In this document: positions 1 through 50,228 of the stretch, piece by piece | How the letters are laid out: every line of letters begins with the position of its first letter | Position numbering within the stretch: the stretch's first letter is position 1 | Virus record (IMG/VR): IMGVR_UViG_3300050821_004815 | Coordinates: 1 to 50,228 of that record | DNA from: a virus | Strand: one strand, 5' to 3' | DNA: 50,228 nt | Made by a program: the position numbers and the translations under genes | Notes under the pieces: generated by a model | Seen by the model: only the letters and a program-made list of their open reading frames with translations | Databases searched by the model: none | What the model was told of the DNA's origin: nothing

Positions 1-1
1 C

Positions 2-61
2 CGCTATAAAAGCTCCGATCAGACGAAACGACCGGCCTCCGAGCTTCCGGAGGCAGAATGA
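2..61 (+). CDS. 3' end of a small gene cut by the window start
   Basis: Nineteen codons and a TGA, starting RYKSSDQTK and ending ELPEAE, are identical in protein to the C-terminus of the gene at 46181-46642. Read across the window ends, the frame continues from an ATG at 50197, giving a 30-codon ORF that begins MNTSAKYREAY. In this copy the gene would therefore be a short derivative carrying only the shared C-terminus. The start codon of the next gene overlaps its stop (ATGA). Function unknown. Confidence 0.55.
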   Translation, partial: RYKSSDQTKRPASELPEAE

Positions 62-186
62 CCCTCAACCAGATCCTCGCCCAATTGGTGCGCGCCGCTG
101 AATGGCAGCTTGCTAGGCGCTCGCCGACCTGGGTGCTGCTCGGAATTGTCATGGGCGCCATCGCGCTCGCCCTGCTAAAGCACTGA
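58..186 (+). CDS. Small single-pass membrane protein (42 aa)
   Basis: Starts MTLNQILAQLVRAAEWQ and has one hydrophobic segment at about residues 25-40 (TWVLLGIVMG then AIALALL), ending in LKH. The ATG overlaps the preceding TGA, implying translational coupling. A near-identical copy lies at 46639-46767. The differences cluster at residues 19-21 and 34, so the protein is conserved as coding. It probably sits in the inner membrane; its role is unknown. Confidence 0.7.
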   Translation: MTLNQILAQLVRAAEWQLARRSPTWVLLGIVMGAIALALLKH

Positions 187-197
187 GGGACACAAAC

Positions 198-563
198 TTG
201 GACGAACCGATGAGTATCGAGTTGGATAAAGCCCTAATGGCCCGTTCCCGGCGCAAGGTTAGGGCGTTGACCTTTGCCGACCGGGTGGCGATCAATCTGC
301 TCTACGACAATCGGAAGGGCGTCAGCGGCCCCGTCTTGGCCCGCGTATTCGGGGTGTCGAAGAACACCATCTATTACAAATCGCTGACGGGTAAGGCTGA
401 CTCCTATCCGACCACTGGCGAGCAGGTGAACGAGGTCGAGGAGGAAATCGACCGGCTCGGGCGCGACGAGGCCAGGGCGATCTACCTGACCGACGAGATC
501 CTCACCCGGGTCAACGCCGAGCTGCAGCGCACCGCGCGACGCAAGGAACGGAGACGGCGTTAA
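198..563 (+). CDS. Helix-turn-helix DNA-binding protein, copy 1
   Basis: A 121-aa basic protein. The stretch DRVAINLLYDN, then GPVLARVFGVSKNTIYYKS (about residues 30-65), looks like a helix-turn-helix of the Trp-repressor/homeodomain-like kind. It is followed by an acidic helix (EVEEEIDRLGRDEARAIYL) and a C-terminal Arg/Lys run. TTG at 198 is chosen because GAGGGA lies 7 bases upstream; the in-frame ATG at 210 would be 19 bases from it. The paralogue at 46779-47144 is about 95% identical. The protein at 43712 shares the same layout (HTH, then LG-x-E/D helix, then Y-x-T). Probably a phage regulator; the target is unknown. Confidence 0.7.
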   Translation: MDEPMSIELDKALMARSRRKVRALTFADRVAINLLYDNRKGVSGPVLARVFGVSKNTIYYKSLTGKADSYPTTGEQVNEVEEEIDRLGRDEARAIYLTDEILTRVNAELQRTARRKERRRR

Positions 564-657
564 TTCAAGGCAGGGCGAGGCCAAGCAGGGCTATGCGCGG
601 TCGGGCCATGCGCGACGAAGCAGGGCGGGGCTCAGCGAAGCGGGGCAACGCAAGGAT
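564..657 (+). repeat. Pentanucleotide array A1
   Basis: About 17 units of period 5 with GC at fixed phase (RGCNN) fill the gap between the stop at 563 and the TTG at 658. The array ends CGCAA GGATT, with GGATT in phase. In the second module copy the same two genes overlap by four bases (TTGA at 47141-47144) with no array, so this 94-bp block is an insertion or expansion exactly at the junction. Its AGGA end may serve as ribosome-binding site for the next gene. Confidence 0.9.
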
Positions 658-900
658 TTGACACCAGAACAATTACAAAAACGGAACGAAAAAATTAAAG
701 CGGCATGGGATTGCCCTTTGCGGCGATCATTGATGGCGAGGCTTAAAAAGGATCAGGTTTATGCCCGTTATGCCTGTCGGGGCCCGGATGGCCGATATCG
801 AAGATCTGACCCGCATGGTGGTCTCGGTTCAGGCGGAAGCGGCCAGCCACGGCAAACTGACGCTGTGGACGATCTACGACAAGCCGAAGGACCACCCTGA
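658..900 (+). CDS. Small basic protein overlapping the next gene, copy 1
   Basis: 80 aa. The N-terminal 50 residues (IKAAWDCPLRRSLMARLKK, then GPDGRYRRSDP) are conserved in the copy at 47141-47383 although the DNA there is only loosely similar. That argues the reading frame is real. The C-terminal third overlaps the next gene in another frame and is Gly/Pro/Gln rich. The start is TTG, with AAGGA from the array end six bases before. The first 120 bases are clearly AT-richer than the module around them. Function unknown; the basic N-terminus suggests nucleic-acid contact. Confidence 0.55.
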   Translation: MTPEQLQKRNEKIKAAWDCPLRRSLMARLKKDQVYARYACRGPDGRYRRSDPHGGLGSGGSGQPRQTDAVDDLRQAEGPP

Positions 901-1060
901 CGAGATCGTCGCCCGCCGACATGAGGTTCCCGGCGGCCCGACCGAAAACTTGATGGGCGGCGATCTCGGGCTTCTGCGTGAGGTGTTCCGCGGCGCCGGC
1001 CTGGTGTGCGTCGGCCGGCGGGAGGGCGACGACGTCAAGATAGTCGAGACATGGCTTTAA
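761..1060 (+). CDS. Conserved hypothetical protein, copy 1
   Basis: 99 aa and nearly identical to 47244-47543. Core segments are ADIEDLTRMVVSVQAEA, GKLTLWTIYDKPKDHPDE and GGDLGLLREVFRGAGLVCVG, which read as a small alpha/beta domain. The ATG at 761 has AAGGAT about 8 bases upstream; a later in-frame ATG (MADIEDL, 788) is possible. It overlaps the preceding gene by 140 bases in a different frame in both copies. No motif identifies a function. Confidence 0.75.
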   Translation: MPVMPVGARMADIEDLTRMVVSVQAEAASHGKLTLWTIYDKPKDHPDEIVARRHEVPGGPTENLMGGDLGLLREVFRGAGLVCVGRREGDDVKIVETWL

Positions 1061-1073
1061 CGGAGGATCAAAG

Positions 1074-1340
1074 ATGAACGCGATTGTCGAACTGGTTCAG
1101 CCGATCAAAAAGATTCGCAAGCCGCTCGAAGTCAAAAACGCCGAGCTAAGAGCCGAAATCCGCGAGCTTAAGCGCGACCTGAAGGCGGCGCGTCGGCACG
1201 CGACGGACATGCTCGCCTCGATGAAGCTGATGAACCATCGGATGCGATGGCTGATGGAGCATGCGAACTTCGAAACACGCTGCACATGCACCCCGACGCG
1301 CGCCGACTATCTCAGGGCGATTGCGCGTGACCCCGCGTGA
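1074..1340 (+). CDS. Coiled-coil protein with CxC tail, copy 1
   Basis: 88 aa. Residues 20-55 are rich in E/K/R/L heptads (KNAELRAEIRELKRDLKAAR), predicting a coiled coil. The C-terminus carries TRCTCTPTRAD followed by a basic tail. GGAGG lies upstream of the ATG. The copy at 47954-48196 keeps both ends, but the middle (MKLMNHRMRWLMEHANF here) is different. Its 3' end overlaps the GTG of the next gene. Role unknown; probably a small dimeric protein. Confidence 0.75.
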   Translation: MNAIVELVQPIKKIRKPLEVKNAELRAEIRELKRDLKAARRHATDMLASMKLMNHRMRWLMEHANFETRCTCTPTRADYLRAIARDPA

Positions 1341-1845
1341 AGCCGGCGAGATCGAGCTCGAAGAGCCCGACTGGTCAGCCCGGTTTGCGGAGCACTGCCT
1401 CCGCTGGCCGCGCTTGCCGCGGTACTTGCAGGAGGACTCGGCGTTCGAAGCCGTCATGCGCGAGTGGAGGATTTTCCATTTCGTCTGGAAAGAGAGCGAG
1501 GGGAAGGCCAAACGTCAGCCAGCGTCGGCGCCGGAAGCTATCATCGGACTCGCTAAGATCGGGATTTTCCCTGCTCGCTTTCTGCACAAAGATGTTCCTC
1601 GCGATCCAAGCGGCGGCTTTCAAAGTGACGATCATTGTTGGTTGAGCCTGAATCAAGAGCAATGGCGCATTACTGGCGTCGAGGACAAAATACTGTGTCT
1701 AGAAAAGGGGTTCGAAGACAAGCCGGAAACGCGACAAATTAACCTCGCTACGGCGAAATGGACGAAATACTGTGAAGCGGCGAGTGAGGCTTTGCGCGCT
1801 CGATCAGAATTTGAGGTTTACAACTCTACTAAAAATCAGCTATAG
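1327..1845 (+). CDS. Conserved hypothetical protein, copy 1
   Basis: 172 aa from GTG 1327, overlapping the previous stop as in a coupled operon. It matches 48509-48985 along its length (VTPREAGEIELEEPDW, FEAVMREWR, FPARFLHKDVPR, EDKILCLEKGFEDKPET). In copy 2 a CxxCxxCC gene lies just upstream, but not here. The last ~15 residues extend past the paralogue and the sequence there becomes AT-rich, next to array A2. No catalytic motif is recognised. Confidence 0.7.
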   Translation: MTPREAGEIELEEPDWSARFAEHCLRWPRLPRYLQEDSAFEAVMREWRIFHFVWKESEGKAKRQPASAPEAIIGLAKIGIFPARFLHKDVPRDPSGGFQSDDHCWLSLNQEQWRITGVEDKILCLEKGFEDKPETRQINLATAKWTKYCEAASEALRARSEFEVYNSTKNQL

Positions 1846-1857
1846 AGCTATTCTCTG

Positions 1858-2072
1858 CACGGCCAAGCGTAGCAAGGCTGGGCAAGGCGTGGCTGGGCCG
1901 GGCGGCGCGAGGCTAGGCGTGGCGTGGCGAAGCTAGGCGTGGCGTGGTCTGGCAATGCCCAGCCGGGCCGGGCGGCGCGAGGCAGCGCTCAGCATGGCAT
2001 GGCGCGGCGGGGCCAAGCAAGGCTTGGCGTCGCGAGGCGTGGTCGGGCGGCGCAGAGCGCAGCGAGGCAAGG
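1858..2072 (+). repeat. Pentanucleotide array A2
   Basis: About 43 units of the 5-bp RGCNN repeat with few phase slips, on the top strand. It contains a longer duplicated block (GGGCCGGGCGGCGCGAGGC recurs about 70 bp apart), which points to slippage or unequal exchange. It ends GGCAA GGATT and then TAATGAGTCAATTTA. The same junction, GGATTTAAT followed by GAGTCAATT, recurs after array A6 at 13559-13581. No gene is believable inside. Confidence 0.9.
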
Positions 2073-2077
2073 ATTTA

Positions 2078-2116
2078 ATGAGTCAATTTAACTCTGCTCG
2101 GCGAAGCAAAGCTTAG
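2078..2116 (+). pseudogene. Vestigial 12-codon ORF (MSQFNSARRSKA)
   Basis: ATG follows AAGGATTTA from array A2, so it has a ribosome-binding site, but it stops after 12 codons where array A3 begins. Its start (MSQFN) and 5' flank resemble the start of the helicase gene at 13571 (MSQLD, same GGATTTAAT...GAGTCAATT). It could be the remnant of a gene whose body was replaced by repeat. It could also simply be copied array flank. Confidence 0.35.
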
Positions 2117-2160
2117 CATGGCGTGGCACGGCCGAACACGGCGTTGCTAGGCAAGGCATG
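2098..2160 (+). repeat. Pentanucleotide array A3
   Basis: About 12 units of the same 5-bp repeat, ending GGCAA GGCAT GGATT directly before the ATG of the ribbon-helix-helix gene (2166). It is separated from A2 by only ~25 bp of AT-rich sequence. Confidence 0.85.
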
Positions 2161-2165
2161 GATTT

Positions 2166-2333
2166 ATGACAACCAAAACTTCACGAATCACCATTAATTT
2201 TAGCGACGCGGCGACGCAGTGGCTCAACCAAGAAGCTACGCGCCGCAATTTGAGCATCAGCGAATTGATCCGCCGCATCGTGGACGAACTGCGCGGTGAT
2301 TTTGTGCTCAAGGACAGCAAGAAAGCGTCTTGA
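2166..2333 (+). CDS. Ribbon-helix-helix (CopG/Arc-like) DNA-binding protein
   Basis: 55 aa: a beta strand (TSRITINFS), helix 1 (AATQWLNQEATRR), then NLSISELIRRIVDELR, the classic RHH layout of strand, helix, turn, helix. Such proteins dimerise and bind operator DNA through the strand. The ATG lies directly after the array end (ATGGATTTATG), so ribosome binding is weak or array-derived. It is AT-rich against its surroundings, suggesting acquisition. It likely regulates nearby early genes or itself; no target is visible. Confidence 0.75.
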   Translation: MTTKTSRITINFSDAATQWLNQEATRRNLSISELIRRIVDELRGDFVLKDSKKAS

Positions 2334-2363
2334 CGTCACTATAGATCGGATTTATGTAGATCA

Positions 2364-2436
2364 AGCACGGCGTGGCCGGGCGTAGCTCGGCACGGTTTGG
2401 CTAGGCGGTGCTGGGCGTGGCTCAGCGAGGCATGGG
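2364..2436 (+). repeat. Pentanucleotide array A4
   Basis: About 14 units (GGCGT GGCCG GGCGT AGCTC GGCAC and so on) between the RHH gene and the gene at 2457. It ends GGCAT GGGTC rather than GGATT. The downstream gene has its own site, GAAGGAAAG, so this array does not supply the ribosome-binding site. Confidence 0.85.
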
Positions 2437-2456
2437 TCTACAGAAGGAAAGATAAA

Positions 2457-3053
2457 GTGGAGATCAAAATAGCTGTTACTGGAATTACGCCACTAATCAT
2501 GAATAAATTTTCTGATGAAGCCGCATTAATCGCTTCTGGCGGCGTCCGAGGTAGTTCAGCTGCGGCTGGACGCAAAACGCCGCTCGAAATTTGTGAAAGT
2601 AAATTGTATGTAGGCCTCGACGGTAAAATAATGGTTCCACAGCCTAATTTATTACGCAGTATTGTAGACGGCGGTCGATTTCATAAGGCAGGAAAAAAAC
2701 AAATCACGACTAAAGAAGAGTCAATGATGTTTTCCTGCCTTGATATCGAAGGCATTAGTATTCCAGTCATCCATCAACAAGGCTGGAAGGTCGACACCCG
2801 TCCTGTGGTCAACCCTTCGACAAAAGGGCGTATCCTTTGTCATCGCCCGATGTTTGATGATTGGAGATTGGAATTCATCGTTCACCTCGACATCACTCTT
2901 CTCGGTCCAGGCATCTTCAGACAAATTGTCGATGACGCTGGCAATCGTATCGGGCTCGGTGATTTTCGACCGGCGCGAAAAGGTCCATACGGTCGTTATC
3001 GCGTCGACCATTGGGAGATCGTTGAGCAAACGCTTGATATAGCGGCGGAATAA
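2457..3053 (+). CDS. Phage 'TPLIMN' family protein (possible nucleic-acid-binding RAMP-like fold)
   Basis: 198 aa from GTG 2457, chosen for GAAGGAAAG 7 bases upstream; a longer frame would run into array A4. The N-terminus KIAVTGITPLIMNKF and the C-terminal GLGDFRPARKGPYGRY are marks of a widespread phage protein family that usually sits beside replication or recombination genes. From memory its fold has been likened to Cas7/RAMP ferredoxin-like proteins, but I cannot verify that here. The gene is AT-richer than the genome core and is flanked by arrays A4 and A5, so it looks acquired. Confidence 0.6.
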   Translation: MEIKIAVTGITPLIMNKFSDEAALIASGGVRGSSAAAGRKTPLEICESKLYVGLDGKIMVPQPNLLRSIVDGGRFHKAGKKQITTKEESMMFSCLDIEGISIPVIHQQGWKVDTRPVVNPSTKGRILCHRPMFDDWRLEFIVHLDITLLGPGIFRQIVDDAGNRIGLGDFRPARKGPYGRYRVDHWEIVEQTLDIAAE

Positions 3054-3060
3054 TTCAACT

Positions 3061-3368
3061 TAGCTGGGCAAAGCCTGGCGAAGCACGGCGACGCGAGGCC
3101 CGGCGGCGCGTGGCGGGGCAAGGTACGGCCCGGCATGGCGGCGCGAAGCCTCGGCGTGGCTCTGCCTGGCTCGGCAACGCATCGCGCGGCCGGGCAAGGC
3201 TTGGCGTGGCATAGCATGAGATGGCGAAGCACGGCGTGGCAACGCGCGGCATGGCGCAGCAAGGCGAGGGCGGGGCAGGGCGCGGCAGAGCGGAACTTGG
3301 CGATGCTGTGCCTGGCTTTGCTAGGCGTGGCCAGGCGTGGCCAGGCACGGCTGGGCAAGGCAAGGATT
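3061..3368 (+). repeat. Pentanucleotide array A5 (longest)
   Basis: About 60 units over ~305 bp with the GC dinucleotide every 5 bases and only a few phase slips. It includes GGCGTGGCCA repeated in tandem near 3325-3345. It ends GGCTG GGCAA GGCAA GGATT in phase. ORFs through it translate to low-complexity Ala/Pro/Arg or Gly/Ala/Arg 5-residue repeats and are not genes. A hairpin follows at 3378-3410. Confidence 0.92.
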
Positions 3369-3377
3369 TATATTAAA

Positions 3378-3424
3378 GGGCCCCCTGCAACGCCAAGCAG
3401 CAGGAGGCCCAATGGTCTGTTTTA
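3378..3424 (+). terminator. Hairpin after array A5, possible terminator
   Basis: Arms 3378-3388 and 3400-3410 pair at 10 of 11 positions (GGGCCCCCTGC with GCAGGAGGCCC) around an 11-base loop. A weak T-rich stretch (TGTTTTA) follows. It would end transcription from the 2166-3053 genes before the helicase gene. The remaining ~100 bases to 3528 contain a TTGACA at 3488 without a good -10. Confidence 0.5.
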
Positions 3425-3527
3425 GCCCAGGTGCGTAGGCCAACATTACATGTAGTGGAGTTATCCAACGTTGTCCACATGAGCGGTTTGACAGGACGCT
3501 GAATCGGGCAGAAATCTCGACCCACAG

Positions 3528-6041
3528 GTGCGCCAAATGCCGTGGGAATCAACCCGAATACAGCGATATTTAACCGTCGATTTCATCACCAAGAGGAGAT
3601 TAAATGCCCCGGCAGTCTGGCTAGGCCCGCAAAGCAGAGCGCCAAGCGCCGACGACGCGATCCGGCCGCCAGACGGGCTCAAGACCGACCCTAACGAATG
3701 GGCGAACGAGGATGACGAGCGCAATCTCGCCGTCCGCCTGGTCAACGGGCATATCGAGCTGCAGATCCAAGCGCCCGACGAAATCTGGCTCGGATTCTTA
3801 TTTAAGGCTTTCCGAGAGCTTCGAATCGACGCCCGCGCCGCCTTCGGAAGTCAATTCATCACCTCCATCATCCTGAGAATTGACGATCCTGAGACCATCG
3901 ACCGCTGGCGCGAGCTCTGGCCGCGCGGCCACACCGACAAGAACGGCCGCTGGGTCGAGACCAAATTCGCCTATTCGTCCATGCCGACCGCACGCTCGAA
4001 GGCGATCTGGCACGATTCGAAGCCCCTTCCCGGCTCGATCTTCGCCGAGAAGCTCGTCGTCTGGCGCCCGTGGGGCAAGCCGGCGGCCGAGACGGCCGAG
4101 ACCGGGCTGGACGATCTCGAAGTTAGAGAACTCGCCGCGACAAATATGAAATCTATTTGTCGCGCCATCGCTTTCGCCACTTTAGCCTATTGGATCAACG
4201 ACTATCTCGACGGGCTTGAAGAATGGGACGAGAGCCTAACGCGGGTGATGGGCGGCTGGGTCGCTCGACTGATCCGCGAAGGCCAGGACATCAACGCGCG
4301 CGGCAAGAGCCTCGAAGGGGTGTGCTGGTCGCCTATCGAGGATTCCCCGACCGCCGGTGAGCTGCTCAACTTTCTTGGCGCGATGGGCGCAAGCAAGGAT
4401 CTTGGCGTCGCCTTCCTGCACGCCGAAGCGGCGTTAGAGCGCAGCTCGACCGCGCCCGTCCCGGGTTGGGGCGCTATCGAGACGCTATTCGGCCCACAGG
4501 CCAAGGTCGGCATCCGGCGAGCCTTCCGCGCCGGTCTCGACATCGATGCGGTCGAGCGGATGAGCGAGCTCTACATTTACGACCGGACGATGGATAACTT
4601 TCTCGATTGCGATGAGCTGCTCAAAGGGCTGCATCACGAACACAAGGTTGACGAGCTGGAGCGGCGGCACAAAAACGAGATCATCTTCGTCGCCGGCAAG
4701 CCGCAGAACCCGTTTAAGCTCTACGCCGGCTCCTCGCTGCGCACCGATGTCCAGCACCGGGAGTTTCGCCCTGGCTACGAGCCTGGGTCCATCCTGCGCT
4801 ACTCCCCGGTCTACGGGCTGCTAAACGGCGAGGATAAGCATCCGGACGAATACCGGGTTTTGAATGTTTTTCCCGGCTTCGTGATCAAGCCGGTCGCCAC
4901 TATCGATGCGGCGATCATGGGTCGAGCGGTGACCATGCTCGACCGAATGCTCGGTCTCCTGACCCAGGACAAGGACGAGCAGATCAAGTGGCTTAAGCAG
5001 TTCGTCGCCTTTATCGCCCAGCGCCCCGAGATCAAGCCGCAAGTCTGCCCGATCATCGTCGGCGGGCAGGGGATCGGCAAAAGTCTGTTCGGTGACAATT
5101 TGATGAAGGCCTTGTTCGGGATCATGGCCGGCGGCGCCGCGGCCGACGCGCTAACCGAAAACAAGTTCGTCATCACTCCGTTTTTGAGCAAATTGATCAC
5201 CTTCATCGACGAGGTGCGGCTCGAATCGGTCGGGGCGATCAACACCATCAAGAAACTGGTGCGCGCCGACTACGTCTCGGGCCAGGTCAAGTTCGGGCAT
5301 CAGAGAGACTACTATGTCCCGACTCGGCTCCTGATCGCCTCCAACTCGCCCGACATCGGGCTTTCGCCGGTCGACGCCGCCGACCGGGCGTTTTTCTTCA
5401 TCATGTCGTGGACCGGCGAAAACAAGCGGATGACCGACCGCGAATTCCTCGATTGGTCAAACAGTCTCAAGCCGTTCTACACCGAATTCGTCCAGGCGTT
5501 GGAGGCGGTTGTATTCAAGCAGCACCTCATGCGCTATTTCATGGACTTCGAGGTCACCCGCGGCGAACTCGAAAACCTGCAATATTCCTCGCGCAACGAC
5601 GAGAACATCGTACGCTCGACCATGTCGAAGGCGCGCGAGGTGGCGCGAGCTATCGTCGCCGACGCACGGGTGCTCAACGACAAGGATCTGATGGCATGGT
5701 TCAATTCGACCAATCTGCGCGACGCCATCTTTCGCGTCGACGGCCGGCGCAGCAAGGTCGAGGCGGGCCAGGTGATGATGGAATTCGAGCGCGCCGGGGT
5801 GATCGAAGTGGTGCGCGGCGACATCCGCAAGTTTACCTGGGGTTACGGCAAGACGGTGCAGTTGATGAGCGAGGCGCACAGTTTGCCAATCACGCCGAAC
5901 TGGGACTATAAACCAGGCGACTTTGATGCGAACGACATCCGGTCGACCGAAGGGGCGCCACAGTGGCGGGGCTACAACAAAAACCAACGGCAAGACCGCG
6001 GACCCTACGATCCCGATGCTATGGGCCCGGACTCTTACTGA
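3528..6041 (+). CDS. Replicative helicase, P4/DUF5906-like SF3 type
   Basis: Up to 837 aa. The C-terminal half has a Walker A GGQGIGKS (about residues 512-519), a Walker B-like ITFIDEVR (~565), and LLIASNSPDIGLSPVDAADR as sensor 1 with an arginine-finger region. These are typical of phage/plasmid primase-helicases (D5/VirE/DUF5906). The N-terminal ~300 residues show no clear primase motif. It probably unwinds phage DNA at replication. The start is uncertain: GTG 3528 and ATG 3537 lack a good site, while a strong AGAGGAG precedes ATG 3604, which opens only a 6-codon ORF in another frame. A small upstream ORF or a sequence error is possible. Confidence 0.85.
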   Translation: MRQMPWESTRIQRYLTVDFITKRRLNAPAVWLGPQSRAPSADDAIRPPDGLKTDPNEWANEDDERNLAVRLVNGHIELQIQAPDEIWLGFLFKAFRELRIDARAAFGSQFITSIILRIDDPETIDRWRELWPRGHTDKNGRWVETKFAYSSMPTARSKAIWHDSKPLPGSIFAEKLVVWRPWGKPAAETAETGLDDLEVRELAATNMKSICRAIAFATLAYWINDYLDGLEEWDESLTRVMGGWVARLIREGQDINARGKSLEGVCWSPIEDSPTAGELLNFLGAMGASKDLGVAFLHAEAALERSSTAPVPGWGAIETLFGPQAKVGIRRAFRAGLDIDAVERMSELYIYDRTMDNFLDCDELLKGLHHEHKVDELERRHKNEIIFVAGKPQNPFKLYAGSSLRTDVQHREFRPGYEPGSILRYSPVYGLLNGEDKHPDEYRVLNVFPGFVIKPVATIDAAIMGRAVTMLDRMLGLLTQDKDEQIKWLKQFVAFIAQRPEIKPQVCPIIVGGQGIGKSLFGDNLMKALFGIMAGGAAADALTENKFVITPFLSKLITFIDEVRLESVGAINTIKKLVRADYVSGQVKFGHQRDYYVPTRLLIASNSPDIGLSPVDAADRAFFFIMSWTGENKRMTDREFLDWSNSLKPFYTEFVQALEAVVFKQHLMRYFMDFEVTRGELENLQYSSRNDENIVRSTMSKAREVARAIVADARVLNDKDLMAWFNSTNLRDAIFRVDGRRSKVEAGQVMMEFERAGVIEVVRGDIRKFTWGYGKTVQLMSEAHSLPITPNWDYKPGDFDANDIRSTEGAPQWRGYNKNQRQDRGPYDPDAMGPDSY

Positions 6042-6280
6042 TCCTCGCCACGCCCGCCGACGCCTGTCACATCTATCGCGTCTGGCATTATCCCAAACCG
6101 CAGAAGTGCTTCACCGCGCTGGCTCCGCTTCCAACGCGTTCATTCCGACATGAGACGTTCCGCGAACGAATCGATATTCCGCTGCCGGCGCTCGAATGGG
6201 CTGAATGTCCACCCGGCGAAGAACGATTGATGGCAATTGCAAAGTTGCGCGCTTTGGAGGATGTTCCGCCAAGCCGATAG
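5963..6280 (+). CDS. Putative secreted small protein with signal peptide
   Basis: 105 aa from GTG 5963, overlapping the 3' end of the helicase gene. A hydrophobic stretch GPGLLLILATPADA is followed by CHIYRVWHYPKPQKC, which looks like a Sec signal with AxA-type cleavage before a Cys pair. The C-terminal half has IPLPALEWAECPPGEERLMAI. Similar short exported proteins occur in Rhizobiales-like phages as far as I recall. The start is uncertain because no good ribosome site is seen. Function unknown. Confidence 0.5.
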   Translation: MAGLQQKPTARPRTLRSRCYGPGLLLILATPADACHIYRVWHYPKPQKCFTALAPLPTRSFRHETFRERIDIPLPALEWAECPPGEERLMAIAKLRALEDVPPSR

Positions 6281-6289
6281 GAGCCCGCC

Positions 6290-6613
6290 ATGGCGACCAT
6301 CAAGCGCACCGCTCACACCACCGTTCAAGCCGCACCCCGTACGCTGCCTCCATTGGAGCAGTCGCCCAGCCGCCTCGGAGATCGCGCCCCCGGGCAGCTC
6401 CCCGGCGTCGAGGACAACCAGTGGCCCGACGTTCCGGTCGATCCCGAAAGCGAAGCTGTCGAAAGCCAGGTCGTGACGGTCGGCCAGGAGCAATTGAAAC
6501 GCTCACGCGAGATGCAAGAGATAGGGATCGCCAACTGGGTCGCCGCGCGTGACGAGCGCGATCCTGCTGATCGGCCGCAACAGGTCGCTGGCGTCACACC
6601 CCTGGAACGCTGA
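6290..6613 (+). CDS. Hypothetical protein, Pro-rich N-terminus
   Basis: 107 aa with AGGAG 6 bases before the ATG. The N-terminal half is low complexity and Pro/Gln/Ala rich. Residues 65-107 are more ordered (VGQEQLKRSREMQEIGIANWVAAR). Its TGATG junction with the next gene indicates coupling. No known family recognised. Confidence 0.65.
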   Translation: MATIKRTAHTTVQAAPRTLPPLEQSPSRLGDRAPGQLPGVEDNQWPDVPVDPESEAVESQVVTVGQEQLKRSREMQEIGIANWVAARDERDPADRPQQVAGVTPLER

Positions 6614-7725
6614 TGGCTAATCCCTGGGACGCGCCGCCGGGTTTTACCGTTGACCCGACTACCGGACAGATCGTCCCGGTCCAACAGCCGTCGCAAGCCT
6701 TCCCTGGCGGCCCGCCGCCCGCTGCTCCGCAACCACAGGCCGCCGCTCCGCAGCCGACTCCAGCCCCGACACCAGGGGGTCCCGCGCCGGTTCCAGGCGT
6801 AACGCTGAACGGCGTTGGCCTCGACGCCAGCCCGAATGCCTTCACCGCGGCTTTTGGCGGCGCCCCACCGACTTCGAGCAACATGTTCCGCGGCGGCGGC
6901 TATGGCGGCGGCAAAAGTTCGATAACCGCCAATAAGCCGGTTAGCCCCGCGATTATGAAGCAAGTCAACAATCCGTTTGACTTCACCAAAGTACCAGGCT
7001 TGGGCTACGCCCCCGGCGGGGCGAACAGCAACGTCAATAGTCCGATTGCTCCTCCCTCGCCGCAAACGACAGCTCAAGCTCCACCTGGGGCGCCGTTGCC
7101 CCCACCTCGGCCGCCAGGGCTAGGCCAAGGCCCGCAAGCCGCCGCGCCGCCGGCAGCTCCCCAAGGTCAGCCTCCCTATGGCAATCCGTGGGATCCGCAG
7201 GGCGTCGGTTACGCCAGGTCGTGGGATCCGCAGGGCGTCGCCGCAGCCGCAGCTGCGCGGATGGGCGGGGGAGCCCCGCAGGGCGCGCTTGCCAATCCCG
7301 CGCTTGGTCAACAACCAAATTCGCCGTTCACCATGGTCTTACGACCTAATGCAGACGCCGCCGGGGGCGGTCGAGGTGGCGGCGGAACGCCTCTCGGCAC
7401 CGCGCTCGATCTTTCCGGCTATCGGCCGCCTCCTCCTGCCCCGCCGTCTTATAATCTCGGCTACAGCGGCGGGGCCCGCGGCGGCGGTGGCGGCGCTGCC
7501 GCTCCTCCGCCCCATTATCGAGCGCAAGCGCCAAATGATCCTGGCGGTCAATTTTGGAGCTTCTCTGGACCCGGAGTCGGGCTTCCGGCGGCCAAGGGAC
7601 CCGGGTTCTGGGCTGTCAAAGGACCAGGAGTCGGATTCCCGGCGGATAAGGGGCCTGGTTTCTGGGCTATCCATGGACCCGGAGTCGGGTTTCCATCGCC
7701 CGGCCCGGTCTTCGGGGGAAGGTAA
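6613..7725 (+). CDS. Pro/Gly/Ala-rich repeat protein
   Basis: 370 aa, mostly disordered PPAAPQPQAAAP-type sequence. Two NPWDPQGVGYA-like units occur near residue 190. A C-terminal set of about four repeats alternates GPGVGFPA and KGPGFWA (residues ~315-370). Such repeats resemble structural or surface proteins rather than enzymes. It is coupled to the upstream gene by TGATG and abuts the Ig-like gene downstream. Virion decoration is conceivable, though it lies outside the late operon. Confidence 0.6.
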   Translation: MANPWDAPPGFTVDPTTGQIVPVQQPSQAFPGGPPPAAPQPQAAAPQPTPAPTPGGPAPVPGVTLNGVGLDASPNAFTAAFGGAPPTSSNMFRGGGYGGGKSSITANKPVSPAIMKQVNNPFDFTKVPGLGYAPGGANSNVNSPIAPPSPQTTAQAPPGAPLPPPRPPGLGQGPQAAAPPAAPQGQPPYGNPWDPQGVGYARSWDPQGVAAAAAARMGGGAPQGALANPALGQQPNSPFTMVLRPNADAAGGGRGGGGTPLGTALDLSGYRPPPPAPPSYNLGYSGGARGGGGGAAAPPPHYRAQAPNDPGGQFWSFSGPGVGLPAAKGPGFWAVKGPGVGFPADKGPGFWAIHGPGVGFPSPGPVFGGR

Positions 7726-8286
7726 ATGAGCTACGACATCGGGACTTTCACCAACAAGATCCTGCTCGCGGTCAAAAGCGACAAATGGTACAAAGGCGAC
7801 CGAGCAGCCGAGCTCAACGCCATCGCCGCGGCGCTCAATACCGACACCACCCGCCGCGACGCCACGCTGCAGAAGCCGCCAACCGGCTTGAGACCCGGGC
7901 GCCGCACCAATACGAAATTCGCCAACAATGTCTTGCTGGTGATCAATCGCGGCAAGGCCGGTCATCTGACGCCGCTCGCCATGTCAAACGCGATCACCGC
8001 CGAGCTTTCGAAGGTCCTGCCGCCGGTTCAGACCTCGCCGCCGGTCATCTCGGGCACGGCGACAGTCGGCTCGACCCTGACCACCACTCACGGCAATTGG
8101 ACCTACGTCCCGACTTCGTACACGTATCAATGGCGGCGCGGCGCGGTGAATATTTCGGGCGCAACCGCAGCGACCCATGTCTTAGTAGCGGCCGATTCGG
8201 GCACGAACATCACCATGCAGCTGACCGCGCACAACGCCGCGGGCTCGACGCCGGCCAGCCTCTCTAACGCCATCGCGGTTGCATGA
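7726..8286 (+). CDS. Protein with C-terminal bacterial Ig-like domain
   Basis: 186 aa. Residues 1-100 form a helical domain of unknown type (TFTNKILLAVKSDKWYKGDRA). Residues ~105-186 match the Ig-like beta-sandwich pattern: PPVISGTATVGSTLTTTHG, YTYQWRRGAVNISGAT, VAADSGTNITMQLTA. Ig-like domains often decorate phage surfaces and bind glycans weakly. The start directly follows the previous stop. Confidence 0.65.
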   Translation: MSYDIGTFTNKILLAVKSDKWYKGDRAAELNAIAAALNTDTTRRDATLQKPPTGLRPGRRTNTKFANNVLLVINRGKAGHLTPLAMSNAITAELSKVLPPVQTSPPVISGTATVGSTLTTTHGNWTYVPTSYTYQWRRGAVNISGATAATHVLVAADSGTNITMQLTAHNAAGSTPASLSNAIAVA

Positions 8287-8478
8287 ATGCCGAAAATTCT
8301 GGACGAAGCGGTCAAGCAGCTAAAGGCGAAGGGCTGGGGAACATCGAGCGCGTTTGCTATCGGGACGAGCGCCTTGCAGAAGTCTGGCGCGCTCAAAAAA
8401 GGCTCAAACAAGCCTACGAAGCTTGGTGTGAAGCGCGGGAATATGACGCGCGCCCAGAGACACAGGACAGCGCCGTGA
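8287..8478 (+). CDS. Small conserved phage protein
   Basis: 63 aa. The pattern FAIGTSALQKSGALKKGSNK, then KLGVKRGNMTRAQRHR, is like a small basic protein common in phage genomes. The C-terminal RGxMTxAxRxR is characteristic. Its ATG abuts the previous TGA and its end overlaps the next start (GTGA). Function unknown, probably DNA- or virion-associated. Confidence 0.65.
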   Translation: MPKILDEAVKQLKAKGWGTSSAFAIGTSALQKSGALKKGSNKPTKLGVKRGNMTRAQRHRTAP

Positions 8479-8711
8479 GCTTCGGCCGGGTGAACAGTGA
8501 AAGCGACGAGCGCGTCGTCAACAACGACGTCAGGCATCAATATCGGGTGCTGACCGAGGCTGAAAAGTCCGCGATGGTTCGCCTCAAGGATTTGGGGCTT
8601 ATGTTCATGCGCCAGATTGACGATTGCGTCCCGGCAGGGCGCGAAGCTTCGCTTGCCAAGACGAAGGTGGAGGAGGCGATCATGTGGGCGGTGAAAGGCC
8701 TCACGGCGTGA
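8475..8711 (+). CDS. Acb2/Tad1-like cyclic-nucleotide sponge (anti-CBASS/anti-Thoeris candidate)
   Basis: 78 aa from GTG 8475, chosen because it overlaps the previous TGA (GTGA) and leaves a compact domain. The sequence has VRHQYRVLTEAEKSAMVRLKDLG, a mid-helix, then SLAKTKVEEAIMWAVKGLT. The YR-x-L-x-x-x-E ... K-x-K-x-E-E-A-x-M-W-A signature is that of the Acb2/Tad1 helical hairpin domain (T4 Vs.4 type). Known members bind cyclic di- and trinucleotides or gcADPR and so blunt CBASS and Thoeris defence. The family call is from memory of the motif; ligand and activity are inferred. Confidence 0.7.
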   Translation: MSFGRVNSESDERVVNNDVRHQYRVLTEAEKSAMVRLKDLGLMFMRQIDDCVPAGREASLAKTKVEEAIMWAVKGLTA

Positions 8712-8712
8712 G

Positions 8713-8913
8713 GTGCTGACCGCTACCGAGAAAGCGGCCCTCGTCCTCCTTGTCACCGAATTGATCGAAGCCAACCAGCCCAAGACCGTGCTTAGCGTCC
8801 TGCAGCGCATTGCCGAGCGGATGACGATGCGGGCGATTCGCCATGATCGGCGCGAGGAGGCGGACGGCTGGATGAGGCTGGTCGATGCGCTCGAAGCGGT
8901 CAGCCGATTCTGA
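8713..8913 (+). CDS. Small helical hypothetical protein
   Basis: 66 aa from GTG 8713, one base after the preceding stop. It is all helix by eye (TATEKAALVLLVTELIEA, then VLQRIAERMTMRAIRHDRREEA). It follows the Acb2-like gene closely and may be co-translated. Its last 14 bases overlap the convergent minus-strand gene. Function unknown. Confidence 0.55.
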   Translation: MLTATEKAALVLLVTELIEANQPKTVLSVLQRIAERMTMRAIRHDRREEADGWMRLVDALEAVSRF

Positions 8914-9292
8914 ACAGGTCGTGCCTCGCCGGCACGCAATTGCAGAACATGGAATTCGCCTGGGCGTACTGGGCGAGGAGACCTGGGTTTTGCTGGTTCA
9001 TCACGTTCTGCATCATGTTAATTTGCTGCGCCTGGGCGCTTTGCATTTGCGCTTGCGCCTGCAGGCGCATCGCTTCCGAGATATGGTGCTGCGGACGTTG
9101 CCGTTCCGCCAGCTGAAGAGCCCGCTCACGCCAATTTTCGGCCAAAGCGCGCCACCCGTCGCGTGTCCTGCGGACGTCCTCCAGCTCGCTTTCGAGATCA
9201 TCGATCTTCGCCTTGAGCTTGGCGACTTCGGGATCGCGCAGCTTGGCGACAACGGCGGTAGCCATCAAGGCGAGGGTGGTCAGGACTGACAT
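8900..9292 (-). CDS. Membrane-anchored coiled-coil protein, lone minus-strand gene
   Basis: 130 aa. The reverse-strand site AGGAGG with 5-base spacing before ATG decides strand and start. A short hydrophobic N-terminus (VLTTLALMATAVVA) is followed by a coiled coil (KLKAKIDDLESELEDVRR) and a Gln/Met/Ala-rich stretch (QAQAQMQSAQAQQINMM). An o-spanin-like or inner-membrane role is possible. It is the only minus gene within the plus-strand early block. Confidence 0.65.
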   Translation of the reverse strand: MSVLTTLALMATAVVAKLRDPEVAKLKAKIDDLESELEDVRRTRDGWRALAENWRERALQLAERQRPQHHISEAMRLQAQAQMQSAQAQQINMMQNVMNQQNPGLLAQYAQANSMFCNCVPARHDLFRIG

Positions 9293-9323
9293 CGGGGCCT
9301 CCTGTGGATAGCCTACAATGGGC

Positions 9324-9352
9324 TTGACAGTGCCGTCAATCGCACATATTTC
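9324..9352 (+). promoter_or_regulatory. Candidate sigma70 promoter
   Basis: TTGACA (9324-9329), 17-base spacer, then TATTTC. It lies about 45 bases before ATG 9397 and just past the start of the divergent gene at 9292. It is well placed to restart plus-strand transcription. Confidence 0.45.
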
Positions 9353-9396
9353 TGTCCTCGGTTGGAGACTTGAGCTCCATCTCGAAAGGAAAAATT

Positions 9397-9885
9397 ATGG
9401 AATTCGACACCCTGACCTCGGCGCAATATGTCGCCAGGAACCTCGACAACCTCCTCCAGCGCGCCCAGCGCGACACCGAAGAGGTCCTTAGCCGAAACAA
9501 CGTTCCCGAAACCGTCACTTACTTCGCCCGATTGAAGGCAACCGTTTCGGACCTGCAAAGCAAGCTCTCCGAGGTGCAAAAGCACATCGACGTCCTGTCG
9601 GGCGAGCTGATCCCAACGATGTTCACCAATCAGCAAGTGAAGAGCGTCAGAGTCGACGACGTCGGCTTGGTGACGGTCAACGACCGCTGGTCCTGCTCGA
9701 TGCTCAAGCCAGACCAGGCGCTGCAGTATCTGCGCGAGACCCAGAACGGCGGCATGATCAAGGAAACCGTGCATCCGATGACTATGGGCGCGCACGCCAA
9801 GGACGAGTACGACGCCGGCCGGCCGCTACCGGAGCAAATCTTCAAGGTCAGCCAGACGCCCTACGTCAGTATTCGAAAAAACTGA
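9397..9885 (+). CDS. Conserved phage protein with N-terminal coiled coil
   Basis: 162 aa. AAAGGA 7 bases upstream selects ATG 9397 over an earlier in-frame TTG. Residues 10-75 are helical/coiled coil (RLKATVSDLQSKLSEVQKHI). The C-terminal half is a beta-rich domain with VDDVGLVTVNDRWSCSML and a tail AHAKDEYDAGRPLPEQIF. This layout (coiled coil plus small alpha/beta domain) is common in phage replication regions. The SSB-like gene follows directly, suggesting a replication accessory role. Confidence 0.6.
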   Translation: MEFDTLTSAQYVARNLDNLLQRAQRDTEEVLSRNNVPETVTYFARLKATVSDLQSKLSEVQKHIDVLSGELIPTMFTNQQVKSVRVDDVGLVTVNDRWSCSMLKPDQALQYLRETQNGGMIKETVHPMTMGAHAKDEYDAGRPLPEQIFKVSQTPYVSIRKN

Positions 9886-9890
9886 CGTCG

Positions 9891-10811
9891 ATGAACTTCG
9901 AACGACCTCACTATCGCTATCGCGAAGGGATGTACCGCATCATGCCGACTGACCTCACCACTCCTGAAAGCACCAATGTGCCCGATTGGGCGCGTAAGGC
10001 CTCGACCGGGGCGAGCCTCGGCAACATCGACTCATCCGACCTCAAGCCGCCGCGGCTGAAGATGCTCGCCGGCATGTCGCCGGAAGTGATGAACGGCACG
10101 CCGGGGGCTTCCCCCGGCAATTTCTGGATCACCATCCTCGAGCAGAGCCTGGGTCATTCGGTCGTTGGCACGATGATCCTGGTGCGCAAATCCTATCAGG
10201 TCTGGGCGCCGAAAGTGCCGGGATCGGAGAGCCAGAAAGGCCCACTGGCGAGCTCGTCGAACGGGATTTCCTGGGACGTGCCGAACCAAGTTTTCGACAT
10301 TCGCTTCCCTAACAATCCGAACCTGATCAAATGGCGGATCGGCAAGCTGGTGACCGACCACAGCGCGACCAAGTGGGGCACTCAGAACCCCGACGACCGG
10401 AACTCGAAGCCGATTGCGACGCTGACCTACGACGTCCTGTGGGTCATCGACCTACCGAACGGCGTCAAGCAACTGTGCGTCTTCACCAACACGCGCACCG
10501 GCGTCACCCCGACTCAGAAGTTCATCTCGGCGGTCAAGGCGCGCGGCATCGACCAGTTCTATCAACGCTACCGGATCGTTCAGCGGAAGTTCACCGGACC
10601 GACCGGCGACCCTTATTTCTCCTACGACTACGAGCACATCGGCAACATCCAAGACCCGGCTGAAGGGGCGCGGATGCGGGGCTTATGGGAGCAATATTCG
10701 AAGTCGGGCTTCGTGGTCGACCTGGAGCAGGAAGCCGAGGAGATCCGCCAAGCCGCCGATCCCGACGCCATGGGGCCGACCACTCACGACGACTCGGAGA
10801 TTCCATTCTGA
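9891..10811 (+). CDS. Candidate single-stranded DNA-binding protein
   Basis: Up to 306 aa; ATG 9942 (MPTDLTTPEST) is an alternative start. The body has beta-rich segments (VVGTMILVRKSYQVWAP, IATLTYDVLWVIDL) and a conserved-looking YQRYRIVQRKFTGPTGDPYF. It ends in a disordered acidic tail finishing DDSEIPF, very like the DDDIPF tip by which bacterial SSB recruits partners. With helicases and nuclease nearby, an SSB role is the best inference. No OB-fold can be proved by eye. Confidence 0.55.
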   Translation: MNFERPHYRYREGMYRIMPTDLTTPESTNVPDWARKASTGASLGNIDSSDLKPPRLKMLAGMSPEVMNGTPGASPGNFWITILEQSLGHSVVGTMILVRKSYQVWAPKVPGSESQKGPLASSSNGISWDVPNQVFDIRFPNNPNLIKWRIGKLVTDHSATKWGTQNPDDRNSKPIATLTYDVLWVIDLPNGVKQLCVFTNTRTGVTPTQKFISAVKARGIDQFYQRYRIVQRKFTGPTGDPYFSYDYEHIGNIQDPAEGARMRGLWEQYSKSGFVVDLEQEAEEIRQAADPDAMGPTTHDDSEIPF

Positions 10812-10824
10812 GCAGGGGGATCAG

Positions 10825-11025
10825 GTGCAACCAAGCGATTACGTCAAAGCCGCGGCCATCGTAACCAACGTCTCGATCAAAATGAGCATCAGGTTTAGCT
10901 GGCCACATCTTGAGGAAAAAGATCGAGAAGTGATGCTCATCGACGTCATCGACCGGATGGCGCGTCTGCACGGCTGGTCGCTGCGCCGCGAGCCGGTCTT
11001 AGCCGAAGAGGATTCGGGCGAGTGA
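10825..11025 (+). CDS. Small hypothetical protein
   Basis: 66 aa from GTG 10825 with GGGGGAT upstream. It is largely helical (DYVKAAAIVTNVSIKMSI, REVMLIDVIDRMARLHGW) with an acidic end. It overlaps the next start by GTGA. No family recognised. Confidence 0.6.
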   Translation: MQPSDYVKAAAIVTNVSIKMSIRFSWPHLEEKDREVMLIDVIDRMARLHGWSLRREPVLAEEDSGE

Positions 11026-11276
11026 AGATCGTCAAGGTCGGGAACGGTCGCGAAACCGAAGTTCCGGAAAGTTGGGAAGAGGGCGAGGACATGGTCGAGC
11101 ATGCCCTCGGCGCCTTTTACGACGTGCGTGGCCAGAACTCTGCTCGCCTGTCAGTGTGCGCTCGTATCGCTTACGGCATGTTCGGCGAGCACTTCATGGC
11201 CGCCGATCCGACCCAGGCGCTCTTGTACCTTCTTCAAAGAATCTGTGAGCGCAAAGGGGCAGGGCTTGTTCCGTGA
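11022..11276 (+). CDS. Small hypothetical protein
   Basis: 84 aa from GTG 11022 (GTGA overlap with the previous gene). Acidic in the middle (PESWEEGEDMVEHALGAF), then helical (LSVCARIAYGMFGEHFMA, ALLYLLQRICERK). Coupled by GTGA to the next gene. Function unknown. Confidence 0.6.
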   Translation: MKIVKVGNGRETEVPESWEEGEDMVEHALGAFYDVRGQNSARLSVCARIAYGMFGEHFMAADPTQALLYLLQRICERKGAGLVP

Positions 11277-11689
11277 CGCCCGACAAGCTCGCCAAGATTC
11301 GCGCCCTCGCCGAGGACATGCGCGGCGATCCGGCGACCCGCATGATCGCGCTCAAGATCCTGGCGCGCTACGCGAAGGACGAAGAGCCGGTCTTTCACGA
11401 CGTCCCGCCCGCGCCGGAAAACCCGGCGGGAATGCACAACGCGCCCGAATACGAGCGCTACACCTTCATGTCGTTGCGCAACTGGGGGCGGTCGAAGAAC
11501 GGCAATTTTGTTCACACCACCTCCCACAAAGGGCGCGGCTATCGGGTCGTACTGTTCCCTTACAAGAAAACACCGACTTTTGGCTGGGTCCGAACCGATG
11601 TCGCAACCAATCAGGAAGTCTGGTCTGGCCGGTTCAGCGACTTAGAGGGAGCGCACCGAAACGCATGGGAGTCTCTGAAGTCGATCTGA
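11273..11689 (+). CDS. Hypothetical protein with N-terminal DUF2786-like helix
   Basis: 138 aa from GTG 11273 (GTGA overlap). The N-terminus DKLAKIRALAEDMRGDPATR, then a second helix, recalls short helical domains such as DUF2786. After a Pro-rich linker, residues 65-138 form a compact domain with HTTSHKGRGYRVVLFPYKK and WSGRFSDLEGAHRNAW. The two parts look like a linker-joined two-domain protein. No enzymatic motif. Confidence 0.6.
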   Translation: MTPDKLAKIRALAEDMRGDPATRMIALKILARYAKDEEPVFHDVPPAPENPAGMHNAPEYERYTFMSLRNWGRSKNGNFVHTTSHKGRGYRVVLFPYKKTPTFGWVRTDVATNQEVWSGRFSDLEGAHRNAWESLKSI

Positions 11690-11874
11690 ACTACGCCTGG
11701 CACCTCACCCTGTACGAGGTGCTTGAACTCGTCATTCAGCATTGCGGAGAGGCTGAAAATTCGTCTGACCCCCTGGTGATCGGGGTTCATCTAAAAATGG
11801 CTTCCCGGGCAATGCGATGCGCCCTGGAAATCTATGGTCTGCAACTAGAGGTGCCGAAAGAGGAACAGAAATGA
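11665..11874 (+). CDS. Small helical hypothetical protein
   Basis: 69 aa from ATG 11665, overlapping the previous gene by 25 bases in another frame. GAGGGA lies 15 bases upstream. Helical throughout (LTLYEVLELVIQHCGEAE, HLKMASRAMRCALEIYG). Its tail codes the ribosome site for the next gene and overlaps it by ATGA. Function unknown. Confidence 0.55.
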   Translation: MGVSEVDLNYAWHLTLYEVLELVIQHCGEAENSSDPLVIGVHLKMASRAMRCALEIYGLQLEVPKEEQK

Positions 11875-12248
11875 ATACCTACGAAATCACGATCAAAATT
11901 CCGACCAAGGACGCTTTTCTCGATTTCATTGAAAAGGTCGGACCCGCCGCCGGCCAGATGACCGTCACCGTCACCAAAGTGATCAAGGACGACGTCGTCG
12001 CCAGCATGGCTCAGCGGGCCAGGGCCCCCAAGAAGCAACTGCGCGGCTCGAAGGTCAACGACACCATTCTGGCGCGGCTCGGGCATGGTCAAGCGACGAT
12101 CAAGGAGCTCAAGGAGGCGCTCGAAAGCAACCGGCTATCGGCCGGCTCGCTGTCGACCGGAATCGCCGCCCTGACCAAGTCTCGCCAGATCGAGCGCACC
12201 GCGGAAGGCGTCTACGGCCTCGCCGATTGGCAAGCCGCGGCTCAGTGA
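11871..12248 (+). CDS. Winged-helix-like protein
   Basis: 125 aa from ATG 11871 (GAGGAACAG upstream, ATGA overlap). The N-terminal 50 residues are a short alpha/beta unit (EITIKIPTKDAFLDFIEK). Residues 65-125 read as a winged helix (NDTILARLGHGQATIKELK, LSTGIAALTKSRQIERT, EGVYGL). Probably DNA-binding in the replication block; it is joined to the nuclease gene by TGATG. Confidence 0.6.
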   Translation: MNTYEITIKIPTKDAFLDFIEKVGPAAGQMTVTVTKVIKDDVVASMAQRARAPKKQLRGSKVNDTILARLGHGQATIKELKEALESNRLSAGSLSTGIAALTKSRQIERTAEGVYGLADWQAAAQ

Positions 12249-12622
12249 TGGATGAAGCGGCGCGCAAGCGGCGTCTGGTCGCCGACATCAATCTGGTGTC
12301 GGGCGCCTACGCGCGCCGCCTCGAAGACAAATGGGCGGTCGGGGTGCTCGACCTCTTGTTCAAACTCCCCGGCATGCCGTGGATTTGGGCTGAAGGCAAA
12401 ATCGTCGCCGGTAACCAATTCGAGCCTTCCGAGCGTCAGTGGGTCGAGGGCAATCGGATCAAGGCGACTGGCACCCCGGTGCTGCTGTTCGGCTGGAAAA
12501 AGTCGAGCTTCTTCATCTCGCCGTGGGTCAAGAAGGCGCATGTCGACAATTGCTACCGCGGCGACGGCCCGAACCTATGGACGCTGCAAAACTACCTGAA
12601 GGAAACTCATGAATCTCGATGA
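12248..12622 (+). CDS. VRR-NUC-like PD-(D/E)xK nuclease
   Basis: 124 aa. The pattern VGVLDLLFKLPGMPWIWAEGK gives D35 ... E49-G-K51, and FEPSERQWVEGNR supplies the Q/E/W helix typical of VRR-NUC enzymes. These phage nucleases act on replication or recombination structures and are often encoded beside a SNF2-type helicase, as here at 13571. The start at ATG 12248 shares its A with the previous TGA. Family assignment is from motif; substrate inferred. Confidence 0.7.
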   Translation: MDEAARKRRLVADINLVSGAYARRLEDKWAVGVLDLLFKLPGMPWIWAEGKIVAGNQFEPSERQWVEGNRIKATGTPVLLFGWKKSSFFISPWVKKAHVDNCYRGDGPNLWTLQNYLKETHESR

Positions 12623-12959
12623 TGAATTGCGCACCAAGACCACTGCGAATGGCCCTTTCGAGGACGTCGCGCAGCTGGCGCAGGGGATCAAGTTCGCGCT
12701 GCGCCGCGGGCGCAACTGGGAGCCGATGTCGCCCGAATCGAAAGAGGCGCTGGAGCAGATCGCCTCGCGCCTCGCGATGATCCTGACCGGCGACCCGAAC
12801 GAAGCCAAGCACTGGAACCGGATCGCGATGTACGCGCGAATTCGCGACAAGGCGCTGGAGCAGACCAGTCTCGAAAGCGGGGTGACCCGGCTCGCCCGGT
12901 TGCGGGCCCGCGACATGCCACTGGCCCTGCCCGAGGATCCGACCGATGAAACTCGCTGA
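12609..12959 (+). CDS. Hypothetical protein (116 aa)
   Basis: AAGGAAACTC precedes ATG 12609, which overlaps the nuclease gene by 14 bases. It is helical with SKEALEQIASRLAMILTGDP and HWNRIAMYARIRDKALEQ. Spacing suggests an operon member with nuclease and helicase. The pattern 'E-x-L-x-x-I-A-x-x-L-x-x-I-L-x-G-D' is common in short phage proteins of unknown role. Confidence 0.65.
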   Translation: MNLDDELRTKTTANGPFEDVAQLAQGIKFALRRGRNWEPMSPESKEALEQIASRLAMILTGDPNEAKHWNRIAMYARIRDKALEQTSLESGVTRLARLRARDMPLALPEDPTDETR

Positions 12960-13143
12960 AATTTTGGCGCACTGCGAAACTGCCTTCACGGAACTGGTTC
13001 AGATACGCGGTCAGCTTGAGCGCGATTGCCATAACGATACTGCATTAGCGCTCGGATTGGCGGTCGGGGCTGTTGATCGAGCTAAAGGGTTGGTCGAGCG
13101 CGACCTCCGACTGCGAAAAGAGCAAGAAGAAGCTGATGCGTGA
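12946..13143 (+). CDS. Small helical hypothetical protein
   Basis: 65 aa from ATG 12946, overlapping the previous gene by 14 bases. It is one long helical region ending in charged heptads (DRAKGLVERDLRLRKEQEEA), likely a coiled coil. No known family. Confidence 0.55.
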   Translation: MKLAEILAHCETAFTELVQIRGQLERDCHNDTALALGLAVGAVDRAKGLVERDLRLRKEQEEADA

Positions 13144-13149
13144 TCGTTG

Positions 13150-13479
13150 ATGGTCAAGCGCGACGACACGACCTTTGACCTGTTCGAAGGCGAAGCTCGC
13201 CGTGACAAGGGAATGGGTCAAGTCAAGAAAAACAATGCTGAATTGCTGGTGAAAATATTGGTCTTGATTCGCGAGTTGCCCACAAGCTGGGTTGGCCAGA
13301 CAGAAGACATTCGCACCATGAGCGAACCTCGCTACGGCAAGCCGACGCACCATAACTTCTACGGCGCGGTGGCAAGAGAAGCGGTCAGATTGGAGATCCT
13401 CGCCTACACCGGACGTGTTGTGAAAATGAAGCGCCCTAAAGCCCACGCCCACAAAACGCGAGAATTGAAAAGAACATGA
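13150..13479 (+). CDS. Small phage protein, possible winged helix
   Basis: 109 aa from ATG 13150 (TTG 13147 is also possible). The N-terminus DLFEGEARRDKGMGQVKKN resembles the 'LF-x-x-E-x-x-R-D' opening of a phage replication-associated family. The middle HHNFYGAVAREAVRLEILAY could be a recognition helix, with a basic tail (KRPKAHAHKTR). It directly precedes array A6 and the helicase gene. Function unproven. Confidence 0.5.
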   Translation: MVKRDDTTFDLFEGEARRDKGMGQVKKNNAELLVKILVLIRELPTSWVGQTEDIRTMSEPRYGKPTHHNFYGAVAREAVRLEILAYTGRVVKMKRPKAHAHKTRELKRT

Positions 13480-13480
13480 G

Positions 13481-13560
13481 CTTGGCGAGGCCCGGCGTGG
13501 CCAAGCATGGCGCGGCGCGGTCTAGCGAGGCTTGGCGCTGCAATGCGCTGCAATGCGAGG
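13481..13560 (+). repeat. Pentanucleotide array A6
   Basis: Sixteen units in perfect 5-base phase, ending TGCAA TGCGA GGATT in phase. The last part has a 10-bp tandem (CTGCAATGCG twice). It is followed by TAATTACGTGAGTCAATTA, sharing the A2 3' junction. It separates two genes that are otherwise closely packed. Confidence 0.92.
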
Positions 13561-13570
13561 ATTTAATTAC

Positions 13571-14974
13571 GTGAGTCAATTAGACCCAGTTCAACTTAGC
13601 GCACTCGACTTCTCTCGCGATAAGCGCGGCGTCGGCTGGTTCATGGAGCAGGGGCTCGGCAAGACCCTGTGCGCGCTGGCTGAGTTCTCCTGGTACGAGA
13701 AGCTGGGCGAAGCCGACCGGATGGTCGTGGTGTGCCCGAACACCTTCAAAAAAGGGTGGTCGGACGAGATCGAAAAGCACGGCTTCTCGTTCGCCGAGCA
13801 CATCTTCCAATCAAGCAAAAAAGAGAAGGCCGGGATCTTCGTCAACGGCGTTCATAACCGTCCACCCGTTTTCATTCTCAATTACGAAGCGCTACGAATG
13901 CCGGCGGTGCTCAAGGCGATGACCACGTGGGCCTCGCGCGGCAAGACCTATTTCGCCATTGACGAGTCGATCCAGATCAAGAGCCATAGGAGTCAACAAA
14001 CCAAAGCGGCCCAGCGCCTCGCCGCGGTGTGCAAATGGGTGCGCTTGCTGAGCGGGCGCCCGCAAACCCAAGGTCCGCACGATTTGTGGGGGCAATTGCG
14101 CGCCATCGGGCTGTTCCCCGACACCAGCTTCCTCGCCTTCAGGAATACCTTCTGTGAAATGGGCGGTTACATGATGAAGGAGGTGGTCGGTGTGCGCCAA
14201 CCCGAAATGCTCGCTAGGATCATGGAACCGGTGGTCTTCCAGGCTAAAAAGAAAGACTGGCTACCGGATCTGCCGCGCAAGGACGCGACCATTCGCGATT
14301 ATGCGATGTCGACCGCGCAACTCGCTCAATACAACCAGATGGAGCAGCAGTTCCTGCTCTATCTAGAACACAACGTCGTCACGGTGGACGTCGCTATAGC
14401 TAAATACGAGAAGCTCGCCCAGATCCAGACGGGCTTCATATACGACGAGGCGGGTGATGTTCATGAGCTCGTAAAGCCTCTCGAAAACCCCCGGCTCAAG
14501 CTCTTGCATCAGCTTCTGGACGAGGAGGTCGAGGGCAAGGTCTGCGTCGTCTACCGTCATCGTCCCATCCTTAACATGCTGGTCAAAGCTTTGGCCGAAT
14601 ACGACCCGGCCTGGATCATGGGGCGGATGAAGCCCGAGGACGTCGAGGAGCAGAAGCGGCGATTTAACGACGACCCAAGCTGCCGGATCATCCTGTTGCA
14701 GGCCGAAGCCTCGAAATACGGGCATACTTTGTTGGCTGGCCCAGCGGAAGAAGACAGGTGCCGCACCATGATCTTCTTCGAGAATTCTTATAGCGCCGAC
14801 ACGCGAGACCAGATCGAGGATCGTATCCACCGCCGCGGCCAGACCGGCGAATACGTCTCGTATATCGACCTCTCGGGCTCGGACCTCGACCGCCGGATCG
14901 TCAAAGCCCTGCAACGAAAGGATGCGCTATATCGTTCTGTCTTTAAAAACCTTAGAGTCGCCGAACCAGCTTGA
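13571..14974 (+). CDS. SNF2-family helicase/ATPase
   Basis: 467 aa from GTG 13571, with AGGA at the array end upstream; the longer frame starting in the array is rejected. Motif I is MEQGLGKT (residues ~25-32), motif II AIDESIQIK (D-E-S in place of DEAH), motif III LLSGRPQTQ. Motif VI is QIEDRIHRRGQTG near the C-terminus. This is a compact phage SWI2/SNF2 protein that translocates on dsDNA, probably in replication or recombination with the VRR-NUC-like nuclease. The first ~12 codons are AT-rich next to the array. Confidence 0.88.
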   Translation: MSQLDPVQLSALDFSRDKRGVGWFMEQGLGKTLCALAEFSWYEKLGEADRMVVVCPNTFKKGWSDEIEKHGFSFAEHIFQSSKKEKAGIFVNGVHNRPPVFILNYEALRMPAVLKAMTTWASRGKTYFAIDESIQIKSHRSQQTKAAQRLAAVCKWVRLLSGRPQTQGPHDLWGQLRAIGLFPDTSFLAFRNTFCEMGGYMMKEVVGVRQPEMLARIMEPVVFQAKKKDWLPDLPRKDATIRDYAMSTAQLAQYNQMEQQFLLYLEHNVVTVDVAIAKYEKLAQIQTGFIYDEAGDVHELVKPLENPRLKLLHQLLDEEVEGKVCVVYRHRPILNMLVKALAEYDPAWIMGRMKPEDVEEQKRRFNDDPSCRIILLQAEASKYGHTLLAGPAEEDRCRTMIFFENSYSADTRDQIEDRIHRRGQTGEYVSYIDLSGSDLDRRIVKALQRKDALYRSVFKNLRVAEPA

Positions 14975-14988
14975 TGGGGAATTACAAA

Positions 14989-15714
14989 ATGCGCAAACTT
15001 CTGCTTACGGCCGCGCTTCTCGCCGCTTTCGGGGCCAATCCCGCTAAAGCGACGCTGCAGCTTTCAATCAGCGACGGGACGACCACGTTTTCGTGCAAAG
15101 ACGGCCAGCTTGGCTGCGATCAGAGCGGCGGGGCGAACAATCTCCTGGTGGTCAACACTACGGTGGGAGGATTCTTTGTCGAGATCGCGCTCACCCAGTC
15201 GACGTTCGGCGGGCATGACATTCTTCAGCTCTCAACCTCGGACATCGTTAACAACGGCCCGCATGAGGGCGTTCTGAGCTTCTTCGCTGGCGACACGAAT
15301 TTCACCCCGCCCGTGAAGAGCATCGAGGAGAGCGCCTCGCTGACCTTCAACCGCAACATCGGCGCGGCGGATTCGACGCTTGAGTTCTTTGCCGATCCGG
15401 CCAACGGGCAGGGCGCCAATCCGCTGAACACGCCCGGAACCTTGCTCGACAGCGTCAGCGGTCACGCGCTGACCGATCCGGATTCGTTTTCGGGCACCAA
15501 GACCCAGGCGTTCATCTCTGGTTCGCCGTTCTCGATGACGGAGGCGGCGCATCTCGATCTGATTTCTGGCGGCTCGATCACCGGCTTTAATCAGTCGATG
15601 ACCTCGTCGGCGGTGCCCGAGGCTTCCACTTGGGTGATGTTGGGACTAGGATTCGGGCTTCTCGGACTCGTCGGACGCCGACGTGTTGGCTTGAGGCCCG
15701 TTATAGCCCCCTAA
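14989..15714 (+). CDS. PEP-CTERM sorting-signal protein
   Basis: 241 aa from ATG 14989 (GGGGA 8 bases upstream). It has a signal peptide (RKLLLTAALLAAFGANPAKA), a beta-rich Ser/Thr/Asn-rich body, and near the C-terminus SAVPEASTW, a hydrophobic helix and GRRR. That order, VPE-x-S/T, membrane helix, Arg cluster, is the PEP-CTERM signal used by exosortase systems. Nine residues follow the Arg cluster, which is unusual. Such proteins are host exopolysaccharide or surface proteins, so a phage copy is likely a host-derived passenger gene. Surface or exclusion roles are inference. Confidence 0.8.
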   Translation: MRKLLLTAALLAAFGANPAKATLQLSISDGTTTFSCKDGQLGCDQSGGANNLLVVNTTVGGFFVEIALTQSTFGGHDILQLSTSDIVNNGPHEGVLSFFAGDTNFTPPVKSIEESASLTFNRNIGAADSTLEFFADPANGQGANPLNTPGTLLDSVSGHALTDPDSFSGTKTQAFISGSPFSMTEAAHLDLISGGSITGFNQSMTSSAVPEASTWVMLGLGFGLLGLVGRRRVGLRPVIAP

Positions 15715-15721
15715 ACGACGC

Positions 15722-15791
15722 CAAAGGCTCCCTTTGAGCCGTGTCAGGTCAACGCCAGAAGGGGCGGGTTATGGCTAGACCCCGCCCCTTC
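15722..15791 (+). terminator. Two hairpins downstream of the PEP-CTERM gene
   Basis: First, CAAAGG/CCTTTG (15722-15736). Second, a perfect 11-bp stem GAAGGGGCGGG / CCCGCCCCTTC (15758-15768 with 15781-15791, 12-base loop). No T-run follows, so a Rho-independent terminator is only possible. It would act near the end of the plus-strand block. Confidence 0.4.
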
Positions 15792-15812
15792 GCTGTCTAC
15801 CAAAGGTGCAAA

Positions 15813-16055
15813 ATGGAAATAGTACTTCTCTGCACTATCGTCGGTATCCTGATTGATCCCCCTCCTCGCGACGGATGGGCCGGTCAAAATCAGTACAAGC
15901 CACCGAAACCAAGGCGGCCGCCATTTGGAGTGGAATTTGCGCGCCTACAGCGCGAACGGCGCGAACAGAAGCACGAACAGCGCGAACAATCAAAAGCAGC
16001 CTGGGAAGCGACAGGCCTTAAGCTGGGCCGCTTAGTACGCGGAGCCAAGCATTAG
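15813..16055 (+). CDS. Small membrane-anchored basic protein
   Basis: 80 aa from ATG 15813, preceded by AAGGTGCAAA (a motif shared with 42631, 43712 and 44679). N-terminal hydrophobic segment MEIVLLCTIVGILI, then a Pro-rich linker and a charged helix with RRE/EQ repeats (REQKHEQREQSK). It may be a spanin-like or anchored coiled-coil protein. Its end overlaps the convergent late gene by 24 bases. Confidence 0.55.
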   Translation: MEIVLLCTIVGILIDPPPRDGWAGQNQYKPPKPRRPPFGVEFARLQRERREQKHEQREQSKAAWEATGLKLGRLVRGAKH

Positions 16056-17498
16056 ATTCTTGATCGCATTGCCGACGTTGTAACCGCCGGCCGTCTCCGG
16101 AATCTGAGGACCAGTCTGCGCGCCCGTGGGTTGTTGACCGGTCAGTTGAGGGTAAGCCTGCTGAATGTTCGCCATCCCTCGGCGAGCATTGTAGGACTTA
16201 ATCAGCTTCTTGCCGCCCATGTAGCCCGCCAGTTCACCGGCCATCGCCCCGGGAATGCCAAAAAGGTGTTCCCCGGCAAAGCTTAACCCTGTCCCGAGCA
16301 GATGGGGGATCATCCAACTAACACCGTGATCGCTCGCGCCCGCGCCGGATAAGCCCGCCATCGCTTGATAATCCGGCGTTCCAGGTGTGTAATATTTTTC
16401 GGCTTCCGTGAACGGCCCTTGGCCGACGCTGCCGCCCGTCTCTTTCAACTGACGCTGCAATTCCCCTAGATACTGTGATGCCTGCCATTGCTTGTTGGCG
16501 TTCTGAGCGTCTTTCAGCATGCTGTAAGCTTGGCCGACCGGGTGATCGCTGGTCGGCTGCGCGGTCGCCAATACCCCGTCTTCTCCGGTCAACGCATCCC
16601 TGACCTTCGCCGCCAAAACCTGTTCCGCATTGTTGGTAGGAGAAGCCGCATCCTGAATGCTGCGGGCATATTCATCGACAGCGCCGGCCGACACCGGGCC
16701 GGTTCGCTGCATTTGATTAACGTGGTCCTGCATTTTATTCATGAAACCCGTAGAGACGTCTCCCTTTTGAACATCCGTTAGATCGTTGATGGAGCTGACG
16801 TAAGCGTCGGAAAGATCCTTTGGCGCGAATGTCGGCGCAGTAGAGGCGTGCAAATCCGCATACTTCGCGATCTTGTTCGCTTCGGTCGCCGCATTCGCCG
16901 CGGCCGGATCGACAGAGCCCGGCTTACCCAAGACCTTGGTCAGCCCCTTGTTGACCAGGGGCGCCGCGGCCCCTGCCGCCCCGCCCAAGGCCGCCCCGCC
17001 CAGCGCAGCCCCAGCGGTGCCCGCAAGCGTCGGATCGTCGCTGCCGGCGACGTGGCTGACCCCGCCGACCGTCGCTCCCTCGGCCGCCGTGCCGGCGATC
17101 TTGGATAGAGTCGAACCTGCTCCGAGCGCCGCCGCGCCCGCCTCCGCGGCGTCAGTCACCGGATCGAGGAGATTGACCAGTCCGAGCCCATAGCCGGCCG
17201 CCTCAGTCGGATAACGGATGTACCAGGGCAGGCTCGCCGCCGCGGCTGAGCTCTGCGCCGCGGTCTCGGAAGGCTTCTTTCCCGTCGCCGCCGCGCGCAG
17301 GAGATCGCCGACGCCCCAATCGGCCGAGCTTTCGAAGGTTCGCGCCACCGCGCTCAGCGGCGACTTGGAATAATCGTTGTCCGAGCTCGCGGAAGGCCAG
17401 CCGAATTTCGCCTGCAGCGCCGAGGTCATGGTCGAAGTTGGCGTGCCGTCAGGGAACTGCGCCGTCCCGCCGTCAGGCGTGTTGACGGTGATGGTCAT
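16032..17498 (-). CDS. Putative ejected internal virion protein
   Basis: 488 aa. The N-terminus ITVNTPDGGTAQFPDGTPTS is like the opening of phage ejection proteins. Gly/Ala-rich amphipathic or membrane-active stretches follow (AGTAGAALGGAALGGAAGAA at ~165-185 and LLGTGLSFAGEHLFGIPGA at ~405). It is the last gene of the late operon, next to two other low-complexity proteins and a lytic transglycosylase, as with podoviral injectosome proteins. The start overlaps the upstream gene's stop by 4 bases. Confidence 0.6.
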   Translation of the reverse strand: MTITVNTPDGGTAQFPDGTPTSTMTSALQAKFGWPSASSDNDYSKSPLSAVARTFESSADWGVGDLLRAAATGKKPSETAAQSSAAAASLPWYIRYPTEAAGYGLGLVNLLDPVTDAAEAGAAALGAGSTLSKIAGTAAEGATVGGVSHVAGSDDPTLAGTAGAALGGAALGGAAGAAAPLVNKGLTKVLGKPGSVDPAAANAATEANKIAKYADLHASTAPTFAPKDLSDAYVSSINDLTDVQKGDVSTGFMNKMQDHVNQMQRTGPVSAGAVDEYARSIQDAASPTNNAEQVLAAKVRDALTGEDGVLATAQPTSDHPVGQAYSMLKDAQNANKQWQASQYLGELQRQLKETGGSVGQGPFTEAEKYYTPGTPDYQAMAGLSGAGASDHGVSWMIPHLLGTGLSFAGEHLFGIPGAMAGELAGYMGGKKLIKSYNARRGMANIQQAYPQLTGQQPTGAQTGPQIPETAGGYNVGNAIKNLMLGSAY

Positions 17499-18874
17499 TC
17501 AAGCTGACCCGTCTTCGGATTGTAGGTGTAAGTTTTACCGCCTCCAGGGGCGTTCGCGTTCGCGGTCGCCGACTTCGGCGGATTGCTCGCCCACTGGCCA
17601 CCCTTGCCGGCATAGAGATCGCCGCCCGGCAAATAAGCCGAGTTCACCAACGGCTTTGGGTTGTTGGGGTCGCTCGTGTCCCACTTCATGCTATCGGGAA
17701 TTTCATCTATCCGGCCGGCCGCGCCGAGGGTGTTGACGTAGCTCTTGTTCAGTTGATTCTGAAACTGGCCGAACTGACTCATGTAGCCTTCCGGCGACTG
17801 AGTGAAGTTGGTCAGCGGGCTCAAGCCCTCGCGTAAGTTCTTCACCTCGGTCCCGGTGCGCCTCGACCCGGTCGATTGGAACGCCTCGCCGTAGACCTGG
17901 TTGTTGAGGGTTTTCATCTTCATCAGCGCATCTTGCTCGGGCTGGGTCAGGCCAGCCGAAGCAAGCAGCGACATCATGACACCCGGAGCAGTGTGCTCGT
18001 CCGACGACATCAGCTTTATGGCCGCGGCCTTCTTGATCGAGCTGGACAGGATATTCTGCATCACCGGCGTCGTGCCATCGGTGTCGACCGCGTTTTTGAT
18101 CTGGTCCGCGGTGGTCCGCATCTGGTCGATCTGAGTCAGCATGTCGGGCGCTTTTTGCTGTGCTTCGAGCAGATCTTTCTGCTTCTGCTCTGCGCCCTGC
18201 GTCCCGACTTGGATATTCGCCTCACCCTGCTTCTGCTTAAGCGCGATCTGCGCATCGATCTGCTTATTCATCAGCCCCTGCAGCTGGTCGGTCGGCAGGG
18301 CGTTAAGGATATTCGGATCCATCCCGTTCGGACCGCCAGTGAGGGAAGCGATCATCGCCGGCCGCGCGGCGTTGAGCCGCTGCATGTTCTGCAGCGCGAT
18401 CAGATTGGTCAGTTGCGCCCCAGGATCGGCGCCCTGGCGCTGCGAACCCATGATCGCATTCGCCATCTGAGGGGTCGAGAAAGCCGCCGCCATCATGTTG
18501 AGACCGTGGTCGATCTCGTTGGCCGAGCGGTTGCGCTGCTCCATCTGCAGATAAAGCTGGGCGAGGTCGGGCGGCGACTGAGTGGCGGCCGTAGGAGGCA
18601 ATCCCTGCTGTCCGGGCGGGGGCGCCGGCGGCGAAGGCCCGCCAGCGGGCAACGGCGGACCTCCTACAGGCCGCATAACCCCGCCACCCATCGGAGGGCC
18701 GCCTTGAGCGGGAGGAGGCATGGCGCCTGGGGGCAGCTTCCCGCCTGGCGGTGTGTTCTGCAATTGCGGCGGCGCATTCGGGTTGGGATTGGGCGCCGGT
18801 TGTGGGTTCATCGCCCCGGCAAGTTGGCTGTAGGGGTTGCCGTATAAAAGATTCAAGATTTCCGCGCCGATCAT
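17495..18874 (-). CDS. Putative internal virion protein, Pro-rich N-terminus
   Basis: 459 aa with AGGAGGAG before the ATG on the reverse strand. Residues 20-110 are Pro/Gly rich. The rest is helical with Gln-rich coils (LMNKQIDAQIALKQKQGEAN, QKQKDLLEAQQKAPDMLTQI). It sits in the ejection-protein cluster. No enzymatic motif. Array A7 lies just upstream of its start. Confidence 0.6.
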   Translation of the reverse strand: MIGAEILNLLYGNPYSQLAGAMNPQPAPNPNPNAPPQLQNTPPGGKLPPGAMPPPAQGGPPMGGGVMRPVGGPPLPAGGPSPPAPPPGQQGLPPTAATQSPPDLAQLYLQMEQRNRSANEIDHGLNMMAAAFSTPQMANAIMGSQRQGADPGAQLTNLIALQNMQRLNAARPAMIASLTGGPNGMDPNILNALPTDQLQGLMNKQIDAQIALKQKQGEANIQVGTQGAEQKQKDLLEAQQKAPDMLTQIDQMRTTADQIKNAVDTDGTTPVMQNILSSSIKKAAAIKLMSSDEHTAPGVMMSLLASAGLTQPEQDALMKMKTLNNQVYGEAFQSTGSRRTGTEVKNLREGLSPLTNFTQSPEGYMSQFGQFQNQLNKSYVNTLGAAGRIDEIPDSMKWDTSDPNNPKPLVNSAYLPGGDLYAGKGGQWASNPPKSATANANAPGGGKTYTYNPKTGQLE

Positions 18875-18890
18875 GTGCTATACTCCTCCT

Positions 18891-19007
18891 CGCGCGGCAC
18901 GGCTGTGCTTGGCGTCGCGGAGCTTTGCCCGGCTAGGCATGGCAGGGCTTTGCAGAGCAATCCTCGGCTGGGCCCGGCATCGCAAGACATAGCGCGGCAA
19001 GGCAAGG
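18891..19007 (+). repeat. Pentanucleotide array A7
   Basis: About 23 units, somewhat more degenerate, with the G-rich strand on top although both flanking genes read on the minus strand. It ends GGCAA GGCAA GGATG, abutting a hairpin at 19010-19030. Here the GGAT end faces the 3' end of a gene, so it cannot be a ribosome-binding site. Confidence 0.85.
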
Positions 19008-19009
19008 AT

Positions 19010-19030
19010 GGGGGTCACGTTGTGGCCCCC
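19010..19030 (-). terminator. Stop-codon-spanning hairpin at the end of the 19015-19686 gene
   Basis: GGGGGTCAC and GTGGCCCCC pair over 9 bp (one G-U) with a 3-base loop. The minus-strand TGA stop lies in the stem. No T-run. It directly joins array A7. Confidence 0.45.
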
Positions 19031-19686
19031 TTCTGACTTTGTAACTGATTAAGCGTGTTGAAAAACGGCTGGTTGGAATAACCGCCGGGGATCGAGGTTC
19101 CGCCGCCGGGATGCTGTGACAGGAAAGCCTGCAGGACCGAGGGCTGCGATTGCGGCCCGGTCGGGGTCGTCCCGGGCAGCATCTGCGCCCCGGGCGTGGC
19201 GACGTGGCCCGGGTTGGCGAGCGCGGTGAGATAGGCCTGGCGCATATCGATGGGGTTGGTCGGCGCGGCCGGCGCGGCAGCGGCTTGCTGCGGGTGTCCC
19301 AATATCCCTTGTTGCGGAACCATGGCGTACCCGTAAGCCGACTGACCAGCGGTCGGGCCGCCCGAGCCCATGGCGTTTTGACCGCCGGCCGCGCCGCCGG
19401 TGCCCTGGCCTTCGTAGATCCGCTGCAATTGCTGCGGGGGCGCGGAATTGAGCGTGGTGCCTGGCGCCGTGGGTGCGGGATTGGCGGTGCTCCAAGCGTC
19501 GTGCGCCTTCTGCGCATCGAGAAACGACTGGATCGGATTGCCCGAAGCGTCGGTCGGCGCGCCCATGTAGCCGGCCATCGGGATCTGACCGGTGAATTCG
19601 AGATAAGGGTTGGGGTTGGTCATCCCCTGCGCGCCCATCAGGTTGTAGGCGTCGGCAAGAGGATCGAGACCGCCAATGCTGGACAT
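19015..19686 (-). CDS. Late hypothetical protein, Ala/Gly/Gln/Pro-rich
   Basis: 223 aa. It opens SSIGGLDPLADAYNLMGAQG and is otherwise low complexity. A motif near residue 145 (DMRQAYLTALANPGHVATPG) appears ordered. It shares the phrase PAPTPGTTLN with the C-terminus of the neighbouring transglycosylase-like protein, so the two may be related or share an assembly tag. Likely an internal virion protein. Confidence 0.55.
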   Translation of the reverse strand: MSSIGGLDPLADAYNLMGAQGMTNPNPYLEFTGQIPMAGYMGAPTDASGNPIQSFLDAQKAHDAWSTANPAPTAPGTTLNSAPPQQLQRIYEGQGTGGAAGGQNAMGSGGPTAGQSAYGYAMVPQQGILGHPQQAAAAPAAPTNPIDMRQAYLTALANPGHVATPGAQMLPGTTPTGPQSQPSVLQAFLSQHPGGGTSIPGGYSNQPFFNTLNQLQSQKGATT

Positions 19687-19691
19687 GGTGC

Positions 19692-20579
19692 TTATCCGTA
19701 AAGGCCTGTGGAATTCAGCGTAGTGCCCGGGGTCGGCGCCGGGTTGGCCATCGGGATGATCTGGCCGCCCATCATCGTCTGGGTCGAGCTCGGGCCGGGC
19801 GCCCCTTTCAGGCCGCCCTGGCCGCGGAGCGCGGCCGCCAGCTGCGCGCCCTGCATGGCGAGCTGCTGCTGGCGCGCGTTGCCGCCCGCGGCCGCGGCCT
19901 GCTGGGTTTGCAAATCCAATGGCGCGGGTTCGCTACCCCCGCCGCCTCCACCGCCGGCCACCGACTCCAGATTGTCCATGGTCGACTTGGTGCCGGTCCC
20001 GCCGGTCGGCATGCTGAGCGCGGCTATCGCTGTGCCGACATTGGCGGGTTGAGCCGGTGCAGCGGCCGGCGTTGCGGCGACCGCCGTCCCGCCAGCAGGA
20101 CCGCCCATCTTCGCCGTGGCGTTGGCGACGTACTTGGCGACGCTCTCGTTGACATCGCCGACGTTGCGCTTCCACGGCGTCGGCGAGCCTGGTGGGGAGA
20201 CGTTGCCAGGGCCGGAAAAATAGGCGACCGCGACGCGTGCTGGGTCGTTCGGCCAGCGGCTCGCATAATCAGCGATGATCCGGTTGTGGACCGCCAGATT
20301 GTCAGCCGGGTTGTCGATGCTCTCGCCTGGGCGCGCGTATTGTTTGAACGTCGCCGGCATGATCTGCCCGGGCCCGCGCGCTCCTTGCGGACTGACCACG
20401 TTTCGGCCGCCGCTCTCATTGGAGATGATCCCTTTGGAAATCTGCGCCGGGGTGATGGTGACGCCAGGCGGGATCTGGGGCCCATAGTTTCCAGGCGCCG
20501 AAGGCAGCGGCGAGGGGGCATAGACCGGCGGCGGCTGAGCTCCTCCAAGCGGCGACGGCGCGTAGGGGTTGTCAGCCAC
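19692..20579 (-). CDS. Virion-associated lytic transglycosylase
   Basis: 295 aa from GTG 20579. A Pro-rich N-terminus (1-40) is followed by an SLT domain: ISKGIISNESGGRN with the catalytic Glu at 55, then GARGPGQIMPATFKQYA and RVAVAYFSGPGN. After residue ~170 it is Ala/Gly/Gln rich. It cleaves peptidoglycan during DNA entry, as T7 gp16-type proteins do. It lies in the ejection cluster and overlaps the upstream gene by 8 bases. Confidence 0.8.
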   Translation of the reverse strand: MADNPYAPSPLGGAQPPPVYAPSPLPSAPGNYGPQIPPGVTITPAQISKGIISNESGGRNVVSPQGARGPGQIMPATFKQYARPGESIDNPADNLAVHNRIIADYASRWPNDPARVAVAYFSGPGNVSPPGSPTPWKRNVGDVNESVAKYVANATAKMGGPAGGTAVAATPAAAPAQPANVGTAIAALSMPTGGTGTKSTMDNLESVAGGGGGGGSEPAPLDLQTQQAAAAGGNARQQQLAMQGAQLAAALRGQGGLKGAPGPSSTQTMMGGQIIPMANPAPTPGTTLNSTGLYG

Positions 20580-21951
20580 CGAGCGCCCCTAAAATCGGAG
20601 CGCCGGGAGCGCGCAGTTTGCTTTGTAAAATGCCCTTCGAAGGCGGGGTGGCGTCGGCCGACAGGGCTCCTCCGGGCTGGGGGCCTTGTTTGAGGATTCC
20701 GATTGCCTTCGCCACCCCTTGCGAGGATGGGGGAGTAGCCCCCGCGCCCAGCGCATTCAGCATGTCCATATGCACTGCCATGTGCCCCTTCGAGGTCACC
20801 TGGCGCACGGCGTGCGGCGCGATCTTCTTCACGTCCTCGGCCATCGGGCCGACGATCTTCGGGTAGTGCTTCGGGTCGCCCTTGTAGCGGTAGGCGTACA
20901 TGTCGATGCCGGTCGGGTGCTTGCCGATCTTGACGATGTCGGTCTTGAGGCGGCGATCCGAGAGGCCGAGCATCGATGTGAGACCGGCCATCGCGCTGGT
21001 GCCGCCGGCGCCCGAGGAGAACAGCCCGCCGAGCGTCTGCATGCCGCCGAGCGCCGCCGCCATCGGGTTCGACTGGGTCTGGGTGGTCTGCGAGGCCGAG
21101 GTGCCCGAGGTCGCGGTGTCGTACGGCGTCATGCCTAAAGACGATTCCATGATGCCGAGCTGTTGCTGCGGATACTGGAAGGCCTGTTGGAACTTGGCCA
21201 TCTGGGCGTTGACGTCGTTCTGCGCCTGTTGCTGCTCGAAGCCGCCAGCCGAGGTCAACATCCCGTAATTGGCGATGTTGTTTTGCATCTGCTGCGTGCC
21301 GAGCGTGCCGAGACCGGAAGCGGCCTGGTTGACCAGCCCCTCCTGACTAAGTCCCGCCGCTTGGTTAAGCTGTTGGGCCTGTAAATTGCGGCTAATGTCG
21401 CCGGTCGCTGCGGCTTGCGCCTGGCCGAAGTTGGCTTGGTTGAGCTGGCCTGCCATCTGGGCCATGCCTAACGCGCCTTGAGCCTGTGTGACCCCTTGTT
21501 GAATCGCTTGGCGTGAGCCGCCGAACGCGCCCGCCGATGCCGCGGCGTTCTGTTGCTGGTTCTGTGACAACCCCAGGTTTTGTTGCATGATCGGCAAAGT
21601 TGCATTGATCACGCTGGACGTGAATGGGTTCATGTACGGGCTAAGATTAGTATTAGCAATCTGTGCCGGATTAACTTGCTGCGGCGTCTGGCTCAAGTTG
21701 TTAAGGTACCCAGCCTGAGAAGCGTTCTGCGCGTCCTGGCCGACGTTCCCCGAATTCGCCGCTAAATTCCAGGCTTGTTGGCTCTGTGGAGCAACATCCG
21801 CCACCATCTGACCTTGATATTGCTGGAGGGGCTGCGAGGCGACTTGCTGTGCCAAACCATAATTCTGCTGGCCAGCGTTCTGCACCCATTGCGGAATTTC
21901 GTTGGTGCTCTCGGAACTACCTTGTTGAGTTGTTGTACTGCTCCCTCCCAT
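20572..21951 (-). CDS. Gln/Ala-rich virion protein with S74 intramolecular chaperone domain
   Basis: 459 aa. Residues 1-320 are Gln/Asn/Ala/Ser-rich helical sequence with repeated LNQAxxxSQ-like phrases. At about 330, LSDRRLKTDIVKIG begins a peptidase-S74-like domain (DMYAYRYKGDP, VGPMAEDVKKIAP). S74 domains usually end tail fibres and self-cleave after trimer folding. Here ~65 residues follow it, and the gene sits among ejection proteins, so it may assemble a trimeric neck or internal structure. Confidence 0.65.
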   Translation of the reverse strand: MGGSSTTTQQGSSESTNEIPQWVQNAGQQNYGLAQQVASQPLQQYQGQMVADVAPQSQQAWNLAANSGNVGQDAQNASQAGYLNNLSQTPQQVNPAQIANTNLSPYMNPFTSSVINATLPIMQQNLGLSQNQQQNAAASAGAFGGSRQAIQQGVTQAQGALGMAQMAGQLNQANFGQAQAAATGDISRNLQAQQLNQAAGLSQEGLVNQAASGLGTLGTQQMQNNIANYGMLTSAGGFEQQQAQNDVNAQMAKFQQAFQYPQQQLGIMESSLGMTPYDTATSGTSASQTTQTQSNPMAAALGGMQTLGGLFSSGAGGTSAMAGLTSMLGLSDRRLKTDIVKIGKHPTGIDMYAYRYKGDPKHYPKIVGPMAEDVKKIAPHAVRQVTSKGHMAVHMDMLNALGAGATPPSSQGVAKAIGILKQGPQPGGALSADATPPSKGILQSKLRAPGAPILGALGG

Positions 21952-21974
21952 GTGTTAAACTCCTCTTACAGCGC

Positions 21975-22054
21975 GAGGCTCAGCACGGCACGGCACGGCA
22001 CGGCCAAGCCAGGCGGCGCTCGGCTCGGCGAAGCTCGGCGATGCAAGGCATGGC
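21975..22054 (+). repeat. Pentanucleotide array A8
   Basis: About 16 units, including GGCAC four times in a row, top-strand G-rich between two minus-strand genes. It ends GGCAT GGCAA GGG and merges into a hairpin at 22055-22079. Confidence 0.88.
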
Positions 22055-22079
22055 AAGGGAACCATCCTAGAGTTCCTTT
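22055..22079 (-). terminator. Hairpin at the 3' end of the 22067-22426 gene
   Basis: AAGGGAAC and GTTCCTTT pair over 8 bp (one G-U) with a 9-base loop. The minus-strand TAG stop lies in the loop and the outer arm touches array A8. Confidence 0.4.
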
Positions 22080-22426
22080 TGATATAAAAACGACGTGGTC
22101 TTTACTCGCCACCCATGGCTCTTCGCATCGGGCATCCACCCGCGCCGACCGTATGCCTGAACAAACGTGATGTCATTGCGCGCCGCATATTCGAGAATCC
22201 GGTCGTGCAGCCGCCGGCAGGCTCCGAGATCGCCAACTACAGCGAGAACGTCCATCACCCGAGCGCGCGGATAATCGACTACCTGAGTGACCGCCCAGCT
22301 GTCGCCATCGGCGAAACCCTGCATCCGGTCCTCGGAAATCGCCTTCAGAACGTCGGAGACATGATAGATGCCGCCCATCCGGTCGAGCGCCCGCGCGAGT
22401 TTCGCATGATAAGGGTGGACGTTCAT
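22067..22426 (-). CDS. GNAT-fold-like protein, T7 gp13-type
   Basis: 119 aa. DSWAVTQVVDYPRARVMDVL, then ACRRLHDRILEYAARN and AYGRRGWMPDAKSHGW, follow the pattern of small GNAT-like phage proteins. These are found beside tail-tube B genes and resemble T7 internal protein A (gp13). They lack a clear acetyl-CoA motif. Likely a minor virion or assembly protein. It overlaps the next upstream gene by 4 bases. Confidence 0.55.
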   Translation of the reverse strand: MNVHPYHAKLARALDRMGGIYHVSDVLKAISEDRMQGFADGDSWAVTQVVDYPRARVMDVLAVVGDLGACRRLHDRILEYAARNDITFVQAYGRRGWMPDAKSHGWRVKTTSFLYQKEL

Positions 22427-22716
22427 CGCGTCGGGTTCGAACCTCCGAGCGGCACTGGCACGGCGACGAACGACCCGTTAGTCTGAACCTGCAAGAGCCA
22501 CACCGCGGGCGGCTGTCCCGGCGGCGCGTCGTTGGCTTGCAGCATGATCCCCGACAGCGGCTGATTGCCGTTGAGCTTGGCGGCGAACCCCTGCCGGCAC
22601 CATAGCGAGAACTGGCTGAGATAATTGCTCAACACATTGGTGATCGACGGATCGTTGGGCAGGGGCGGCGGCGGATGGGCCTGCGGCGGCGAGCCGGAAC
22701 CGGGCGAAGTCACCAT
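22423..22716 (-). CDS. Small tail-region protein
   Basis: 97 aa. A Pro-rich start, then ITNVLSNYLSQFSLWCRQGF, AKLNGNQPLSGIMLQAND and AVWLLQVQTNGSFVAVPV. This resembles short proteins between tail-tube and ejection genes of podoviruses. It shares one base with the start of the upstream gene's stop region. Role unknown. Confidence 0.6.
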   Translation of the reverse strand: MVTSPGSGSPPQAHPPPPLPNDPSITNVLSNYLSQFSLWCRQGFAAKLNGNQPLSGIMLQANDAPPGQPPAVWLLQVQTNGSFVAVPVPLGGSNPTR

Positions 22717-24401
22717 CAGCGATCTCCTCTCAGCGTGCTGTCGATCAAATGCTGGCCGACCGTCACCGGATTGACGAGCGGACCGGCAAGCGCGATCCGC
22801 AGCCGGATGTCGCGGCCAGTGGTGCGCAAGTCGACAAAGCCGTTCGAAGTGTTGACCGGGCGCGGCGTCGTTTGCTGCTCTTGCACCAGCACCGGCAGGC
22901 CGGTCACCGGGTCGGGCATGACGCTCCGAGAATTCTTGTAAAATAGGGAATAGAGCAGATTGTTAACGTCGCCCTCAATGTCGGGGATGATCTGCTTGAC
23001 CGTCACCAAGCGCGAACCCGAGGCGAGGTTGAGATCGAACGTCTCGGCCCAGGGCAGCGGCACATCGGCGGGATAGGTGTTGCTCGCTTCGTGCTGGTAG
23101 GCGACTGTCCCGTCCGCCATGATGGTGTGAGCGGTGTAAGACGCCGTGATGCCGGCCGAGCGCGGCATCTGGCCCATGCTCCACCAACCCTCTTTATAGT
23201 TGTAGATTACGCATCGAGTGTTATAGCCCGATGGATTGGTCGCGGAGCCCTGCGGAAAAAACCACCAGAACTCATTGAACGGCGCGACATGCACCGCGCA
23301 GGCCTGCCAGCGCACGTTGAGAATATCAATGTCGTCATCAATCCAGGGCCGCACCTTGCACGGCATCGGCTGAATCCAGGCGCCGTTGTACGAATAGAGC
23401 CCTTGCTGCGACATCCACACCGTCATCGACGCGGTCGAGGCGATGCTTTGCGGCGACCAGGGGGTGCAATTCTTGCCGATCTCCTGATAATTGTAGACGT
23501 ACGGAATTCCTAGAAACGCATTGATGTACGCGGTCTTCGCCGTCCACATCAAAATCCCTTGCGGCGTCGTGTGGGCGCAGATGATCGGCGACGCGGGCTC
23601 GATGTCGAGGTACCCGGCCTGCGAGGTGACGTTGCTGTAATCCCAGGCGCCTGGGTTCTCCTGGTCGCACCAAGCGAACCGCCTCGGCGACCCGCCGTCG
23701 GTCGTGCCGTCGTTGGTCGAGCCGAAAATCATGATGAAACGTTCGTTGGTGACCACGAAACATCGACCGAAAGGCACCTGACCACGCCCACTATCGGCTG
23801 GCTGAACCACAGCTGCGCCGCCAACCGCTGGGTCCCACATCAGAAGCCGCCCATCGGCCGAGGTCATGGCGTAAAGAATGGCGCCAAAATTATCGAGGCT
23901 GTAGACATCGGGGATCTGGTCGAGCTGAACGACCGACGATTCCGCGCGCGGCGTGCCATAAGTCGAGGCGCTATAAAGCCCATCGCTATAGCCGCCGGCC
24001 CCGATCAGCGGCGGCTGGATCGGTTGAGTGATCGAGCCGGAATAAAGGCCGATGCTGTAGTCGCCGTCGCTGTAATTGACGTCGGTCGCGTCGCTTCCCG
24101 GCGAGATGTCGATCAGCTCGCCGCCGACGTCGACATATAGATTTGCCTCGCATAAATACGCAATTCTGTAGACCTGATCCAGGCCAAACCATCCGTGAAT
24201 CTTTTTGCAACGCGAGGCGAACTGATAATTTTCGACGCCGTCGACAACGTCGGTGTACTGCGCCTGCCCGCCGACCGGCGAGAGCTGCCCCTCCACCCAC
24301 CGGCATAGGTTCACCTCCGACCAGTTCGATGACTTCATCTGCTTGGTCGGTAGAGCGACAACGCCCGGTGGAATTTCTAGAGGGACAAATTTTGTGCTCA
24401 T
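22716..24401 (-). CDS. Tail tubular protein B-like (tail nozzle)
   Basis: 561 aa. The N-terminus LPTKQMKSSNWSEVNLCRW and the repeated beta segments (YSIGLYSGS, YSDGLYSASTYG, VYSLDNFGAILYA, HTTPQGILMWTAKTAYI) fit the beta-propeller-like tail-tube B/stabilisation proteins of podoviruses. Length is in the usual range (550-800). It is encoded between fibre and ejection genes and overlaps the S74 fibre gene stop by 4 bases. Confidence 0.65.
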   Translation of the reverse strand: MSTKFVPLEIPPGVVALPTKQMKSSNWSEVNLCRWVEGQLSPVGGQAQYTDVVDGVENYQFASRCKKIHGWFGLDQVYRIAYLCEANLYVDVGGELIDISPGSDATDVNYSDGDYSIGLYSGSITQPIQPPLIGAGGYSDGLYSASTYGTPRAESSVVQLDQIPDVYSLDNFGAILYAMTSADGRLLMWDPAVGGAAVVQPADSGRGQVPFGRCFVVTNERFIMIFGSTNDGTTDGGSPRRFAWCDQENPGAWDYSNVTSQAGYLDIEPASPIICAHTTPQGILMWTAKTAYINAFLGIPYVYNYQEIGKNCTPWSPQSIASTASMTVWMSQQGLYSYNGAWIQPMPCKVRPWIDDDIDILNVRWQACAVHVAPFNEFWWFFPQGSATNPSGYNTRCVIYNYKEGWWSMGQMPRSAGITASYTAHTIMADGTVAYQHEASNTYPADVPLPWAETFDLNLASGSRLVTVKQIIPDIEGDVNNLLYSLFYKNSRSVMPDPVTGLPVLVQEQQTTPRPVNTSNGFVDLRTTGRDIRLRIALAGPLVNPVTVGQHLIDSTLRGDR

Positions 24402-25597
24402 CGCTTCAGGGCTTCGATCTCGGCTTTGAGCTGCCTGACGCTATTGACCAGGGCATAGATCAGTTCGGTGGTGTCGATGCTCCTGAGATCGCTCACCCGG
24501 CGGCCGTCAATGACGCCTTCGTGCCGGCTGACCATGCTGGGAAAGACTTGCTCCAGCTCCTGGGCGACAAGGCCGACGAACTCCTGGCCCGATTGCGCCG
24601 CGTGCTCATGCACCCCGTCGTTACCTTTGTAGGCGTAGATGATCGGGCGAAGCTGCAGCACCTCGCTCAAGCCCGCCTCGTACTCGCCGGTCACGGTCTT
24701 GATGCGCTCGTCGGACAAGGTCGCCCAAGGACCGCCGCCAGGTTTGAAGGCGCTATTGTTTTCGAGCAGGAAATTCCCGCTCGGGCAGGACATCAACCAA
24801 CTATTACCGTCGTAGATGATCGAGCCGCTGTTAGGGCCAGCGAGCGCGCCGCCTGCGGGCAGGACAAAGTTGGCGGCGTTGATGTTCGAGCTTGCCGAGA
24901 TGGAGCCGGTCGAAATAGCGCCAAAGGTTCCCGTACCGGCGACGCTGATCGTACTGGTGAAGTTCGTCGCCGCGACGCCGCCGCTGAAAGTCGACACGCC
25001 CGCCGTTACGTTAAGACCGGCACGAAGTGTGGTTGCACCGACGACATTCAAAGTACTGTTAAGCTGTGCCGCGCCGTTGACGACCGGCGTGGCGACATTG
25101 AGAGTGGCCAGGGTCGTCACGCCCGTGACGTTGAGAGTGGTGACGTTGGCGGTCACGAAGGTCGCCGTGCCGGTCGCATTGAGGGTGTTAAAAGTCGCCA
25201 GACCAACATGAGTGGTGGCGTTGCCGAAGGTGACCGTACCGCTGGCGCGATTGATCGACATCGGCGTTGATAGAAGCCCACCGGTGTCGTTGTAGGCGGT
25301 CAAGCTGAAGTTCGACCCGGCCGAGCCGCCGACCTCGGCGCTGGCGTCCTCGGCCAGCACCCACCGTCTTTGCTGGCCAGTAGGAACGGTCGAGTTGACG
25401 AAGGTCAACGTTCCCAAAACCCCGGTGCCGGGATTGTTGCTCAGATTGAGGTTGTTGGCGCTGAGCGCACCCGCGCTGGTAAACAGTTGCGCGTCGATCA
25501 TGTCGAGGTCGGAGTTGAGCTTCGCCCCCCACGTCGTCGCGCTCGCGCCAACTTCCGGCTTAACGAACTTGTAGTTCGCAGTGGTTGTGTCCGCCAT
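24398..25597 (-). CDS. Tail fibre with C-terminal S74 chaperone
   Basis: 399 aa with GGGGAGA before the ATG. The N-terminus TTTANYKFVKPEVGASATTW is a common fibre opening. The shaft has Asn/Thr/Val-rich repeats (ATFNTLNATGTATFVTANVT). The C-terminus is a peptidase-S74 domain: DERIKTVTGEYEAGL, LRPIIYAYKGND, GLVAQELEQVFP, then a coiled coil QLKAEIEAL. S74 directs trimerisation and autocleaves. It likely forms part of the host-recognition fibre. Confidence 0.82.
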   Translation of the reverse strand: MADTTTANYKFVKPEVGASATTWGAKLNSDLDMIDAQLFTSAGALSANNLNLSNNPGTGVLGTLTFVNSTVPTGQQRRWVLAEDASAEVGGSAGSNFSLTAYNDTGGLLSTPMSINRASGTVTFGNATTHVGLATFNTLNATGTATFVTANVTTLNVTGVTTLATLNVATPVVNGAAQLNSTLNVVGATTLRAGLNVTAGVSTFSGGVAATNFTSTISVAGTGTFGAISTGSISASSNINAANFVLPAGGALAGPNSGSIIYDGNSWLMSCPSGNFLLENNSAFKPGGGPWATLSDERIKTVTGEYEAGLSEVLQLRPIIYAYKGNDGVHEHAAQSGQEFVGLVAQELEQVFPSMVSRHEGVIDGRRVSDLRSIDTTELIYALVNSVRQLKAEIEALKR

Positions 25598-25671
25598 TTT
25601 CTATCTCCCCAAGGTGCCGGCGCTCGCCCCGACTTCTGGCTTAACCCCAAGAGTAATTTGGAGCGGGCGCA

Positions 25672-27219
25672 TCAGAAGCCCATCCCAGCATTACGAACTC
25701 GAACCAAGTTGCCCGAACTTAACGCCACCTGAAAAGAAAAAGTCTGCGAAACCGCTCCACCGCCCGCAACCAGATTGCCGGTCGTGTTTGTGCCGACGAT
25801 CGAGACATCAGTCCATATTGCGGAATTAGGGTGAAAGGACCCAAAATTAACCGTGCATGTCGTTTGTCCCGCCGTCGAACCCCATTGGATTTGGTAAGTG
25901 TAATCATCGCCGCGACTGACCACCGCACCAGTTCCGCCGCAACCGGAAGCAATAGTCGGCTTAAGGCCAGCAGCGTCATTCAACACATTGCCGTACATCG
26001 ATGGGTAGGTAAGGAACTGGACCCAGGGAAGGGTGGCGGTGTTGTTAATCCCGGTGCCATTCTGAGCGATTGCGCCGCCATCAATGATCAGGTGACTATT
26101 CGCCGAAGCGTTGTTGATCCCATTACGCCCACAATTCTCCATCCTCATGCCAACGAGATGGATTTCCCAGCTCACACCGGCGTCAATCACCAGGCAATCA
26201 TTCGTTGCCGTCGACATCCAACAGTTCAGGCAGAAAAACTGATTGCCGCCTCTCCCCGGCCCAGGCGCTCCCGGTGTGCCGGGGTCTGAAATCCGAACGC
26301 CGCTGCCAGGCGTGCCGTCAGTCGCTGCCGTGCCGGGGCCGAATATAATCTGACGATTTGGAAGGCTGGGCGTCTGCGACTGATCGATGAGAACGTTGTA
26401 ATTCGTATTATTGACGATGTCGGTCGTGTACCAGATGCAGCCGCCGCAATTGCCAGCGATCAAAAGACCGATGCCGCTATTCGAAAGCGCGCCATTGTAG
26501 TGATACATGTCGGTTGATTGCGCGCCGCCATGTGCCGTATCCTCACCGTTGTCGATTTCGCCCGCATTGCTTCCCCGACACGAATAGTTTTTAACGTAAA
26601 ACTGGTTCATTCCGACGAAATGGCAGCCGTTGTAGAAGTTGTTCGGAAGCCAGACGTGACCTAAATAAGTTTGCTCCATCACCAAAACGCAGATCGTGCC
26701 AGCATAGAAGGCGTCGCCAGCCGTCATGACTGTGTCTGAATACATCGAGAAGTTGCGAATTGCGACCCGATGTGCAAGGCAATTACTCGCCATACTCCCT
26801 ATAGAAAGCAAACTAATGGTTGTACTTGCTCCCCTGTAATGCAGCACGCCACCTTGGAAATCGACGATCAAGTCATCAGTCGCCGGAATGGTCAGCGCGC
26901 TGGTGAACATGCACTGACCAGGCATGCCAACAAGCTTGACCCGCGCCGCCGCCTTGGCGAGCCACGCTTGAATAGCGGCGGTGTCATCAGCCGCGCCATC
27001 ACATTTCGCGCCGAACGAAGCGAGATTGATCTCACGACCAAGACCACTAAACGCGCCGCCGGCCGCCGTCCCGAACGGCACCCACGCGCCCGTCTTATCG
27101 AGCAGGTCGAACTCCTGCGGCGATGACTGCGGCAAGGTCGAGACATTGGCGGGCTGACGCTGTTGCGCCTGCGCGGCGGTGGCGAGGAGAAGGGCAAGAA
27201 AGGCGAGAGCGCGCATCAC
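25672..27219 (-). CDS. Pectate-lyase-like beta-helix protein with signal peptide (1)
   Basis: 515 aa. A clear Sec-type signal (MRALAFLALLLATAAQAQQ) is followed by INLASFGAKCDGAADDTAAI, the typical start of the Pectate_lyase_3 right-handed beta-helix used in tailspikes. Many short Gly/Asn strands follow, then a small C-terminal beta domain. It probably binds or cuts host capsule or exopolysaccharide. A cleavable signal on a virion protein is odd. The gene overlaps the next one by 4 bases. Confidence 0.7.
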   Translation of the reverse strand: MMRALAFLALLLATAAQAQQRQPANVSTLPQSSPQEFDLLDKTGAWVPFGTAAGGAFSGLGREINLASFGAKCDGAADDTAAIQAWLAKAAARVKLVGMPGQCMFTSALTIPATDDLIVDFQGGVLHYRGASTTISLLSIGSMASNCLAHRVAIRNFSMYSDTVMTAGDAFYAGTICVLVMEQTYLGHVWLPNNFYNGCHFVGMNQFYVKNYSCRGSNAGEIDNGEDTAHGGAQSTDMYHYNGALSNSGIGLLIAGNCGGCIWYTTDIVNNTNYNVLIDQSQTPSLPNRQIIFGPGTAATDGTPGSGVRISDPGTPGAPGPGRGGNQFFCLNCWMSTATNDCLVIDAGVSWEIHLVGMRMENCGRNGINNASANSHLIIDGGAIAQNGTGINNTATLPWVQFLTYPSMYGNVLNDAAGLKPTIASGCGGTGAVVSRGDDYTYQIQWGSTAGQTTCTVNFGSFHPNSAIWTDVSIVGTNTTGNLVAGGGAVSQTFSFQVALSSGNLVRVRNAGMGF

Positions 27220-28766
27220 CAGTTCCCGCTTACGGTCTTATGCGTTCCTGTCCCGGCGTCACTGACGCAACCAAGCGTGTTCATGCCGGAACAAATGTTG
27301 CCGGTAACAACATAATAGTCAGAAGCGCCAGAATTGATAAGCACGCCATAACCAGTGCGAGGGGCTGGCGGAGTCCCGGGCACCGCAACCAACCCAATAA
27401 AATCATTGGTAATCGAAAAGTTACTGACGCCGGGAGCAATTGCAATATTATTGGCTGAACCTGACAATCCAGTTCCGTTGTTATTAAGGTAAATCTGACT
27501 ATTAGTGATCGAAGTGGCCACACCGCCGCGCAACCAAAACCCATGCGTCGAATTATTATTGACGAGCATGTTAGAAAACATTGCGCCGCCAAAACCAGGA
27601 TCGATGCGAATGCCGGCTTGACTTAACGAAATCGATGCGTAGCCGTTAACCTCCTGAAGCATACCCCCTGCATGGAGATACATGGTGTTGTAGAAATTGC
27701 GCTCCAACTCAACGTCGTTGAATTCAGCAAAAAGAGGCTGGCTCACTCCAGTATTAAGAGAATCAATCATCGATAATCCCGTACATCCACTCAACAATTC
27801 AGCGTGATCAATACGAAGAGTGGCTGCCCAGCTATCCATCACAACCCACGCCGTCTTGCCGTCCTCTGGTGGGCAGGTCGCCTCGTATTTCCATTGCGCC
27901 GTGCCGTCGTTGATCGCCGTTGACCAGACCGCCGCTGGCGTCGTCACTCCTGGCGGATAACCACTCGGCCCCGTTCCAGTCGAAGCCGTCGTCCCCGCCT
28001 GCGTCACGCCGTAAAGACTGCCATTGATGTACGCCCACTGCCCGACCGTCACCGCAAGGTTCTGCGCCCAGGTGACCCTGTTCAGAGGAGAAACTGAAAC
28101 CGGCCACGGATTATTGGCGACGATGCGCGATATGCGCGCGCAGCACGTGTTGTTGCCGCCAACGTTGTCAGGCTGTCCGCCGAGATAAATCAAAACCGGG
28201 CTAAAGAGATTGCTGCCGTAAACCGTGTCAATTTTGAAATCAGCCGACTTACCGAGCGCAATTCCGCGCCACATGTATTGAATGACGATGTTCTCAATGC
28301 TGCAAAGGAAGCAGCCGTTCTGCACCCGGATGGTGTACCCATTAGTCGGGATGTAATGATTTGGGCCGAACTGGCAGCCGATAATCCGGCTGGACGATCC
28401 GGTCATCGTGAAGAAATCACCGCTATCCGTCGCTTGCAGTAATTGCCCTGCGAAACCGACGCCAGCCGGATAGTTGCCTTCGCATCTCAGAGTGACGACG
28501 CCGCTGATGGCGATAGGGCCACTGCTGGACGTATCGAGAAGGTATGAGCCAGGGGGAACAAGGACGGTGCCGCCGCCTTGCGCCACCGCGTAAGCGATTG
28601 CTGAACGAAACGCTGGCGCGCTATCCTTCGCGGCAGTAGGGTCAGCGCCATAAAAGCGGACATCGTTCGCCGTGATGACGCTCTGAAACGTCGGCGTCGG
28701 ATAGGACTGCGCCTGCGCCGCCACGCTCAACCCCAAAAGCGCGCAGATGAAAGCACTACGAAACAC
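27216..28766 (-). CDS. Pectate-lyase-like beta-helix protein with signal peptide (2)
   Basis: 516 aa from GTG 28766, with GGAGGGG upstream. Signal-like start (FICALLGLSVAAQAQS), then VRFYGADPTAAKDSAPAF and GGGTVLVPPGSYLLDTS, the Pectate_lyase_3 opening. The body has beta-helix Asn/Gly turns and several Cys residues. It parallels the adjacent beta-helix gene, and the pair probably arose by duplication followed by strong divergence. Likely tailspike or secreted depolymerase. Confidence 0.7.
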   Translation of the reverse strand: MFRSAFICALLGLSVAAQAQSYPTPTFQSVITANDVRFYGADPTAAKDSAPAFRSAIAYAVAQGGGTVLVPPGSYLLDTSSSGPIAISGVVTLRCEGNYPAGVGFAGQLLQATDSGDFFTMTGSSSRIIGCQFGPNHYIPTNGYTIRVQNGCFLCSIENIVIQYMWRGIALGKSADFKIDTVYGSNLFSPVLIYLGGQPDNVGGNNTCCARISRIVANNPWPVSVSPLNRVTWAQNLAVTVGQWAYINGSLYGVTQAGTTASTGTGPSGYPPGVTTPAAVWSTAINDGTAQWKYEATCPPEDGKTAWVVMDSWAATLRIDHAELLSGCTGLSMIDSLNTGVSQPLFAEFNDVELERNFYNTMYLHAGGMLQEVNGYASISLSQAGIRIDPGFGGAMFSNMLVNNNSTHGFWLRGGVATSITNSQIYLNNNGTGLSGSANNIAIAPGVSNFSITNDFIGLVAVPGTPPAPRTGYGVLINSGASDYYVVTGNICSGMNTLGCVSDAGTGTHKTVSGNW

Positions 28767-30258
28767 AGATCACCCCTCCGTTATTCCATAGGACCCCAGC
28801 TGTCGGCGGCAGAGTCGTGGGCAAATTGAGCCACCAATTCGGCCCCGGCGGACCTTGCGGACCCGGCGGACCTTGCGGCCCCGGCGGACCCGTGCCAACC
28901 GCCGTTGTGTCATAAATATCGGCGGCCAAGATTTCGCCCGCGCCAGCAGGCCACAAGAGATTAACTCGATTGTTGGGTACATCGACGGTGTAGCCGCCCG
29001 CGCCCGTCCCGTTGTCGGGAACCAGCCTTAAGCCACCCTTGGAGACGATGAGCCCCATGTTGGCGGCCAGAACAATACTGTTGCCGAACATGTCAGCGGC
29101 GGACAGCGAGAACGCCGTCTGACCCGCAGTAGCGATGTAATATAACGACAGGGTTTTTTGCTGGGTGCCGCCGCCGCCAATAATCGTCGTCCAAGAGAGG
29201 ATGCCAGAGCCATTGGTCGTGAGCACCTGACCGGCCGAGCCGCCGTAGATCGCCAAATGAGTCAGATCAGCGAGAGCGAGCAGTCCGTTGACCGCCAGGC
29301 CGCCCTGAATCGTGACTCCGGACCCGTTGAAAACCGTCGCGCCGTCCGCCCGCGCGATGCTCAGCCAGGTGCCGAGAGACACGCCGGTCGTAGAGTAAGC
29401 CTGGAGGCTGAAATTCGCCCCAACGTTGTTCAATCCCTCATTGGTCTGATCGCCCAGATTCATCACCCAGCGCGTGATCCCCGCCGCCTGGGCAAGGATG
29501 GCGCGCGGATTGTTCAGCGGCGCATTGAGCACCAGGCTATTCGGCCCCTGCACGGTCAGAACTTGATTGACCGTCAGCGAGCCCGTGATCGTGCCACCCG
29601 CAATCGGCAAGTAAGGGCCGCCAGTGACCGGCGTCACCCACGACAAATTGCCGTTGCCGTCCGTAGCCGGAACTTGCCCGAGAGAGCCGCCGCCGATGCT
29701 GAGTTGAGCAACCGTCGGAATGGAACAAACCGCATTCCCGGCGAACAAGAGCGCGCCGCCGGTGACCGCGCCGCCCGTCGCCAAATTAGTCTGCCCGGTG
29801 AACGTCCCACCGCTTGCCGGAACGACGAGGTTCCAGGCCCCTAACGCGCGCCCATAAGTCTGATTGTCGGGCGGCTCGGAGATGCCGACTGAATGCGTTT
29901 CAAGATATTCGAGAGTGACCGGCTCCATCGGCTCAACTGGATCGCGCGACAAAAGAACCGGATAGTCGAGCGAGATCGTGGTCGGCGAGATCTGCACCGC
30001 CGTGTCAACGACATTCCCACCGCCATCAAGCTGATTGATCTGGAAGTTCGGCGGGCTCTCGCCGTCGTTGAGCGAAACTTGCCAATAAAGCGAGCTGACC
30101 GTCGCTGGCACACCAGTGATGGTGATGCCGCTGACAATCGCTGGCCCGGCCGGGGCGTTGCAACCCTCGGTGTTATTCCAATCGTTCGACGGCGGCAGCG
30201 GATCGACCACCCATTGCGGGGGTGGTTTCGGCGGCCCTGGAACCCACGCATCGTTCAT
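28756..30258 (-). CDS. Tail fibre with collagen-like segment
   Basis: 500 aa. The N-terminal ~130 residues are beta-rich (VSSLYWQVSLNDGESPP) and likely attach to the tail. The middle has fibre-type phrases (GGTFTGQTNLATGGAVTG, GGTITGSLTVNQVLTVQG). Near the end, GPPGPQ is repeated three times (collagen triple-helix unit), followed by LWNNGGVICVS, a common fibre C-terminus. It forms a trimeric fibre. Array A9 lies just upstream of its start. Confidence 0.78.
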   Translation of the reverse strand: MNDAWVPGPPKPPPQWVVDPLPPSNDWNNTEGCNAPAGPAIVSGITITGVPATVSSLYWQVSLNDGESPPNFQINQLDGGGNVVDTAVQISPTTISLDYPVLLSRDPVEPMEPVTLEYLETHSVGISEPPDNQTYGRALGAWNLVVPASGGTFTGQTNLATGGAVTGGALLFAGNAVCSIPTVAQLSIGGGSLGQVPATDGNGNLSWVTPVTGGPYLPIAGGTITGSLTVNQVLTVQGPNSLVLNAPLNNPRAILAQAAGITRWVMNLGDQTNEGLNNVGANFSLQAYSTTGVSLGTWLSIARADGATVFNGSGVTIQGGLAVNGLLALADLTHLAIYGGSAGQVLTTNGSGILSWTTIIGGGGTQQKTLSLYYIATAGQTAFSLSAADMFGNSIVLAANMGLIVSKGGLRLVPDNGTGAGGYTVDVPNNRVNLLWPAGAGEILAADIYDTTAVGTGPPGPQGPPGPQGPPGPNWWLNLPTTLPPTAGVLWNNGGVICVS

Positions 30259-30278
30259 GGTATAAGCCCCCTACCATG

Positions 30279-30352
30279 GCAAGGCGAGGCCAGGCTGAGC
30301 ATGGCCCAGCGGGGCCCGGCCCGGCGGCGCCAGGCCCGGCAATGCGCGGCAA
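30279..30352 (+). repeat. Pentanucleotide array A9
   Basis: About 15 units (GGCAA GGCGA GGCCA GGCTG AGCAT and so on), G-rich on the top strand between minus-strand genes. It ends GCGCGGCAAAGAGAGGAG, running into a perfect hairpin at 30356-30383. Confidence 0.86.
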
Positions 30353-30355
30353 AGA

Positions 30356-30383
30356 GAGGAGCTTTGGTCAACCAAAGCTCCTC
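30356..30383 (-). terminator. Perfect 13-bp hairpin at the end of the tail adaptor gene
   Basis: GAGGAGCTTTGGT and ACCAAAGCTCCTC pair fully around a 2-base centre. The minus-strand TGA stop (30368-30370) lies at the tip. No T-run follows on the minus strand; instead array A9 begins. Confidence 0.5.
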
Positions 30384-31024
30384 ACCCGCATTCGATTAAG
30401 CCGCGAGCCGCTCGCCTTGGCGCGCTGATGGTCGTCGTTCAGCTTCTTGATCATGTCCTCGGCGAGCTGCTTCATCGCCCCGGCCTTGTCCTCTTCGCCC
30501 ACCGCATGCAGATCGGCGTGCATCAACGATGCGTAGAGGTACAATGACGGATATTTGGTGTAGAGCCAGCTTGAGCCCACGGACGCCATGACCGGGACTT
30601 CCTGGTAGTAATTCATCTGGTAAAGCGTGCCCTCGACCTCGTCGGGCACGCCGCCGAAATAGATCGTGCGGCCTTCGATGGTGTACGAACCGAAAGTAGA
30701 ATTGTAGTTGGCGAAATAAGTGCCGCTGTAGGGCGTCGCCGGCAGGCGAAAGAACTCGTCGCGCGGCTTGTAGCGGATCGGAACCCAGCCAGTCGGTGAC
30801 CCCCCGGCGATCAGCATCAGGTCCGATTCGAGCCAATCGTCGGGCAACGTCGAGCACCCGCACGTCACGGTGTTTTGCGTCGTGGCGATCATCCGGTCGA
30901 CGCGCAGCTCGGCGTTGAACTTCTGCTCAGCCTGCTGAACGAAAAACGCGACGAGAGCAGGGGTCCAATCCTGCCGGTTGGCGTAGTCGGCAATCTGTGC
31001 GGTGAGGGTATCGAAATCGCTCAC
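30368..31024 (-). CDS. Head-tail adaptor / tail tubular A-like protein
   Basis: 218 aa from GTG 31024 (overlaps the previous TGA; GGAGGGG upstream). The N-terminus FDTLTAQIADYANRQDWT, then FFVQQAEQKFNAELRVDRM, and the middle LPDDWLESDLMLIAGGSP and YTIEGRTIYFGGVPDEVEG, match the podoviral adaptor family (gp11/SU10 adaptor type). It joins the portal ring to the tail. The C-terminus is helical. Confidence 0.75.
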   Translation of the reverse strand: MSDFDTLTAQIADYANRQDWTPALVAFFVQQAEQKFNAELRVDRMIATTQNTVTCGCSTLPDDWLESDLMLIAGGSPTGWVPIRYKPRDEFFRLPATPYSGTYFANYNSTFGSYTIEGRTIYFGGVPDEVEGTLYQMNYYQEVPVMASVGSSWLYTKYPSLYLYASLMHADLHAVGEEDKAGAMKQLAEDMIKKLNDDHQRAKASGSRLNRMRVRSFG

Positions 31025-31446
31025 TGCGCCCCTCCCTGCCAATATTGAAGGGCGTTCAGGATTTGCTGCGCTCCTATGGGGGGCGGCGTTCCGGCGCTCG
31101 TCGCACCCCGGGCGTCCTGCGCCGCCCTGATGTGCGCCATGATGCTCGGATCAGTTGGAATATAATTGGGATCCGACACGGGCGTCGTCGGCAATTTTTG
31201 AGTAAGAAAGCCGGTCTTTTTCTGCCAATCAATCGCATCGAGATTGGCGGGCGTGTAGTAGCCGCTCATGTTGTACGACTGAAAATCTTGATCGTGCGGC
31301 CTCGACGCCCATTGAGCCGGTCCCGCCGCCGCGCGTCGATCCTCGACATTCTGCGAACTGGGCATCTGTTGATAAGCGGGATTGATCTGGTCGCCGAGCA
31401 CCGGCTGCAGCGGTAAATTGCCGAAGATCCAATCTTGCCAGCTCAT
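31021..31446 (-). CDS. Late hypothetical protein
   Basis: 141 aa from ATG 31446, chosen because it overlaps the upstream TGA (ATGA); the longer frame is a shadow of the two membrane-protein genes. It opens SWQDWIFGNLPLQPVLGDQI and is polar with a helical C-terminus (IGAQQILNALQYWQGG). It lies between the lysis cassette and adaptor. Function unknown. Confidence 0.6.
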   Translation of the reverse strand: MSWQDWIFGNLPLQPVLGDQINPAYQQMPSSQNVEDRRAAAGPAQWASRPHDQDFQSYNMSGYYTPANLDAIDWQKKTGFLTQKLPTTPVSDPNYIPTDPSIMAHIRAAQDARGATSAGTPPPIGAQQILNALQYWQGGAQ

Positions 31447-31628
31447 ACGTACCCCATCAGCCACAAAATCAGAATGACGATCAAGATGACGCCAATCACG
31501 CCAATGCCCCGATTGCCGAAACCATAGCCGGGTTGCCAAGGCGCCCCGGTGTAGAAGTGCGGCCCGACCCCACCGAGCAGGACAAGGATCAAGATCACGA
31601 CGAGAACGATGCCGAGCGGACTGCTCAT
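31443..31628 (-). CDS. DUF3309-like two-TM protein, possible holin/pinholin
   Basis: 61 aa. Two hydrophobic helices (GIVLVVILILVLLGG and GVIGVILIVILILWLMGY) flank a short loop GPHFYTGAPWQPGYGFG. This is the layout of DUF3309 proteins, which are common in alphaproteobacteria. It is coupled by ATGA to both neighbours and sits two genes after the endolysin, so it could be a holin-type pore protein or a host-derived membrane protein. Confidence 0.65.
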   Translation of the reverse strand: MSSPLGIVLVVILILVLLGGVGPHFYTGAPWQPGYGFGNRGIGVIGVILIVILILWLMGYV

Positions 31629-31831
31629 TTGGGCGTCTCCCCGTTGCCGTTAGTGCGCCCCTTGCTGAACCAATACCCCATGATGATCGCGCTGCCACTG
31701 GGAATGGTGATCAACAATCGATCAATGATCTTCTGATTGTGGATGATCTCCATGCCGCACAGGACGAGAACGATCATCGAACCAACTGCCCAGATCACGG
31801 TGACGATGAGATCTGGGCGCAAGTTTTTCAT
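31625..31831 (-). CDS. Putative holin
   Basis: 68 aa. Two hydrophobic segments (IVTVIWAVGSMIVLVLCG and LLITIPSGSAIIMGYWF) with a short charged linker and a polar tail KGRTNGNGETPK. Size, topology and position directly after the endolysin gene (ATGA overlap) fit a class II holin. No sequence family is recognised. Confidence 0.65.
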   Translation of the reverse strand: MKNLRPDLIVTVIWAVGSMIVLVLCGMEIIHNQKIIDRLLITIPSGSAIIMGYWFSKGRTNGNGETPK

Positions 31832-32493
31832 GACGGTTCCGGCATCGCGGGCCCAGCGGGCAAGCCAGGAAGAGCGGCCTCCACCATCGGAACCGCCGCC
31901 GGAACTTGCTTCAAGGCCACTTTAAACTTGTGGTAATAACCAGCGATGGTGCTCGCTTTATCGGTGCCGTTAACAATCCGGCGCGCATTGACCGGGTCTT
32001 CGATATTCTTTGATTTCGACAAATATTTCGGCAGGCCGACACCAGTGAACCAGCCGTGGATCATGCCGTCGTAGGAGATCAGCGCCGAGGTTTGCGGGTG
32101 CAGCATCAGGTGTGGCTCAGGATAAATGTTGGCGTGGAGGCCATAACGATCCTTGAGGAATTGCTGGCCGTTTTTGTAGTTCGTGTCCCAGGTCAGCTGG
32201 ACGTGGCCGCGGCCATAATAGGCCACATTGTGCGGCGCGACCGGCTTGCCGTAAGACTTGCCCGCCCCCTTGCCGTATTCCTCGATGGGCTGCATGGTGT
32301 ACGCGGTTTCGTGGTAAAATGTCGCCAGCGCGTAGGCGAGCCACATCGTGCCGTCGTTCGGATTATTGGCCTCGAAATGCGTCTCCCACACTTCGAGCAG
32401 ATAATTCATCCCATCGACCTGAGATTGAGTCAGGTTGCCGTAAAATAGGTCTTTGCGAACTGCATCGAAGAAATGCTTGCGGTCGTAGGGCAT
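31828..32493 (-). CDS. Endolysin, glycoside hydrolase family 19
   Basis: 221 aa. LATFYHETAYTMQPIEEYG carries the GH19 catalytic Glu in H-E-T (E62), and AYYGRGHVQLTWDTNYKNG is the family signature. It hydrolyses peptidoglycan beta-1,4 links. The C-terminal 35 residues are a Pro/Ala-rich extension. There is no signal peptide, so it needs a holin, consistent with the two small membrane proteins downstream in the same coupled unit. Confidence 0.88.
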   Translation of the reverse strand: MPYDRKHFFDAVRKDLFYGNLTQSQVDGMNYLLEVWETHFEANNPNDGTMWLAYALATFYHETAYTMQPIEEYGKGAGKSYGKPVAPHNVAYYGRGHVQLTWDTNYKNGQQFLKDRYGLHANIYPEPHLMLHPQTSALISYDGMIHGWFTGVGLPKYLSKSKNIEDPVNARRIVNGTDKASTIAGYYHKFKVALKQVPAAVPMVEAALPGLPAGPAMPEPS

Positions 32494-32497
32494 CAGG

Positions 32498-33100
32498 TCA
32501 TCCTAATAAAGCGGGCGTCACCGGGAACGTCTGAATTTGACTCGCAGCCCACGGCGTGGGATTGAGCTGCGCCATCGAAGTCCAGTTCACGCCATCGTCA
32601 GACCATTGCGGCGTGAAAGACGTTGGCCCTTGGACGTAATTGACGTCCGGTCTGACCTGAATAGTGATCTCAACAATCGATAGAGCATTGCTCGCCCCGT
32701 AATCATACGCCCACCATTGAGGAGCCATGTTGGCCGACGCCCAGAACGTCGCTGGATCATTGTCGGTCGCCATGGAAGCGACGTAAGGGGCGCTATCGAA
32801 CGAACTGGCGCTTGCTGTTCCACCGCTGAACAACAACGGAACGCCTGCTGTCGTGCGAAATTGAACTTCCGCCAGCGATGCGTATCCCGTTGATTGCACC
32901 GCAGCGATATTGATCCGCCAATAGCGATGTCCCGTCGTCGCATTCCCGCCAGGAACGACGGAAGGCCCACCCTTGCCGGAACGATGCGGACGCGCCCGCA
33001 ACGGGCCAACTTCACGATTGGGGGTAAAAACCTCCCGAAACGCGAGCCCGCCCCGCTCCTCGTCATCGAAAAGACGGCGCCCCTTCCAATAATCCGACAT
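32498..33100 (-). CDS. Discoidin (F5/8 type C)-like carbohydrate-binding protein
   Basis: 200 aa from ATG 33100 (TGATG with the upstream gene). A charged N-terminal 60 residues precede HRYWRINIAAVQSTGYASLA, AEVQFRTTAGVPLLF and ATFWASANMAPQWWAYDYG, then IVEITIQVRPD and FTPQWSDDGVNW. This order is that of F5/8C galactose-binding folds. It may decorate the head, since it is encoded between capsid and lysis genes. Confidence 0.65.
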   Translation of the reverse strand: MSDYWKGRRLFDDEERGGLAFREVFTPNREVGPLRARPHRSGKGGPSVVPGGNATTGHRYWRINIAAVQSTGYASLAEVQFRTTAGVPLLFSGGTASASSFDSAPYVASMATDNDPATFWASANMAPQWWAYDYGASNALSIVEITIQVRPDVNYVQGPTSFTPQWSDDGVNWTSMAQLNPTPWAASQIQTFPVTPALLG

Positions 33101-33405
33101 CAGATCGATCCCTTCCAAATTCTCCAGGGATCGGCCTCATAGGAATTCCACCATTTGTCGAAGGCGTCGCAGTCGTAATAGAGACCGCGCCGGATTAGAT
33201 CCTCGACCACGATCATCGGCAAGCGGCCGAGCAGCTTCACCTCGCCGCTGTTCAGCATGATCTCGCGGTCGCGCGCGATGGAGTCGAGCACCGGCTCGAC
33301 GTCCATACGATGCTCGACGTGAAATCGGTCGGGCGAGGCGTCGTCGTAGATCGCCGTGCGCGTAAAGCCGTTACCGGCGGCGTATCGTCTCCGAGCCTCG
33401 CCCAT
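33100..33405 (-). CDS. Conserved head-region protein
   Basis: 101 aa. FTRTAIYDDASPDRFHVEHR, then DVEPVLDSIARDREIM, NSGEVKLLGRLPMIVVED and WWNSYEADPWRIWKG. It resembles small proteins that follow the capsid gene in SU10-like phages. Its role is unknown, possibly completion or assembly. The start has only a weak ribosome site. Confidence 0.65.
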   Translation of the reverse strand: MGEARRRYAAGNGFTRTAIYDDASPDRFHVEHRMDVEPVLDSIARDREIMLNSGEVKLLGRLPMIVVEDLIRRGLYYDCDAFDKWWNSYEADPWRIWKGSI

Positions 33406-33411
33406 CGGACA

Positions 33412-34389
33412 TCACTGCGCAATGCCGTTGAACAAGACATGCGCGAGTCCATTGCGGGTCTCGACGCCCCATTCGACCACAATCATGCGCGTCTCAGCGT
33501 CGCCTGTCCGCGCCATCAAGTATTGCCGAAAAGCGCGGAAGAACCCGAGCGCGGCGTAATCGGGATCGATCAGCAACCCGACATCGGGCGGCACCCAACG
33601 TGAAGGAATGCACTTCACCCGGCCGAAGTCCGTGGCGATCACGTCCACCGTCGAGACCACCTCGGTCTTGCCGACAAGAACCTGGGTGGTCGATCTACCA
33701 ACAAACGTACTAACCGTCCTCTTGGGCCCCGGGGGCACCACCCACAACGACGGCGACGCGCCATTGGTGTAAGCAAGCTGCATCGCATTCCCCAACATTT
33801 CTTCTGTCAGGGTTACCGGCGTCCCGGGCGCAGCGAAGGCTGCGTATTGAGTCGCCGGCAGCGTGCCGGGAGTGTCGGGCGAGACCGCGCCGCCTGGGCC
33901 CGAGCCGCCCTTCGCAACCGCCGTGGCGATAGCGTGGGTCAGCGACTCGGTCACCCGCGCCGTGGTGCCGTCGACACCGTCGTTGCGCGCCTGGCGCGAA
34001 CACACCGCCGTCTCCATGTCAGACTTGAGTACTTTCGACGCCATTGCCATCTGGTGCGCCATTTCCGAGCTTTTGCCCGCGGCGTCGCTCTCCTCTTGCG
34101 AACCTGACACGGTGGCGTCGCGCTCGGAGATCTGGGTCGCGTTCTGCATCCTGATGGTCGGCTGAGCCGGCGCATTGGCGAGCAGAAAACCTTCGACCTG
34201 GGCGTTGTTGGGATTGACGTTCGGCAGATGCTCGGTCTGCCAGTCGAAGAACCTATTCTTGACGTTGCGCCTTCGAATCGCGCTCATCACCGGCGTGTCG
34301 AAGGGGTCGATGTTGTAGATGGCGTTGGACAAATCTTCTCTGTTGCCTACCGCCATATAGGTGGTGAAGGCATTGGTAACCTTAGCCAA
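33412..34389 (-). CDS. Major capsid protein, SU10/DUF5309 type
   Basis: 325 aa. The N-terminus TNAFTTYMAVGNREDLSNAI, then NIDPFDTPVMSAI, RFFDWQTEHLPN and RDATVSGSQEESDAAGKSSEM, is diagnostic of the SU10-type (DUF5309) HK97-fold capsid family. The C-terminus has VDVIATDFGRVKCIPSRWV. The start is TTG (GGGAGA upstream), unusual for the most abundant virion protein. It lies directly downstream of the scaffold-like gene, as expected. Confidence 0.88.
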   Translation of the reverse strand: MAKVTNAFTTYMAVGNREDLSNAIYNIDPFDTPVMSAIRRRNVKNRFFDWQTEHLPNVNPNNAQVEGFLLANAPAQPTIRMQNATQISERDATVSGSQEESDAAGKSSEMAHQMAMASKVLKSDMETAVCSRQARNDGVDGTTARVTESLTHAIATAVAKGGSGPGGAVSPDTPGTLPATQYAAFAAPGTPVTLTEEMLGNAMQLAYTNGASPSLWVVPPGPKRTVSTFVGRSTTQVLVGKTEVVSTVDVIATDFGRVKCIPSRWVPPDVGLLIDPDYAALGFFRAFRQYLMARTGDAETRMIVVEWGVETRNGLAHVLFNGIAQ

Positions 34390-34404
34390 GGGAATTCTCC
34401 CGGG

Positions 34405-35634
34405 TTAGAGCAATCGTCGGAACACTTGTGCGGTGTCGTCCAGCGACCCGCTGCTCGCCTGTCGGCGAAGTGCTTCGTCGAGCCCTCTCCGCTGCCCATT
34501 CCCGTTTAAGGGTGTAGCGGCGCCGGGAAGTAGCGTTCGACCTTTGCCGGGGATGACAGCTCGGGGTCGAGCCGCCATCATCCTGTCGTACCTACTGGCC
34601 TTCAACAGGACGGTTAACATCCTGGGGTCATAGACCGTGGCCACTTCATACTCGCTGAAACCCGCATTCGCTGCGGTGCGCCGCATCGAATTCAAGTTCT
34701 TCTTCAGCGTCGGTTCGTCAGGGATTTTGTTGTCCATGACGAATTTACTGAAACCATCTACTGCGTATTTCTGAACTTGTCGATCACGCTCCTGCTGAGC
34801 CTGGGCCTCGCGCTCGGCCCGGGCCTGGCGAGACGCCGCAAGCTTGGTGTAGATCGTCTGAAAAACCTTCTGCTGAGCGTGGGCGTTTTGCGGATCGACC
34901 GCAAACAACTGATCCCAATTAGGCTCTTGCGGAAGCATGTTGGCGACATCTTCCTCATAGTCCTGCCGCGCCTTGTTCCACTGCCCCCAACTGGCCTGTA
35001 AATAACCCCGATTAGCTTCAAGTTCCTGGCTGAACTGGTTGAGCTGAGCCAGGCGCTTGTGAAAGGTCTTCTCACGCGTATAGCCGCGCAAAGCCTCCTC
35101 GACGGTGACATGGAACGTCTCGCCGTCCGCGGTTACCTCGAAGGTCGAGGCGTCGCGCTCGGATGACCCTTCGGACACTCGCCCGTCGCCCTCGGCCGCG
35201 ACGCGCTCGTCTGGCCCCGGAAGGTCGTCGCCTTCGGCGGCGATGGCCCAGATGTCTTCCGGCTCATCCTCGGCTCCTGAGTGTCCTTCGTCGGCGGCGG
35301 CATCATCGCGCTCCGCGGCGTCGGAGCGACGTCGTTGGCGACCCGACCGCTCATCTTCGGCGGGCGCGCGGCGGGCGCGTGCCCGACCTTCGCCGTCATC
35401 CCTCTCTTGTACCCGACCATCTGCAGCTTCCCTTTCCAGCGCGCGAAGCCTCGAATCGTCGCCACCGTCGCGCGTGTCTCCGGTGAGCGGATCACCCTCG
35501 ATTGGGCGAGGAGCAAACATCGGTTCCGGGTTAGCGGTCTCGTTGACCGGATTGCCGCGCCGGTCGACCGGCACAGATTTCGGCGCAACCTCATTCGAGA
35601 AAGCCGCTACAGCCTCGTCATAGCCTTCCGGCAT
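34405..35634 (-). CDS. Putative scaffolding protein
   Basis: 409 aa from ATG 35634 (AGAGGAAATC upstream). Residues ~45-165 are extremely rich in Asp/Glu/Arg/Ala and disordered. Then ASTFEVTADGETFHVTVEEA forms a short domain, and the rest is helical coiled coil (TKLAASRQARAEREAQAQQE) with a C-terminal basic helix. Charge pattern, coil and position between portal and capsid match phage scaffolds. Confidence 0.75.
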   Translation of the reverse strand: MPEGYDEAVAAFSNEVAPKSVPVDRRGNPVNETANPEPMFAPRPIEGDPLTGDTRDGGDDSRLRALEREAADGRVQERDDGEGRARARRAPAEDERSGRQRRRSDAAERDDAAADEGHSGAEDEPEDIWAIAAEGDDLPGPDERVAAEGDGRVSEGSSERDASTFEVTADGETFHVTVEEALRGYTREKTFHKRLAQLNQFSQELEANRGYLQASWGQWNKARQDYEEDVANMLPQEPNWDQLFAVDPQNAHAQQKVFQTIYTKLAASRQARAEREAQAQQERDRQVQKYAVDGFSKFVMDNKIPDEPTLKKNLNSMRRTAANAGFSEYEVATVYDPRMLTVLLKASRYDRMMAARPRAVIPGKGRTLLPGAATPLNGNGQRRGLDEALRRQASSGSLDDTAQVFRRLL

Positions 35635-35887
35635 GATTTCCTCTCTGCGCCATTGTCTGGCTGGCAATCAGGCTATCGAGCATGCGCGGAATCGCTTCGA
35701 GCGCGATCAGCTGAGCGCGCAACGTCCGCATCTGCTCGATGTCTGTCTTGGGATCAAGAAGCTCGCCGTACCATTGCCTCTGCAGGATCCCGCAAACGAC
35801 CGAAAAGGCTCGATTGGCCTTCAGACCTTCGGCCTCCCTGGCGATCTCCTTGACAACCTGCGGATCGCTTTTCGGGATGTCGTTCAT
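35618..35887 (-). CDS. Small helical head-assembly-region protein
   Basis: 89 aa. DPQVVKEIAREAEGLKANRA, then FSVVCGILQRQWYGELLD and MRTLRAQLIALEAIPRMLDS. All-helical with a conserved-looking 'RQWYGELLD'. It overlaps the portal stop and the scaffold start (17 bases), as small proteins in SU10-like head modules do. Function unknown. Confidence 0.65.
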   Translation of the reverse strand: MNDIPKSDPQVVKEIAREAEGLKANRAFSVVCGILQRQWYGELLDPKTDIEQMRTLRAQLIALEAIPRMLDSLIASQTMAQRGNHAGRL

Positions 35888-38709
35888 GGCGCCAGTCTCG
35901 GCTTCATCTTGGCTAACTGTTGCTGGTTCTGCAGCGTCGCCGCGGTGGTCAGGGCGTCATGATCGCGGTCGAGCGCGTTCTCCTGGCTTTCGTGCGCGTG
36001 ATCAGCGTCGGCGGTCAGCGCGCCGGCGACGATCTGCGCCCCCTTGACCGCGTGTCCGGTCATCGCCTGGTGATGACGCGCCGCCATGTCGGTCATCGCC
36101 TGAACATGCTGCGAACCGATCTGGTGCATCTTCTGCATGTGCTGCGAGGCGATCTGCGCTGCGTGCAGCTGCGCCTGGTTGATTGCCTGCTGATGCTGCC
36201 GCGCGCTGTCGTCGGAGCTCTGTTGCTGTTGCGCCACGTCGAGCTGATTTTGCGTGTCGGCCTGGTCGCTGTCCGATTGGCTCTTCATCAACGTCGCGCC
36301 AAGCTGCCCGAGCTTGGTGATGTGGTCGACATGCGCTTTCTTGGCGTCGACCTGCAATTTGCCCATTTCGTATTGGGTTTTAGCCGTGAGCTCTTGATGA
36401 CGCAGCGTCTGCTCGGACAGCAGTTTCTTGGTGTCGAAGTTTTGCTGGCCGGCCGCCTTAGCGGCCTCCATCCGGACTTTCTCCATCTGAGCTTGCGCCG
36501 CGATCAGCATCGGATCCGGCGGCTTCGGCGCGTTCTGGATCGCCATCATTTGCTGCGGCGTCGGCGTCTTAAAGTAGCGCCCGACGTTCTTCACGTTGGC
36601 CAGCGCCAGCATATCGGTGATGGTGTTAAGCATTTCTGGGATGCCGCACACCGGGTTGGAAAGACCGTAAGTTTGGACGATCAGCTGCTGGTCCTGTTTG
36701 ATCTGATTGAGCGCCAGCATGCGCGTCAAATCCGAGCCCTTGCCAAGATTGGCGTTCACCTCAACCGCCATCGAGGCGTCGAAAGTGCTGGTGTCGTAGG
36801 GGATGTACTTGCCGCGAATCTTGAGCGTGCGTTGCTGATTGGGGTTTTCGCAGATCTCGTTGTACAAGCCGGAGAACAAGTCCTTGAATCCGGTCTCGCA
36901 GAGAACCCGGGCTACAAGCTCAATACGTTCCTGCGCGCCATTGATGACCGCTTCGACCCCGATCATCGTGGAACTTTGCAATGCCTTGGGATCGAGGCCT
37001 TTCGCGGCATCGCTGAGACCCGTGCGACGCTGCAGCGTCTCGTTCAGCATCTGAAGGACCGGCAACGCTTGCTGGCCGAGGAACGGCGTGTTGGTGAACA
37101 GGACCGACTCGGCCGGGTTGCCGCGGGTGCGGATGACGGCGCCTAAATCATCGTTGAGTGCGTCATCGACAGTCACCATCAGCTCGTTGATGACCGTTTT
37201 TGGATTGATCGCCTCGGCCGCGCTATCGAGGATCGCGCGGGTCATATTGGTCTTAATTCTCTGTATATCTTCAGTATAATCAGCCAGACTATCGCCAACG
37301 ATGGTGTGACTCACCGGGTCGCAAGAGAACAGGGCGAACTTGATCCGATTGGCTTCTTCATCAGCGACGATCTGTTGATCTTCGCCCATGGTGCAGATGT
37401 AGCGAAGCTCGGGCGAGCCATCGCCGTCCTTATCGATCTTGATGTACCACTCGCCATATTTCACCCCGTCACCGATGCGAGTGCCCATGAAGCGCGCGGC
37501 GTTGCGCAGCTGGGGCTCGACGGTGAAGGCGCTCTCCGAGGTCTGGATGTGCTCCAGGCATAAATCGCGGTCGTAGCCCATAGCGATCAGCTGATCGACC
37601 GGGACAATTCGCTCATGGCCGACAATCCGGCTGTCGCGAAAAGTTCTCGCATACCTATCGAGCCGCATTTCCTCCGGAGGCACGCCGGCGACCTTGATGA
37701 TCGGCTTCGATTCTTCGAACTCGATCACGCAATGGTCGAATACCGGTGGAGGCGGCTGCATCAATGACGGCGGCAGAGGCGGCGGCGCGGCCCCGGCCAT
37801 AGCGCCAGGAGGTGGACCAGGGGGCTGCGGGCCAGTCCCTTGGCCAGCGGCGCCTGGAGGCGGCATTGGACCAGGCGGGGGAGCTCCCGCGCGCGGCGGG
37901 GCTGCGCCGGTCGGCGCCGGCATGGGCATGCCCGGGGTGGGCGGCGGACCTCCGGGCGGTCCCTGCGCCGCAGCCATGCCCGTGGGAGGAGCGGGAGGCG
38001 GCGCAGGGGGTGCTGCGCTGGGAGGCGGCGCAGTCGGAATCTGAGGCGGCGGTTGCTTGACCGGCTTGCCGACCGAGATCAGCCTGGCTTCCGGCTCTTC
38101 CGACAGCATCATCTGGATCTGGTCGGCGGTGACGTTCAAGAACGTCTTGCGCTTCGTCTCCTTATGGTCGTCGGTCCACCACTTAACAAACCCGGTCTTT
38201 ACCGTAAGCGCGTCTTTGAAACAGCCATAGAGGATCAAAAACCCGGGATTATCGTTCCAAAAACTGTAATTGACATAATCGGTGGCTTGCTCGGCCTCAT
38301 CGACCTCTTCCTGGGTCCGCGGCACCAGAAACACCGGGGCCTCCGACGCGCCGAACAGGCGAATCAGGCTCGGGATCATCATCATCACCGCATCGCGCAC
38401 GTCGGTGGAGACGTAGGTCGAGCGATTGGGTGAGTTGGTGTTGTCCTTATTGAGGATCTCGCCCAGCGTAGCGTTGGGATCCTCGCCAATGTAAGGTTGA
38501 CCAGGGTTGTAGGGGCCTATCCAAGGCTCCATGCCATAGTAATAAAGTTGAGCGTTCTGTCTATCTACGCATAAGAACGAAGTCTCGTAATCGCGAGAGT
38601 CGCTCATCATAGCGCGAACGTAATGTTTATACGACTCTGGATCTTTAGGATCGTAGGCGGCTGTGCTGGCCGGATTACTATCTTTTTGGTGATAGAAAAG
38701 GCGTTCCAT
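35884..38709 (-). CDS. Portal protein with Pro-rich insertion
   Basis: 941 aa, longer than the usual ~700. It starts with ESYKHYVRAMMSDSRDYETS, YYYGMEPW and RDAVMMMIPSLIRLFGASEA. A Pro/Gly/Ala-rich insertion of about 110 residues follows (~215-330). The core continues with FDHCVIEFEESKPIIKVAGV, ALFSCDPVSHTIVGDSLADY, MLNETLQRRTGLSDAAKGL and then a long Gln/His-rich C-terminal coil. Core phrases fit the P22/SU10-type portal that forms the dodecameric DNA gate. The insertion lies inside the structural domain, so it should form a surface loop. Confidence 0.85.
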   Translation of the reverse strand: MERLFYHQKDSNPASTAAYDPKDPESYKHYVRAMMSDSRDYETSFLCVDRQNAQLYYYGMEPWIGPYNPGQPYIGEDPNATLGEILNKDNTNSPNRSTYVSTDVRDAVMMMIPSLIRLFGASEAPVFLVPRTQEEVDEAEQATDYVNYSFWNDNPGFLILYGCFKDALTVKTGFVKWWTDDHKETKRKTFLNVTADQIQMMLSEEPEARLISVGKPVKQPPPQIPTAPPPSAAPPAPPPAPPTGMAAAQGPPGGPPPTPGMPMPAPTGAAPPRAGAPPPGPMPPPGAAGQGTGPQPPGPPPGAMAGAAPPPLPPSLMQPPPPVFDHCVIEFEESKPIIKVAGVPPEEMRLDRYARTFRDSRIVGHERIVPVDQLIAMGYDRDLCLEHIQTSESAFTVEPQLRNAARFMGTRIGDGVKYGEWYIKIDKDGDGSPELRYICTMGEDQQIVADEEANRIKFALFSCDPVSHTIVGDSLADYTEDIQRIKTNMTRAILDSAAEAINPKTVINELMVTVDDALNDDLGAVIRTRGNPAESVLFTNTPFLGQQALPVLQMLNETLQRRTGLSDAAKGLDPKALQSSTMIGVEAVINGAQERIELVARVLCETGFKDLFSGLYNEICENPNQQRTLKIRGKYIPYDTSTFDASMAVEVNANLGKGSDLTRMLALNQIKQDQQLIVQTYGLSNPVCGIPEMLNTITDMLALANVKNVGRYFKTPTPQQMMAIQNAPKPPDPMLIAAQAQMEKVRMEAAKAAGQQNFDTKKLLSEQTLRHQELTAKTQYEMGKLQVDAKKAHVDHITKLGQLGATLMKSQSDSDQADTQNQLDVAQQQQSSDDSARQHQQAINQAQLHAAQIASQHMQKMHQIGSQHVQAMTDMAARHHQAMTGHAVKGAQIVAGALTADADHAHESQENALDRDHDALTTAATLQNQQQLAKMKPRLAP

Positions 38710-38745
38710 CGCCCTCGCCCATTATCCGCGCACCCGGCGAGGGTT

Positions 38746-39078
38746 CTAGCGCAATCCGTGCTTTCTTGACCAGAGGGCTTGTTTGGCCCGGTCGCGCTCC
38801 CACAACCACATGGGCGGCGCGACCGGGCCGATAAAGTCGGGAGCGGAGCGCCAAAGCGCTTCGAGCTCGGCTTGAGTTAACCGTTCAGCGTTTCGGCTGC
38901 GCGGTCGGGGGCAAACCTTGGCCCGGGCGGGGTGGGGCCGATCCTGGCGGCCGGTTGCCAGGGTGAGGCTGACCGGCGACTGGTGGCCGAGGCAAGGGCT
39001 GGCCTGCGGTTGGAGGTCGCTGACCGGGCTGCGGCGGCTGCGGCAGACCTTGGTCGGGGTGCTCTTCGCCAACGCCAT
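38746..39078 (-). CDS. Small protein in a frame overlapping the Pro-rich gene; start uncertain
   Basis: The last ~47 codons (LTQAELEALWRSAPDFIGPV, then MWLWERDRAKQALWSRK) look like real coding sequence. No ATG/GTG/TTG starts it after the neighbour's stop at 38885. The nearest in-frame ATG (39078) would overlap the neighbour by ~190 bases. A +1 frameshift at the neighbour's end (CCG AAA CGC TGA) or a sequence indel would instead fuse the two. Confidence 0.35.
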   Translation of the reverse strand: MALAKSTPTKVCRSRRSPVSDLQPQASPCLGHQSPVSLTLATGRQDRPHPARAKVCPRPRSRNAERLTQAELEALWRSAPDFIGPVAPPMWLWERDRAKQALWSRKHGLR

Positions 39079-39559
39079 AATCCGGATCGACCGGCCCGCC
39101 TTCAGGCACGTCGACCACGATGTAGCGCATCGTCTTATGGCCAGTCGAACTGATGATCGCCGCCAGCACAATCGCCTTGCCTTCGGGAACACCCGGGATC
39201 TCTAGCGGCGGCCACACCGTGCCAGGCGGCGGATCAGTCGGCGGCAGCGGCTGGCCAGCGACCGGAGGCAGACCGACATCAGGGTGCTCGGGATCAAGCG
39301 GCCAGACGGGAAGCTGACCAGCATCTGTGCCCTCGTCAACGCCATAGTCGGGATCGGTCGGACGGCCAGGGCGCGCCGGCAAATGGCCGGGATGGCCGGG
39401 AGCGCCAGGAAAACCAGGGAGGCCATGCGAGGGATGCTCGCCGCCGCCGACGCCCCAGCTGGGATCGACAGGTCGGCCGGGTCGGCCGCCAGGGAGTCCT
39501 TGATCGGGATGGGCGCCCTGATCAACCGGTTGGATCCAAGCCATAAATCCTTGTGGCAT
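38885..39559 (-). CDS. Pro/Gly-rich repeat protein
   Basis: 224 aa, GGAGG before ATG. Low complexity with three or four units like GRPVDPSWGVGGGEHPSHGLP, varied as RPTDPDYGVDEGTDAGQLP and GPVDPDYGVGEEHPDQGLP. In the middle sits a short ordered segment, AIVLAAIISSTGHKTMRYIV. It looks like an extended structural or decoration protein. It lies between terminase and portal genes. Confidence 0.6.
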   Translation of the reverse strand: MPQGFMAWIQPVDQGAHPDQGLPGGRPGRPVDPSWGVGGGEHPSHGLPGFPGAPGHPGHLPARPGRPTDPDYGVDEGTDAGQLPVWPLDPEHPDVGLPPVAGQPLPPTDPPPGTVWPPLEIPGVPEGKAIVLAAIISSTGHKTMRYIVVDVPEGGPVDPDYGVGEEHPDQGLPQPPQPGQRPPTAGQPLPRPPVAGQPHPGNRPPGSAPPRPGQGLPPTAQPKR

Positions 39560-39611
39560 CGTGTTCCTCCAAAGTTAGACGTTTCAGGCGTACGCCACAT
39601 TTATGACAAGC

Positions 39612-39776
39612 TCAACGGCGCGGCGTCTCGTTGGCCCTTTCCAACGCGTCAACTCCCTCTTGCGCCGCGTCAGCGACGATCAACCATTCGGCTCGGCCGC
39701 CACGATTAGCCTTCTCGCGCGCCAAGGTGACGAGCAGCTGCATCAAGAGCTCGGGTTCATCCATGCCGGCATGCAT
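39612..39776 (-). CDS. Small helical hypothetical protein
   Basis: 54 aa from ATG 39776; ATG 39764 is also possible. DEPELLMQLLVTLAREKANR, then AEWLIVADAAQEGVDALERA. The earlier part of the frame lies inside the neighbouring gene and is not needed. Function unknown. Confidence 0.5.
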   Translation of the reverse strand: MHAGMDEPELLMQLLVTLAREKANRGGRAEWLIVADAAQEGVDALERANETPRR

Positions 39777-39787
39777 GTCGAGGCTCT

Positions 39788-40054
39788 CTAGATCGCTGGC
39801 GGGGTGGGGTTTGCCTCGAAGTGCTTGCACGCCCACGCCCGATACGGGATCTCGGGCAGTTTGGCGCTGCTCATGAACAGCGCCTTCCGGCAGCGGGCCG
39901 GTTTCAGGTTGCCCTTCGGATCCCGCTGTCCCTTGCTCGCCCAATGGCTGCACTCCCTGCATGTGTGTCGGCCGTCAATGGCAAAATGCGCTTGTCCCGG
40001 CAAAGTTACAATCTGCGCAACATTTTCGTCGGTCAGGTGAAGCGAACCGACCAT
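39788..40054 (-). CDS. Small Cys-rich (zinc-finger-like) protein
   Basis: 88 aa from ATG 40054, which shares its A with the terminase TGA. Cysteines are arranged C-x2-C (HTCRECSHW), C (ARCRKAL), C (WACKHFE), suggesting a zinc site. Helper proteins beside the large terminase often have this size. The role is inferred only from position. Confidence 0.6.
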   Translation of the reverse strand: MVGSLHLTDENVAQIVTLPGQAHFAIDGRHTCRECSHWASKGQRDPKGNLKPARCRKALFMSSAKLPEIPYRAWACKHFEANPTPPAI

Positions 40055-41409
40055 CAGACGAGGCCCCTGATCTTTCTGCGCAAGCGGCCGCCAGAATGGC
40101 GCATTGAGGACACCAAAGCCATCCCGACGCAACCGGTGCGGAAGGCGTCGGCCGCGTCCTCGGCCTCGTCGGGAATGGCCTGGCCGGTCTTGCCGCGCCG
40201 ATAAGAGCGCAGGCGCGCGAGACCGCGCCGGGTGGCGTCCTGGTCGAACCAGGAGACCCCGAGCACGCCGCGGGTGGCGGTGATGCCGTCCTCGGTGTTG
40301 TGGTTGGGCACCGTCAACACCGGCTCGGCGAGCAGGGAGAACAGTTCGTGCTTGCGCGAGTGGCCGGTCGAAAGCTCGCGCACCTCGACGTCGTGCGGCA
40401 AAAGGTGGGCGCGGTACTTGAAGCCGCCGGCCTTGGCCTTCAAATGCAGCAAGTCGCTATAATGGGCGAGCTTCTTGCCCGTGCCCTCGATGTAGTCGAT
40501 CCAGTGGACCTCTCTTCCGGCAAGCTGGAACAACCATACACACTGCAGATGCCGGATACCCAGGTCCCAGGCAGTGATGACGTCAGTATTCAGATCCGGC
40601 GAGACTTTGCAAACCCGGCCCTGGAGCTGCAAGTCGTTCAAGGCTTCCGCGTAGTAGGCGCCCTCGACCGGGGCCTCGAAGGAATTGAGCATCTCGCGCG
40701 CGAACTCGTCGACCGACATGTCCTTGCGCATCTTCTCGACTTCTTCCGGCGGCAAGGCCTCGGTGCCGGTGTCGGTGATCTTGATGTCGAAGATGTCCCA
40801 GTCGGGGTCGTCCTCGGCCCTTAGCTTGAGCTTGTGAAAGTGATCGTCGCCGGCGGAGGTGCCGGAAACGATGGCAAAGCCGCGGTAGTCGGCGAGGGCG
40901 GGACGGACGACCGAGGTGAAGGCCTGCGGGGCGAGGAGGGGGTATTCGTCGAGCACCGCGCCGTCGAGGTAGACGCCGCGCATGCGCTCGTAGGCCAGCG
41001 CCCCGCCGTACAGCCGAATGGTCGCGCCGCCGGGGAAGACGATGGTCAGCTCGCCTTCGAGGGAGCGGATGCCCGGGATGTTAGCGGTGTACTGCTTGAG
41101 GTAGCTCCACACCAGGTCCTTGGTCTGGTCGAACGAGGGCCCGATGTAAGCGTATCTGGGGGGCGGGGTGAGGCGCGGGTTATTGAGAGCCGCGGCGATC
41201 AACTCGTTGGCGAGGGCGACGGTTTTCCCCGCGCGGCGGTGGCAGACGGCGAATTTCCAGCGCTTGGTTGACTGGTGGAGCGGGATGAAATGTTTGCGCG
41301 GCTTGTAGGGGAGAACAACTTCCTCGGTCAGCTCGGCTGTTTCTGCAGTAATGTCTTCCTCCCATCCGCCGAGCGGCCGATGCGCCGCCAGCCCGCGGCT
41401 TTGAAGCAC
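40054..41409 (-). CDS. Terminase large subunit
   Basis: 451 aa. The ATPase has Walker A CHRRAGKT (56-63), adenine-side FIPLHQSTKRW, and Walker B GAVLDE (150-155) with motif III VSGTSAG (181-187). The nuclease has VITAWDLGI (D282), LPHDVEV and a C-terminal DEAEDAADAF acidic set. It packages DNA into the prohead. The start is uncertain: GTG 41409 lies within the upstream gene, while a GGGAGG lies before residue ~20, with no standard start codon there. Confidence 0.88.
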   Translation of the reverse strand: MLQSRGLAAHRPLGGWEEDITAETAELTEEVVLPYKPRKHFIPLHQSTKRWKFAVCHRRAGKTVALANELIAAALNNPRLTPPPRYAYIGPSFDQTKDLVWSYLKQYTANIPGIRSLEGELTIVFPGGATIRLYGGALAYERMRGVYLDGAVLDEYPLLAPQAFTSVVRPALADYRGFAIVSGTSAGDDHFHKLKLRAEDDPDWDIFDIKITDTGTEALPPEEVEKMRKDMSVDEFAREMLNSFEAPVEGAYYAEALNDLQLQGRVCKVSPDLNTDVITAWDLGIRHLQCVWLFQLAGREVHWIDYIEGTGKKLAHYSDLLHLKAKAGGFKYRAHLLPHDVEVRELSTGHSRKHELFSLLAEPVLTVPNHNTEDGITATRGVLGVSWFDQDATRRGLARLRSYRRGKTGQAIPDEAEDAADAFRTGCVGMALVSSMRHSGGRLRRKIRGLV

Positions 41410-41762
41410 GCACCGGGATTTGGAGAGCGCACCTTAGCATCGAACACGTAAGTCAGGAGACCGTCAGGCCCGACATCGTGCTCGGCGATGAGGATGGCCT
41501 CGGCGGCGAGAATGAGTTGGGACGAAAGGACCGGGCCCTCGTTGCGAAAAATCGTGCAGGTCCAGCCGTCGAGGCCGTTCATCGCCCTGATGCCCGAGCG
41601 CGGGTGAGGCCGCCACCAGCCGAACACAGCATCGTCGGCGAGGAGGACCAAGGTCTGGCCAGGCGGCATGAATTGCGGCGAACCAGGCTTGCGCCGACTG
41701 TAATGCCGGTCGGCCAGCGAGGCGGCCCGGGGGTCGAACTTATGACTGATCCGCCACATCAT
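41328..41762 (-). CDS. GNAT-like phage protein (Mom-like candidate)
   Basis: 144 aa. ISHKFDPRAASLADRHYSRR, TLVLLADDAVFGWWRPH, TIFRNEGPVLSSQLILAAEA and PGACFKAAGWRRIG follow a known phage family with a GNAT-type fold. The DRHYSR motif and final GACF-x-x-AGW recall Mom-type DNA-modifying acyltransferases. Whether it modifies DNA is inference. It lies between the two terminase genes, overlapping both. Confidence 0.6.
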   Translation of the reverse strand: MMWRISHKFDPRAASLADRHYSRRKPGSPQFMPPGQTLVLLADDAVFGWWRPHPRSGIRAMNGLDGWTCTIFRNEGPVLSSQLILAAEAILIAEHDVGPDGLLTYVFDAKVRSPNPGACFKAAGWRRIGRSADGRKTLLQKQPS

Positions 41763-42243
41763 CGGCGTCGGTCCTCCAGCGGAAGGTAATCGATTTCGGG
41801 GTGAGTTGGATCTGAGCGCTGGACTGGATTGTGCTGGGCGGCGCGGGGCTCAGAGGGTGCCCCATGGCGGCGCGGGACTGCAGGACTTTTGTCGAAGCCC
41901 ATTCGAGGGCGCGCTGGTCGGCGGTCGGGGAATAGAGGGTGCGAATGGGGATGCTGGCGGCGCGGGCGACAGTGAGGGAATAAGCCTCTTCGAACACACG
42001 CTGCAGACGAGGGGATTGGCGGATGAGGCGGGCGAGACGAAATTCCGGGATGCGAAGAAGGGAGGCGGCGTCGGGCAGTGAACCATGCGCGAGATGGATG
42101 GCGGTCGCCGCTTCATCCGGATCGAGCGGGAGAGAAGGGGGGCGCTCGTCCCAAGGATAGTAGGGAAGCGGGGCAAATTCGAGATCATGCTCAGGAGAAG
42201 CGTTGGGATCGACCAGAGTAAGATAGGGTTTATCTGCGCACAT
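41740..42243 (-). CDS. Putative terminase small subunit
   Basis: 167 aa, first gene of the late operon. Residues 44-85 (AATAIHLAHGSLPDAASLLR, then EFRLARLIRQSPRLQRVFEE) form a helix-turn-helix typical of small terminases. The C-terminal beta-like tail QIQLTPKSITFRWR could contact the large subunit. Position upstream of TerL supports the call. Confidence 0.68.
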   Translation of the reverse strand: MCADKPYLTLVDPNASPEHDLEFAPLPYYPWDERPPSLPLDPDEAATAIHLAHGSLPDAASLLRIPEFRLARLIRQSPRLQRVFEEAYSLTVARAASIPIRTLYSPTADQRALEWASTKVLQSRAAMGHPLSPAPPSTIQSSAQIQLTPKSITFRWRTDADDVADQS

Positions 42244-42530
42244 TTGTTAATAAGTATACCTCATTGCGTGATCGGCGACACCCCCGGCCCCGGTTCCGCT
42301 AGAAGCCCCACATGGGGGGGGTCCAAACGCTTCGCTAATAGGCTAACAGCCTCGCAACCAATTGACATGGTTGCACAATCCGTGCGCGGAGCGCGCTCAT
42401 AGACCACTAGAGCTATGGGCTAAGCATGCGCTAAACACCCACTAGATGTTGCGCTATCACTAGGGCAGGCCCATGTGAGAGATGCCCATAACGCATAGGT
42501 GATCCAATCTTTAATTGCGTATAGTCTCTT
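42244..42530. promoter_or_regulatory. Divergent intergenic region with CACTAG repeats
   Basis: About 390 bases lie between the divergent late (minus) and early (plus) genes, with no credible gene. CACTAG occurs three times (42405, 42440, 42458), spaced 35 and 18 bases, as operator-like sites. A run of eight G at ~42314 and a TATACT on the minus strand 9 bases before the terminase start are also seen. It likely controls the switch between the two transcription directions. Confidence 0.5.
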
Positions 42531-42557
42531 GACATTTTGACACTCGGATGCTATCTC
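42529..42557 (+). promoter_or_regulatory. Candidate sigma70 promoter for the GP88-like gene
   Basis: TTGACA (42529-42534), 17-base spacer, TATCTC. It lies about 75 bases before ATG 42631 and has the same spacing as the 9324 promoter. Confidence 0.5.
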
Positions 42558-42630
42558 CCTCTTGCGCGCGTGGTTGCGCGCCTATGTCACGCATTTAAAT
42601 ATCAGACCACAAAGCCAGAGGGTGCAAACT

Positions 42631-43359
42631 ATGCGATTTACACAGTTCTTTTCGCTCGACTCGCCAAAAGCGATCAAAGCGCGCGCTTACGGATGGATGA
42701 ACGCGATTAACTACATGGCCCCGCACCGCTACGCCGGTGTCGGCGATCTCTGCGGCAATGCCTCGCCGGGGTGCATCGCCCTTTGTTTGGGTTTGCACTC
42801 AGGTCAAGCCGCAATGGTCAAGGGCGGCCGCTTGCGCGCCATGAATAGCGTTCGGCGCTCACGCGTGATGAAAGCGCGCTTGCTAATGGAAGACCGCAAG
42901 GCGTTCATGGCCGAGCTTATCGCTGGCGTCGAACGCGCCGAACGCAAGGCCATCCGCGAAGGCCTTCAGCTGTGCGTTCGTCTCAACGGCGCGACTGACC
43001 TCGCATGGGAAGGCCTAGCGCCGTGGATATTCACCCGCTGGTCGCATCTGCAGTTCGTCGATTATACCAAGAGCTTAAAGCGCGCTCTGGCTCACGCCGC
43101 TGGCAAAATGCCAGCGAACTATCACCTGACCTTTAGCCGCTCCGAGACCAACACGGACGACTGTCGGCAAGTGCTCGCAGCGGGCGGAAACGTCGCCGTT
43201 GTGAGCTCGCGGCCAATGCCTTCGAGCTATCTCGGCGCCGCGGTGATCGACGGCGACGAACATGACCTCCGCCACTTGGATCCAAAGGGCGTTGTGGTCT
43301 GGCTGAAGCCAAAAGGAAACCGCGCCAAGCGGGATAAATCGGGCTTTGTTCTCCGGTAG
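42631..43359 (+). CDS. GP88-family phage protein
   Basis: 242 aa from ATG 42631, preceded by AGGGTGCAAACT. Features are CGNASPGCIALCLGLHSG, RRSRVMKARLLMEDRKAFM, CVRLNGATDLAWEG, FVDYTKSLKRAL, NYHLTFSRSETN and IDGDEHDLRHLDPKG. These match the 'gene product 88' domain of many phages, which has conserved Cys and Asp residues and unknown function. It is the first gene of the right-hand early block and has its own promoter and terminator, so it is a monocistronic unit. Confidence 0.82.
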   Translation: MRFTQFFSLDSPKAIKARAYGWMNAINYMAPHRYAGVGDLCGNASPGCIALCLGLHSGQAAMVKGGRLRAMNSVRRSRVMKARLLMEDRKAFMAELIAGVERAERKAIREGLQLCVRLNGATDLAWEGLAPWIFTRWSHLQFVDYTKSLKRALAHAAGKMPANYHLTFSRSETNTDDCRQVLAAGGNVAVVSSRPMPSSYLGAAVIDGDEHDLRHLDPKGVVVWLKPKGNRAKRDKSGFVLR

Positions 43360-43380
43360 GCCAACTGTATACTTGTTCGA

Positions 43381-43411
43381 AAAAGCCGGGGTATATCACC
43401 CCGGCTTTTTT
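43381..43411 (+). terminator. Rho-independent terminator
   Basis: A perfect 12-bp stem AAAAGCCGGGGT / ACCCCGGCTTTT with a 5-base loop, running into TTTTTT. Classic form; ends the GP88-like transcript. Confidence 0.92.
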
Positions 43412-43711
43412 GTGGGAAGGTGGGCCTCCGGCGGACCGAACCGAGGGCCTGAAAACCCCAAATCTCCCCCAGAGTGCAAATGATATCAAATTAGAAAATA
43501 ACTCCGTGTACAAAGGTATTCGGCCTATTATATATGCGGAAAAATGCGGAGCTAGTTCTACACTACCAATTTTGGTAAACACTGTTATTTTCGACACTTT
43601 TTTCCGCGCGGGTGATATGCTCGCATAGCTTTGCAAACGGCTTGATTGTAGAAGCTCCTATGTGCTAAGTTAGCAATATTGACATTTCTCCACAAAGAAA
43701 GCGGTGCAAAT
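43412..43711 (+). promoter_or_regulatory. AT-rich regulatory region with palindromes
   Basis: About 300 bases, clearly AT-richer than the genome from ~43480. It holds TACCAA-TT-TTGGTA (43564-43577), a perfect palindrome GCTAA-G-TTAGC (43664-43674), a direct repeat TGCGGA (~43537-43552) and TTGACA at 43679. Best read as promoter plus operators for the 43712 operon. A 72-codon frame through it has no supporting signals. Confidence 0.5.
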
Positions 43712-44332
43712 ATGTTAAAGCCTACGGAAAAGCTAAAACTCATGATAGCCGAGTCTCCCCTTCACAAGGGGCCCCGGATGCGCTTCGCCGATTTGTGCGG
43801 CGCCTTCTACGCCCTCCAACAAGGCTTCAGCCGCACCGTAGTGGCCAAAGCCTTCGGCTTGTCCGTCTCGTCGACCAGCCTGCTTAGCCATTGCGACCGC
43901 GCCGGAAGCCGCCACTACCGCCGGATCGCCGAGGAATTCCATAAACTCGGCGAGGAGGCCTTCGGCGAGGCCTACTACACCCACGCCATCCACGAACGAA
44001 TCTCCCGCTTCCGCATGGGCGTCCCCGACGCAACCGATATCAAAACCCGCCTCGCCGACAACAAAGCCCAAAAATACGAAGGCAAATTTTGGCTCGAAAA
44101 TTACCAGAAACAACCGATTGAAATCGAGATCGCCTTTCGCGCAGCTGGCGACGATCTTGCCGCCGACTACCAAACCGGCGAGCAAACCCGGCCGCTGCCC
44201 GCCGGATGGGCGTGGCGCAGCGACGATAATTGGGAGCACTGGTCGGAAGCCCGCTGGCGAACAAGCTCCGAATGTTTCGACGGCGCTCACGAAAGCCACG
44301 GCGTTCCCTCACCCCGAAGGCAACGCGCATGA
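43712..44332 (+). CDS. Helix-turn-helix regulator
   Basis: 206 aa from ATG 43712 (CGGTGCAAAT just upstream). FADLCGAFYALQQGFSRTVV, then AKAFGLSVSSTSLLSHCDR, is a helix-turn-helix; then LGEEAFGEAYYTHAIHERIS. The layout matches the smaller proteins at 198 and 46779, so the three are likely paralogues. The C-terminal half is Trp-rich (GWAWRSDDNWEHWSEARW). It sits behind a palindrome-bearing promoter, consistent with autoregulation. Confidence 0.68.
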   Translation: MLKPTEKLKLMIAESPLHKGPRMRFADLCGAFYALQQGFSRTVVAKAFGLSVSSTSLLSHCDRAGSRHYRRIAEEFHKLGEEAFGEAYYTHAIHERISRFRMGVPDATDIKTRLADNKAQKYEGKFWLENYQKQPIEIEIAFRAAGDDLAADYQTGEQTRPLPAGWAWRSDDNWEHWSEARWRTSSECFDGAHESHGVPSPRRQRA

Positions 44333-44601
44333 CAACCCGCCCGCACAACGTCGATAAGTCCGCCCATCAGCGCGCCGCTAAGGCCCAACGCGCCGAAGAT
44401 GCCCGCACCCACGTCAAAGCCCGCATGCTGGTCGCCTACTGGACCAAGCACAAACACGGCGATTGGCGCGCCACCGACGGCCGCTGGTTTGCCGCCGACA
44501 TGTGCGAACTAACGGTCGAATTGCTCAACCGCGAAATCCAAGCGACCGAACCGGAGGCCGTCTTTCGCGAGGCGCAACGATTTCTAGAAAAGTCCAGATA
44601 A
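44329..44601 (+). CDS. Small basic hypothetical protein
   Basis: 90 aa from ATG 44329 (ATGA overlap). A basic, Ala-rich N-terminus (HQRAAKAQRAEDARTHVKAR) precedes YWTKHKHGDWRATDGRWFA and a helical end. Coupled to the HTH gene, so possibly an accessory DNA-binding protein. Confidence 0.6.
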   Translation: MTTRPHNVDKSAHQRAAKAQRAEDARTHVKARMLVAYWTKHKHGDWRATDGRWFAADMCELTVELLNREIQATEPEAVFREAQRFLEKSR

Positions 44602-44607
44602 TTGTCC

Positions 44608-44636
44608 TTGACAGGCGCAAACGCGCCCATTATATG
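44608..44636 (+). promoter_or_regulatory. Candidate sigma70 promoter
   Basis: TTGACA (44608-44613), 17-base spacer, TATATG, 43 bases before ATG 44679. GGCGCAAACGCGCC in the spacer is a hairpin/operator-like inverted repeat. Confidence 0.6.
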
Positions 44637-44678
44637 GTTCTTAGCAGGGTTGGTCCCCTGGCAAACATAGGTGCAATC

Positions 44679-44927
44679 ATGTTCACGCTGAAATTCAACG
44701 ACACTCCCGCTCACGCCGAGCACGATTGGTTGGTGCTCGATAAAGGCGTGTTCGTCGCCGGTTTCGCCACCAGCAATGGCGCTGAGAACTGGATCAGGGC
44801 GCGCGAACAAGAGCGCGCTCAAGCGCGCGCGATCTTCCGCAAGGCCCGCATCGAGCGCGCCCTCAAGGCGGCCGGCCCGCGCGTCACCAAGCGCGAACGC
44901 GCGCTCATCGAAGGATTATTCTCATGA
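44679..44927 (+). CDS. Small hypothetical protein
   Basis: 82 aa from ATG 44679 (AGGTGCAATC upstream). A beta-strand start (FTLKFNDTPAHAEHDWLVLD), then a long basic helix (ENWIRAREQERAQARAIFRK, ALKAAGPRVTKRERALIEG). First gene of a new transcription unit; ATGA overlap with the next. Function unknown. Confidence 0.62.
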   Translation: MFTLKFNDTPAHAEHDWLVLDKGVFVAGFATSNGAENWIRAREQERAQARAIFRKARIERALKAAGPRVTKRERALIEGLFS

Positions 44928-45109
44928 CCGCCCTCGATCTCGAAGACCGCGCCAGCTGCTGCGATTGCTGCGGCGAACTGAAAACCGACTGCCGCGACCA
45001 GACTTGGCGCGGCATGGACGTCCACATCTGCCCCGAATGCCGCGGCGCGGACGACGACGAGGCCGCGGATCGCGGTGATTTCGAATTTCACCGCGATTAC
45101 GACGCCTGA
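44924..45109 (+). CDS. Small zinc-ribbon protein
   Basis: 61 aa. CCDCCGELKTDC, then HICPECRG, give two CxxC pairs, a zinc ribbon; the ends are acidic (DDDEAADRGDFEF). ATGA overlap with the upstream gene. Acidic zinc ribbons of this size can mimic nucleic acid or bind RNA polymerase, but this is only a possibility. Confidence 0.65.
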   Translation: MTALDLEDRASCCDCCGELKTDCRDQTWRGMDVHICPECRGADDDEAADRGDFEFHRDYDA

Positions 45110-45120
45110 GAGAGGAGGTG

Positions 45121-45165
45121 ATGCCTTCCCTGCTCAGCGATGGCGCACCCTCGCACGCTGAGTAG
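45121..45165 (+). CDS. Possible 14-codon leader peptide
   Basis: GAGAGGAGGTG immediately precedes ATG, the strongest ribosome site in this block, for a peptide MPSLLSDGAPSHAE. Its coding region contains an inverted repeat CTCAGCG / CGCTGAG (45133-45139, 45156-45162). It ends 30 bases before the next gene. A leader/attenuator role is possible. Confidence 0.4.
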   Translation: MPSLLSDGAPSHAE

Positions 45166-45195
45166 GAACGACATCACAACCGTAAGGAAAACGCC

Positions 45196-45516
45196 ATGAC
45201 CACGGTTTGGACCGCTATCGACAAGGCCTTTCATCCGTCCTGGCTCGGCTTCCTGCCCGACATCCTGCTCGCCGAGGATAAGCGGCCGGTCAAAGCGCAG
45301 CTGGAGGACCGCTACGCCCACGGCGGCGGTTTTCGGCCCATCGCAGGCATGAAGCTCAACCGCATGACCATGATCATGCACTTTCCCGGCGATCCGCCTT
45401 ACGTGCCCGCGGCGTGGACACAGATTGGCGAAGAGAAGGTCTACTACTACCCGCTTTGCTCCCTCCTGCTGATCCTGCAGCCCGACCACAGTTGGGAAGT
45501 CACCCGCGTTGACTGA
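45196..45516 (+). CDS. Hypothetical protein
   Basis: 106 aa with TAAGGAAAA before ATG. WTAIDKAFHPSWLGFLPDIL, then YAHGGGFRPIAGMKLN, YYPLCSLLLILQPDHSWEV. Reads as a compact alpha/beta domain conserved in style with small phage proteins. Overlaps the TTG of the next gene. Function unknown. Confidence 0.62.
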   Translation: MTTVWTAIDKAFHPSWLGFLPDILLAEDKRPVKAQLEDRYAHGGGFRPIAGMKLNRMTMIMHFPGDPPYVPAAWTQIGEEKVYYYPLCSLLLILQPDHSWEVTRVD

Positions 45517-45706
45517 TGCCCGCGCCATCGCCGCTTCGGTCGAAGCGACCGCGCGCGACATCCAGATCGCGGCGCAGACCTACATCCGCGCGCCGAAGGG
45601 CGGCTGTGTGCGGCGCGATCTCTTGCCCGCCCTCGACCAATTGCACGAACGACTGAGCCATCAGCTGATCATTTTGTGCCGCAAGCACAAGGAGGACATC
45701 CGTTGA
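45509..45706 (+). CDS. Small helical hypothetical protein
   Basis: 65 aa from TTG 45509, overlapping the previous stop. Helical (AIAASVEATARDIQIAAQTY, LLPALDQLHERLSHQLII). The TTGA overlap with the next gene continues the coupled chain. Confidence 0.55.
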   Translation: MTDARAIAASVEATARDIQIAAQTYIRAPKGGCVRRDLLPALDQLHERLSHQLIILCRKHKEDIR

Positions 45707-45915
45707 CCGAGGACGAATACCAGCGCGTCAAACGCTTCGACGCCACCGAGCTAGGCGCAATGTGGAAAAAATACCATTTCGCCATGATCGATTACTGGTC
45801 GGCGGATGGGCAGGACGACATCTCGGCGGCCGATTTGAAGAAGCTCGATAAGGCCTTGAAAGAGGCGAGCGAGCCTTTTCACGCCAAGCTGATGGAGCTC
45901 GCTGGCGTCAAATGA
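45703..45915 (+). CDS. Small hypothetical protein
   Basis: 70 aa from TTG 45703 (TTGA overlap). EDEYQRVKRFDATELGAMWK, YHFAMIDYWSADGQDDISAA, then a charged helix. No known family. Confidence 0.55.
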   Translation: MTEDEYQRVKRFDATELGAMWKKYHFAMIDYWSADGQDDISAADLKKLDKALKEASEPFHAKLMELAGVK

Positions 45916-46184
45916 AACGGGCGATCCTGCTCATCGTTTGCGTGATCTACGTCTACAGCCTTTTGGAGCATACCGGCGTGAAACCTAATTCTTGGCAGAG
46001 CCAATACGGCGCCGCGCGCCGCAAGATCGATCATAAGCTCATAGCCGACCTTGAGCGGAAGATCGCCGCCGAGGACCGGATCAAGCCGTCCGAGATTCCC
46101 ATGGTCGACAACGCCGACGCCATCGACTTTCTGGACGCCGAGCGCAAACGGATCGCCCGCGCCTTCGGCCGGCCGATCAAGTGA
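45912..46184 (+). CDS. Small N-terminally anchored protein
   Basis: 90 aa from ATG 45912 (ATGA overlap). Hydrophobic N-terminus KRAILLIVCVIYVYSLLE as a membrane anchor, then a charged helix (DHKLIADLERKIAAEDR) and DAIDFLDAERKRIARAFG. Likely an inner-membrane-anchored early protein of unknown role. GTGA overlap with the next gene. Confidence 0.6.
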   Translation: MKRAILLIVCVIYVYSLLEHTGVKPNSWQSQYGAARRKIDHKLIADLERKIAAEDRIKPSEIPMVDNADAIDFLDAERKRIARAFGRPIK

Positions 46185-46642
46185 GCGACGTCTATCCGCC
46201 TGTCGTTCAGCGCCCTGCACTGCTGAAATTGGCCGAAGCTCTCCTGAGCCGGGACAATGCCTTGCGCCGCGACGAATGCAGTGATTGGCGCATCAATGGT
46301 AAACGCGGACACATTTACGCAATCCCAGGAACGCTTGATCGGCCCCATACGCCTGGATTTCAGATTTACATCGGATGCGAGTCGGTTAGGGAATGGTCGT
46401 ACGCCAAAAAGGCGCTCGCCCCCTTTACCGATCCGACCAATGACGGAGACGAGGAGGGAATGCTGTTTCTCGACCACCTCCCCTCGCCCAATGAAGCAGA
46501 GATTATCCGTCGATATGTTGGGATTGCCAAAAAGCGAGAGGTGAGTCCCGAGGAGCTTGACCGTCTACGTCGAATGGGAACCCGCTATAAAAGCTCCGAT
46601 CAGACGAAACGACCGGCCTCCGAGCTTCCGGAGGCAGAATGA
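46181..46642 (+). CDS. Hypothetical protein (153 aa)
   Basis: From GTG 46181 (GTGA overlap). N-terminal helix LLKLAEALLSRDNALRRDEC, a central alpha/beta part (GHIYAIPGTLDRPHTPGFQI, MLFLDHLPSPNEAEIIRRYV) and a disordered C-terminus RYKSSDQTKRPASELPEAE. The last 19 residues recur at the window start. The duplicated module begins inside this gene at 46582. Confidence 0.62.
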   Translation: MSDVYPPVVQRPALLKLAEALLSRDNALRRDECSDWRINGKRGHIYAIPGTLDRPHTPGFQIYIGCESVREWSYAKKALAPFTDPTNDGDEEGMLFLDHLPSPNEAEIIRRYVGIAKKREVSPEELDRLRRMGTRYKSSDQTKRPASELPEAE

Positions 46643-46767
46643 CCCTCAACCAGATCCTCGCCCAATTGGTGCGCGCCGCCGAATGGCAGCTGATGCGCAG
46701 ATCGCCGACCTGGGTGCTGCTCGGAATTGTCATGGGCGTCATCGCGCTCGCCCTGCTAAAGCACTGA
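46639..46767 (+). CDS. Small single-pass membrane protein, copy 2
   Basis: 42 aa, MTLNQILAQLVRAAEWQLMR, with the same single hydrophobic helix as the copy at 58-186 and four substitutions. ATG overlaps the previous TGA (ATGA). Confidence 0.7.
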   Translation: MTLNQILAQLVRAAEWQLMRRSPTWVLLGIVMGVIALALLKH

Positions 46768-46778
46768 GGGACACAAAC

Positions 46779-47144
46779 TTGGACGAACCGATGAGTATCG
46801 AGTTGGATAAAGCCCTAATGGCCCGTTCCCGGCGCAAGGTTAGGGCGTTGACCTTTGCCGACCGGGTGGCGATCAATCTGCTCTACGACAATCGGAAGGG
46901 CGTCAGCGGGCCCGTCTTGGCCCGCGTATTCGGGGTGTCGAAGAACACCATTTATTACAAATCGTTAACGGGTAAGGCTGACTCCTATCCGACTACCGGC
47001 GAGCAAGTGAACGAGGTCGAGGGGGAGATCGCCCGACTCGGGCGCGACGAGGCCAAGGCGATCTACCTGACCGACGAGATCCTCACCCGGGTCAACACCG
47101 AGCTGCAGCGCACTGCACGGCGCAAGGAACGGAGGCGGCGTTGA
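46779..47144 (+). CDS. Helix-turn-helix DNA-binding protein, copy 2
   Basis: 121 aa from TTG 46779 with GAGGGA 7 bases upstream. About 95% identical to the 198-563 protein. Changes include GEIARLG for EEIDRLG and a few neutral ones, so both copies appear functional. Its stop overlaps the next start as TTGA, where copy 1 has array A1. Confidence 0.7.
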   Translation: MDEPMSIELDKALMARSRRKVRALTFADRVAINLLYDNRKGVSGPVLARVFGVSKNTIYYKSLTGKADSYPTTGEQVNEVEGEIARLGRDEAKAIYLTDEILTRVNTELQRTARRKERRRR

Positions 47145-47383
47145 CCGAGGAGCAGATCGAGGCGCGCAACCAAGCCATCAAAGCAGCCTGGGACGATCCT
47201 TTGCGCCGCGCGCTGATGTCCAGGCTGAAACGGGAGCAACGCTATGCCAAGCATGCCCAAAGGGGCCCGGATGGCCGATATCGAAGATCTGACCCGCATG
47301 GTGGTCTCGGTCCAGGCGGAAGCGGCCAGCTACGGCAAACTGACGCTGTGGACGATCTACGACAAGCCGAAGGACCACCCTGA
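47141..47383 (+). CDS. Small basic protein overlapping the next gene, copy 2
   Basis: 80 aa from TTG 47141. MTEEQIEARNQAIKAAWDDP, then LRRALMSRLKREQRYAKHAQ, conserved with 658-900 at protein level despite strongly different, GC-rich DNA. The C-terminal part overlaps 47244-47543 in another frame in both copies. Confidence 0.55.
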   Translation: MTEEQIEARNQAIKAAWDDPLRRALMSRLKREQRYAKHAQRGPDGRYRRSDPHGGLGPGGSGQLRQTDAVDDLRQAEGPP

Positions 47384-47543
47384 CGAGATCGTCGCCCGCC
47401 GGCATGAGGTTCCCGGCGGCCCGACCGAAACCCTGATGGGCGGCGATCTCGGGCTTTTGCGCGAGGTGTTCCGCGGCGCCGGTTTGGTGTGCGTCGGCCG
47501 GCAGGAAGGCGACGATGTCAAGATTTTAGAAACCTGGATCTGA
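47244..47543 (+). CDS. Conserved hypothetical protein, copy 2
   Basis: 99 aa, near-identical to 761-1060 (ADIEDLTRMVVSVQAEAASY, GKLTLWTIYDKPKDHPDEIV). GGGAG lies 7 bases before the ATG. The conserved double start M-P-x-M-P in both copies supports it. Confidence 0.75.
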   Translation: MPSMPKGARMADIEDLTRMVVSVQAEAASYGKLTLWTIYDKPKDHPDEIVARRHEVPGGPTETLMGGDLGLLREVFRGAGLVCVGRQEGDDVKILETWI

Positions 47544-47546
47544 CTC

Positions 47547-47957
47547 GTGGGAGGCAAGTGGTCTGAGGATTTCATCCAAGTCACCGACATTGAATGGAAC
47601 GGGACACCTTGCTGGCGATGGTTAGGAGCGCACGACGGCGAAAGACCACAGTACAATCACATCTACGTCTATCGCATTCTTTACGAACGTGAGCGTGGTT
47701 TGATCCCAGATGGGCACGTTGCTCATCACAACTGTGAGCATGAATGGTGCATCAATCCTTGGCACGTTGAGCCAATGACACAAAGCGAGCATTTTAAAAA
47801 GCACGCCCCTGGAGCTTACCAAAGTCTCAGAACCCACTGCCCTCGCGGGCACCCCTATGATGAGGCGAACACTTACATCACCACGACAAATAAACGCTTT
47901 TGTCGAGCGTGTGGTCGAATAGCTACCGCGGCCTATCTGAAGAGGAGGAAGCCATGA
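47547..47957 (+). CDS. HNH homing-type endonuclease
   Basis: 136 aa from GTG 47547. WSEDFIQVTDIEWNGTPCWR, YRILYERERGLIPDGHVAHH, then NCEHEWCINPWHVEPMTQ is an HNH_3-type core (H-H ... N-P-x-H). A C-terminal zinc-like site is THCPRGHPYDEANT with RFCRACGR. It is inserted between two module genes that are adjacent in copy 1, as free-standing homing endonucleases often are. It likely cuts phage DNA and drives its own spread. Confidence 0.85.
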   Translation: MGGKWSEDFIQVTDIEWNGTPCWRWLGAHDGERPQYNHIYVYRILYERERGLIPDGHVAHHNCEHEWCINPWHVEPMTQSEHFKKHAPGAYQSLRTHCPRGHPYDEANTYITTTNKRFCRACGRIATAAYLKRRKP

Positions 47958-48196
47958 ACGCGATTGTCGAACTGGTTCAACCGATCACCAAGGCTCGCAA
48001 GCCGCTCGAAGTAAAAAACGCCGAGCTAAGGGCTGAGATTCGCGAGCTTAAGCGTGACCTGAAGGCGGCGCGCCGGCACGCGATAGAGCTGTTGGCGATC
48101 ATGCGGCCAGCCTTTCAAGAGGCGACGCACTGCCGTCCTGTATGCACCTGCACCCCGACACGCGCCGATTTTCTCAGAGCGATTGCGCGTGACTGA
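47954..48196 (+). CDS. Coiled-coil protein with CxC tail, copy 2
   Basis: 80 aa from ATG 47954 (GAGGAAGCC upstream, ATGA overlap with the HNH gene). KNAELRAEIRELKRDLKAAR as in copy 1; the middle differs and is shorter (AIMRPAFQEATHCRPVCTCT). Coiled-coil dimer likely; role unknown. Confidence 0.72.
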   Translation: MNAIVELVQPITKARKPLEVKNAELRAEIRELKRDLKAARRHAIELLAIMRPAFQEATHCRPVCTCTPTRADFLRAIARD

Positions 48197-48512
48197 ACCG
48201 CGCGCCTGCAACCAATGCGGGCGATGTTGCACCAATTCGGGCTACATGCAGACCCTGTCGGCCGACTGGGGAGACATCGAACGCTGGCGCAAGGAAAAAC
48301 GCCACGATATTTTGCGCTTCGCTGTTATTATCGTTGAAGGCTACGACGCCGATCTCTGGGTTGACGAGAACGGTGTCGAGCGTGCGCGCTGTCCATTCGT
48401 CCGTAAGAACCCTAATTCACCCAAACACCGCTGCACGATCTACGAAACGCGCCCCGGTGTATGCCGCCGCTATGAGCCGTGGGCGTCGGATGCGGTATGT
48501 GTGGAAATATGA
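48189..48512 (+). CDS. CxxCxxCC (YkgJ-type) zinc/iron-chelatin family protein
   Basis: 107 aa from GTG 48189, overlapping the previous stop. ACNQCGRCCTNSG holds the CxxCxxCC signature; later RARCPFVRKN, HRCTIYETRPGVCRRYEPW give the conserved C-x-I-Y-x-x-R-P-x-x-C of the YkgJ family. These cluster-like proteins occur in many bacteria with unknown function. It is absent from copy 1, so it was gained or lost after duplication. ATGA coupling with the next gene. Confidence 0.82.
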   Translation: MTEPRACNQCGRCCTNSGYMQTLSADWGDIERWRKEKRHDILRFAVIIVEGYDADLWVDENGVERARCPFVRKNPNSPKHRCTIYETRPGVCRRYEPWASDAVCVEI

Positions 48513-48985
48513 CGCCCCGCGAAGCCGGCCAAATTGAGCTCGAAGAGCCGGACTGGCGCGAACGCTTCGAGGAGCACGCCAATCGCTGGTCGAGGCTACC
48601 GCCGTACCTTGCCTGGGATAACGCGTTTGAAGCCGTCATGCGCGAGTGGCGGCTCTTCCATTTCGCCTGGATAGAGAATGGGGGGAAGGCCAAACGCCGC
48701 CCAGCGGGCGCGACCGAAGCCATGATCGCCCTGGCGCAGCTCAAGATCTTTCCCGCTCGCTTTCTGCACAAAGATGTGCCGCGCCAGGATGCGAGCGGCT
48801 ATCAGGCAGACGATCATATGTGGCTCTCCATCAATCGCGAGCAGTGGCGGATTCTCGGCGTAGAGGACAAAATGCTGTGTCTCGAAAGACGATTCGAGGA
48901 CAAGCCCGAGACGATGCAGATCGATTTGGCGAAAGCCAAGTGGGAGAAATATTGCGTGGCCGCCGCCCAGGCACTCGGTTATTGA
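48509..48985 (+). CDS. Conserved hypothetical protein, copy 2
   Basis: 158 aa from ATG 48509. TPREAGQIELEEPDWRERFE, FEAVMREWRLFHFAWIENGG, IFPARFLHKDVPRQDASGYQ, RILGVEDKMLCLERRFEDKP. Matches 1327-1845 throughout but without that copy's C-terminal extension. Unknown function. Confidence 0.7.
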   Translation: MTPREAGQIELEEPDWRERFEEHANRWSRLPPYLAWDNAFEAVMREWRLFHFAWIENGGKAKRRPAGATEAMIALAQLKIFPARFLHKDVPRQDASGYQADDHMWLSINREQWRILGVEDKMLCLERRFEDKPETMQIDLAKAKWEKYCVAAAQALGY

Positions 48986-49005
48986 TTTATAAGGCGAATT
49001 CGCTC

Positions 49006-49064
49006 GTCCGGCGCGTGCCGGACCAAAAAAATCCCCTTGACACCCAAAAGATCTCCGTTAAAGC
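49006..49064 (+). promoter_or_regulatory. Hairpin and candidate promoter before the ParB-like gene
   Basis: A 7-bp stem GTCCGGC / GCCGGAC with a 4-base loop (49006-49023) is followed by an A-run. Then TTGACA (49037-49042) and, at 16 bases, TAAAGC. The hairpin could act as an operator or end the upstream transcript. Confidence 0.42.
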
Positions 49065-49122
49065 CTTTCAAGATCCGTGACCAAATATCTGTCCCGGCAA
49101 GAGTCGAAAGGAATCAACGCAA

Positions 49123-50151
49123 ATGTCTGCTAAATTGGAAGTGGTCCCTATCGGGGACATTGACGTTAACCCGTTTCGACGGGTCAACGATTACCCATAC
49201 GTCGACTCCAAAATCGAAATTCTCATGCGTAGCATTGCCGAGGTTGGCATGTGGGAGGGAGTGATCGGCCGCAGAAAAGGCAATCGAATTGAAATAGCCT
49301 TTGGTCATCATCGAGTGGAAGCGGCTCGACGTCTCAAGTTATCTACCGTTTCAATCTTCGTTCGTGATCTCAGTGAAGAGCAAATGCTCATGTTCATGGG
49401 GCGCGAAAATAGCGAAGACTACAACGCTGATTTCAACTGCATGCTCGAAACCTGGGAATCGGCAATCGGCTTTTTGGGCGGCCAACCCGGTCGAATGAAA
49501 ATCGCAAGTCTCCTAGGATGGACGCGCCTCCATGCAAACCGAGGTGAAATCCCTAACGAAGTCGCTGACACATGCGATCTTGCGCACGATTTGATTGTCG
49601 CCAATCACTATGCCCGCAAGGATTTCGCTTATCTAAGCGTCAAAGCGGTGCGCGAAATCGTCCAAGTGCAAACCGCTCGCCTCAATCGCGTCGACCGCAC
49701 CGGAGCAGCCTTCAAGTGGGACGAGAGCAAGATTAAAAGAGCCAAAGAAGCGGTCACTGTTTCTGGCAAAAATACAGCCAAAGAGGTGCGGGCTGGCAAT
49801 ATCGCCACCAAGGATATTCGCTCGAAAGCGGATGAATTCTTCATTCAGCAAAAAGCGGTGCGGAAAGAGCCGGCCCTCCTCGCCATGGCGATTCAGCCAA
49901 TGATGCGGAAGATCGACAATACTTTCCGCGACGACCCCGAAGGCAAAAAACTCACAGAACTCGCTCGCGCCCTCCCCGGGGTGGTCGCCGATTTGACCGG
50001 CGAGGACAAGCGAGCCCTCGACGGTCTCGTCCTGGCGCTCAGCCATGTGGGTCAACGAATCGAGGTCCACACCCGACAGCTCGATTACAAGAAAGTGGTG
50101 GCAATCGGCCCAGCCGCCAAACGGCTAACGGCCGTTAAGAAGGGCGCTTAA
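49123..50151 (+). CDS. ParB/Srx-like nuclease-domain protein
   Basis: 342 aa. The N-terminus VVPIGDIDVNPFRRVNDYPY, then MRSIAEVGMWEGVIGRRKGN and IAFGHHRVEAARRLKL, is a ParB N-terminal (GHHR box) fold. A helical middle follows (LGWTRLHANRGEIPNEVADT) and a charged C-terminus. Phage ParB-like proteins act as DNA-binding regulators or in genome handling; CTP/nuclease activity is not shown. It lies between the two module copies if the genome is circular. Confidence 0.8.
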   Translation: MSAKLEVVPIGDIDVNPFRRVNDYPYVDSKIEILMRSIAEVGMWEGVIGRRKGNRIEIAFGHHRVEAARRLKLSTVSIFVRDLSEEQMLMFMGRENSEDYNADFNCMLETWESAIGFLGGQPGRMKIASLLGWTRLHANRGEIPNEVADTCDLAHDLIVANHYARKDFAYLSVKAVREIVQVQTARLNRVDRTGAAFKWDESKIKRAKEAVTVSGKNTAKEVRAGNIATKDIRSKADEFFIQQKAVRKEPALLAMAIQPMMRKIDNTFRDDPEGKKLTELARALPGVVADLTGEDKRALDGLVLALSHVGQRIEVHTRQLDYKKVVAIGPAAKRLTAVKKGA

Positions 50152-50156
50152 ACGAT

Positions 50157-50185
50157 GCCCGCCGCCGCTCCGCGGCGGGCGTCTT
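50157..50185 (+). terminator. Hairpin terminator after the ParB-like gene
   Basis: GCCCGCCGC / GCGGCGGGC, a perfect 9-bp stem with a 6-base loop, followed by GTCTT. It would end the ParB-like transcript. Confidence 0.65.
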
Positions 50186-50196
50186 ATCGTTCGACA

Positions 50197-50228
50197 ATGA
50201 ACACAAGCGCCAAGTATCGAGAGGCGTA
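50197..50228 (+). CDS. 5' end of a small ORF running off the window
   Basis: ATG at 50197 opens MNTSAKYREA and reaches the window end in frame with position 2 of the window. Joined, it gives a 30-codon ORF ending ELPEAE at 61. This supports circular closure and shows a shortened version of the 46181 gene before copy 1. No strong ribosome site is seen. Confidence 0.4.
   Translation, partial: MNTSAKYREA

What the first reader, a model, noticed from the sequence alone, without database searches (positions are those of the whole stretch)
558..660. Natural with/without pair for an array
In copy 2 the HTH gene and the next gene overlap by TTGA at 47141-47144. In copy 1 the same junction is opened by 94 bp of array with the sequence otherwise collinear. 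The array therefore arrived, or expanded, exactly between two coding frames without breaking either, and it replaced the coupled start by an AAGGATTTG start.
Basis: seen in the sequence. Interest (0 to 1): 0.85.

Follow-up and report, generated by a model that had tools for sequence, protein, structure and literature searches.

The report
Phage guide RNA beside its target
The inserted repeat array looks like a guide RNA of the newly described phage VIPR system; its code points at the same gene in sister phages while it sits beside its own phage's altered copy of that gene, like a weapon packaged with its antidote.

Summary
The array at 566-655 is real and absent from copy 2, but three readings change. 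(1) It is a vrRNA gene of a VIPR system (preprint PMC13142463); the window's Vipr is at 2457-3053 (profile match to PDB 'SUSP1 Vipr', Csm3/Cas7-like predicted fold). (2) Copies 1 and 2 are very probably two strain alleles of one locus in a ~46.6-kb permuted genome. (3) It is not a clean insertion: array plus ~120 bp of coding sequence (564-777) form one divergent block between near-identical flanks. Decoded by the published 1-nt-skip rule, the junction guide's two best window sites are the neighbouring gene's two alleles; over 2 Mb the best is a sister phage's orthologue. Four other solitary arrays abut the start of their own version of a gene whose orthologue they match in sister phages; two guide cores are exact in 18 and 15 contigs, always in that orthologue. 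One sister phage carries the same guide at the same junction: 22/24 guide bases kept, scaffold base drifted. Dispersed guides linked to altered own sites are not described in the preprint's main text. Expression and activity are untested.

The parts
198..563 (+). HTH gene, allele A (copy 1), 121 aa
   Evidence: ORF; HTH_38 E=2e-5, below Pfam cutoff; orthologue in 8 of 8 relatives
566..655 (+). junction vrRNA array (about 17 units NGC+NN); guide AG GA CA AG TA GC CG CA GC GA AG GG TC GA GG AA AA
   Evidence: period-5 model score 52.7; units parsed
564..777 (+). block that differs between alleles A and B: array plus first 40 codons of the 80-aa gene
   Evidence: identity 73/120 against 346/363 and 230/240 in flanks
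658..900 (+). 80-aa gene, allele A; 25 of 40 N-terminal and 39 of 41 remaining positions (stop included) identical to allele B
748..797 (+). own (mismatched) site of the junction guide, 23 of 34; overlaps start of the next gene (761)
   Evidence: second best of all window positions at 1-nt skip
761..1060 (+). 99-aa gene whose start lies under the guide site
1857..2072 (+). vrRNA array(s), VIPR cassette
2096..2161 (+). vrRNA array, VIPR cassette
2166..2333 (+). ribbon-helix-helix protein, candidate vap (accessory) gene
   Evidence: RHH_1 E=0.0022, below Pfam cutoff
2365..2435 (+). vrRNA array, VIPR cassette
2457..3053 (+). vipr gene (198 aa RAMP protein, PHROG phrog_4652)
   Evidence: family profile to PDB 36pp 'SUSP1 Vipr' E=3.8e-40, single sequence 2.5e-5; model pLDDT 89.6, Csm3-like Z 13.4
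3059..3365 (+). vrRNA arrays, VIPR cassette, followed by hairpin
13480..13560 (+). dispersed vrRNA array, 10 bp before the helicase start (13571); matches helicase codons in relatives
13580..13626 (+). own site of that guide (LDPVQLSALDFS), 23/32 against 25-26/32 in relatives
18892..19012 (+). dispersed vrRNA array upstream of the start of - strand gene 17495-18874; same guide in relative G013
18819..18886 (+). own site of that guide at the start of gene 17495-18874
   Evidence: 29/46, 1-nt skip
21973..22058 (+). dispersed vrRNA array upstream of start of - strand gene 20572-21951
21896..21948 (-). own site of that guide, 22/36
30275..30359 (+). dispersed vrRNA array upstream of start of - strand gene 28756-30258
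30212..30258 (-). own site of that guide (MNDAWVPGPP), 20/32 against 23-24/32 in relatives
46779..47144 (+). HTH gene, allele B (copy 2), TTGA overlap with next gene
47141..47383 (+). 80-aa gene, allele B, no array before it
47231..47280 (+). best site of the junction guide in the window, 25 of 34
   Evidence: 0 of 1000 shuffled guides reach 25 anywhere in the window

Best explanation
The 94-bp array is a solitary vrRNA gene of the phage's VIPR system. Shown here: (a) the phage has a vipr gene and nine GGY/NN-type arrays; (b) the junction guide, read by the published 1-nt-skip rule, is directed at the 80-aa gene beside it, over the start of the 99-aa gene that follows; (c) four other dispersed arrays likewise abut the start of their own version of a gene whose orthologues they match in sister phages; (d) the block exchanged between copy 1 and copy 2 holds the guide and part of the guide's site, and the copies fit two alleles of one locus. 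Inferred: Vipr assembles on the vrRNA and binds the rival's gene start in a mixed infection, repressing it (as shown for SUSP1 VIPR in the preprint). The own version carries codon changes under the guide that weaken the match. Guide and escape allele stay tightly linked, so recombination between co-infecting sister phages cannot easily create self-targeting progeny. Allele A is thus a guide-plus-antidote haplotype and allele B a haplotype without it.
For: Vipr. Arrays and vipr co-occur: 83 of 120 contigs fetched by DNA pattern alone hold the family; nearest array on the same strand in 82 of 84 with the window. Junction guide: top two of all window positions are 47231 (25/34) and 748 (23/34); 0 of 1000 shuffled guides reach 25; best over 199 loci, 2.0 Mb, is relative G001's orthologue, 20/24, null maxima 18-19. 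A13480 core matches 22-23/24 in 8 of 8 relatives, own 20; exact 11-unit core in 18 contigs, 18 of 18 at the helicase start, no array within 1 kb. A30275 9-unit core exact in 15 contigs, 15 of 15 in the orthologue, no array within 1 kb. Skips 0 and 2 stay at null level. Orthologous vrRNA in G013: NN 22/24 identical, scaffold base 1 2/12; both carriers read NLLYGN where G001, G003 and G005 read NLMYGN. Adjacency of nine arrays to an own site: Fisher p 2.7e-8. Single locus in 8 of 8 relatives.
Against: No perfect target of the junction guide was found: exact 11-unit pattern 0 hits, relaxed pattern only G001. The own-against-rival gap is small for the junction guide (own 23; copy 2 25, G001 24, G003 23 of 34) and absent for A21973 (own 22, others 21-22 of 36). 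The 12-unit cores were chosen on relatives' hits, which favours relatives. Near-flank test alone for A566: 35 of 1000 shuffles reach it; 36 of 200 random windows do (p 0.179). G007, without an array, also reads NLLYGN. The arrays at 1857-3365 match nothing above null. Adjacency is not a general VIPR rule: over 154 arrays the mean is 15.21 at 1-nt skip against 15.03 (skip 0), 14.76 (skip 2) and 14.69 shuffled. No expression data; no stable 3' hairpin after the junction array (z -0.37).
Confidence: 0.74

Rival explanations
1. The guides regulate the phage's own genes: each vrRNA is a cis-acting timer that binds the start of the gene beside it, with partial pairing sufficient.
For: Own sites are next to the arrays and several score above null; partial matches could give tuned repression.
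Against: Relatives' orthologues match better than the own site for A13480 (8 of 8 relatives) and for A30275 and A18892 (G001, G003, G005, G007 each), by the 12-unit core; two cores are exact in 18 and 15 contigs without a nearby array. A self-regulator should match itself best.
Confidence: 0.15
2. The array is a translation leader or neutral tandem expansion that happened to land at the junction and supplies AAGGA as a ribosome-binding site.
For: AAGGATTTG precedes the TTG start; AAGGA is Shine-Dalgarno-like.
Against: NN dinucleotides carry ordered information that matches the neighbouring gene family and are conserved in an orthologous array while the scaffold drifts; slippage predicts the opposite. 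The same 3' edge occurs where no + strand start directly follows (3365).
Confidence: 0.04
3. Copy 1 and copy 2 are true paralogues in one genome, with the array gained by one of them.
For: Both lie in one assembled contig.
Against: 8 of 8 relatives have a single locus with copy 2's left flank and copy 1's right flank, and their contigs are circular permutations of similar genomes; spacing between copies is 46,581 bp; the contig start equals 46582-46679 for exactly 98 bases then diverges, as expected at an assembly-graph branch.
Confidence: 0.1
4. The match reflects ancestry, not targeting: the guide was copied long ago from the adjacent gene and no longer acts.
For: The source of new guides is unknown; adjacency would follow from local copying.
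Against: The same guide is kept (22/24) in G013, whose array scaffold has drifted (2/12) and whose adjacent protein is 59% identical, so the guide appears to be under selection; most own sites match worse than relatives'.
Confidence: 0.12

Closest known systems
VIPR (Viral Interference Programmable Repeat), preprint PMC13142463
   Same: RAMP-fold Vipr protein, GGY/NN vrRNAs flanking vipr, 1-nt-skip reading with the skip at the codon wobble base, targets in competing phages
   Different: Here guides are also dispersed singly through the genome, each at the own orthologue of its target, mostly with an altered own site, and one is allelic (present/absent). The preprint's main text (read in full) describes vrRNAs in the vipr locus; six terms for dispersion, escape, self-targeting or homing do not occur. 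Its supplement was not read. The first scaffold base is often A, T or C here
Free-standing homing endonucleases of T-even phages (intronless homing, marker exclusion; PMC2988022, passages read)
   Same: A weapon acts on the sister phage's locus, and flanking sequence of the weapon-bearing phage replaces the sister's in progeny
   Different: Guide RNA instead of nuclease; no cleavage or preferential inheritance shown here
Class 1 CRISPR Csm3/Cas7 RAMPs
   Same: Fold (Z 13.4, rmsd 3.7, 167 residues, 12% identity)
   Different: No CRISPR array or multi-subunit cas locus seen beside the gene; noncontiguous guide

Membership tests
VIPR system | Vipr protein of the RAMP lineage | tested here: met
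   Profile E=3.8e-40 to PDB 36pp SUSP1 Vipr; Csm3-like predicted fold
VIPR system | vrRNA with tandem GGY/NN pentamers (9-16 repeats in the preprint) | tested here: met
   Period-5 arrays; junction array about 17 units counting weak end units; first scaffold base looser (NGC) than GGY
VIPR system | arrays flank the vipr gene | tested here: met
   1857-2435 and 3059-3365 flank 2457-3053
VIPR system | 1-nt-skip target code, skip at wobble base | tested here: met
   For A13480, A18892, A30275 and A566 skip 1 exceeds the shuffled null and skips 0 and 2 do not; skip falls on codon position 3 in those four. Cassette arrays gave no target
VIPR system | conserved structured 3' tail | tested here: inconclusive
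   GGATTT edge in 5 of 9 arrays; of five 3' regions folded, hairpin z -5.7 at 30275, -3.1 at 18892, -1.8 at 3059, -0.8 at 21973, -0.4 at the junction array
VIPR system | vap accessory gene | tested here: inconclusive
   RHH protein 2166-2333, E=0.0022 below cutoff
VIPR system | vrRNA expressed and bound by Vipr | not testable with these tools
   No RNA data
Intronless homing element | nuclease that cuts the rival allele | tested here: inconclusive
   No nuclease found among the allele A genes scanned with Pfam; not every gene was scanned
Intronless homing element | preferential inheritance in mixed infection | not testable with these tools
   Needs phage crosses

The most novel reading that the evidence does not exclude
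A guide and an escape allele form one linked, transmissible unit: an RNA-guided counterpart of intronless homing or of a poison-antidote drive. In mixed infection the vrRNA-bearing haplotype disables the sister phage's orthologous gene, so progeny that received the unit by recombination (guide plus altered site, here 564-777) are favoured and the unit spreads through the phage population without a nuclease.
Probability: 0.35. Interest if true: 0.92.

Novelty: new variant of a known kind. Interest (0 to 1): 0.82.

Why it matters
It offers a natural allele pair in which a VIPR guide is present in one strain and absent in another at a single defined junction, with predicted target and escape versions in hand. 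An orthologous guide in a second phage shows NN bases conserved while the scaffold base drifts, support for the noncontiguous code that is independent of the preprint's assays. It makes directly testable how phages that use RNA-guided weapons avoid targeting themselves despite frequent recombination: by physical linkage of guide and resistant site.

Tried and rejected
Clean insertion with target duplication: rejected, the divergent block includes coding sequence. G-quadruplex, coding-repeat and generic DNA-binding-array ideas were considered from inspection only and dropped once the family matched Vipr. Rfam: 0 matches in the window at gathering threshold. Sigma-70 scan of 1-3700: 0 promoters. 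Phage GenBank collection: DNA match to arrays of mycobacteriophages Saal, Gorge and DRBy19 only (6 records), none for copy 2; the gene beside the array in Saal and DRBy19 is also a member of the family (tblastn records). Adjacent own-site rule as a general VIPR feature: not supported, though L127 and L121 show it (0 of 1000 shuffles each). Targets of cassette arrays A1857, A2096, A2365, A3059: none above null. Helicase target pattern in the genome-contig collection: 0. The fold searches did not list 36pp itself; the sequence search did. My first array model favoured G at scaffold position 1 and under-scores AGC arrays; relatives were rescanned with a looser model before being called array-free.

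Full report
What is there. The window is a whole IMG/VR virus record of 50,228 bp, a bacteriophage by its SU10-type portal. The 94 bases 564-657 between the HTH gene (198-563) and the next gene (658-900) hold a period-5 array; copy 2 has a TTGA overlap instead. Nine arrays of the same kind lie in the window, all best read on the + strand, including three in the region of minus-strand genes. In 46 of 46 loci with more than one array, all arrays share a strand.

Two alleles, not two copies. The first 98 bases of the window equal 46582-46679 and then diverge. In all 8 relatives examined the locus is single, with copy 2's left neighbours and copy 1's right neighbours, and the contigs are circular permutations of one another, 39-49 kb long. 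The simplest reading is one 46,581-bp turn of a permuted genome plus a second passage through the locus in another strain. Allele A has a VIPR cassette after the 172-aa gene; allele B has a ParB-like gene there, plus an HNH gene and a CxxCxxCC gene upstream. None of the 8 relatives has the vipr gene. The strain reading is an inference; reads were not available.

What was exchanged. Identity between alleles is 346/363 before the array, 73/120 just after it, and 230/240 after that. The array and the first 40 codons of the 80-aa gene are therefore one divergent block. The donor was not identified: copy 1's coding part of the block is 54-63% identical to the five other versions compared. In G001, G003, G005 and G007 the gene has no array before it.

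What the array is. With no use of protein information, 83 of these 120 hold one protein family, that of window gene 2457-3053 (PHROG phrog_4652, unknown function); the nearest array is on the same strand in 82 of 84 cases with the window included. A profile of the family matches PDB 36pp chain D, 'SUSP1 Vipr protein', at E=3.8e-40; the window protein alone at 2.5e-5. Its predicted model (pLDDT 89.6) is Csm3/Cas7-like, Z 13.4, rmsd 3.7 over 167 residues. The preprint PMC13142463 (main text read in full; supplement not read) describes VIPR: Vipr plus vrRNAs of GGY/NN repeats, whose NN bases pair with target DNA that carries one skipped base between dinucleotides.

What the junction guide says. 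The units read AG GA CA AG TA GC CG CA GC GA AG GG TC GA GG AA AA. With one skipped base, the best window site outside arrays is 47231 (25/34), in the 80-aa gene of allele B; the second is 748 (23/34), the same gene in allele A; the third scores 21. None of 1000 shuffled guides reaches 25. Across 199 loci (2.0 Mb) the best 12-unit site is the orthologue in relative G001, 20/24, against null maxima of 18-19 in three shuffles. The site overlaps the start of the next, 99-aa gene. An exact target was not found.

The other dispersed guides. A13480 lies 10 bp before the helicase and matches the helicase's first codons in 8 of 8 relatives at 22-23/24; its own site scores 20. Its 11-unit core is exact in 18 contigs, all 18 at the helicase start (LDPVQIAALDFA), none with an array within 1 kb. 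The own protein reads LDPVQLSALDFS. A30275's 9-unit core is exact in 15 contigs, 15 of 15 at the start of the orthologue (NDQWIPGPP; own NDAWVPGPP) and none with an array within 1 kb. A18892 scores 21, 21, 21 and 20 in G001, G003, G005 and G007, own 19. A21973 is the weakest: best site the orthologue in G013, 19/24, own 18, with no gap over full length. Skips of 0 or 2 stay at null level for these. By contrast the arrays beside vipr match nothing above null.

An orthologous guide. Relative G013 carries an array at the same junction as A18892. Twelve dinucleotides align: 22 of 24 bases are identical, while the first scaffold base agrees in 2 of 12, and a GC-rich inverted repeat of similar sequence follows both (folded for the window only). 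Both carriers read NLLYGN at the site, where G001, G003 and G005 read NLMYGN; G007, without an array, also reads NLLYGN. Conservation of the guide against scaffold drift is what the noncontiguous code predicts.

Statistics and limits. For the nine window arrays, own-site adjacency combined by Fisher gives 2.7e-8; shuffles reaching the observed value were A566 35/1000, A2096 15/1000, A2365 11/1000, A13480 0/1000, A18892 1/1000, A21973 6/1000, A30275 5/1000, A1857 114/200, A3059 198/200. A second null, random windows of the same genome, gives Fisher 5e-7 but p 0.179 for A566 alone; the case for A566 rests on its genome-wide ranking. Over 154 arrays of the window and other phages the rule is not general, though L127 and L121 show it. 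Cores of 12 units were picked on relatives' best hits, which favours relatives; full-length scores are. Expression, binding and effect are untested.

How it most likely works. As shown for SUSP1 VIPR in the preprint, Vipr on the vrRNA would bind the site in the rival's DNA and repress the gene. Here the guides aim at sister phages, at or near gene starts. Each guide lies beside the phage's own version, which differs under the guide in most cases. Linkage would stop recombination between co-infecting sisters from uniting a guide with a matching site. This resembles free-standing homing endonucleases and marker exclusion in T-even phages (PMC2988022, passages only), but no cutting is shown here. 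A search of the held library for vrRNA with Vipr found only the preprint.

Noticed in passing
47547-47957: HNH-type gene in allele B only, between the 99-aa and 88-aa genes; a possible homing gene at the same locus where allele A has a guide array (HNH_3 E=1.6e-4, below cutoff).
   Followed up: partly
49123-50151 and 1857-3365: The slot between the 172-aa gene and the primase holds a ParB-like gene in allele B and the VIPR cassette in allele A; both absent from 8 relatives, a variable cargo slot.
   Followed up: partly
L210 (G012) 3467-4057: The closest Vipr (78% identical) lies in a 22-kb contig with no other match among the window genes searched, suggesting the cassette moves between unrelated backbones.
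   Followed up: partly
L016 3322-3918 (Mycobacterium phage Saal gp51) and 32 further phage records: Vipr-family proteins annotated as hypothetical in 27 Mycobacterium, 5 Gordonia and 1 cyanophage record (33 in all); an array lies before the gene in Saal.
   Followed up: partly
L019 640-1197; L039 2142-2427: Arrays repeated in tandem, most followed by a near-identical inverted repeat (five arrays in L019, three in L039), a vrRNA-plus-tail architecture.
   Followed up: no
L127 11454-11604; L121 6144-6239: Two other phages in which a guide matches a site next to its own array (21/24 and 19/24; 0 of 1000 shuffles each).
   Followed up: partly
18892, 21973, 30275: TATA-like sequences lie just before the three arrays that are antisense to the late genes, where each would need its own promoter; seen by eye only.
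   Followed up: no

What the first reader, a model, noticed from the sequence alone, without database searches (positions are those of the whole stretch)
564..30352. Nine intergenic arrays of a degenerate 5-bp repeat (RGCNN)
Arrays at 564-657, 1858-2072, 2098-2160, 2364-2436, 3061-3368, 13481-13560, 18891-19007, 21975-22054 and 30279-30352 all keep GC every 5 bases with varied flanking bases. Lengths run from ~60 to ~305 bp, and none lies inside a gene. The unit is too variable for simple slippage yet the phase is kept over dozens of units, which suggests selection on spacing (half a helical turn) or a dedicated spreading process. I know of no named element with this form.
Basis: seen in the sequence. 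Interest (0 to 1): 0.93.

Follow-up and report, generated by a model that had tools for sequence, protein, structure and literature searches.

The report
Phage RNA guides beside target genes
The strange 5-base repeats are guide RNAs of VIPR, a recently reported virus-against-virus system; in this phage at least four of them are scattered next to the very gene whose rival version they appear to aim at, so weapon and escaped own gene would be inherited together.

Summary
Nine intergenic arrays keep RGC every 5 bases with variable NN, far beyond chance, all on the + strand. They are not a new repeat class. A ~198-aa protein gene (2457-3053, phrog_4652) lies among them. Its family sits within 1 kb of such arrays in all 80 loci that could be measured, and is absent from 122 loci of array-less relatives. 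It is homologous to the SUSP1 Vipr protein (PDB 36pp) and is predicted to have a Csm3/Cas7-like RAMP fold. VIPR was reported in an April 2026 preprint (PMC13142463): the NN pairs are an RNA guide read on DNA with one skipped base per pair. Decoding the arrays by that rule gave the new result. Guides at 13480, 18892 and 30279 match the start of the immediately adjacent gene in related phages without VIPR (0 mismatches of 22, 16 and 18 letters). Guides at 21973 and 2096 match their own adjacent gene start best in the whole genome. The window's own copies differ at 2-5 letters. The exact 22-letter site of array 13480 occurs in 18 IMG/VR contigs, always at that helicase start. Likely function: silencing rival alleles, each guide linked to an escaped own allele. 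Expression and activity were not tested here.

The parts
2457..3053 (+). vipr gene (RAMP protein, phrog_4652), GTG start
   Evidence: Family profile hit; PDB 36pp 'SUSP1 Vipr protein' E 2.5e-5 with this single sequence and 4.6e-37 with the family profile; AF2 pLDDT 87.5, best match Csm3 Z 13.2
2166..2333 (+). small ribbon-helix-helix-like protein, candidate accessory (vap) gene; also the neighbour matched by array 2096
   Evidence: RHH_1 E 0.0022, below Pfam cut-off
570..654 (+). RGCNN array A1 (partly decayed vrRNA?)
   Evidence: no significant target
1857..2071 (+). RGCNN array A2, 43 units, probably more than one vrRNA
2096..2160 (+). RGCNN array A3, 13 units
   Evidence: Guide matches start of adjacent RHH gene (- strand) 15/20, 0 of 60 shuffles reach; only site >=15 in the genome
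2365..2437 (+). RGCNN array A4, 14-15 units, with a TTGACG-17-TATGTA promoter-like sequence ending just before it
   Evidence: no target found
3063..3366 (+). RGCNN array A5, three sub-arrays (18, 23, 20 units), followed by a strong hairpin
3367..3425 (+). tail after A5: GGATTTATATTAAA plus GGGCC/GGCCC hairpin then T-rich
   Evidence: RNA fold
13480..13562 (+). RGCNN array A6, 16-17 units
   Evidence: Guide units 2-12 match helicase start: 0 of 22 mismatches in 16 related loci, own 4; 18/18 exact hits in IMG/VR are this site
13583..13615 (+). own copy of the A6 target site (codons 5-15 of the helicase gene), 4 mismatches
13571..14974 (+). SNF2-type helicase gene, target neighbour of A6
   Evidence: phrog_62 E 6e-91, PF00176
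18892..19006 (+). RGCNN array A7, 23 units, antisense to the late genes; hairpin tail 19008-19031
18819..18872 (+). own copy of the A7 target site (start of gene 17495-18874, - strand gene)
   Evidence: 17/20 in best 10 units; 0-1 mismatches in units 6-13 in relatives
21973..22057 (+). RGCNN array A8, 17 units, antisense to the late genes; hairpin tail about 22057-22077
21910..21939 (-). own copy of the A8 target site (start of ejection-protein gene 20572-21951)
   Evidence: 17/20, best site in the genome
30279..30353 (+). RGCNN array A9, 15 units, antisense to the late genes; 12-bp hairpin tail 30356-30383
30226..30255 (-). own copy of the A9 target site (start of tail gene 28756-30258), 3 mismatches of 18
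   Evidence: 0 of 18 in 8 related loci

Best explanation
The arrays are guide RNA genes (vrRNAs) of a VIPR system whose Vipr protein is encoded at 2457-3053. Vipr (RAMP fold) would coat the RNA, one protomer per RGC, and the NN of each unit would read dsDNA with one skipped base per unit (NNxNNx...). In this phage at least four, probably five, guides sit immediately beside the gene whose orthologue in related, VIPR-less phages they match; the matched stretch is the first 10-20 codons, with the skip on the wobble base. The window's own copy of each gene differs at several guide letters. So each vrRNA is physically linked to an allele that it pairs with less well: during co-infection VIPR would silence the rival's copy (helicase, ejection protein, tail protein and others), and linkage keeps weapon and escaped allele together through recombination. 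Shown here: arrays, Vipr homology and predicted fold, array-gene association, code match, adjacency, own-allele mismatches. Inferred: transcription (promoter-like sequences only), RNP formation, repression, benefit in co-infection.
For: Vipr family in 81/119 array-bearing viral loci and 0/122 loci of array-less relatives (Fisher p 5e-35); nearest array within 1 kb in 80/80 measurable loci, median 29 bp. Homology to PDB 36pp SUSP1 Vipr; Csm3/Cas7 fold Z 13.2. Skip-1 decoding gives full matches for A6 (22/22) and A9 (18/18) in relatives against at most 17 and 14 for other skips and 19 and 16 for shuffled guides. All 18 exact A6-site hits in IMG/VR are the helicase start. For A3, A6-A9 the top site in the window genome is the adjacent gene start. 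Own mismatches 4/22, 3/18, 2/16 against 0 in relatives; the closest relative (89% helicase identity) has 1/22. The sister contig L328 carries the same A7 guide and its own site is also mismatched. -10-like elements upstream of arrays exceed AT-matched background, P 0.002. Guides occur in both orientations relative to the mRNA, which argues for DNA rather than mRNA as target. Mechanism of VIPR itself: PMC13142463.
Against: No expression or binding data. A1, A2, A4 and A5 have no found target. A8 is matched best by the own gene (17/20) and by no relative perfectly; exact A8 hits elsewhere look like chance. A3 has no relative to compare. Own-allele divergence at the A6 site (4 of 22) is not far above the gene's general divergence, so escape by selection is not proven. 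The adjacency pattern is weak in other VIPR loci (14/196 against 7/196 for control skips). A2 and A5 are longer than the published 9-16 repeats.
Confidence: 0.87

Rival explanations
1. The vrRNAs are autoregulators: each guide pairs imperfectly with the own adjacent gene start and tunes its transcription (for example delays late genes), with no role against rivals.
For: For A3 and A6-A9 the best site in the phage's own genome is the adjacent gene start, 15-17 of 20 letters.
Against: Relatives match better than self at A6, A7 and A9. A regulator would be expected to keep its own site perfect; the carrier is the outlier among helicase orthologues of 72% identity or more (4 mismatches against 0-2).
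Confidence: 0.2
2. Guides were copied from the ancestral own gene by some local acquisition process and the own gene later drifted; the match to relatives is only shared ancestry, without function against rivals.
For: Guide and gene are always neighbours for the decoded guides; own divergence at the A6 site is not clearly above the gene average.
Against: RGC scaffold and phase are kept, which requires a used RNA; two carriers with the same A7 guide both have mismatched own sites.
Confidence: 0.15
3. DNA-level element: binding sites or curvature at half-helical spacing, or a spreading minisatellite.
For: Strict 5-base period, same strand genome-wide; insertion at tight gene junctions.
Against: NN carries a readable message only under the skip-1 code; tight association with a Vipr homologue.
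Confidence: 0.02

Closest known systems
VIPR systems (SUSP1 and P. fulva type; PMC13142463)
   Same: Vipr RAMP protein, pentanucleotide vrRNAs with conserved triplet and hypervariable NN, skip-1 recognition with skip on the wobble base, phage-encoded, guides in both orientations, structured RNA tail in part of the arrays.
   Different: Scaffold is RGC with A allowed (about 20%) rather than GGY; several guides are scattered 10-28 kb from vipr and antisense to late genes; scattered guides adjoin the gene they match in related phages; two arrays are much longer (43 and about 60 units). The preprint's main text describes guides at the VIPR locus aimed at satellites and prophages and does not mention target-adjacent guides; its supplement could not be read.
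Free-standing homing endonucleases and marker exclusion in T-even phages (PMC2988022)
   Same: Selfish weapon encoded near the site it attacks in a co-infecting relative, with the carrier's own site resistant.
   Different: RNA-guided binding without a nuclease, expected to silence rather than cut; no protein homology.
Class 1 CRISPR-Cas effectors (Csm3/Cas7)
   Same: RAMP fold, best PDB matches.
   Different: No CRISPR repeats or spacers, no cas1 or other cas genes noted; 5-base RNA unit instead of 6.

Membership tests
VIPR | Vipr protein of RAMP fold with glycine-rich loop | tested here: met
   36pp match E 2.5e-5 / 4.6e-37; G-x-G-x-x-R-P...G-x-[FY]-G-R loop conserved; Csm3 Z 13.2
VIPR | Tandem 5-base repeats with conserved GGY (or related consensus) and hypervariable NN | tested here: met
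   RGC/NN; GC invariant, R = G 66%, A 17%; GGC about 94% in other loci, which were selected with R required
VIPR | vrRNA of 9-16 repeats | tested here: inconclusive
   A3, A4, A6, A8, A9 have 13-17 units; A1 17-19; A7 23; A2 43; A5 18+23+20; RNA ends unknown
VIPR | Structured 3' tail | tested here: inconclusive
   Hairpins after A5, A7, A8, A9; the other + arrays except A4 share only GGATTT
VIPR | NN guide matches DNA with one skipped base | tested here: met
   A6 22/22, A9 18/18, A7 16/16 in relatives; other skips do not (A7 skip 3 reaches 16 only as expected for the homologous L328 array)
VIPR | vipr-accessory (vap) gene | tested here: inconclusive
   RHH-like gene 2166-2333 between arrays and vipr, below Pfam cut-off
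VIPR | vrRNA expression and co-purification with Vipr | not testable with these tools
   needs RNA sequencing and pull-down
CRISPR-Cas | Identical repeats separated by unique spacers | tested here: not met
   No such arrays in repeat scans
Homing endonuclease | Nuclease domain encoded by the element | tested here: not met
   Arrays are non-coding; Vipr of the window has no nuclease match in Pfam

The most novel reading that the evidence does not exclude
Target-adjacent guides: a phage that scatters single RNA-guide genes through its genome, each beside the essential gene whose rival allele it silences and linked to an escaped own allele, giving RNA-guided marker exclusion between co-infecting relatives.
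Probability: 0.6. Interest if true: 0.9.

Novelty: new variant of a known kind. Interest (0 to 1): 0.82.

Why it matters
It is an independent test of the newly reported skip-1 code: guides in an uncultured phage decode to exact gene starts of its relatives. It also suggests a population-genetic role beyond attacking satellites and prophages: guides linked to escaped alleles would drive local replacement of rival alleles, as homing endonucleases do, but without cutting. It makes testable how guide and escape mutation arise together, which is an open question for the origin of RNA-guided immunity. Mycobacteriophages of M. smegmatis carry the same system and offer a laboratory model.

Tried and rejected
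Half-helical DNA spacing, TRAP-like RNA binding, primase pentamers, adenine-mutagenesis (DGR) origin and fold-back insertion were considered; none explains the decoded messages. Literature searches with repeat strings found nothing; the lead came from the PDB profile match. Megablast of window bases 1-25000 to cultured phages gave no match. Host-genome arrays: genome-contig hits are mostly microsatellites; the degenerate ones sit on single MAG contigs, probably phage. Exact-pattern scans for A4, A3 and A2 found no target; three exact A8 hits are in contigs with no detectable homologue of the A8 neighbour gene, two of them identical at the site, taken as chance. A1 hits are low-complexity C-rich matches. 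Adjacent-gene matching in other VIPR loci is marginal; L107 is one possible further case. Pfam and NCBIfam have no family for Vipr. Foldseek matches do not include 36pp; that library ends 2026-04-08 and no conclusion is drawn from the absence.
Full report
Observation. The nine arrays exist at the stated places. GC recurs every five bases with scores of 34-120 bits per segment, against a maximum of 21.6 in 60 simulated windows. The exact six-unit pattern occurs 36 times on the + strand and never on the - strand. The two N positions are nearly free, the base before GC is mostly G and sometimes A, and GC itself is fixed. The arrays are intergenic. The one at 3063-3366 contains two phase shifts.

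The window is a complete IMG/VR virus record of 50228 bases with N4-like structural genes (portal phrog_1216, ejection protein, tail genes) and a primase and SNF2 helicase on the + strand. Close relatives were fetched with the helicase and a structural protein. Of 122 such loci only two, both from one contig (L259/L328), hold an array, at the same site as window 18892. At 30279 relatives have a tight stop-start junction where the window has the array, so the arrays are lineage-specific gains.

The same kind of array is common in viruses. In 34 of 36 whole records checked the arrays lie on one strand only. They also occur in cultured mycobacteriophages such as Saal, where array units are gained, lost and replaced while the flanks stay nearly identical. 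The few degenerate hits in bacterial genomes lie on single contigs of metagenome bins.

The key step was to compare the genes beside the arrays. One protein family of about 190-250 residues recurs. A profile finds it in 81 of 119 array-bearing viral loci, in the window at 2457-3053, and in none of the 122 loci of relatives (Fisher p 5e-35). In all 80 measurable loci an array lies within 1 kb, median 29 bases, and 220 of 225 arrays share its strand. The comparison sets were gathered differently, so the p value is only indicative. The family is phrog_4652, of unknown function there, without a Pfam or NCBIfam model. A profile search of the PDB found 36pp, 'SUSP1 Vipr protein', E 4.6e-37; the window protein alone matches it at 2.5e-5. 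The AlphaFold model (pLDDT 87.5) matches Csm3/Cas7 subunits, best Z 13.2 over 168 residues.

The name led to a preprint of April 2026 (PMC13142463) describing VIPR: a RAMP protein with RNAs of GGY/NN repeats whose NN pairs recognise double-stranded DNA with one skipped base. The present arrays fit that class, with the scaffold RGC.

I then decoded the window arrays. Against 1.5 Mb of relatives, only the one-base skip gave long matches. Array 13480, units 2-12, matches GA.CC.GT.CA.AT.GC.GC.CT.GA.TT.GC, the codons DPVQIAALDFA at the start of the helicase gene that lies directly downstream of the array: 0 mismatches of 22 in 16 related loci, 1 in 13 more, and 4 in the window's own gene. A scan of all IMG/VR contigs for the exact 22-letter pattern returned 18 contigs, every one at codons 5-15 of this helicase. 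Array 30279 matches the start of the adjacent tail gene in relatives (0 of 18 in eight loci, own 3). Array 18892 matches the start of its adjacent gene (0 of 16 in two loci, own 2). Array 21973 matches the start of the adjacent ejection-protein gene (own 17/20; relatives partial) and array 2096 the start of the adjacent RHH-like gene (own 15/20). For these five arrays the adjacent gene start is the best site in the whole 50-kb genome on both strands; the sub-window of each guide was chosen for its local match, so the exact odds are not stated. Unit-order shuffles reach the local score in 0, 0, 0, 0 and 1 of 60 trials. In the sites inspected the skipped base falls on the codon wobble position.

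The window's own copies are mismatched. At the helicase site it reads DPVQLSALDFS; orthologues with 72% or more identity have 0-2 mismatches and the closest (89%) has 1. At the ejection-protein site own serines use AGY where the guide asks TCN. The sister contig L328 holds the same guide as 18892 and its own site is also mismatched, while four loci without the array match 19 of 20 letters. L328 has no array at the helicase and its helicase start is a perfect site for the window's guide. These facts fit a weapon linked to an escaped allele. They do not prove selection for escape: four changes in 22 letters is only about twice what the gene's general divergence predicts.

The three late arrays are antisense to the genes around them. 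Each is preceded by a TGN-TA...T extended -10-like sequence and followed by a hairpin. Over all nine arrays the -10 score exceeds AT-matched background (P 0.002). Independent transcription from the + strand is therefore plausible but not shown.

Conclusion. The arrays are vrRNA genes of a VIPR system. The new element is their placement: scattered guides next to the gene whose rival version they match. It works like intronless homing and marker exclusion in T-even phages (PMC2988022), without membership in that family. Unresolved are the targets of A1, A2, A4 and A5, the role of the long arrays, and whether the arrangement is general; other VIPR loci show only a marginal signal.

Noticed in passing
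window 30340-30395 (- strand 30400-30240): The tail hairpin of A9 (12-bp perfect stem) is made from pre-existing coding sequence at the end of the upstream gene plus a new reverse-complement arm, as if formed by fold-back copying at insertion.
   Followed up: partly
L241 2900-3200 and relatives L242, L365-L369, L372, L373: Cheoctovirus mycobacteriophages (Saal, Philus, Donkeykong, Quico and others) carry an array just upstream of a Vipr homologue (Saal gp51); arrays turn over quickly while flanks stay nearly identical.
   Followed up: partly
L094:1655-2140, L241:3936-4388, G033:20194-20745: A second conserved protein (about 150-180 aa, motif HxxFEWDDxxAAxEYR) lies just downstream of vipr in 9 loci; no Pfam match; possible vap family.
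   Followed up: partly
L069, L103, L041: Vipr genes often lie beside recombination genes: AAA_24 (Sak4-like), ERF and YqaJ exonuclease.
   Followed up: partly
L107:5097-5166: Array whose guide matches 16 of 18 letters of nearby coding sequence (shuffles reach 12): possible second case of a target-adjacent guide.
   Followed up: partly
G028 (L395 1046-1110 and L396 end): A 35.8-kb viral contig has similar arrays in opposite orientation at both ends; terminal inverted repeat or chimeric assembly.
   Followed up: no
window 7567-7688: 54-bp repeat of 2.3 copies, apparently coding.
   Followed up: no

Follow-up and report, generated by a model that had tools for sequence, protein, structure and literature searches.

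VIPR guide arrays scattered through a soil phage genome match relatives' versions of the adjacent genes

Introduction

The VIPR (Viral Interference Programmable Repeat) system, only months old in the literature and proposed to be the ancestor of CRISPR effectors, was described in a preprint of April 2026 (PMC13142463, doi 10.64898/2026.04.26.720920). According to the main text of that preprint, VIPR pairs an ancestral RAMP protein, Vipr, with vrRNAs built from GGY/NN repeats. In reading DNA, the NN pairs skip one base, usually the one at the codon wobble position. The features described there also include 9-16 repeats per vrRNA, a conserved 3' tail and an accessory gene, vap, and repression by VIPR is reported for other systems.

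The closest functional parallel to the arrangement reported here is marker exclusion in phage T4, exerted by free-standing homing endonucleases that lie beside their target genes (SegF, SegE and SegG; reviewed in PMC2988022). In both cases an element beside the target gene would disfavour the allele of a co-infecting relative, but the T4 enzymes are nucleases that cut DNA and spread by gene conversion, whereas specificity here would reside in an RNA guide. Likewise, the intron endonuclease gp210 of PhiPA3 interferes with co-infecting PhiKZ through a specific sequence of the rival (PMC11620839). In that case a protein nuclease encoded in an intron acts on one target, in contrast to the RNA guides with several targets proposed below.

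We have analysed the IMG/VR soil phage record IMGVR_UViG_3300050821_004815, a stretch of 50,228 bp that we call the window throughout. It shares with the VIPR of the preprint's main text (PMC13142463) a Vipr RAMP protein, GGY/NN arrays, the one-base skip at the wobble position, carriage by a phage and targets in rival phages. Unlike the locus described there, it has most of its guides in single arrays that lie scattered between genes. The target of a scattered guide is the homolog of the gene next to it, of which the phage itself has an altered copy. While the VIPR system itself is already known, this neighbour-targeting arrangement is absent from that main text, in which the words 'adjacent', 'self-target', 'dispersed' and 'neighbo(ur)' are not used; the comparison covers this main text, and priority is not certain.

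Results

The gene flanked by arrays C and D, one on each side (Table 1), encodes a Vipr protein. Its product matches PDB chain 36pp_D, 'SUSP1 Vipr protein' (phmmer, E 2.5e-5), its predicted structure has a pLDDT of 88.1 and a pTM of 0.82, and the best matches of this model in a Foldseek search of the PDB are chains of Csm/Cas7-type CRISPR complexes (E 6e-7). Searching viral contigs for nothing but the array pattern yielded at least 120 stretches, and a homolog of the gene is encoded at 66 of about 120 loci, counted among the matches listed together with a few earlier loci. We conclude that the gene is vipr, coding for a Cas7-like RAMP protein, and that the arrays are VIPR vrRNA arrays. The RHH gene adjoining vipr (Pfam RHH_1, E 0.0022, just short of the family cut-off) is a candidate for the DNA-binding vap (vipr-accessory) gene.

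The arrays are runs of (GGC)NN, that is, units with a period of five and two variable bases. They score 51-200 bits compared with at most 18 in shuffled sequence, and many units carry AGC, CGC or TGC in place of GGC. Single arrays have 14-25 units each, the majority terminating in a GGCAAGGATTT-like motif, and strong 3' hairpins are confined to arrays H (z -4.5) and J (12 bp, z -6.3). Within 30258-30390, array J separates two genes that in relatives share an overlap of stop and start, and the outer arm of its terminal hairpin, a perfect one, lies inside the next gene. All arrays of the window are in plus orientation, including H, I and J, which the earlier note on this DNA did not list and which lie among minus-strand genes. 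Among other array-bearing viral contigs, 49 of 50 have all their GGCNN array matches on one strand; only the contig of L130 has matches on both (47 forward, 4 reverse).

Other identities for the arrays were considered and rejected. Instead of the identical repeats with unique spacers of a CRISPR array, we find period-5 units with two variable bases, and slippage of a simple tandem repeat does not fit a constant GGC next to a freely variable NN. Ribosome-binding or promoter leaders are ruled out by the plus orientation that the arrays keep among minus-strand genes, and a hairpin-ended transposon by the restriction of strong 3' hairpins to H and J and by the fact that no transposase was seen beside the arrays. 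A free-standing homing endonuclease does not fit either: no nuclease gene was found at arrays F, H, I and J, and arrays I and J, which are the only insert at their sites, encode no protein.

Table 1. Arrays, neighbouring genes and related features of the window
Feature	Position	Strand	Description
Array A	566-655	+	about 17 NN units; score 58; putative guide against homologs of following gene (658-)
AT-rich, diverged gene start after array A	658-780	+	GC 0.455; own target site 748-795
Array B	1857-2068	+	about 44 units, of which the first 14 match gene 1261-1845 homologs; own site near 1453-1494
Array B'	2095-2161	+	14 units; putative antisense guide against RHH gene homologs
RHH gene, candidate vap	2166-2333	+	holds own B' target site 2178-2207
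Array C	2364-2431	+	15 units; weak match to vipr antisense strand, 2778-2807
vipr gene	2457-3053	+	Vipr, RAMP-fold effector; phrog_4652
Array D	3059-3365	+	about 61 units, several putative guides
Array F	13477-13560	+	17 units; putative guide against relatives' SNF2 gene start
SNF2-type helicase gene	13571-14974	+	phrog_62; own target site 13580-13614 altered (LDPVQLSALDFS)
Array H	18888-19007	+	25 units, minus-strand genes on both sides; putative antisense guide against start of gene 17495-18874
Array I	21969-22058	+	19 units; putative guide against start of gene 20572-21951 (minus strand, DNA ejection protein)
Array J	30275-30354	+	17 units; putative guide against start of gene 28756-30258 (minus strand, tail-spike-like)
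Second, diverged copy of window start (sister strain)	46582-50228		without array A; without VIPR block at homologous position

Positions 46582-48985 repeat positions 1-1845, with 95% identity up to about 560 and a patchy match beyond. Because three syntenic, circularly permuted relatives (G001, G002 and G003) carry this region once, the contig most likely wraps around a circular genome of about 46.6 kb and runs into a sister strain, 'copy 2'. Array A is missing from copy 2, where the DNA at the start of gene 658 also differs. An unrelated HNH endonuclease gene is inserted in copy 2 (47547-47957) between genes that are adjacent in copy 1, and a ParB-like gene (49123-50151) takes the place of the copy 1 VIPR block in copy 2, marking a variable site of the genome. 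Elsewhere, a 54-bp tandem repeat occupies 7567-7688 inside a proline/glycine-rich ORF (6613-7725).

No arrays are present in G001, G002 and G003, nor in the stretches examined of 42 SNF2-bearing loci. Array I is a clean insertion between adjacent genes in comparison with three relatives, and so is array J in comparison with two; at site H the relatives have no array, yet G001 has other sequence there.

The earlier note had observed that AT-rich genes directly follow arrays, and composition bears this out. Measured against 52 long ORFs (mean GC 0.605, SD 0.041; mean GC3 0.696, SD 0.085), the stretch 658-780 lies at z -3.7, the RHH gene (2166-2330) at GC 0.515 (z -2.2) and vipr (2457-3050), the AT-richest of these ORFs, at GC 0.470 (z -3.3), while the first 20 codons of the SNF2 gene have a GC3 of 0.50 vs 0.754 in the remainder. 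These parts lie directly 3' of arrays A, B', C and F, respectively. The first 20 codons of the gene beside array I are AT-rich as well (GC3 0.45 vs 0.765), and those of the array J neighbour are not. The abrupt return to near identity with copy 2 that had been placed at about 780 is equally real, with 49 nt of perfect identity starting at 780. The protein encoded by 658-779 had been called conserved despite different DNA; the peptides are indeed similar, but they are not identical. The suggestion that foreign segments recombine in at arrays is partly supported. Foreign DNA does lie beside the arrays: relatives and copy 2 have neither block 1846-3520 (arrays B to D, the RHH gene and vipr) nor the AT-rich beginning of gene 658. 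But we found no evidence that arrays are recombination hot spots. Given the sharp edge at 780, recombination probably delivered some of the altered segments.

To read the guides, the NN pairs were decoded and searched for in the window, the three relatives and other loci. With a skip of one base, guides F, J and H outscore permuted guides, and their matches, all in relatives, fall where the gene next to the array begins. Within 600 bp of the arrays, the real guide was equalled in 0 of 200 permutations for F, H and I, 1 of 200 for J and C, and 6 of 200 for B'; skips of 0, 2 and 3 gave no comparable signal over the same 600 bp, and a skip-3 score of 24 was rejected as a target signal since each array matches itself. 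At the peptide level, a search of 1.26 million residues ranked the adjacent gene or its homolog first for each of A, F, H, I and J. For A the top match is the copy 2 version of the following gene (63 vs a null of 39-45), and for H the top match among relatives is the neighbour's homolog. Local peptide permutations agree (F, H, I and J, none of 1000; A and B', one of 1000), and the first 14 units of array B match the copy 2 homolog of gene 1261-1845 better than all 500 permutations (2/500 for the own gene). From these matches we conclude that a predicted guide against the relatives' homolog of the adjacent gene is encoded by each of arrays A, B (in its 5' part), B', F, H, I and J. Array C points to the Vipr motif KVDTR (77 of 1000 peptide permutations) and is weakly indicated as a guide against its adjacent gene. 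For array D, targets were not found in the 1.26 million residues, by permutation or with a 20-base pattern in viral contigs, where the one match, in L346 (about 0.08 expected), has a stop in the expected frame and is probably due to chance; a 20-base pattern of array B had no match in viral contigs. The own target site is close to the array, at 10 nt for B', 17 for J, 19 for F, 21 for H, 23 for I and 95 for A, and at 346 nt for C. The target of guide F is a helicase gene, that of guide I encodes a DNA-ejection protein and that of guide J a tail-spike-like protein.

The specificity of guides F and J was further measured in databases. Units 2-12 of guide F (22 gapped bases) have exact matches in 18 of 2.9 million viral contigs and zero matches in 257 Gb of bacterial genomes. 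Every one of the 18 lies at codons 5-14 of a homolog of the SNF2 gene beside array F, and together they have 13 different wobble strings. Units 2-10 of guide J (18 bases) match 15 viral contigs, in each case at codons 2-10 of the homolog of the J neighbour. By chance about 0.005 (F) and 1.3 (J) matches would be expected, assuming a mean contig of 15 kb. As the units were picked once their match to relatives was known, these counts speak to specificity and not to discovery.

The phage's own alleles fit some of these guides less well than the alleles of relatives do. The SNF2 target reads LDPVQLSALDFS in the window vs LDPVQIAALDFA in most relatives, the serine at its seventh position being found in the window alone (1 of 43 alleles), and guide F fits 18 of 22 bases of the own gene vs 22 of 22 in relatives. 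Near-identity to the closest SNF2 relative, L147, resumes directly after the target, with an edge like that at 780. Guide J fits 15 of 18 own bases (NDAWVPGPP) vs 18 of 18 in relatives (NDQWIPGPP). At the array I target, three serines for which the guide reads TCN are encoded by AGC or AGT in the own gene; the switch is synonymous but alters both of the bases that are read. Guide A fits 21 of 28 own bases vs 23 of 28 in copy 2, and guide B' reads TVRVT[IM][KN]FS vs TSRITINFS in the own gene. In relatives, the gene starts are better conserved than the remainder (+0.075 for F, +0.081 for J), whereas in the window they are less conserved (-0.061 and -0.130). Since the own alleles at H, I and A fit the guide about as well as many relatives' alleles, escape of the own allele from its guide appears clear for F and J only.

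Is the arrangement general? Among 144 arrays in other phages most have no match to the neighbour (mean z 0.37 at the peptide level). A base-level comparison in other VIPR phages gave a mean z of 0.19, and guide-neighbour matching is rejected as a universal rule of VIPR phages. However, six arrays in unrelated phages (L105, L136, L062, L097, L086 and L130) match their neighbour, each with 0 of 1000 permutations; set against the non-matching majority, they indicate that the arrangement recurs without being universal. In one phage with seven scattered arrays on one strand (L306, the contig of L031), none matches the neighbouring genes. No guide-neighbour match better than 4/200 was found at 11 loci with Vipr relatives in bacterial genomes. 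The closest Vipr in the bacterial genome collection, that of Mesorhizobium sp. Root552 (L347, 44% identity), has no more than a short degenerate array upstream, and its similarity may hint at a rhizobial host. An AT-rich phage carries degenerate GGY arrays on both sides of its vipr homolog (L016:8471-9375). In a fragment whose Vipr is 78% identical to that of the window (L124:585-1461), several long arrays follow that are spaced by a recurring linker, GAGGATATTTTATTGATT, which is probably the vrRNA tail of the subtype.

Discussion

We consider it probable that an array and its altered neighbour form a linked cassette of guide and resistant allele that would exclude rival phages. The phage would have acquired a VIPR system, comprising vrRNA arrays and the Vipr effector, in which the scattered single arrays at gene junctions spell the rival phages' version of the adjacent gene. 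Its own segment is altered by conservative amino acid changes, by switches of serine codon family or by replacement with an AT-rich segment, giving a poorer fit of the guide to the own copy. During co-infection, Vipr with its vrRNAs, if expressed, would bind and repress genes of the rival, among them those for the helicase, the DNA-ejection protein and the tail-spike-like protein, and mismatches would spare the own genes. Lying tens of bases apart, guide and altered allele could recombine into new genomes together. The sequences show the VIPR identity, the target matches beside the arrays, the own-allele mismatches (clear for F and J) and relatives free of arrays; expression, repression, immunity of the own allele and joint transfer are inferred from them. 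Because most arrays target the neighbour's homolog, the presence of a changed segment beside an array would be explained by selection for linkage to a guide-resistant allele, and the arrays would be functional cargo rather than a passive hot spot.

Autoregulation offers another explanation for the same adjacency. Scattered vrRNAs could bind the phage's own neighbouring genes by partial complementarity and tune their expression, which would suit own sites that adjoin the array, mostly at gene starts, and retain 65-85% of the read bases. We think this unlikely, as an autoregulator should preserve its own site. Instead, guides F and J fit relatives perfectly and the own gene worse, the own changes fall on residues conserved in most relatives, and the own gene starts are unusually diverged.

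Alternatively, the guides may have been made from the own or ancestral neighbouring gene, as in spacer acquisition, with the own gene drifting later, so that adjacency would reflect how guides arise and not selection for linkage. Guide F and the own allele share a TT (leucine) unit that is missing in nearly all relatives, and adjacency recurs in unrelated phages, both of which would be expected from local copying. However, we identified no acquisition machinery, a neighbour match is missing for most VIPR arrays of other phages, and copying alone leaves altered own targets with intact flanks unexplained, which makes this origin quite improbable. That arrays are recombination hot spots gathering foreign AT-rich segments, as the earlier note proposed from the AT-rich segments beside arrays and the edge at 780, and as the foreign VIPR block might also suggest, is very improbable, since a hot spot does not explain why array content predicts the neighbouring gene, the J neighbour is not AT-rich, and the guide-neighbour matches already contradict it as the whole explanation.

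A linked guide and resistant allele has an engineered counterpart. Cleave-and-rescue drives, built in animals, link a guide to a recoded allele that escapes it. The window would likewise link guide and escaping allele, but its version is apparently natural and phage-borne, with no nuclease identified. It is about as likely as not that a scattered vrRNA and the altered gene start beside it constitute a self-contained, recombining RNA-guided drive unit, one that would suppress the rival allele during mixed infection and be inherited together with the allele that survives, as a natural counterpart of cleave-and-rescue and an RNA-guided form of marker exclusion.

For VIPR itself, this genome bears on how self is told from non-self, suggesting that some guides are stored beside an own allele that no longer fits them. 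Target prediction would be eased by inspecting the gene next to an array, and the pair of own and rival alleles provides a built-in test of mismatch tolerance. The arrangement would also connect interference by RNA guides with the marker exclusion seen among co-infecting phages and with a drive-like mode of inheritance.

Follow-up and report, generated by a model that had tools for sequence, protein, structure and literature searches.

Pentamer arrays scattered along a phage genome resemble VIPR guide RNAs and often match the genes beside which they lie

The window, that is, the whole stretch of viral DNA analysed here (50,228 nt; IMG/VR record IMGVR_UViG_3300050821_004815), carries nine arrays of tandem RGCNN pentamers, A1 to A9, all on the + strand. 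A1, A3, A4, A6, A8, and A9 have 13–17 units, and A2, A5, and A7 have more. The vrRNA-like array A1 (569–653, 17 units) lies upstream of gene X (658–900, + strand), which has a TTG start; a second copy of gene X (47141–47383, + strand) has no array and represents an empty site. A2 (1856–2070, 43 units) is followed by a tail-like 3′ flank, GGATTTAATGAGTCAATT (2071–2088), and then by A3 (2095–2159, 13 units), which ends with GGATTTATG before the gene (2166–2333, + strand) for a 55-residue ribbon-helix-helix-like (RHH) protein, a possible accessory (vap) gene product whose match to Pfam RHH_1, at E = 0.0022, is below the cut-off. A4 (2364–2433, 14 units) is just upstream of a vipr gene (2457–3053, + strand; GTG start; 198 residues), and A5 (3062–3363) is a block of arrays set in three different phases (a, b, and c), whose 3′ end consists of GGATTTATATTAAA and a GC-rich stem-loop (3364–3411) that is not stable beyond shuffles (z = −0.79). 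A6 (13479–13558, 16 units) lies upstream of a SNF2-family helicase gene (13571–14974, + strand; Pfam SNF2-rel_dom, 5e-20), and its 3′ flank, GGATTTAATTACGTGAGTCAATT (13559–13581), combines a tail with the SNF2 start codons. The remaining vrRNA-like arrays are A7 (18896–19005, 22 units), which is antisense to its neighbours and has an orthologue in the related locus L177, A8 (21972–22056, 17 units), and A9 (30278–30352, 15 units). Hairpins follow A7 (GGATGGGGGTCACGTTGTGGCCCCC, 19006–19030; z = −3.7) and A9 (GAGGAGCTTTGG-TCAA-CCAAAGCTCCTC, 30353–30383; z = −5.3). A promoter scan near A7–A9 gave nothing beyond chance, an Rfam search gave no match, and neither did a megablast of window positions 1–25000 against phages.

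VIPR, composed of the protein Vipr and a vrRNA, is an RNA-guided DNA-recognition system described in a 2026 preprint (PMC13142463). The vrRNA has 9–16 tandem GGY/NN repeats and then an invariable 3′ tail, and its targets are competing phages, including other vipr genes; the main text of the preprint describes no adjacency rule (PMC13142463). The window's Vipr homologue matches SUSP1 Vipr (PDB 36pp) with a phmmer E of 2.5e-5 and profile E values of 1.3e-8 and 6.9e-9. Its structure model has a pLDDT of 78.7 (a first model, from 7 sequences, had 41.5), and the top rows of a Foldseek and VIA-align comparison are Csm3/Cas7-type RAMP proteins, with Z about 10.8. By computation, then, the window encodes a Vipr homologue with a predicted RAMP (Csm3/Cas7-like) fold. 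This likeness to VIPR is also a likeness to the RAMP proteins of type III and VII CRISPR systems; unlike those systems, the window locus has RGCNN pentamers instead of repeats and spacers, and its pairing would be non-contiguous. In tblastn searches with Vipr, the sole match among phages was gp41 of Gordonia phage Trine, plasmids gave no match, and a search of genome contigs gave no relative. Unlike VIPR, the window and its relatives have no consistent vap gene: a homologue of the RHH protein is near vipr only in L132, L133, and L139 among the fetched loci, and linkage of this possible accessory gene to vipr is inconsistent. The SNF2 gene was also considered as a vap gene and rejected, as, of the 31 searched loci that contain it, only the window and L142 also have a vipr match.

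The arrays share with VIPR tandem repeats of the GGY/NN type that run into a tail-like 3′ end, but the first letter of the window scaffold, RGC, varies, and the arrays are scattered singly along the genome, mostly beside the target gene. When the window guides were compared with 97 related loci, none of them fetched by guide patterns, strong matches (score ≥18) numbered 28 with a skip of one nucleotide and 0 with skips of zero, two, or three, and three shuffled guide sets gave 0, 0, and 0. Likewise, 53 guides of other phages gave 17 matches at ≥18.5 with the 1-nt skip and 0 with skips of zero or two. Same-contig or near-identical loci (varying subsets of L128, L129, L130, L132, L133, L135, L137, and L194) were left out of the scans. 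In an orthologous array, 20/20 NN letters are kept over ten units, of which 8/10 differ in the first scaffold letter. These computations show that the NN dinucleotides follow VIPR's 1-nt-skip code, the skipped base often falling at the wobble position, as in VIPR. That the arrays are functionless, low-complexity DNA prone to slippage is hardly credible. The simple pentamer periodicity and expanded arrays such as that of L134 (69 units) would fit such an origin, but the conservation of NN under a varying scaffold letter and the 28 strong matches against 0 for shuffled guides contradict random slippage, which we reject, and a Vipr gene is present in the same genome.

What is new here is that guides match the gene beside which they sit, with the own allele often mismatched. 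This holds for six of the nine window arrays (A1, A4, A6, A7, A8, and A9), mostly near the gene start, and relatives usually have no array at these genes. In some other phages, arrays and targets are arranged likewise. A1 matches both copies of gene X imperfectly, at 751–792 (21/28) and at 47234–47275 (23/28). A4 faces a site in the window's own vipr gene (2777–2806, − strand; 16/20) encoding HQQGWKV, where most relatives carry P or A in place of the G; as in VIPR, guides match sequences in related phages, vipr genes included, and A4 matches vipr at 18/20 in 11 other phages. The A6 site lies in the SNF2 gene (13580–13615; 20/24), and that of A7 (18825–18872, + strand; 24/32) is antisense to the start of gene 17495–18874. 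A8 matches early codons of gene 20572–21951 (21910–21936, − strand; 16/18), the mismatched unit being Ser AGT versus TCN, and A9 matches codons 2–14 of gene 28756–30258 (30217–30255, − strand; 18/26). For adjacency within 150 nt at the 1-nt skip, permutation gave p ≤ 0.01 in 5/12 window array segments and in 7/55 in the vipr clade, and other skips gave none in either set; near-flank p values were 0.005 for A1 (200 shuffles) and 0.015 for A3. Generic arrays reached a near-flank p ≤ 0.01 in 7/328 cases, where about 3 would be expected; beyond the vipr clade, adjacency is therefore not shown. Target scans found none for A2, A3, A5a, and A5c, and no homologous gene was found for the A1 and A8 target patterns. 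As a separate observation, A5b units 12–18 have a 14/14 match in L188 and L172, to a Pam3 gp33-like gene, and the target assignment of A5b rests on this match.

The own alleles were then set against those of relatives, located by protein homology. The A6 guide matches 18/26 relatives' alleles better than self, with 4 equal and 4 worse; A7, 10/11 better; A9, 9/15 better, 2 equal, and 4 worse; and A4, 15/20 better, 1 equal, and 4 worse. Some of the A6, A7, and A9 rows share a contig (L174/L178; L169/L180). Counted by contig, the figures are 17 better, 4 equal, and 4 worse among 25 relatives for A6, 8, 2, and 4 among 14 for A9, and 8 better and 1 worse among 9 for A7, one of the 8, L171, being known only from a scan with the A7 pattern. 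The sole relative worse than the window for A7 is L177, which itself carries the orthologous A7 guide. A8 is an exception, in that the window's own allele is the best match of 47 rows. Computation thus shows that, for A4, A6, A7, and A9, most relatives match the predicted guide better than self, and an own allele mismatched for several guides is a departure from VIPR. Could the arrays instead regulate the phage's own adjacent genes, the matches in relatives being a by-product of homology? The targets do adjoin the arrays, and A8 does match its own allele best. We nevertheless consider autoregulation improbable: most relatives beat self for the four guides just named, and among rows that share 70% or more of their amino acids with self the relatives are better in 16/17 for A6 (1 equal), 8/8 for A9, and 9/10 for A7, where the one exception also carries the guide. 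In another phage, the guide of L149 matches the allele of a relative, L147, at 30/30 and its own at 23/30, which also speaks against autoregulation.

As the initial annotation reported, an in-phase GGATTT directly follows the last pentamer of five arrays, at 654 (A1), 2071 (A2), 2160 (A3), 3364 (A5), and 13559 (A6), and the end of A7 differs, with GGATGGGGG at 19006. The window contains 19 copies of GGATTT on the + strand and 11 on the − strand, and with these numbers it is not by chance that five of them fall in phase and precisely where arrays end. A4 ends in GGGTC, as read from the sequence; A8 ends in GGGAACC and A9 in AGAGAGG, two ends that lay outside the earlier discussion. The reported sharing of GAGTCAATT by the flanks of A2 (2080–2088) and A6 (13573–13581) is borne out, as is the observation that the former runs to a 12-codon stub and the latter to the SNF2 gene; GAGTCAATT is preceded by GGATTTAAT at A2 and by GGATTTAATTACGT at A6. 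At A6, GAGTCAATT is coding sequence, the SNF2 gene starting GTG AGT CAA TTA (V-S-Q-L), where relatives mostly have ATG-AGY-nnn-CTN.

In 226 de-duplicated terminal arrays, the unit after the array begins with GG in 116, GGAT in 20, GGATT in 14, and GGTTT in 14, and the NN is AA in the last unit of 79/226 and in the penultimate unit of 64/226; these counts give the general boundary as ..GGCRA GGCAA GG. The suggested boundary GGATTTA(A)TGAGTCAAT is not conserved in this larger sample, and a universal GGATTTAATGAGTCAAT boundary, absent from it as a general rule, was rejected. GGATTT(A) is a clade-level array end, not a universal one: it is also found in L140, L142, and L143, and among the listed generic loci a GGATTTT start is seen only in L033, with L063 and L069. 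AT-rich tails like that of A2 also lie between arrays in L131, L138, L139, and L140; those of A2 and A6 have no stable fold beyond shuffles. Arrays have near-constant last units plus GG, but the tail is not alike in gene-linked and stand-alone arrays. The fixed junction is most likely a guide RNA's 3′ tail or its terminator. An unlikely, though not negligible, alternative is that the fixed end is a ribosome-binding leader (an AAGGA/GAGGA Shine-Dalgarno sequence, a short AT-rich spacer, and a start codon) kept for the following gene and not for the RNA. A1, A3, and A6 run straight into the TTG, ATG, or GTG of open frames, and an ATG ORF lies within 25 nt of 7/20 GGAT ends versus 31/206 other ends (p = 0.053). 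This association is weak, however; A2 runs to a 12-codon stub, the same kind of end with no clear gene start is seen at A5 and in the tails that separate arrays in L131, L138, and L139, and a leader leaves the RGC phase and the NN code unexplained.

A fixed end had been taken to suggest a defined terminus, as in a mobile or copied element, rather than random slippage. A defined 3′ terminus stands, since the NN order is informative and the NN letters are kept while the scaffold letter varies. A transposon-like terminus does not: no transposase was found among the window proteins scanned, and the ends differ (AT-rich tail, hairpin, gene start). Copying fits the A2/A6 flank only, where a copied leader and a shared tail are the two options, and not the other ends. 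An origin of the arrays as mobile or copied elements whose terminus is conserved seems to us quite improbable. In favour of such elements, A8 and A9 occupy gaps that array-less relatives do not have, their two flanking genes abutting or overlapping there, and GGATTTAATYACGTGAG is common to A6 and L140 before different genes, as a flank is to A2 and A6. Against them, besides the differing ends and the scan for transposases, GAGTCAATT at A6 is SNF2 coding sequence, and the guides are mutually different and fit the local gene, unlike copies of one element. No conserved terminus across copies was found in the 226 terminal arrays, and the junctions of A7, A8, and A9 share none. The array-less versions at A8 and A9 support in part that some arrays are inserted modules; we read the junction as the defined end of an RNA, which shows nothing of a transposon terminus.

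Taken together, the arrays are, with good probability, VIPR guide RNAs and the junction their tail, most likely silencing the neighbour-gene alleles of relatives while the phage's own escapes. Each vrRNA would be transcribed as a run of RGC-NN pentamers with the near-constant end, followed by a 3′ tail that is AT-rich (GGATTT...) in gene-linked copies and a hairpin or terminator in stand-alone copies. Vipr would assemble on the RGC scaffold such that, out of every three bases of double-stranded DNA, two pair with an NN and the third is skipped, often the one at the codon wobble position. The gene of co-infecting related phages would be silenced, and selection would favour the self-mismatch by which the phage's own diverged allele escapes. 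Judged from sequence, this appears to be a dispersed VIPR variant in which guides are paired with evasive alleles of the targeted gene. The analysis confirms the 1-nt-skip code independently, and from sequence alone, in another group of phages, and suggests an answer to how a relative-targeting phage might avoid itself, namely by guides that adjoin diverged versions of their own targets. Targets would then be predictable from gene neighbourhood alone, and self/non-self discrimination between phages becomes testable.

Phage homing endonucleases, in marker exclusion, are elements linked to a resistant version of their own target that act on the rival's. The window system would be RNA-guided, and no nuclease was found, so that the parallel goes no further than analogy. 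Start-associated sequences of cluster K mycobacteriophages are repeated elements upstream of gene starts; we know of no RGCNN code or guide function for them. Tentatively, and at somewhat less than even chances, guide and escape allele may form one linked cassette, a nuclease-free, homing-like drive amounting to RNA-guided marker exclusion between phages. Evasion would sometimes arise through synonymous swaps between the codon families of Leu or Ser, which alter guide-paired bases and leave the protein unchanged. Recombination that introduced the resistant allele into a co-infecting relative could rescue that relative and would carry the guide in as well. In L149, the changes relative to L147 are concentrated in the target and include three synonymous Leu CTN/TTR swaps. 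Recoding specific to the target, beyond gene-wide divergence, is clear only for L149/L147 and the gene X block, which alone are relied on, several rows of the test having been in a frame that does not translate the target; most of the remaining pair rows did not reach significance. In 20 rows hand-picked from the best matches, and hence biased towards relatives matching better than self, 3 have no own homologue and 1 maps off the contig; self is lower in 16/16 of those with a mapped own homologue, 14 being no farther than 360 nt from the array. Finally, L146 and L150 form a reciprocal pair: both have an array at one and the same locus, and the array of either matches the allele of the other.

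The 198-aa protein encoded at 2457–3053, between A4 and A5 of the nine RGCNN pentamer arrays (A1–A9; NN varies from unit to unit), is a homologue of Vipr. The 2026 VIPR preprint (PMC13142463) describes Vipr as phage RAMP proteins acting with vrRNAs, guide RNAs in which GGY/NN repeats are followed by a 3′ tail and which recognize DNA with a 1-nt skip; a vrRNA/VIPR literature search gave no further paper among the matches listed. SUSP1 Vipr, whose structure is solved, is matched by sequence (E = 2.5e-5) and in profile searches (E = 1.3e-8 and 6.9e-9). A model built with 21 sequences (pLDDT 78.7) has Csm3/Cas7-type RAMPs as its best PDB matches, and the protein also matches phrog_4652, a family of unknown function. 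Relatives are encoded in 23 viral loci; the only named phage protein found is Gordonia phage Trine gp41 (L137:5001–5576; L numbers denote loci in other viral contigs), annotated as hypothetical and 27.5% identical. Beside vipr, 2166–2333 encodes a 55-aa ribbon-helix-helix-like protein, with a relative at L139:4596–4733; such relatives lie near the vipr arrays of L132, L133, and L139, on the opposite strand. The window itself, a 50,228-base record of an uncultivated virus, carries portal, scaffold, terminase, and tail genes. A pattern scan found at least 120 stretches of six GGCNN units in a public viral collection; such arrays are therefore widespread. The array at L019:6311–7010 is very long, with about 140 units.

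The initial annotation proposed a defined 3′ terminus for the arrays, and the sequence bears out its description: GGATTT follows five arrays in phase, and A2 and A6 have a common flank. We conclude that the boundary is genuine and belongs to the guide RNAs of a dispersed VIPR system. We take the junction to be the tail of the vrRNA, which would overlap the translation start near genes, on the following grounds. In the nine vipr loci found first, AT-rich tails such as GGATATTTTATTGATT lie between successive arrays without a clear gene start, and array blocks often terminate in GC-rich hairpins. Among 226 terminal arrays, A is favoured in the last two NN, the following unit begins with GG in 116, and the association of GGAT ends with ATG is weak (7/20 versus 31/206 other ends, p = 0.053). 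Strong 3′ hairpins occur at A7 (z −3.7) and A9 (z −5.3); the A2 and A6 tails gave no fold beyond shuffles. At A6, GAGTCAATT is the start of the SNF2 gene (13571–14974), and its occurrence at A2 is either a copy of this leader or a shared tail. The array at L140:10802–10876 has the same end as A6, GGATTTAATCACGTGAG, before a different gene; with 21/26 letters, its guide matches the gene that begins 15 nt downstream. Just upstream of A4, GGATTTATG (2348–2356), followed immediately by a TAG stop, may be what remains of an earlier array end.

When the NN letters of 11 guide segments were scanned against the window with skips of 0–3, the top four 1-nt-skip scores were those of A1 (16.5), A6 (15.5), A7 (14.5), and A8 (14.0), the highest maximum from shuffled guides being 14.5 in 40 runs. 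The A6, A7, and A8 matches adjoin their arrays; that of A1 falls at 47234, within the second gene X copy, the neighbouring copy scoring 12.5. With NN order permuted and flanks of 150 nt, adjacency at skip 1 reached p ≤ 0.01 in 5/12 window segments, 7/55 of the vipr clade, 0/3 other relatives, and 7/328 generic arrays; other skips gave none in the first three sets and 2–3 among generic arrays. Against 97 related loci, none fetched using guide patterns, window guides gave 28 matches of at least 18 at skip 1; skips 0, 2, and 3 and three shuffled guide sets gave none there.

The placement of guides beside a target gene whose own allele is mismatched is the new element of the finding. Alleles for A6–A9 were located via protein homology, and 78 loci were fetched by homology to the gene at 20572–21951, independently of guides. 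Relatives match better than the window's own allele in 18/26 rows for A6 (4 equal, 4 worse), 10/11 for A7, 9/15 for A9 (2 equal, 4 worse), and 0/46 for A8. The guide of A4 has its matches in vipr genes: 15/20 homologues are better than self, 1 equal, and 4 worse, and the window Vipr has HQQGWKV at a site where most homologues carry P or A. Units 12–18 of A5b match the Pam3 gp33-like gene of L188 and L172 (14/14), which is also matched by a guide from L138 (23/24); the window's own homologue differs. Guide searches of related loci found no target for A2, A3, A5a, or A5c. Such guides would silence relatives' genes, and the window's own alleles may have been selected for evasion.

Guide and allele appear to vary together in several relatives. 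At the A7 site, L177 carries an array in which ten NN in a row are identical to those of A7 (20/20 letters), the first scaffold letter differing in 8/10 units; of the relatives, only L177 scores below the window's own allele against A7 (23/32 versus 24/32). The L149 guide matches its own site at 23/30 and that of L147 at 30/30; the target-gene proteins are about 90% identical, paired-position changes number 7/30 in the target versus 47/940 outside (Fisher 8e-4), and there are three synonymous Leu swaps. At a locus that carries an array in both L146 and L150, each guide matches the other's allele. Among the pair rows tested, target-specific recoding was not demonstrated beyond L149/L147 and the gene X block.

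In gene X (658–900, beside A1; second copy at 47141–47383), the copies are identical at 58/93 positions over 658–750 and 29/42 at the target, and at 237/249 after it. The A1 array is missing from the second copy of its region (46582–47142), which is 95.6% identical to 1–561. Its absence and the confined divergence fit an exchange in which array and gene start moved as a single block, although the two copies may be strains joined by assembly. At A9, the array separates genes that overlap in relatives, and the genes corresponding to those at A8 abut or overlap there. The A9 hairpin (30343–30385) is made up of the final bases of the adjacent gene (GAGGAGCTTTGG) plus an inverted copy of them that is absent from array-less relatives, as if the terminator had formed at insertion. 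Diverged copies of one region lie at the window ends (1–1731 and 46582–48913) and do not differ in their first 98 bases, pointing either to the joining of two strains during assembly or to a true duplication. The right-end copy has neither array nor vipr and is followed by a ParB-like gene at 49123–50151.

Follow-up and report, generated by a model that had tools for sequence, protein, structure and literature searches.

A PEP-CTERM gene at the end of a phage replication operon

The DNA that we analysed, the whole stretch of 50,228 nucleotides (hereafter 'the window'), is a virus record with genes for a terminase, an SU10-type portal and a major head protein, as well as primase-like and helicase genes. 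Neither a tyrosine integrase nor an exosortase was found in it. The last gene of its rightward replication operon is an intact open reading frame of 241 codons, the ATG of which follows the stop codon of the SNF2-helicase gene by 14 nt (Table 1). An inverted repeat lies 3' of the gene; because it has no T-run, its role as a terminator is unproven. The lysis cassette, with an endolysin gene (31828-32493, minus strand) and a holin-like ORF (31625-31831), is located 16 kb away.

Table 1. Features of the PEP-CTERM locus, in window positions
Feature	Coordinates	Strand	Basis
SNF2-type helicase gene immediately 5' of the CDS; serves as anchor of the slot	13532..14974	+	PF00176, phrog_62
GGGG as putative ribosome-binding site, 9 nt upstream of the ATG	14976..14979	+	Read directly
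CDS, phage PEP-CTERM protein with core type A, 241 aa	14989..15714	+	ORF call, PF07589, homologues
Predicted Sec type-I signal peptide, residues 1-21, AKA|TLQ, without lipobox	14989..15051	+	Sequence
Exchangeable, predicted all-beta core, residues 22-208, core type A	15052..15612	+	AlphaFold2 model, alignment, swap versus core B in L008
PEP-CTERM tail, residues 209-241: VPEASTW motif, predicted helix 212-234, RRR cluster, 9-residue extension	15613..15711	+	PF07589, model
Perfect 11-bp inverted repeat (hairpin; arms 15758-15768 and 15781-15791) separating the rightward operon from the convergent structural block	15758..15791	.	Sequence; no T-run

Read directly from the sequence, the N-terminus of the encoded protein, MRKLLLTAALLAAFGANPAKA, has the features of a Sec type-I signal, including an AxA site, and lacks a lipobox. 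The C-terminal tail, VPEASTWVMLGLGFGLLGLVGRRRVGLRPVIAP, aligned end to end with the Pfam family PF07589 (27.1 bits against a cut-off of 20.7, E 4e-6), and a six-frame search of the whole record with this model returned a single match (E 1.6e-8); the same kind of search gave no match over the cut-off in any of 14 control genomes. While the tail passes the Pfam model, it stays below the NCBIfam domain cut-offs (13.4 versus 16 for TIGR02595 and 23.5 versus 35 for the PEPxxWA-CTERM model NF035944), which are reached by several homologues that occupy the same position in related phages. The signal peptide and PEP-CTERM tail proposed in a sequence-only reading of this DNA are thus borne out, the tail by the Pfam model and not by the two NCBIfam ones, and we regard the predicted export signal and sorting tag of the window protein as well supported. 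The nine residues beyond the Arg cluster, which had been called unusual, proved ordinary: this extension has a median of 7 residues (range 4-15) and reaches at least nine in 39 of 149 phage tails. By a simple rule, 160 of 161 distinct phage ORFs with PEP-type tails start with a signal-like N-terminus, and the lipobox pattern, absent from the window protein, matches two of the 161. Within the core A alignment, Cys36 and Cys43 are invariant.

Several other features of the window were noted in passing. Its ends (1-1602 and 46582-48784) contain a diverged repeat block, with 300 nt at 97% identity followed by stretches at 86%, 87% and 80%, the copies being about 46.5-47.2 kb apart; this could be either a paralogous gene block or a circular genome assembled across strain variants. 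A small ORF (5963-6280, plus strand) with a CHIYRVWHYPKPQKC motif resembles, by eye, short exported proteins (CHKYSHWYYPYPQRC) encoded near the PEP-CTERM genes of lineage 4, and possibly specifies a second secreted phage protein. Short low-complexity tracts of GGCAAGGC-like repeats lie between gene blocks at 3055-3425 and 21950-22070.

The slot downstream of the helicase gene

We searched IMG/VR with the helicase of the window and inspected the downstream region in 36 loci, three of which were too short, leaving 33 resolvable contigs with some near-duplicates among them. A PEP-CTERM gene occupies this slot in 29 of the 33, although in three of these only its start is present, the contig ending there. 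With the slot empty, L146 has a PEP-CTERM gene elsewhere in the record (L193), which at 19.6 bits is just under the cut-off, and no such gene was detected in the whole records of L142, L144 and L145. Tandem PEP-CTERM genes with different cores share the slot at L133:7119-8624 and L136:6427-7978.

The signal peptide and the tail are recognisable throughout the slot while the core families between them alternate. Core A is found in the window, L123 and L136, A-like cores in L121, L133, L134 and L135 (the A members are 42-46% identical to the L134 core), core D, the type of L004, in L148, and core B in most contigs.

Exchange of cores between phage lineages

L008, the closest relative of the window, matches it at 83% nucleotide identity at the end of the helicase gene and at 86% over the tail, and carries core B, which is unrelated to core A. 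Profile-profile comparison detected no similarity between the two cores, and for this reason their joint MAFFT alignment was set aside and is not counted as evidence of homology. In L002, an otherwise unrelated phage, the core A sequence is 83% identical to that of the window at the nucleotide level, with both flanks at background level.

Core B is present in 66 viral contigs. All complete copies are 163 residues long, without indels, at a mean amino acid identity of about 88%, and with pS of 0.50, pN of 0.09 and a median dN/dS of 0.114 the core is under strong purifying selection. As judged by shared proteome, the carriers fall into at least five lineages with differing portals and morphogenesis genes, among them an SU10-like podovirus, a weakly P22-like type, a tailed group with genes for portal_3, a tape measure and a baseplate, and others. 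The core-B tree needs 13 lineage changes where the minimum is 4, and a single clade for the lineage of the window is rejected (p-AU 0.022), the other lineages individually not being rejected. Tail identity is 67% within and 58% between lineages, as compared to 89% and 88% for the core; tails are therefore lineage-bound and cores hardly so, which argues that cores move and that tails belong to the recipient. By these comparisons, core B has evidently moved between phage lineages. The PE-xx-TW motif is retained in nearly all core-B tails, while the sequence of the helix drifts.

The sequence-only reading had likened the gene to a passenger. We reject this description because the slot is conserved and the core is under strong purifying selection; the earlier interpretation of a phage-encoded PEP-CTERM protein, in a genome without a tyrosine integrase and beside a hairpin at the end of the replication operon, otherwise stands, save for the supposedly unusual extension. 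The position of the gene at the end of this operon suggests that, in the lineage of the window, the protein is synthesised during infection. Gene position differs among the core-B lineages, some of which place it amid structural or other genes, and early expression is therefore not general.

Three further observations concern the core-B carriers. At L063:1339-1998, core B is followed by another hydrophobic tail, VVPGPVVGAGLPGVIVGCGFLVLLAMTRRKARGLVV, in place of the PEP-CTERM motif; it ends like the usual tails of its lineage, keeps a hydrophobic stretch and a basic cluster, has no match in plasmids and is possibly another sorting signal. The endolysin of the window keeps 72-90% identity across carrier lineages that are otherwise unrelated, as if these shared hosts and swapped lysis genes. 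Finally, a Pro/Gly-rich repeat protein with HPDQGLP and PVDPDYG motifs (38885-39559, minus strand), for which GenBank phages yielded no match, is common to all five core-B lineages and is often encoded near the PEP-CTERM gene.

Distribution and origin

Wider searches brought the set to 161 distinct phage ORFs with a PEP-type tail. PF07589 scored over its cut-off in 30 of 33 and 46 of 50 phage records, which had been chosen for carrying such genes, and the same architecture of signal, core and tail recurs in phages across several core families. A tyrosine integrase was found in none of the 34 records tested from the set of the window and core B, as compared to 11 of 50, with scores over the cut-off, in the wider A/D set; temperate phages therefore also use such proteins. 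Two of the carriers, G075 (L253; five PEP-CTERM hits) and G082 (L278; two), are prophage-like and have a tyrosine integrase; their IMG numbers, 2751185896 and 2698537050, resemble those of isolate genomes, and the two records could name a host. No exosortase was detected in 26 plus 39 phage records, and the tag therefore presupposes an exosortase of the host. Soil phages, including ones without a tyrosine integrase, harbour, and exchange with one another, genes for an exported protein that has a predicted surface tag, which suggests that phages use the host's own sorting enzyme to alter the surface of the infected cell. Neither the window protein nor either of two homologues matched a PADLOC model of anti-phage defence proteins. 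While PEP-CTERM proteins are a known kind, we found no report of phage-encoded ones in the open-access literature, the search extending to subscription journals and preprints in small part.

The sequence-only reading had proposed looking for homologues in phages and in exosortase-bearing hosts. Phage homologues are many, and close bacterial relatives of cores A and B were absent from pattern scans covering 84,980 species of bacteria and archaea, in which 58 stretches were matched for core A and 136 for core B, none of them a relative; as each scan used two short peptide patterns per core, it excludes close relatives only. No relative of the window protein or of core B was found among 50,697 GenBank phages, nor of the window protein among 72,556 plasmids. 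A-like and other cores have distant relatives on plasmids of the sphingomonad Polymorphobacter (25-31% identity, annotated as PEPxxWA-CTERM). The tag is bacterial, and the present core families look to have been held by phages for long, within the limits of the pattern scans. A match to PHROG 16636, 'secreted protein' (E 8e-4), was discarded, as it spans no more than the signal peptide and the first strands and is repeated by no homologue.

The nearest relatives of the portal are those of Ochrobactrum phage OH (37%) and Sinorhizobium phage phiM5 (35%), and those of the endolysin belong to Sinorhizobium and Rhizobium 16-3-type phages (45%). Both proteins point, distantly, to a host in the Hyphomicrobiales.

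Predicted fold of the cores

Core A and core B were both modelled with AlphaFold2 (pLDDT 75.5 and pTM 0.69 for A, 70.3 and 0.64 for B), and each model shows a jelly-roll beta-sandwich between the N-terminal signal helix and a C-terminal helix. The best structural match of core A in the PDB is the Bacteroides surface glycan-binding protein SGBP-B (7kwc), with a Z score of 9.0 (8.0 for core B), a weak match of 3.3 Å over 134 residues at 10% identity. Recurrent neighbours are CBM61 (2xom), CBM16 (2zew) and CBM4 modules, along with tailspike C-terminal domains, and core B also matches a streptococcal adhesin domain (Z 9.4). All of these matches are weak (TM about 0.25-0.45, Z about 9 at most), and the tool warns that such values may reflect a mere common arrangement. 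Sequence similarity of the cores to CBMs or glycan-binding proteins was not detected, the PDB sequence search being empty. We take glycan binding by the modelled cores as a lead.

Proposed role of the phage PEP-CTERM protein

The phage protein can be described as modular, with three parts open to exchange: a Sec signal peptide at the N-terminus, a beta-sandwich core that is predicted to be secreted, and a C-terminal PEP-CTERM tail. We infer that Sec would export it and that an exosortase of the host, rather than of the phage, would cut the tail, the core then being released or attached at the cell's outer surface or within the exopolysaccharide (EPS); display there is what the tag naturally suggests. 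There the core would most likely bind a surface glycan or EPS and so change adsorption, with the outcome that superinfection by competing phages is blocked or that progeny are kept off infected cells and debris. Our preferred reading, put forward tentatively, is accordingly a surface or EPS protein that is made by the phage, exported, sorted by the host exosortase, and probably blocks superinfection or readsorption. We favour such a block for two reasons: cores that are unrelated to each other alternate within a single slot, and they turn up again in co-occurring phages of unrelated descent. This pattern is expected for a trait the value of which depends on the phages and surfaces around. A bolder version, about which we are more doubtful, would have unrelated phages draw on a pool of swappable secreted domains, combine them with lineage-specific signal peptides and exosortase tags, hijack the host exosortase (a transpeptidase) and coat infected cells with glycan-binding proteins, on which it would depend whether a given phage can still adsorb, a form of surface exclusion.

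The same features would be seen in a periplasmic protein that is anchored in the membrane and never processed. In such a scheme the tail would simply be an inner-membrane anchor, and the core, retained in the periplasm, could keep the DNA of a second phage out or help in lysis; the predicted helix followed by RRR, the lack of an exosortase in the phage records and the L063 homologue, in which the hydrophobic stretch and the basic cluster outlast the PEP motif, are all consistent with it. A plain anchor, however, needs no motif, and it is PE-xx-TW that core-B tails keep while their helix drifts, so that we consider this account unlikely, if still worth weighing. We give similarly little weight to an effect on EPS or aggregation that favours the spread of progeny and is not aimed at other phages. 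EpsH occurs where PEP-CTERM does, together with exopolysaccharide genes (Haft 2006, PMC1569441), host PEP-CTERM proteins have been reported as necessary for the formation of flocs (as cited in PMC12642866), and the fold resembles that of glycan-binding proteins. The alternation of cores and their sharing by competing phages nevertheless look more like specificity between phages, or between phages and surfaces, than like a bulk role in EPS.

A lysis factor that links both membranes through an all-beta periplasmic domain and a C-terminal membrane helix is far less probable than either. Unimolecular spanins of the T1 gp11 type consist of an exported beta-rich domain and a C-terminal membrane helix. 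The phage PEP-CTERM protein shares this gross layout, and no i-spanin/o-spanin pair is apparent near the endolysin and holin-like ORF of the window; unlike these spanins, it lacks the lipobox for the outer membrane, as do nearly all of its homologues, and is encoded outside the lysis cassette, at the far-off end of the replication operon. Accidental capture of a host gene without phage function, for which the bacterial tag and the distant core homologues on Polymorphobacter plasmids might speak, is largely refuted and hardly credible given the conservation of the slot, the low dN/dS, the spread over at least five lineages and the lack of a close bacterial relative in the pattern scans.

Exosortase systems are widespread in environmental bacteria, yet most of their substrates have no known role. 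A putative exosortase substrate that is phage-encoded, conserved, exchanged and kept by purifying selection offers a small system amenable to experiment, in which the fitness context, infection, is clear. If the preferred reading is right and adsorption is blocked, it would represent a new route by which phages alter the host surface, and soil viruses would offer, in the pool of cores, domains for binding surfaces or glycans that phages have already selected.

Comparison with known systems

The jelly-roll beta-sandwich of the models resembles that of SGBP-B, CBM61 and CBM16; sequence similarity was not detected, and the match is too weak to claim membership of the cores in these families. T5 Llp and the Cor proteins of phi80 and N15 are surface superinfection-exclusion proteins that act as lipoproteins or envelope proteins. 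The phage PEP-CTERM protein is likewise a small, probably exported protein of an infecting phage, although in its case the change in adsorption is a proposal, and we know of no surface superinfection-exclusion protein that uses exosortase sorting. The closest likeness is to the bacterial substrates of the PEP-CTERM/exosortase (EpsH) system (PF07589, including NF035944), which have the same signal peptide, C-terminal PEP motif, hydrophobic helix and basic cluster, and which, as the phage proteins do, vary widely in their N-terminal parts. Unlike these substrates, the proteins described here are phage-encoded and exchanged, come with no exosortase of their own, and are encoded in phage operons rather than in isolated host operons.
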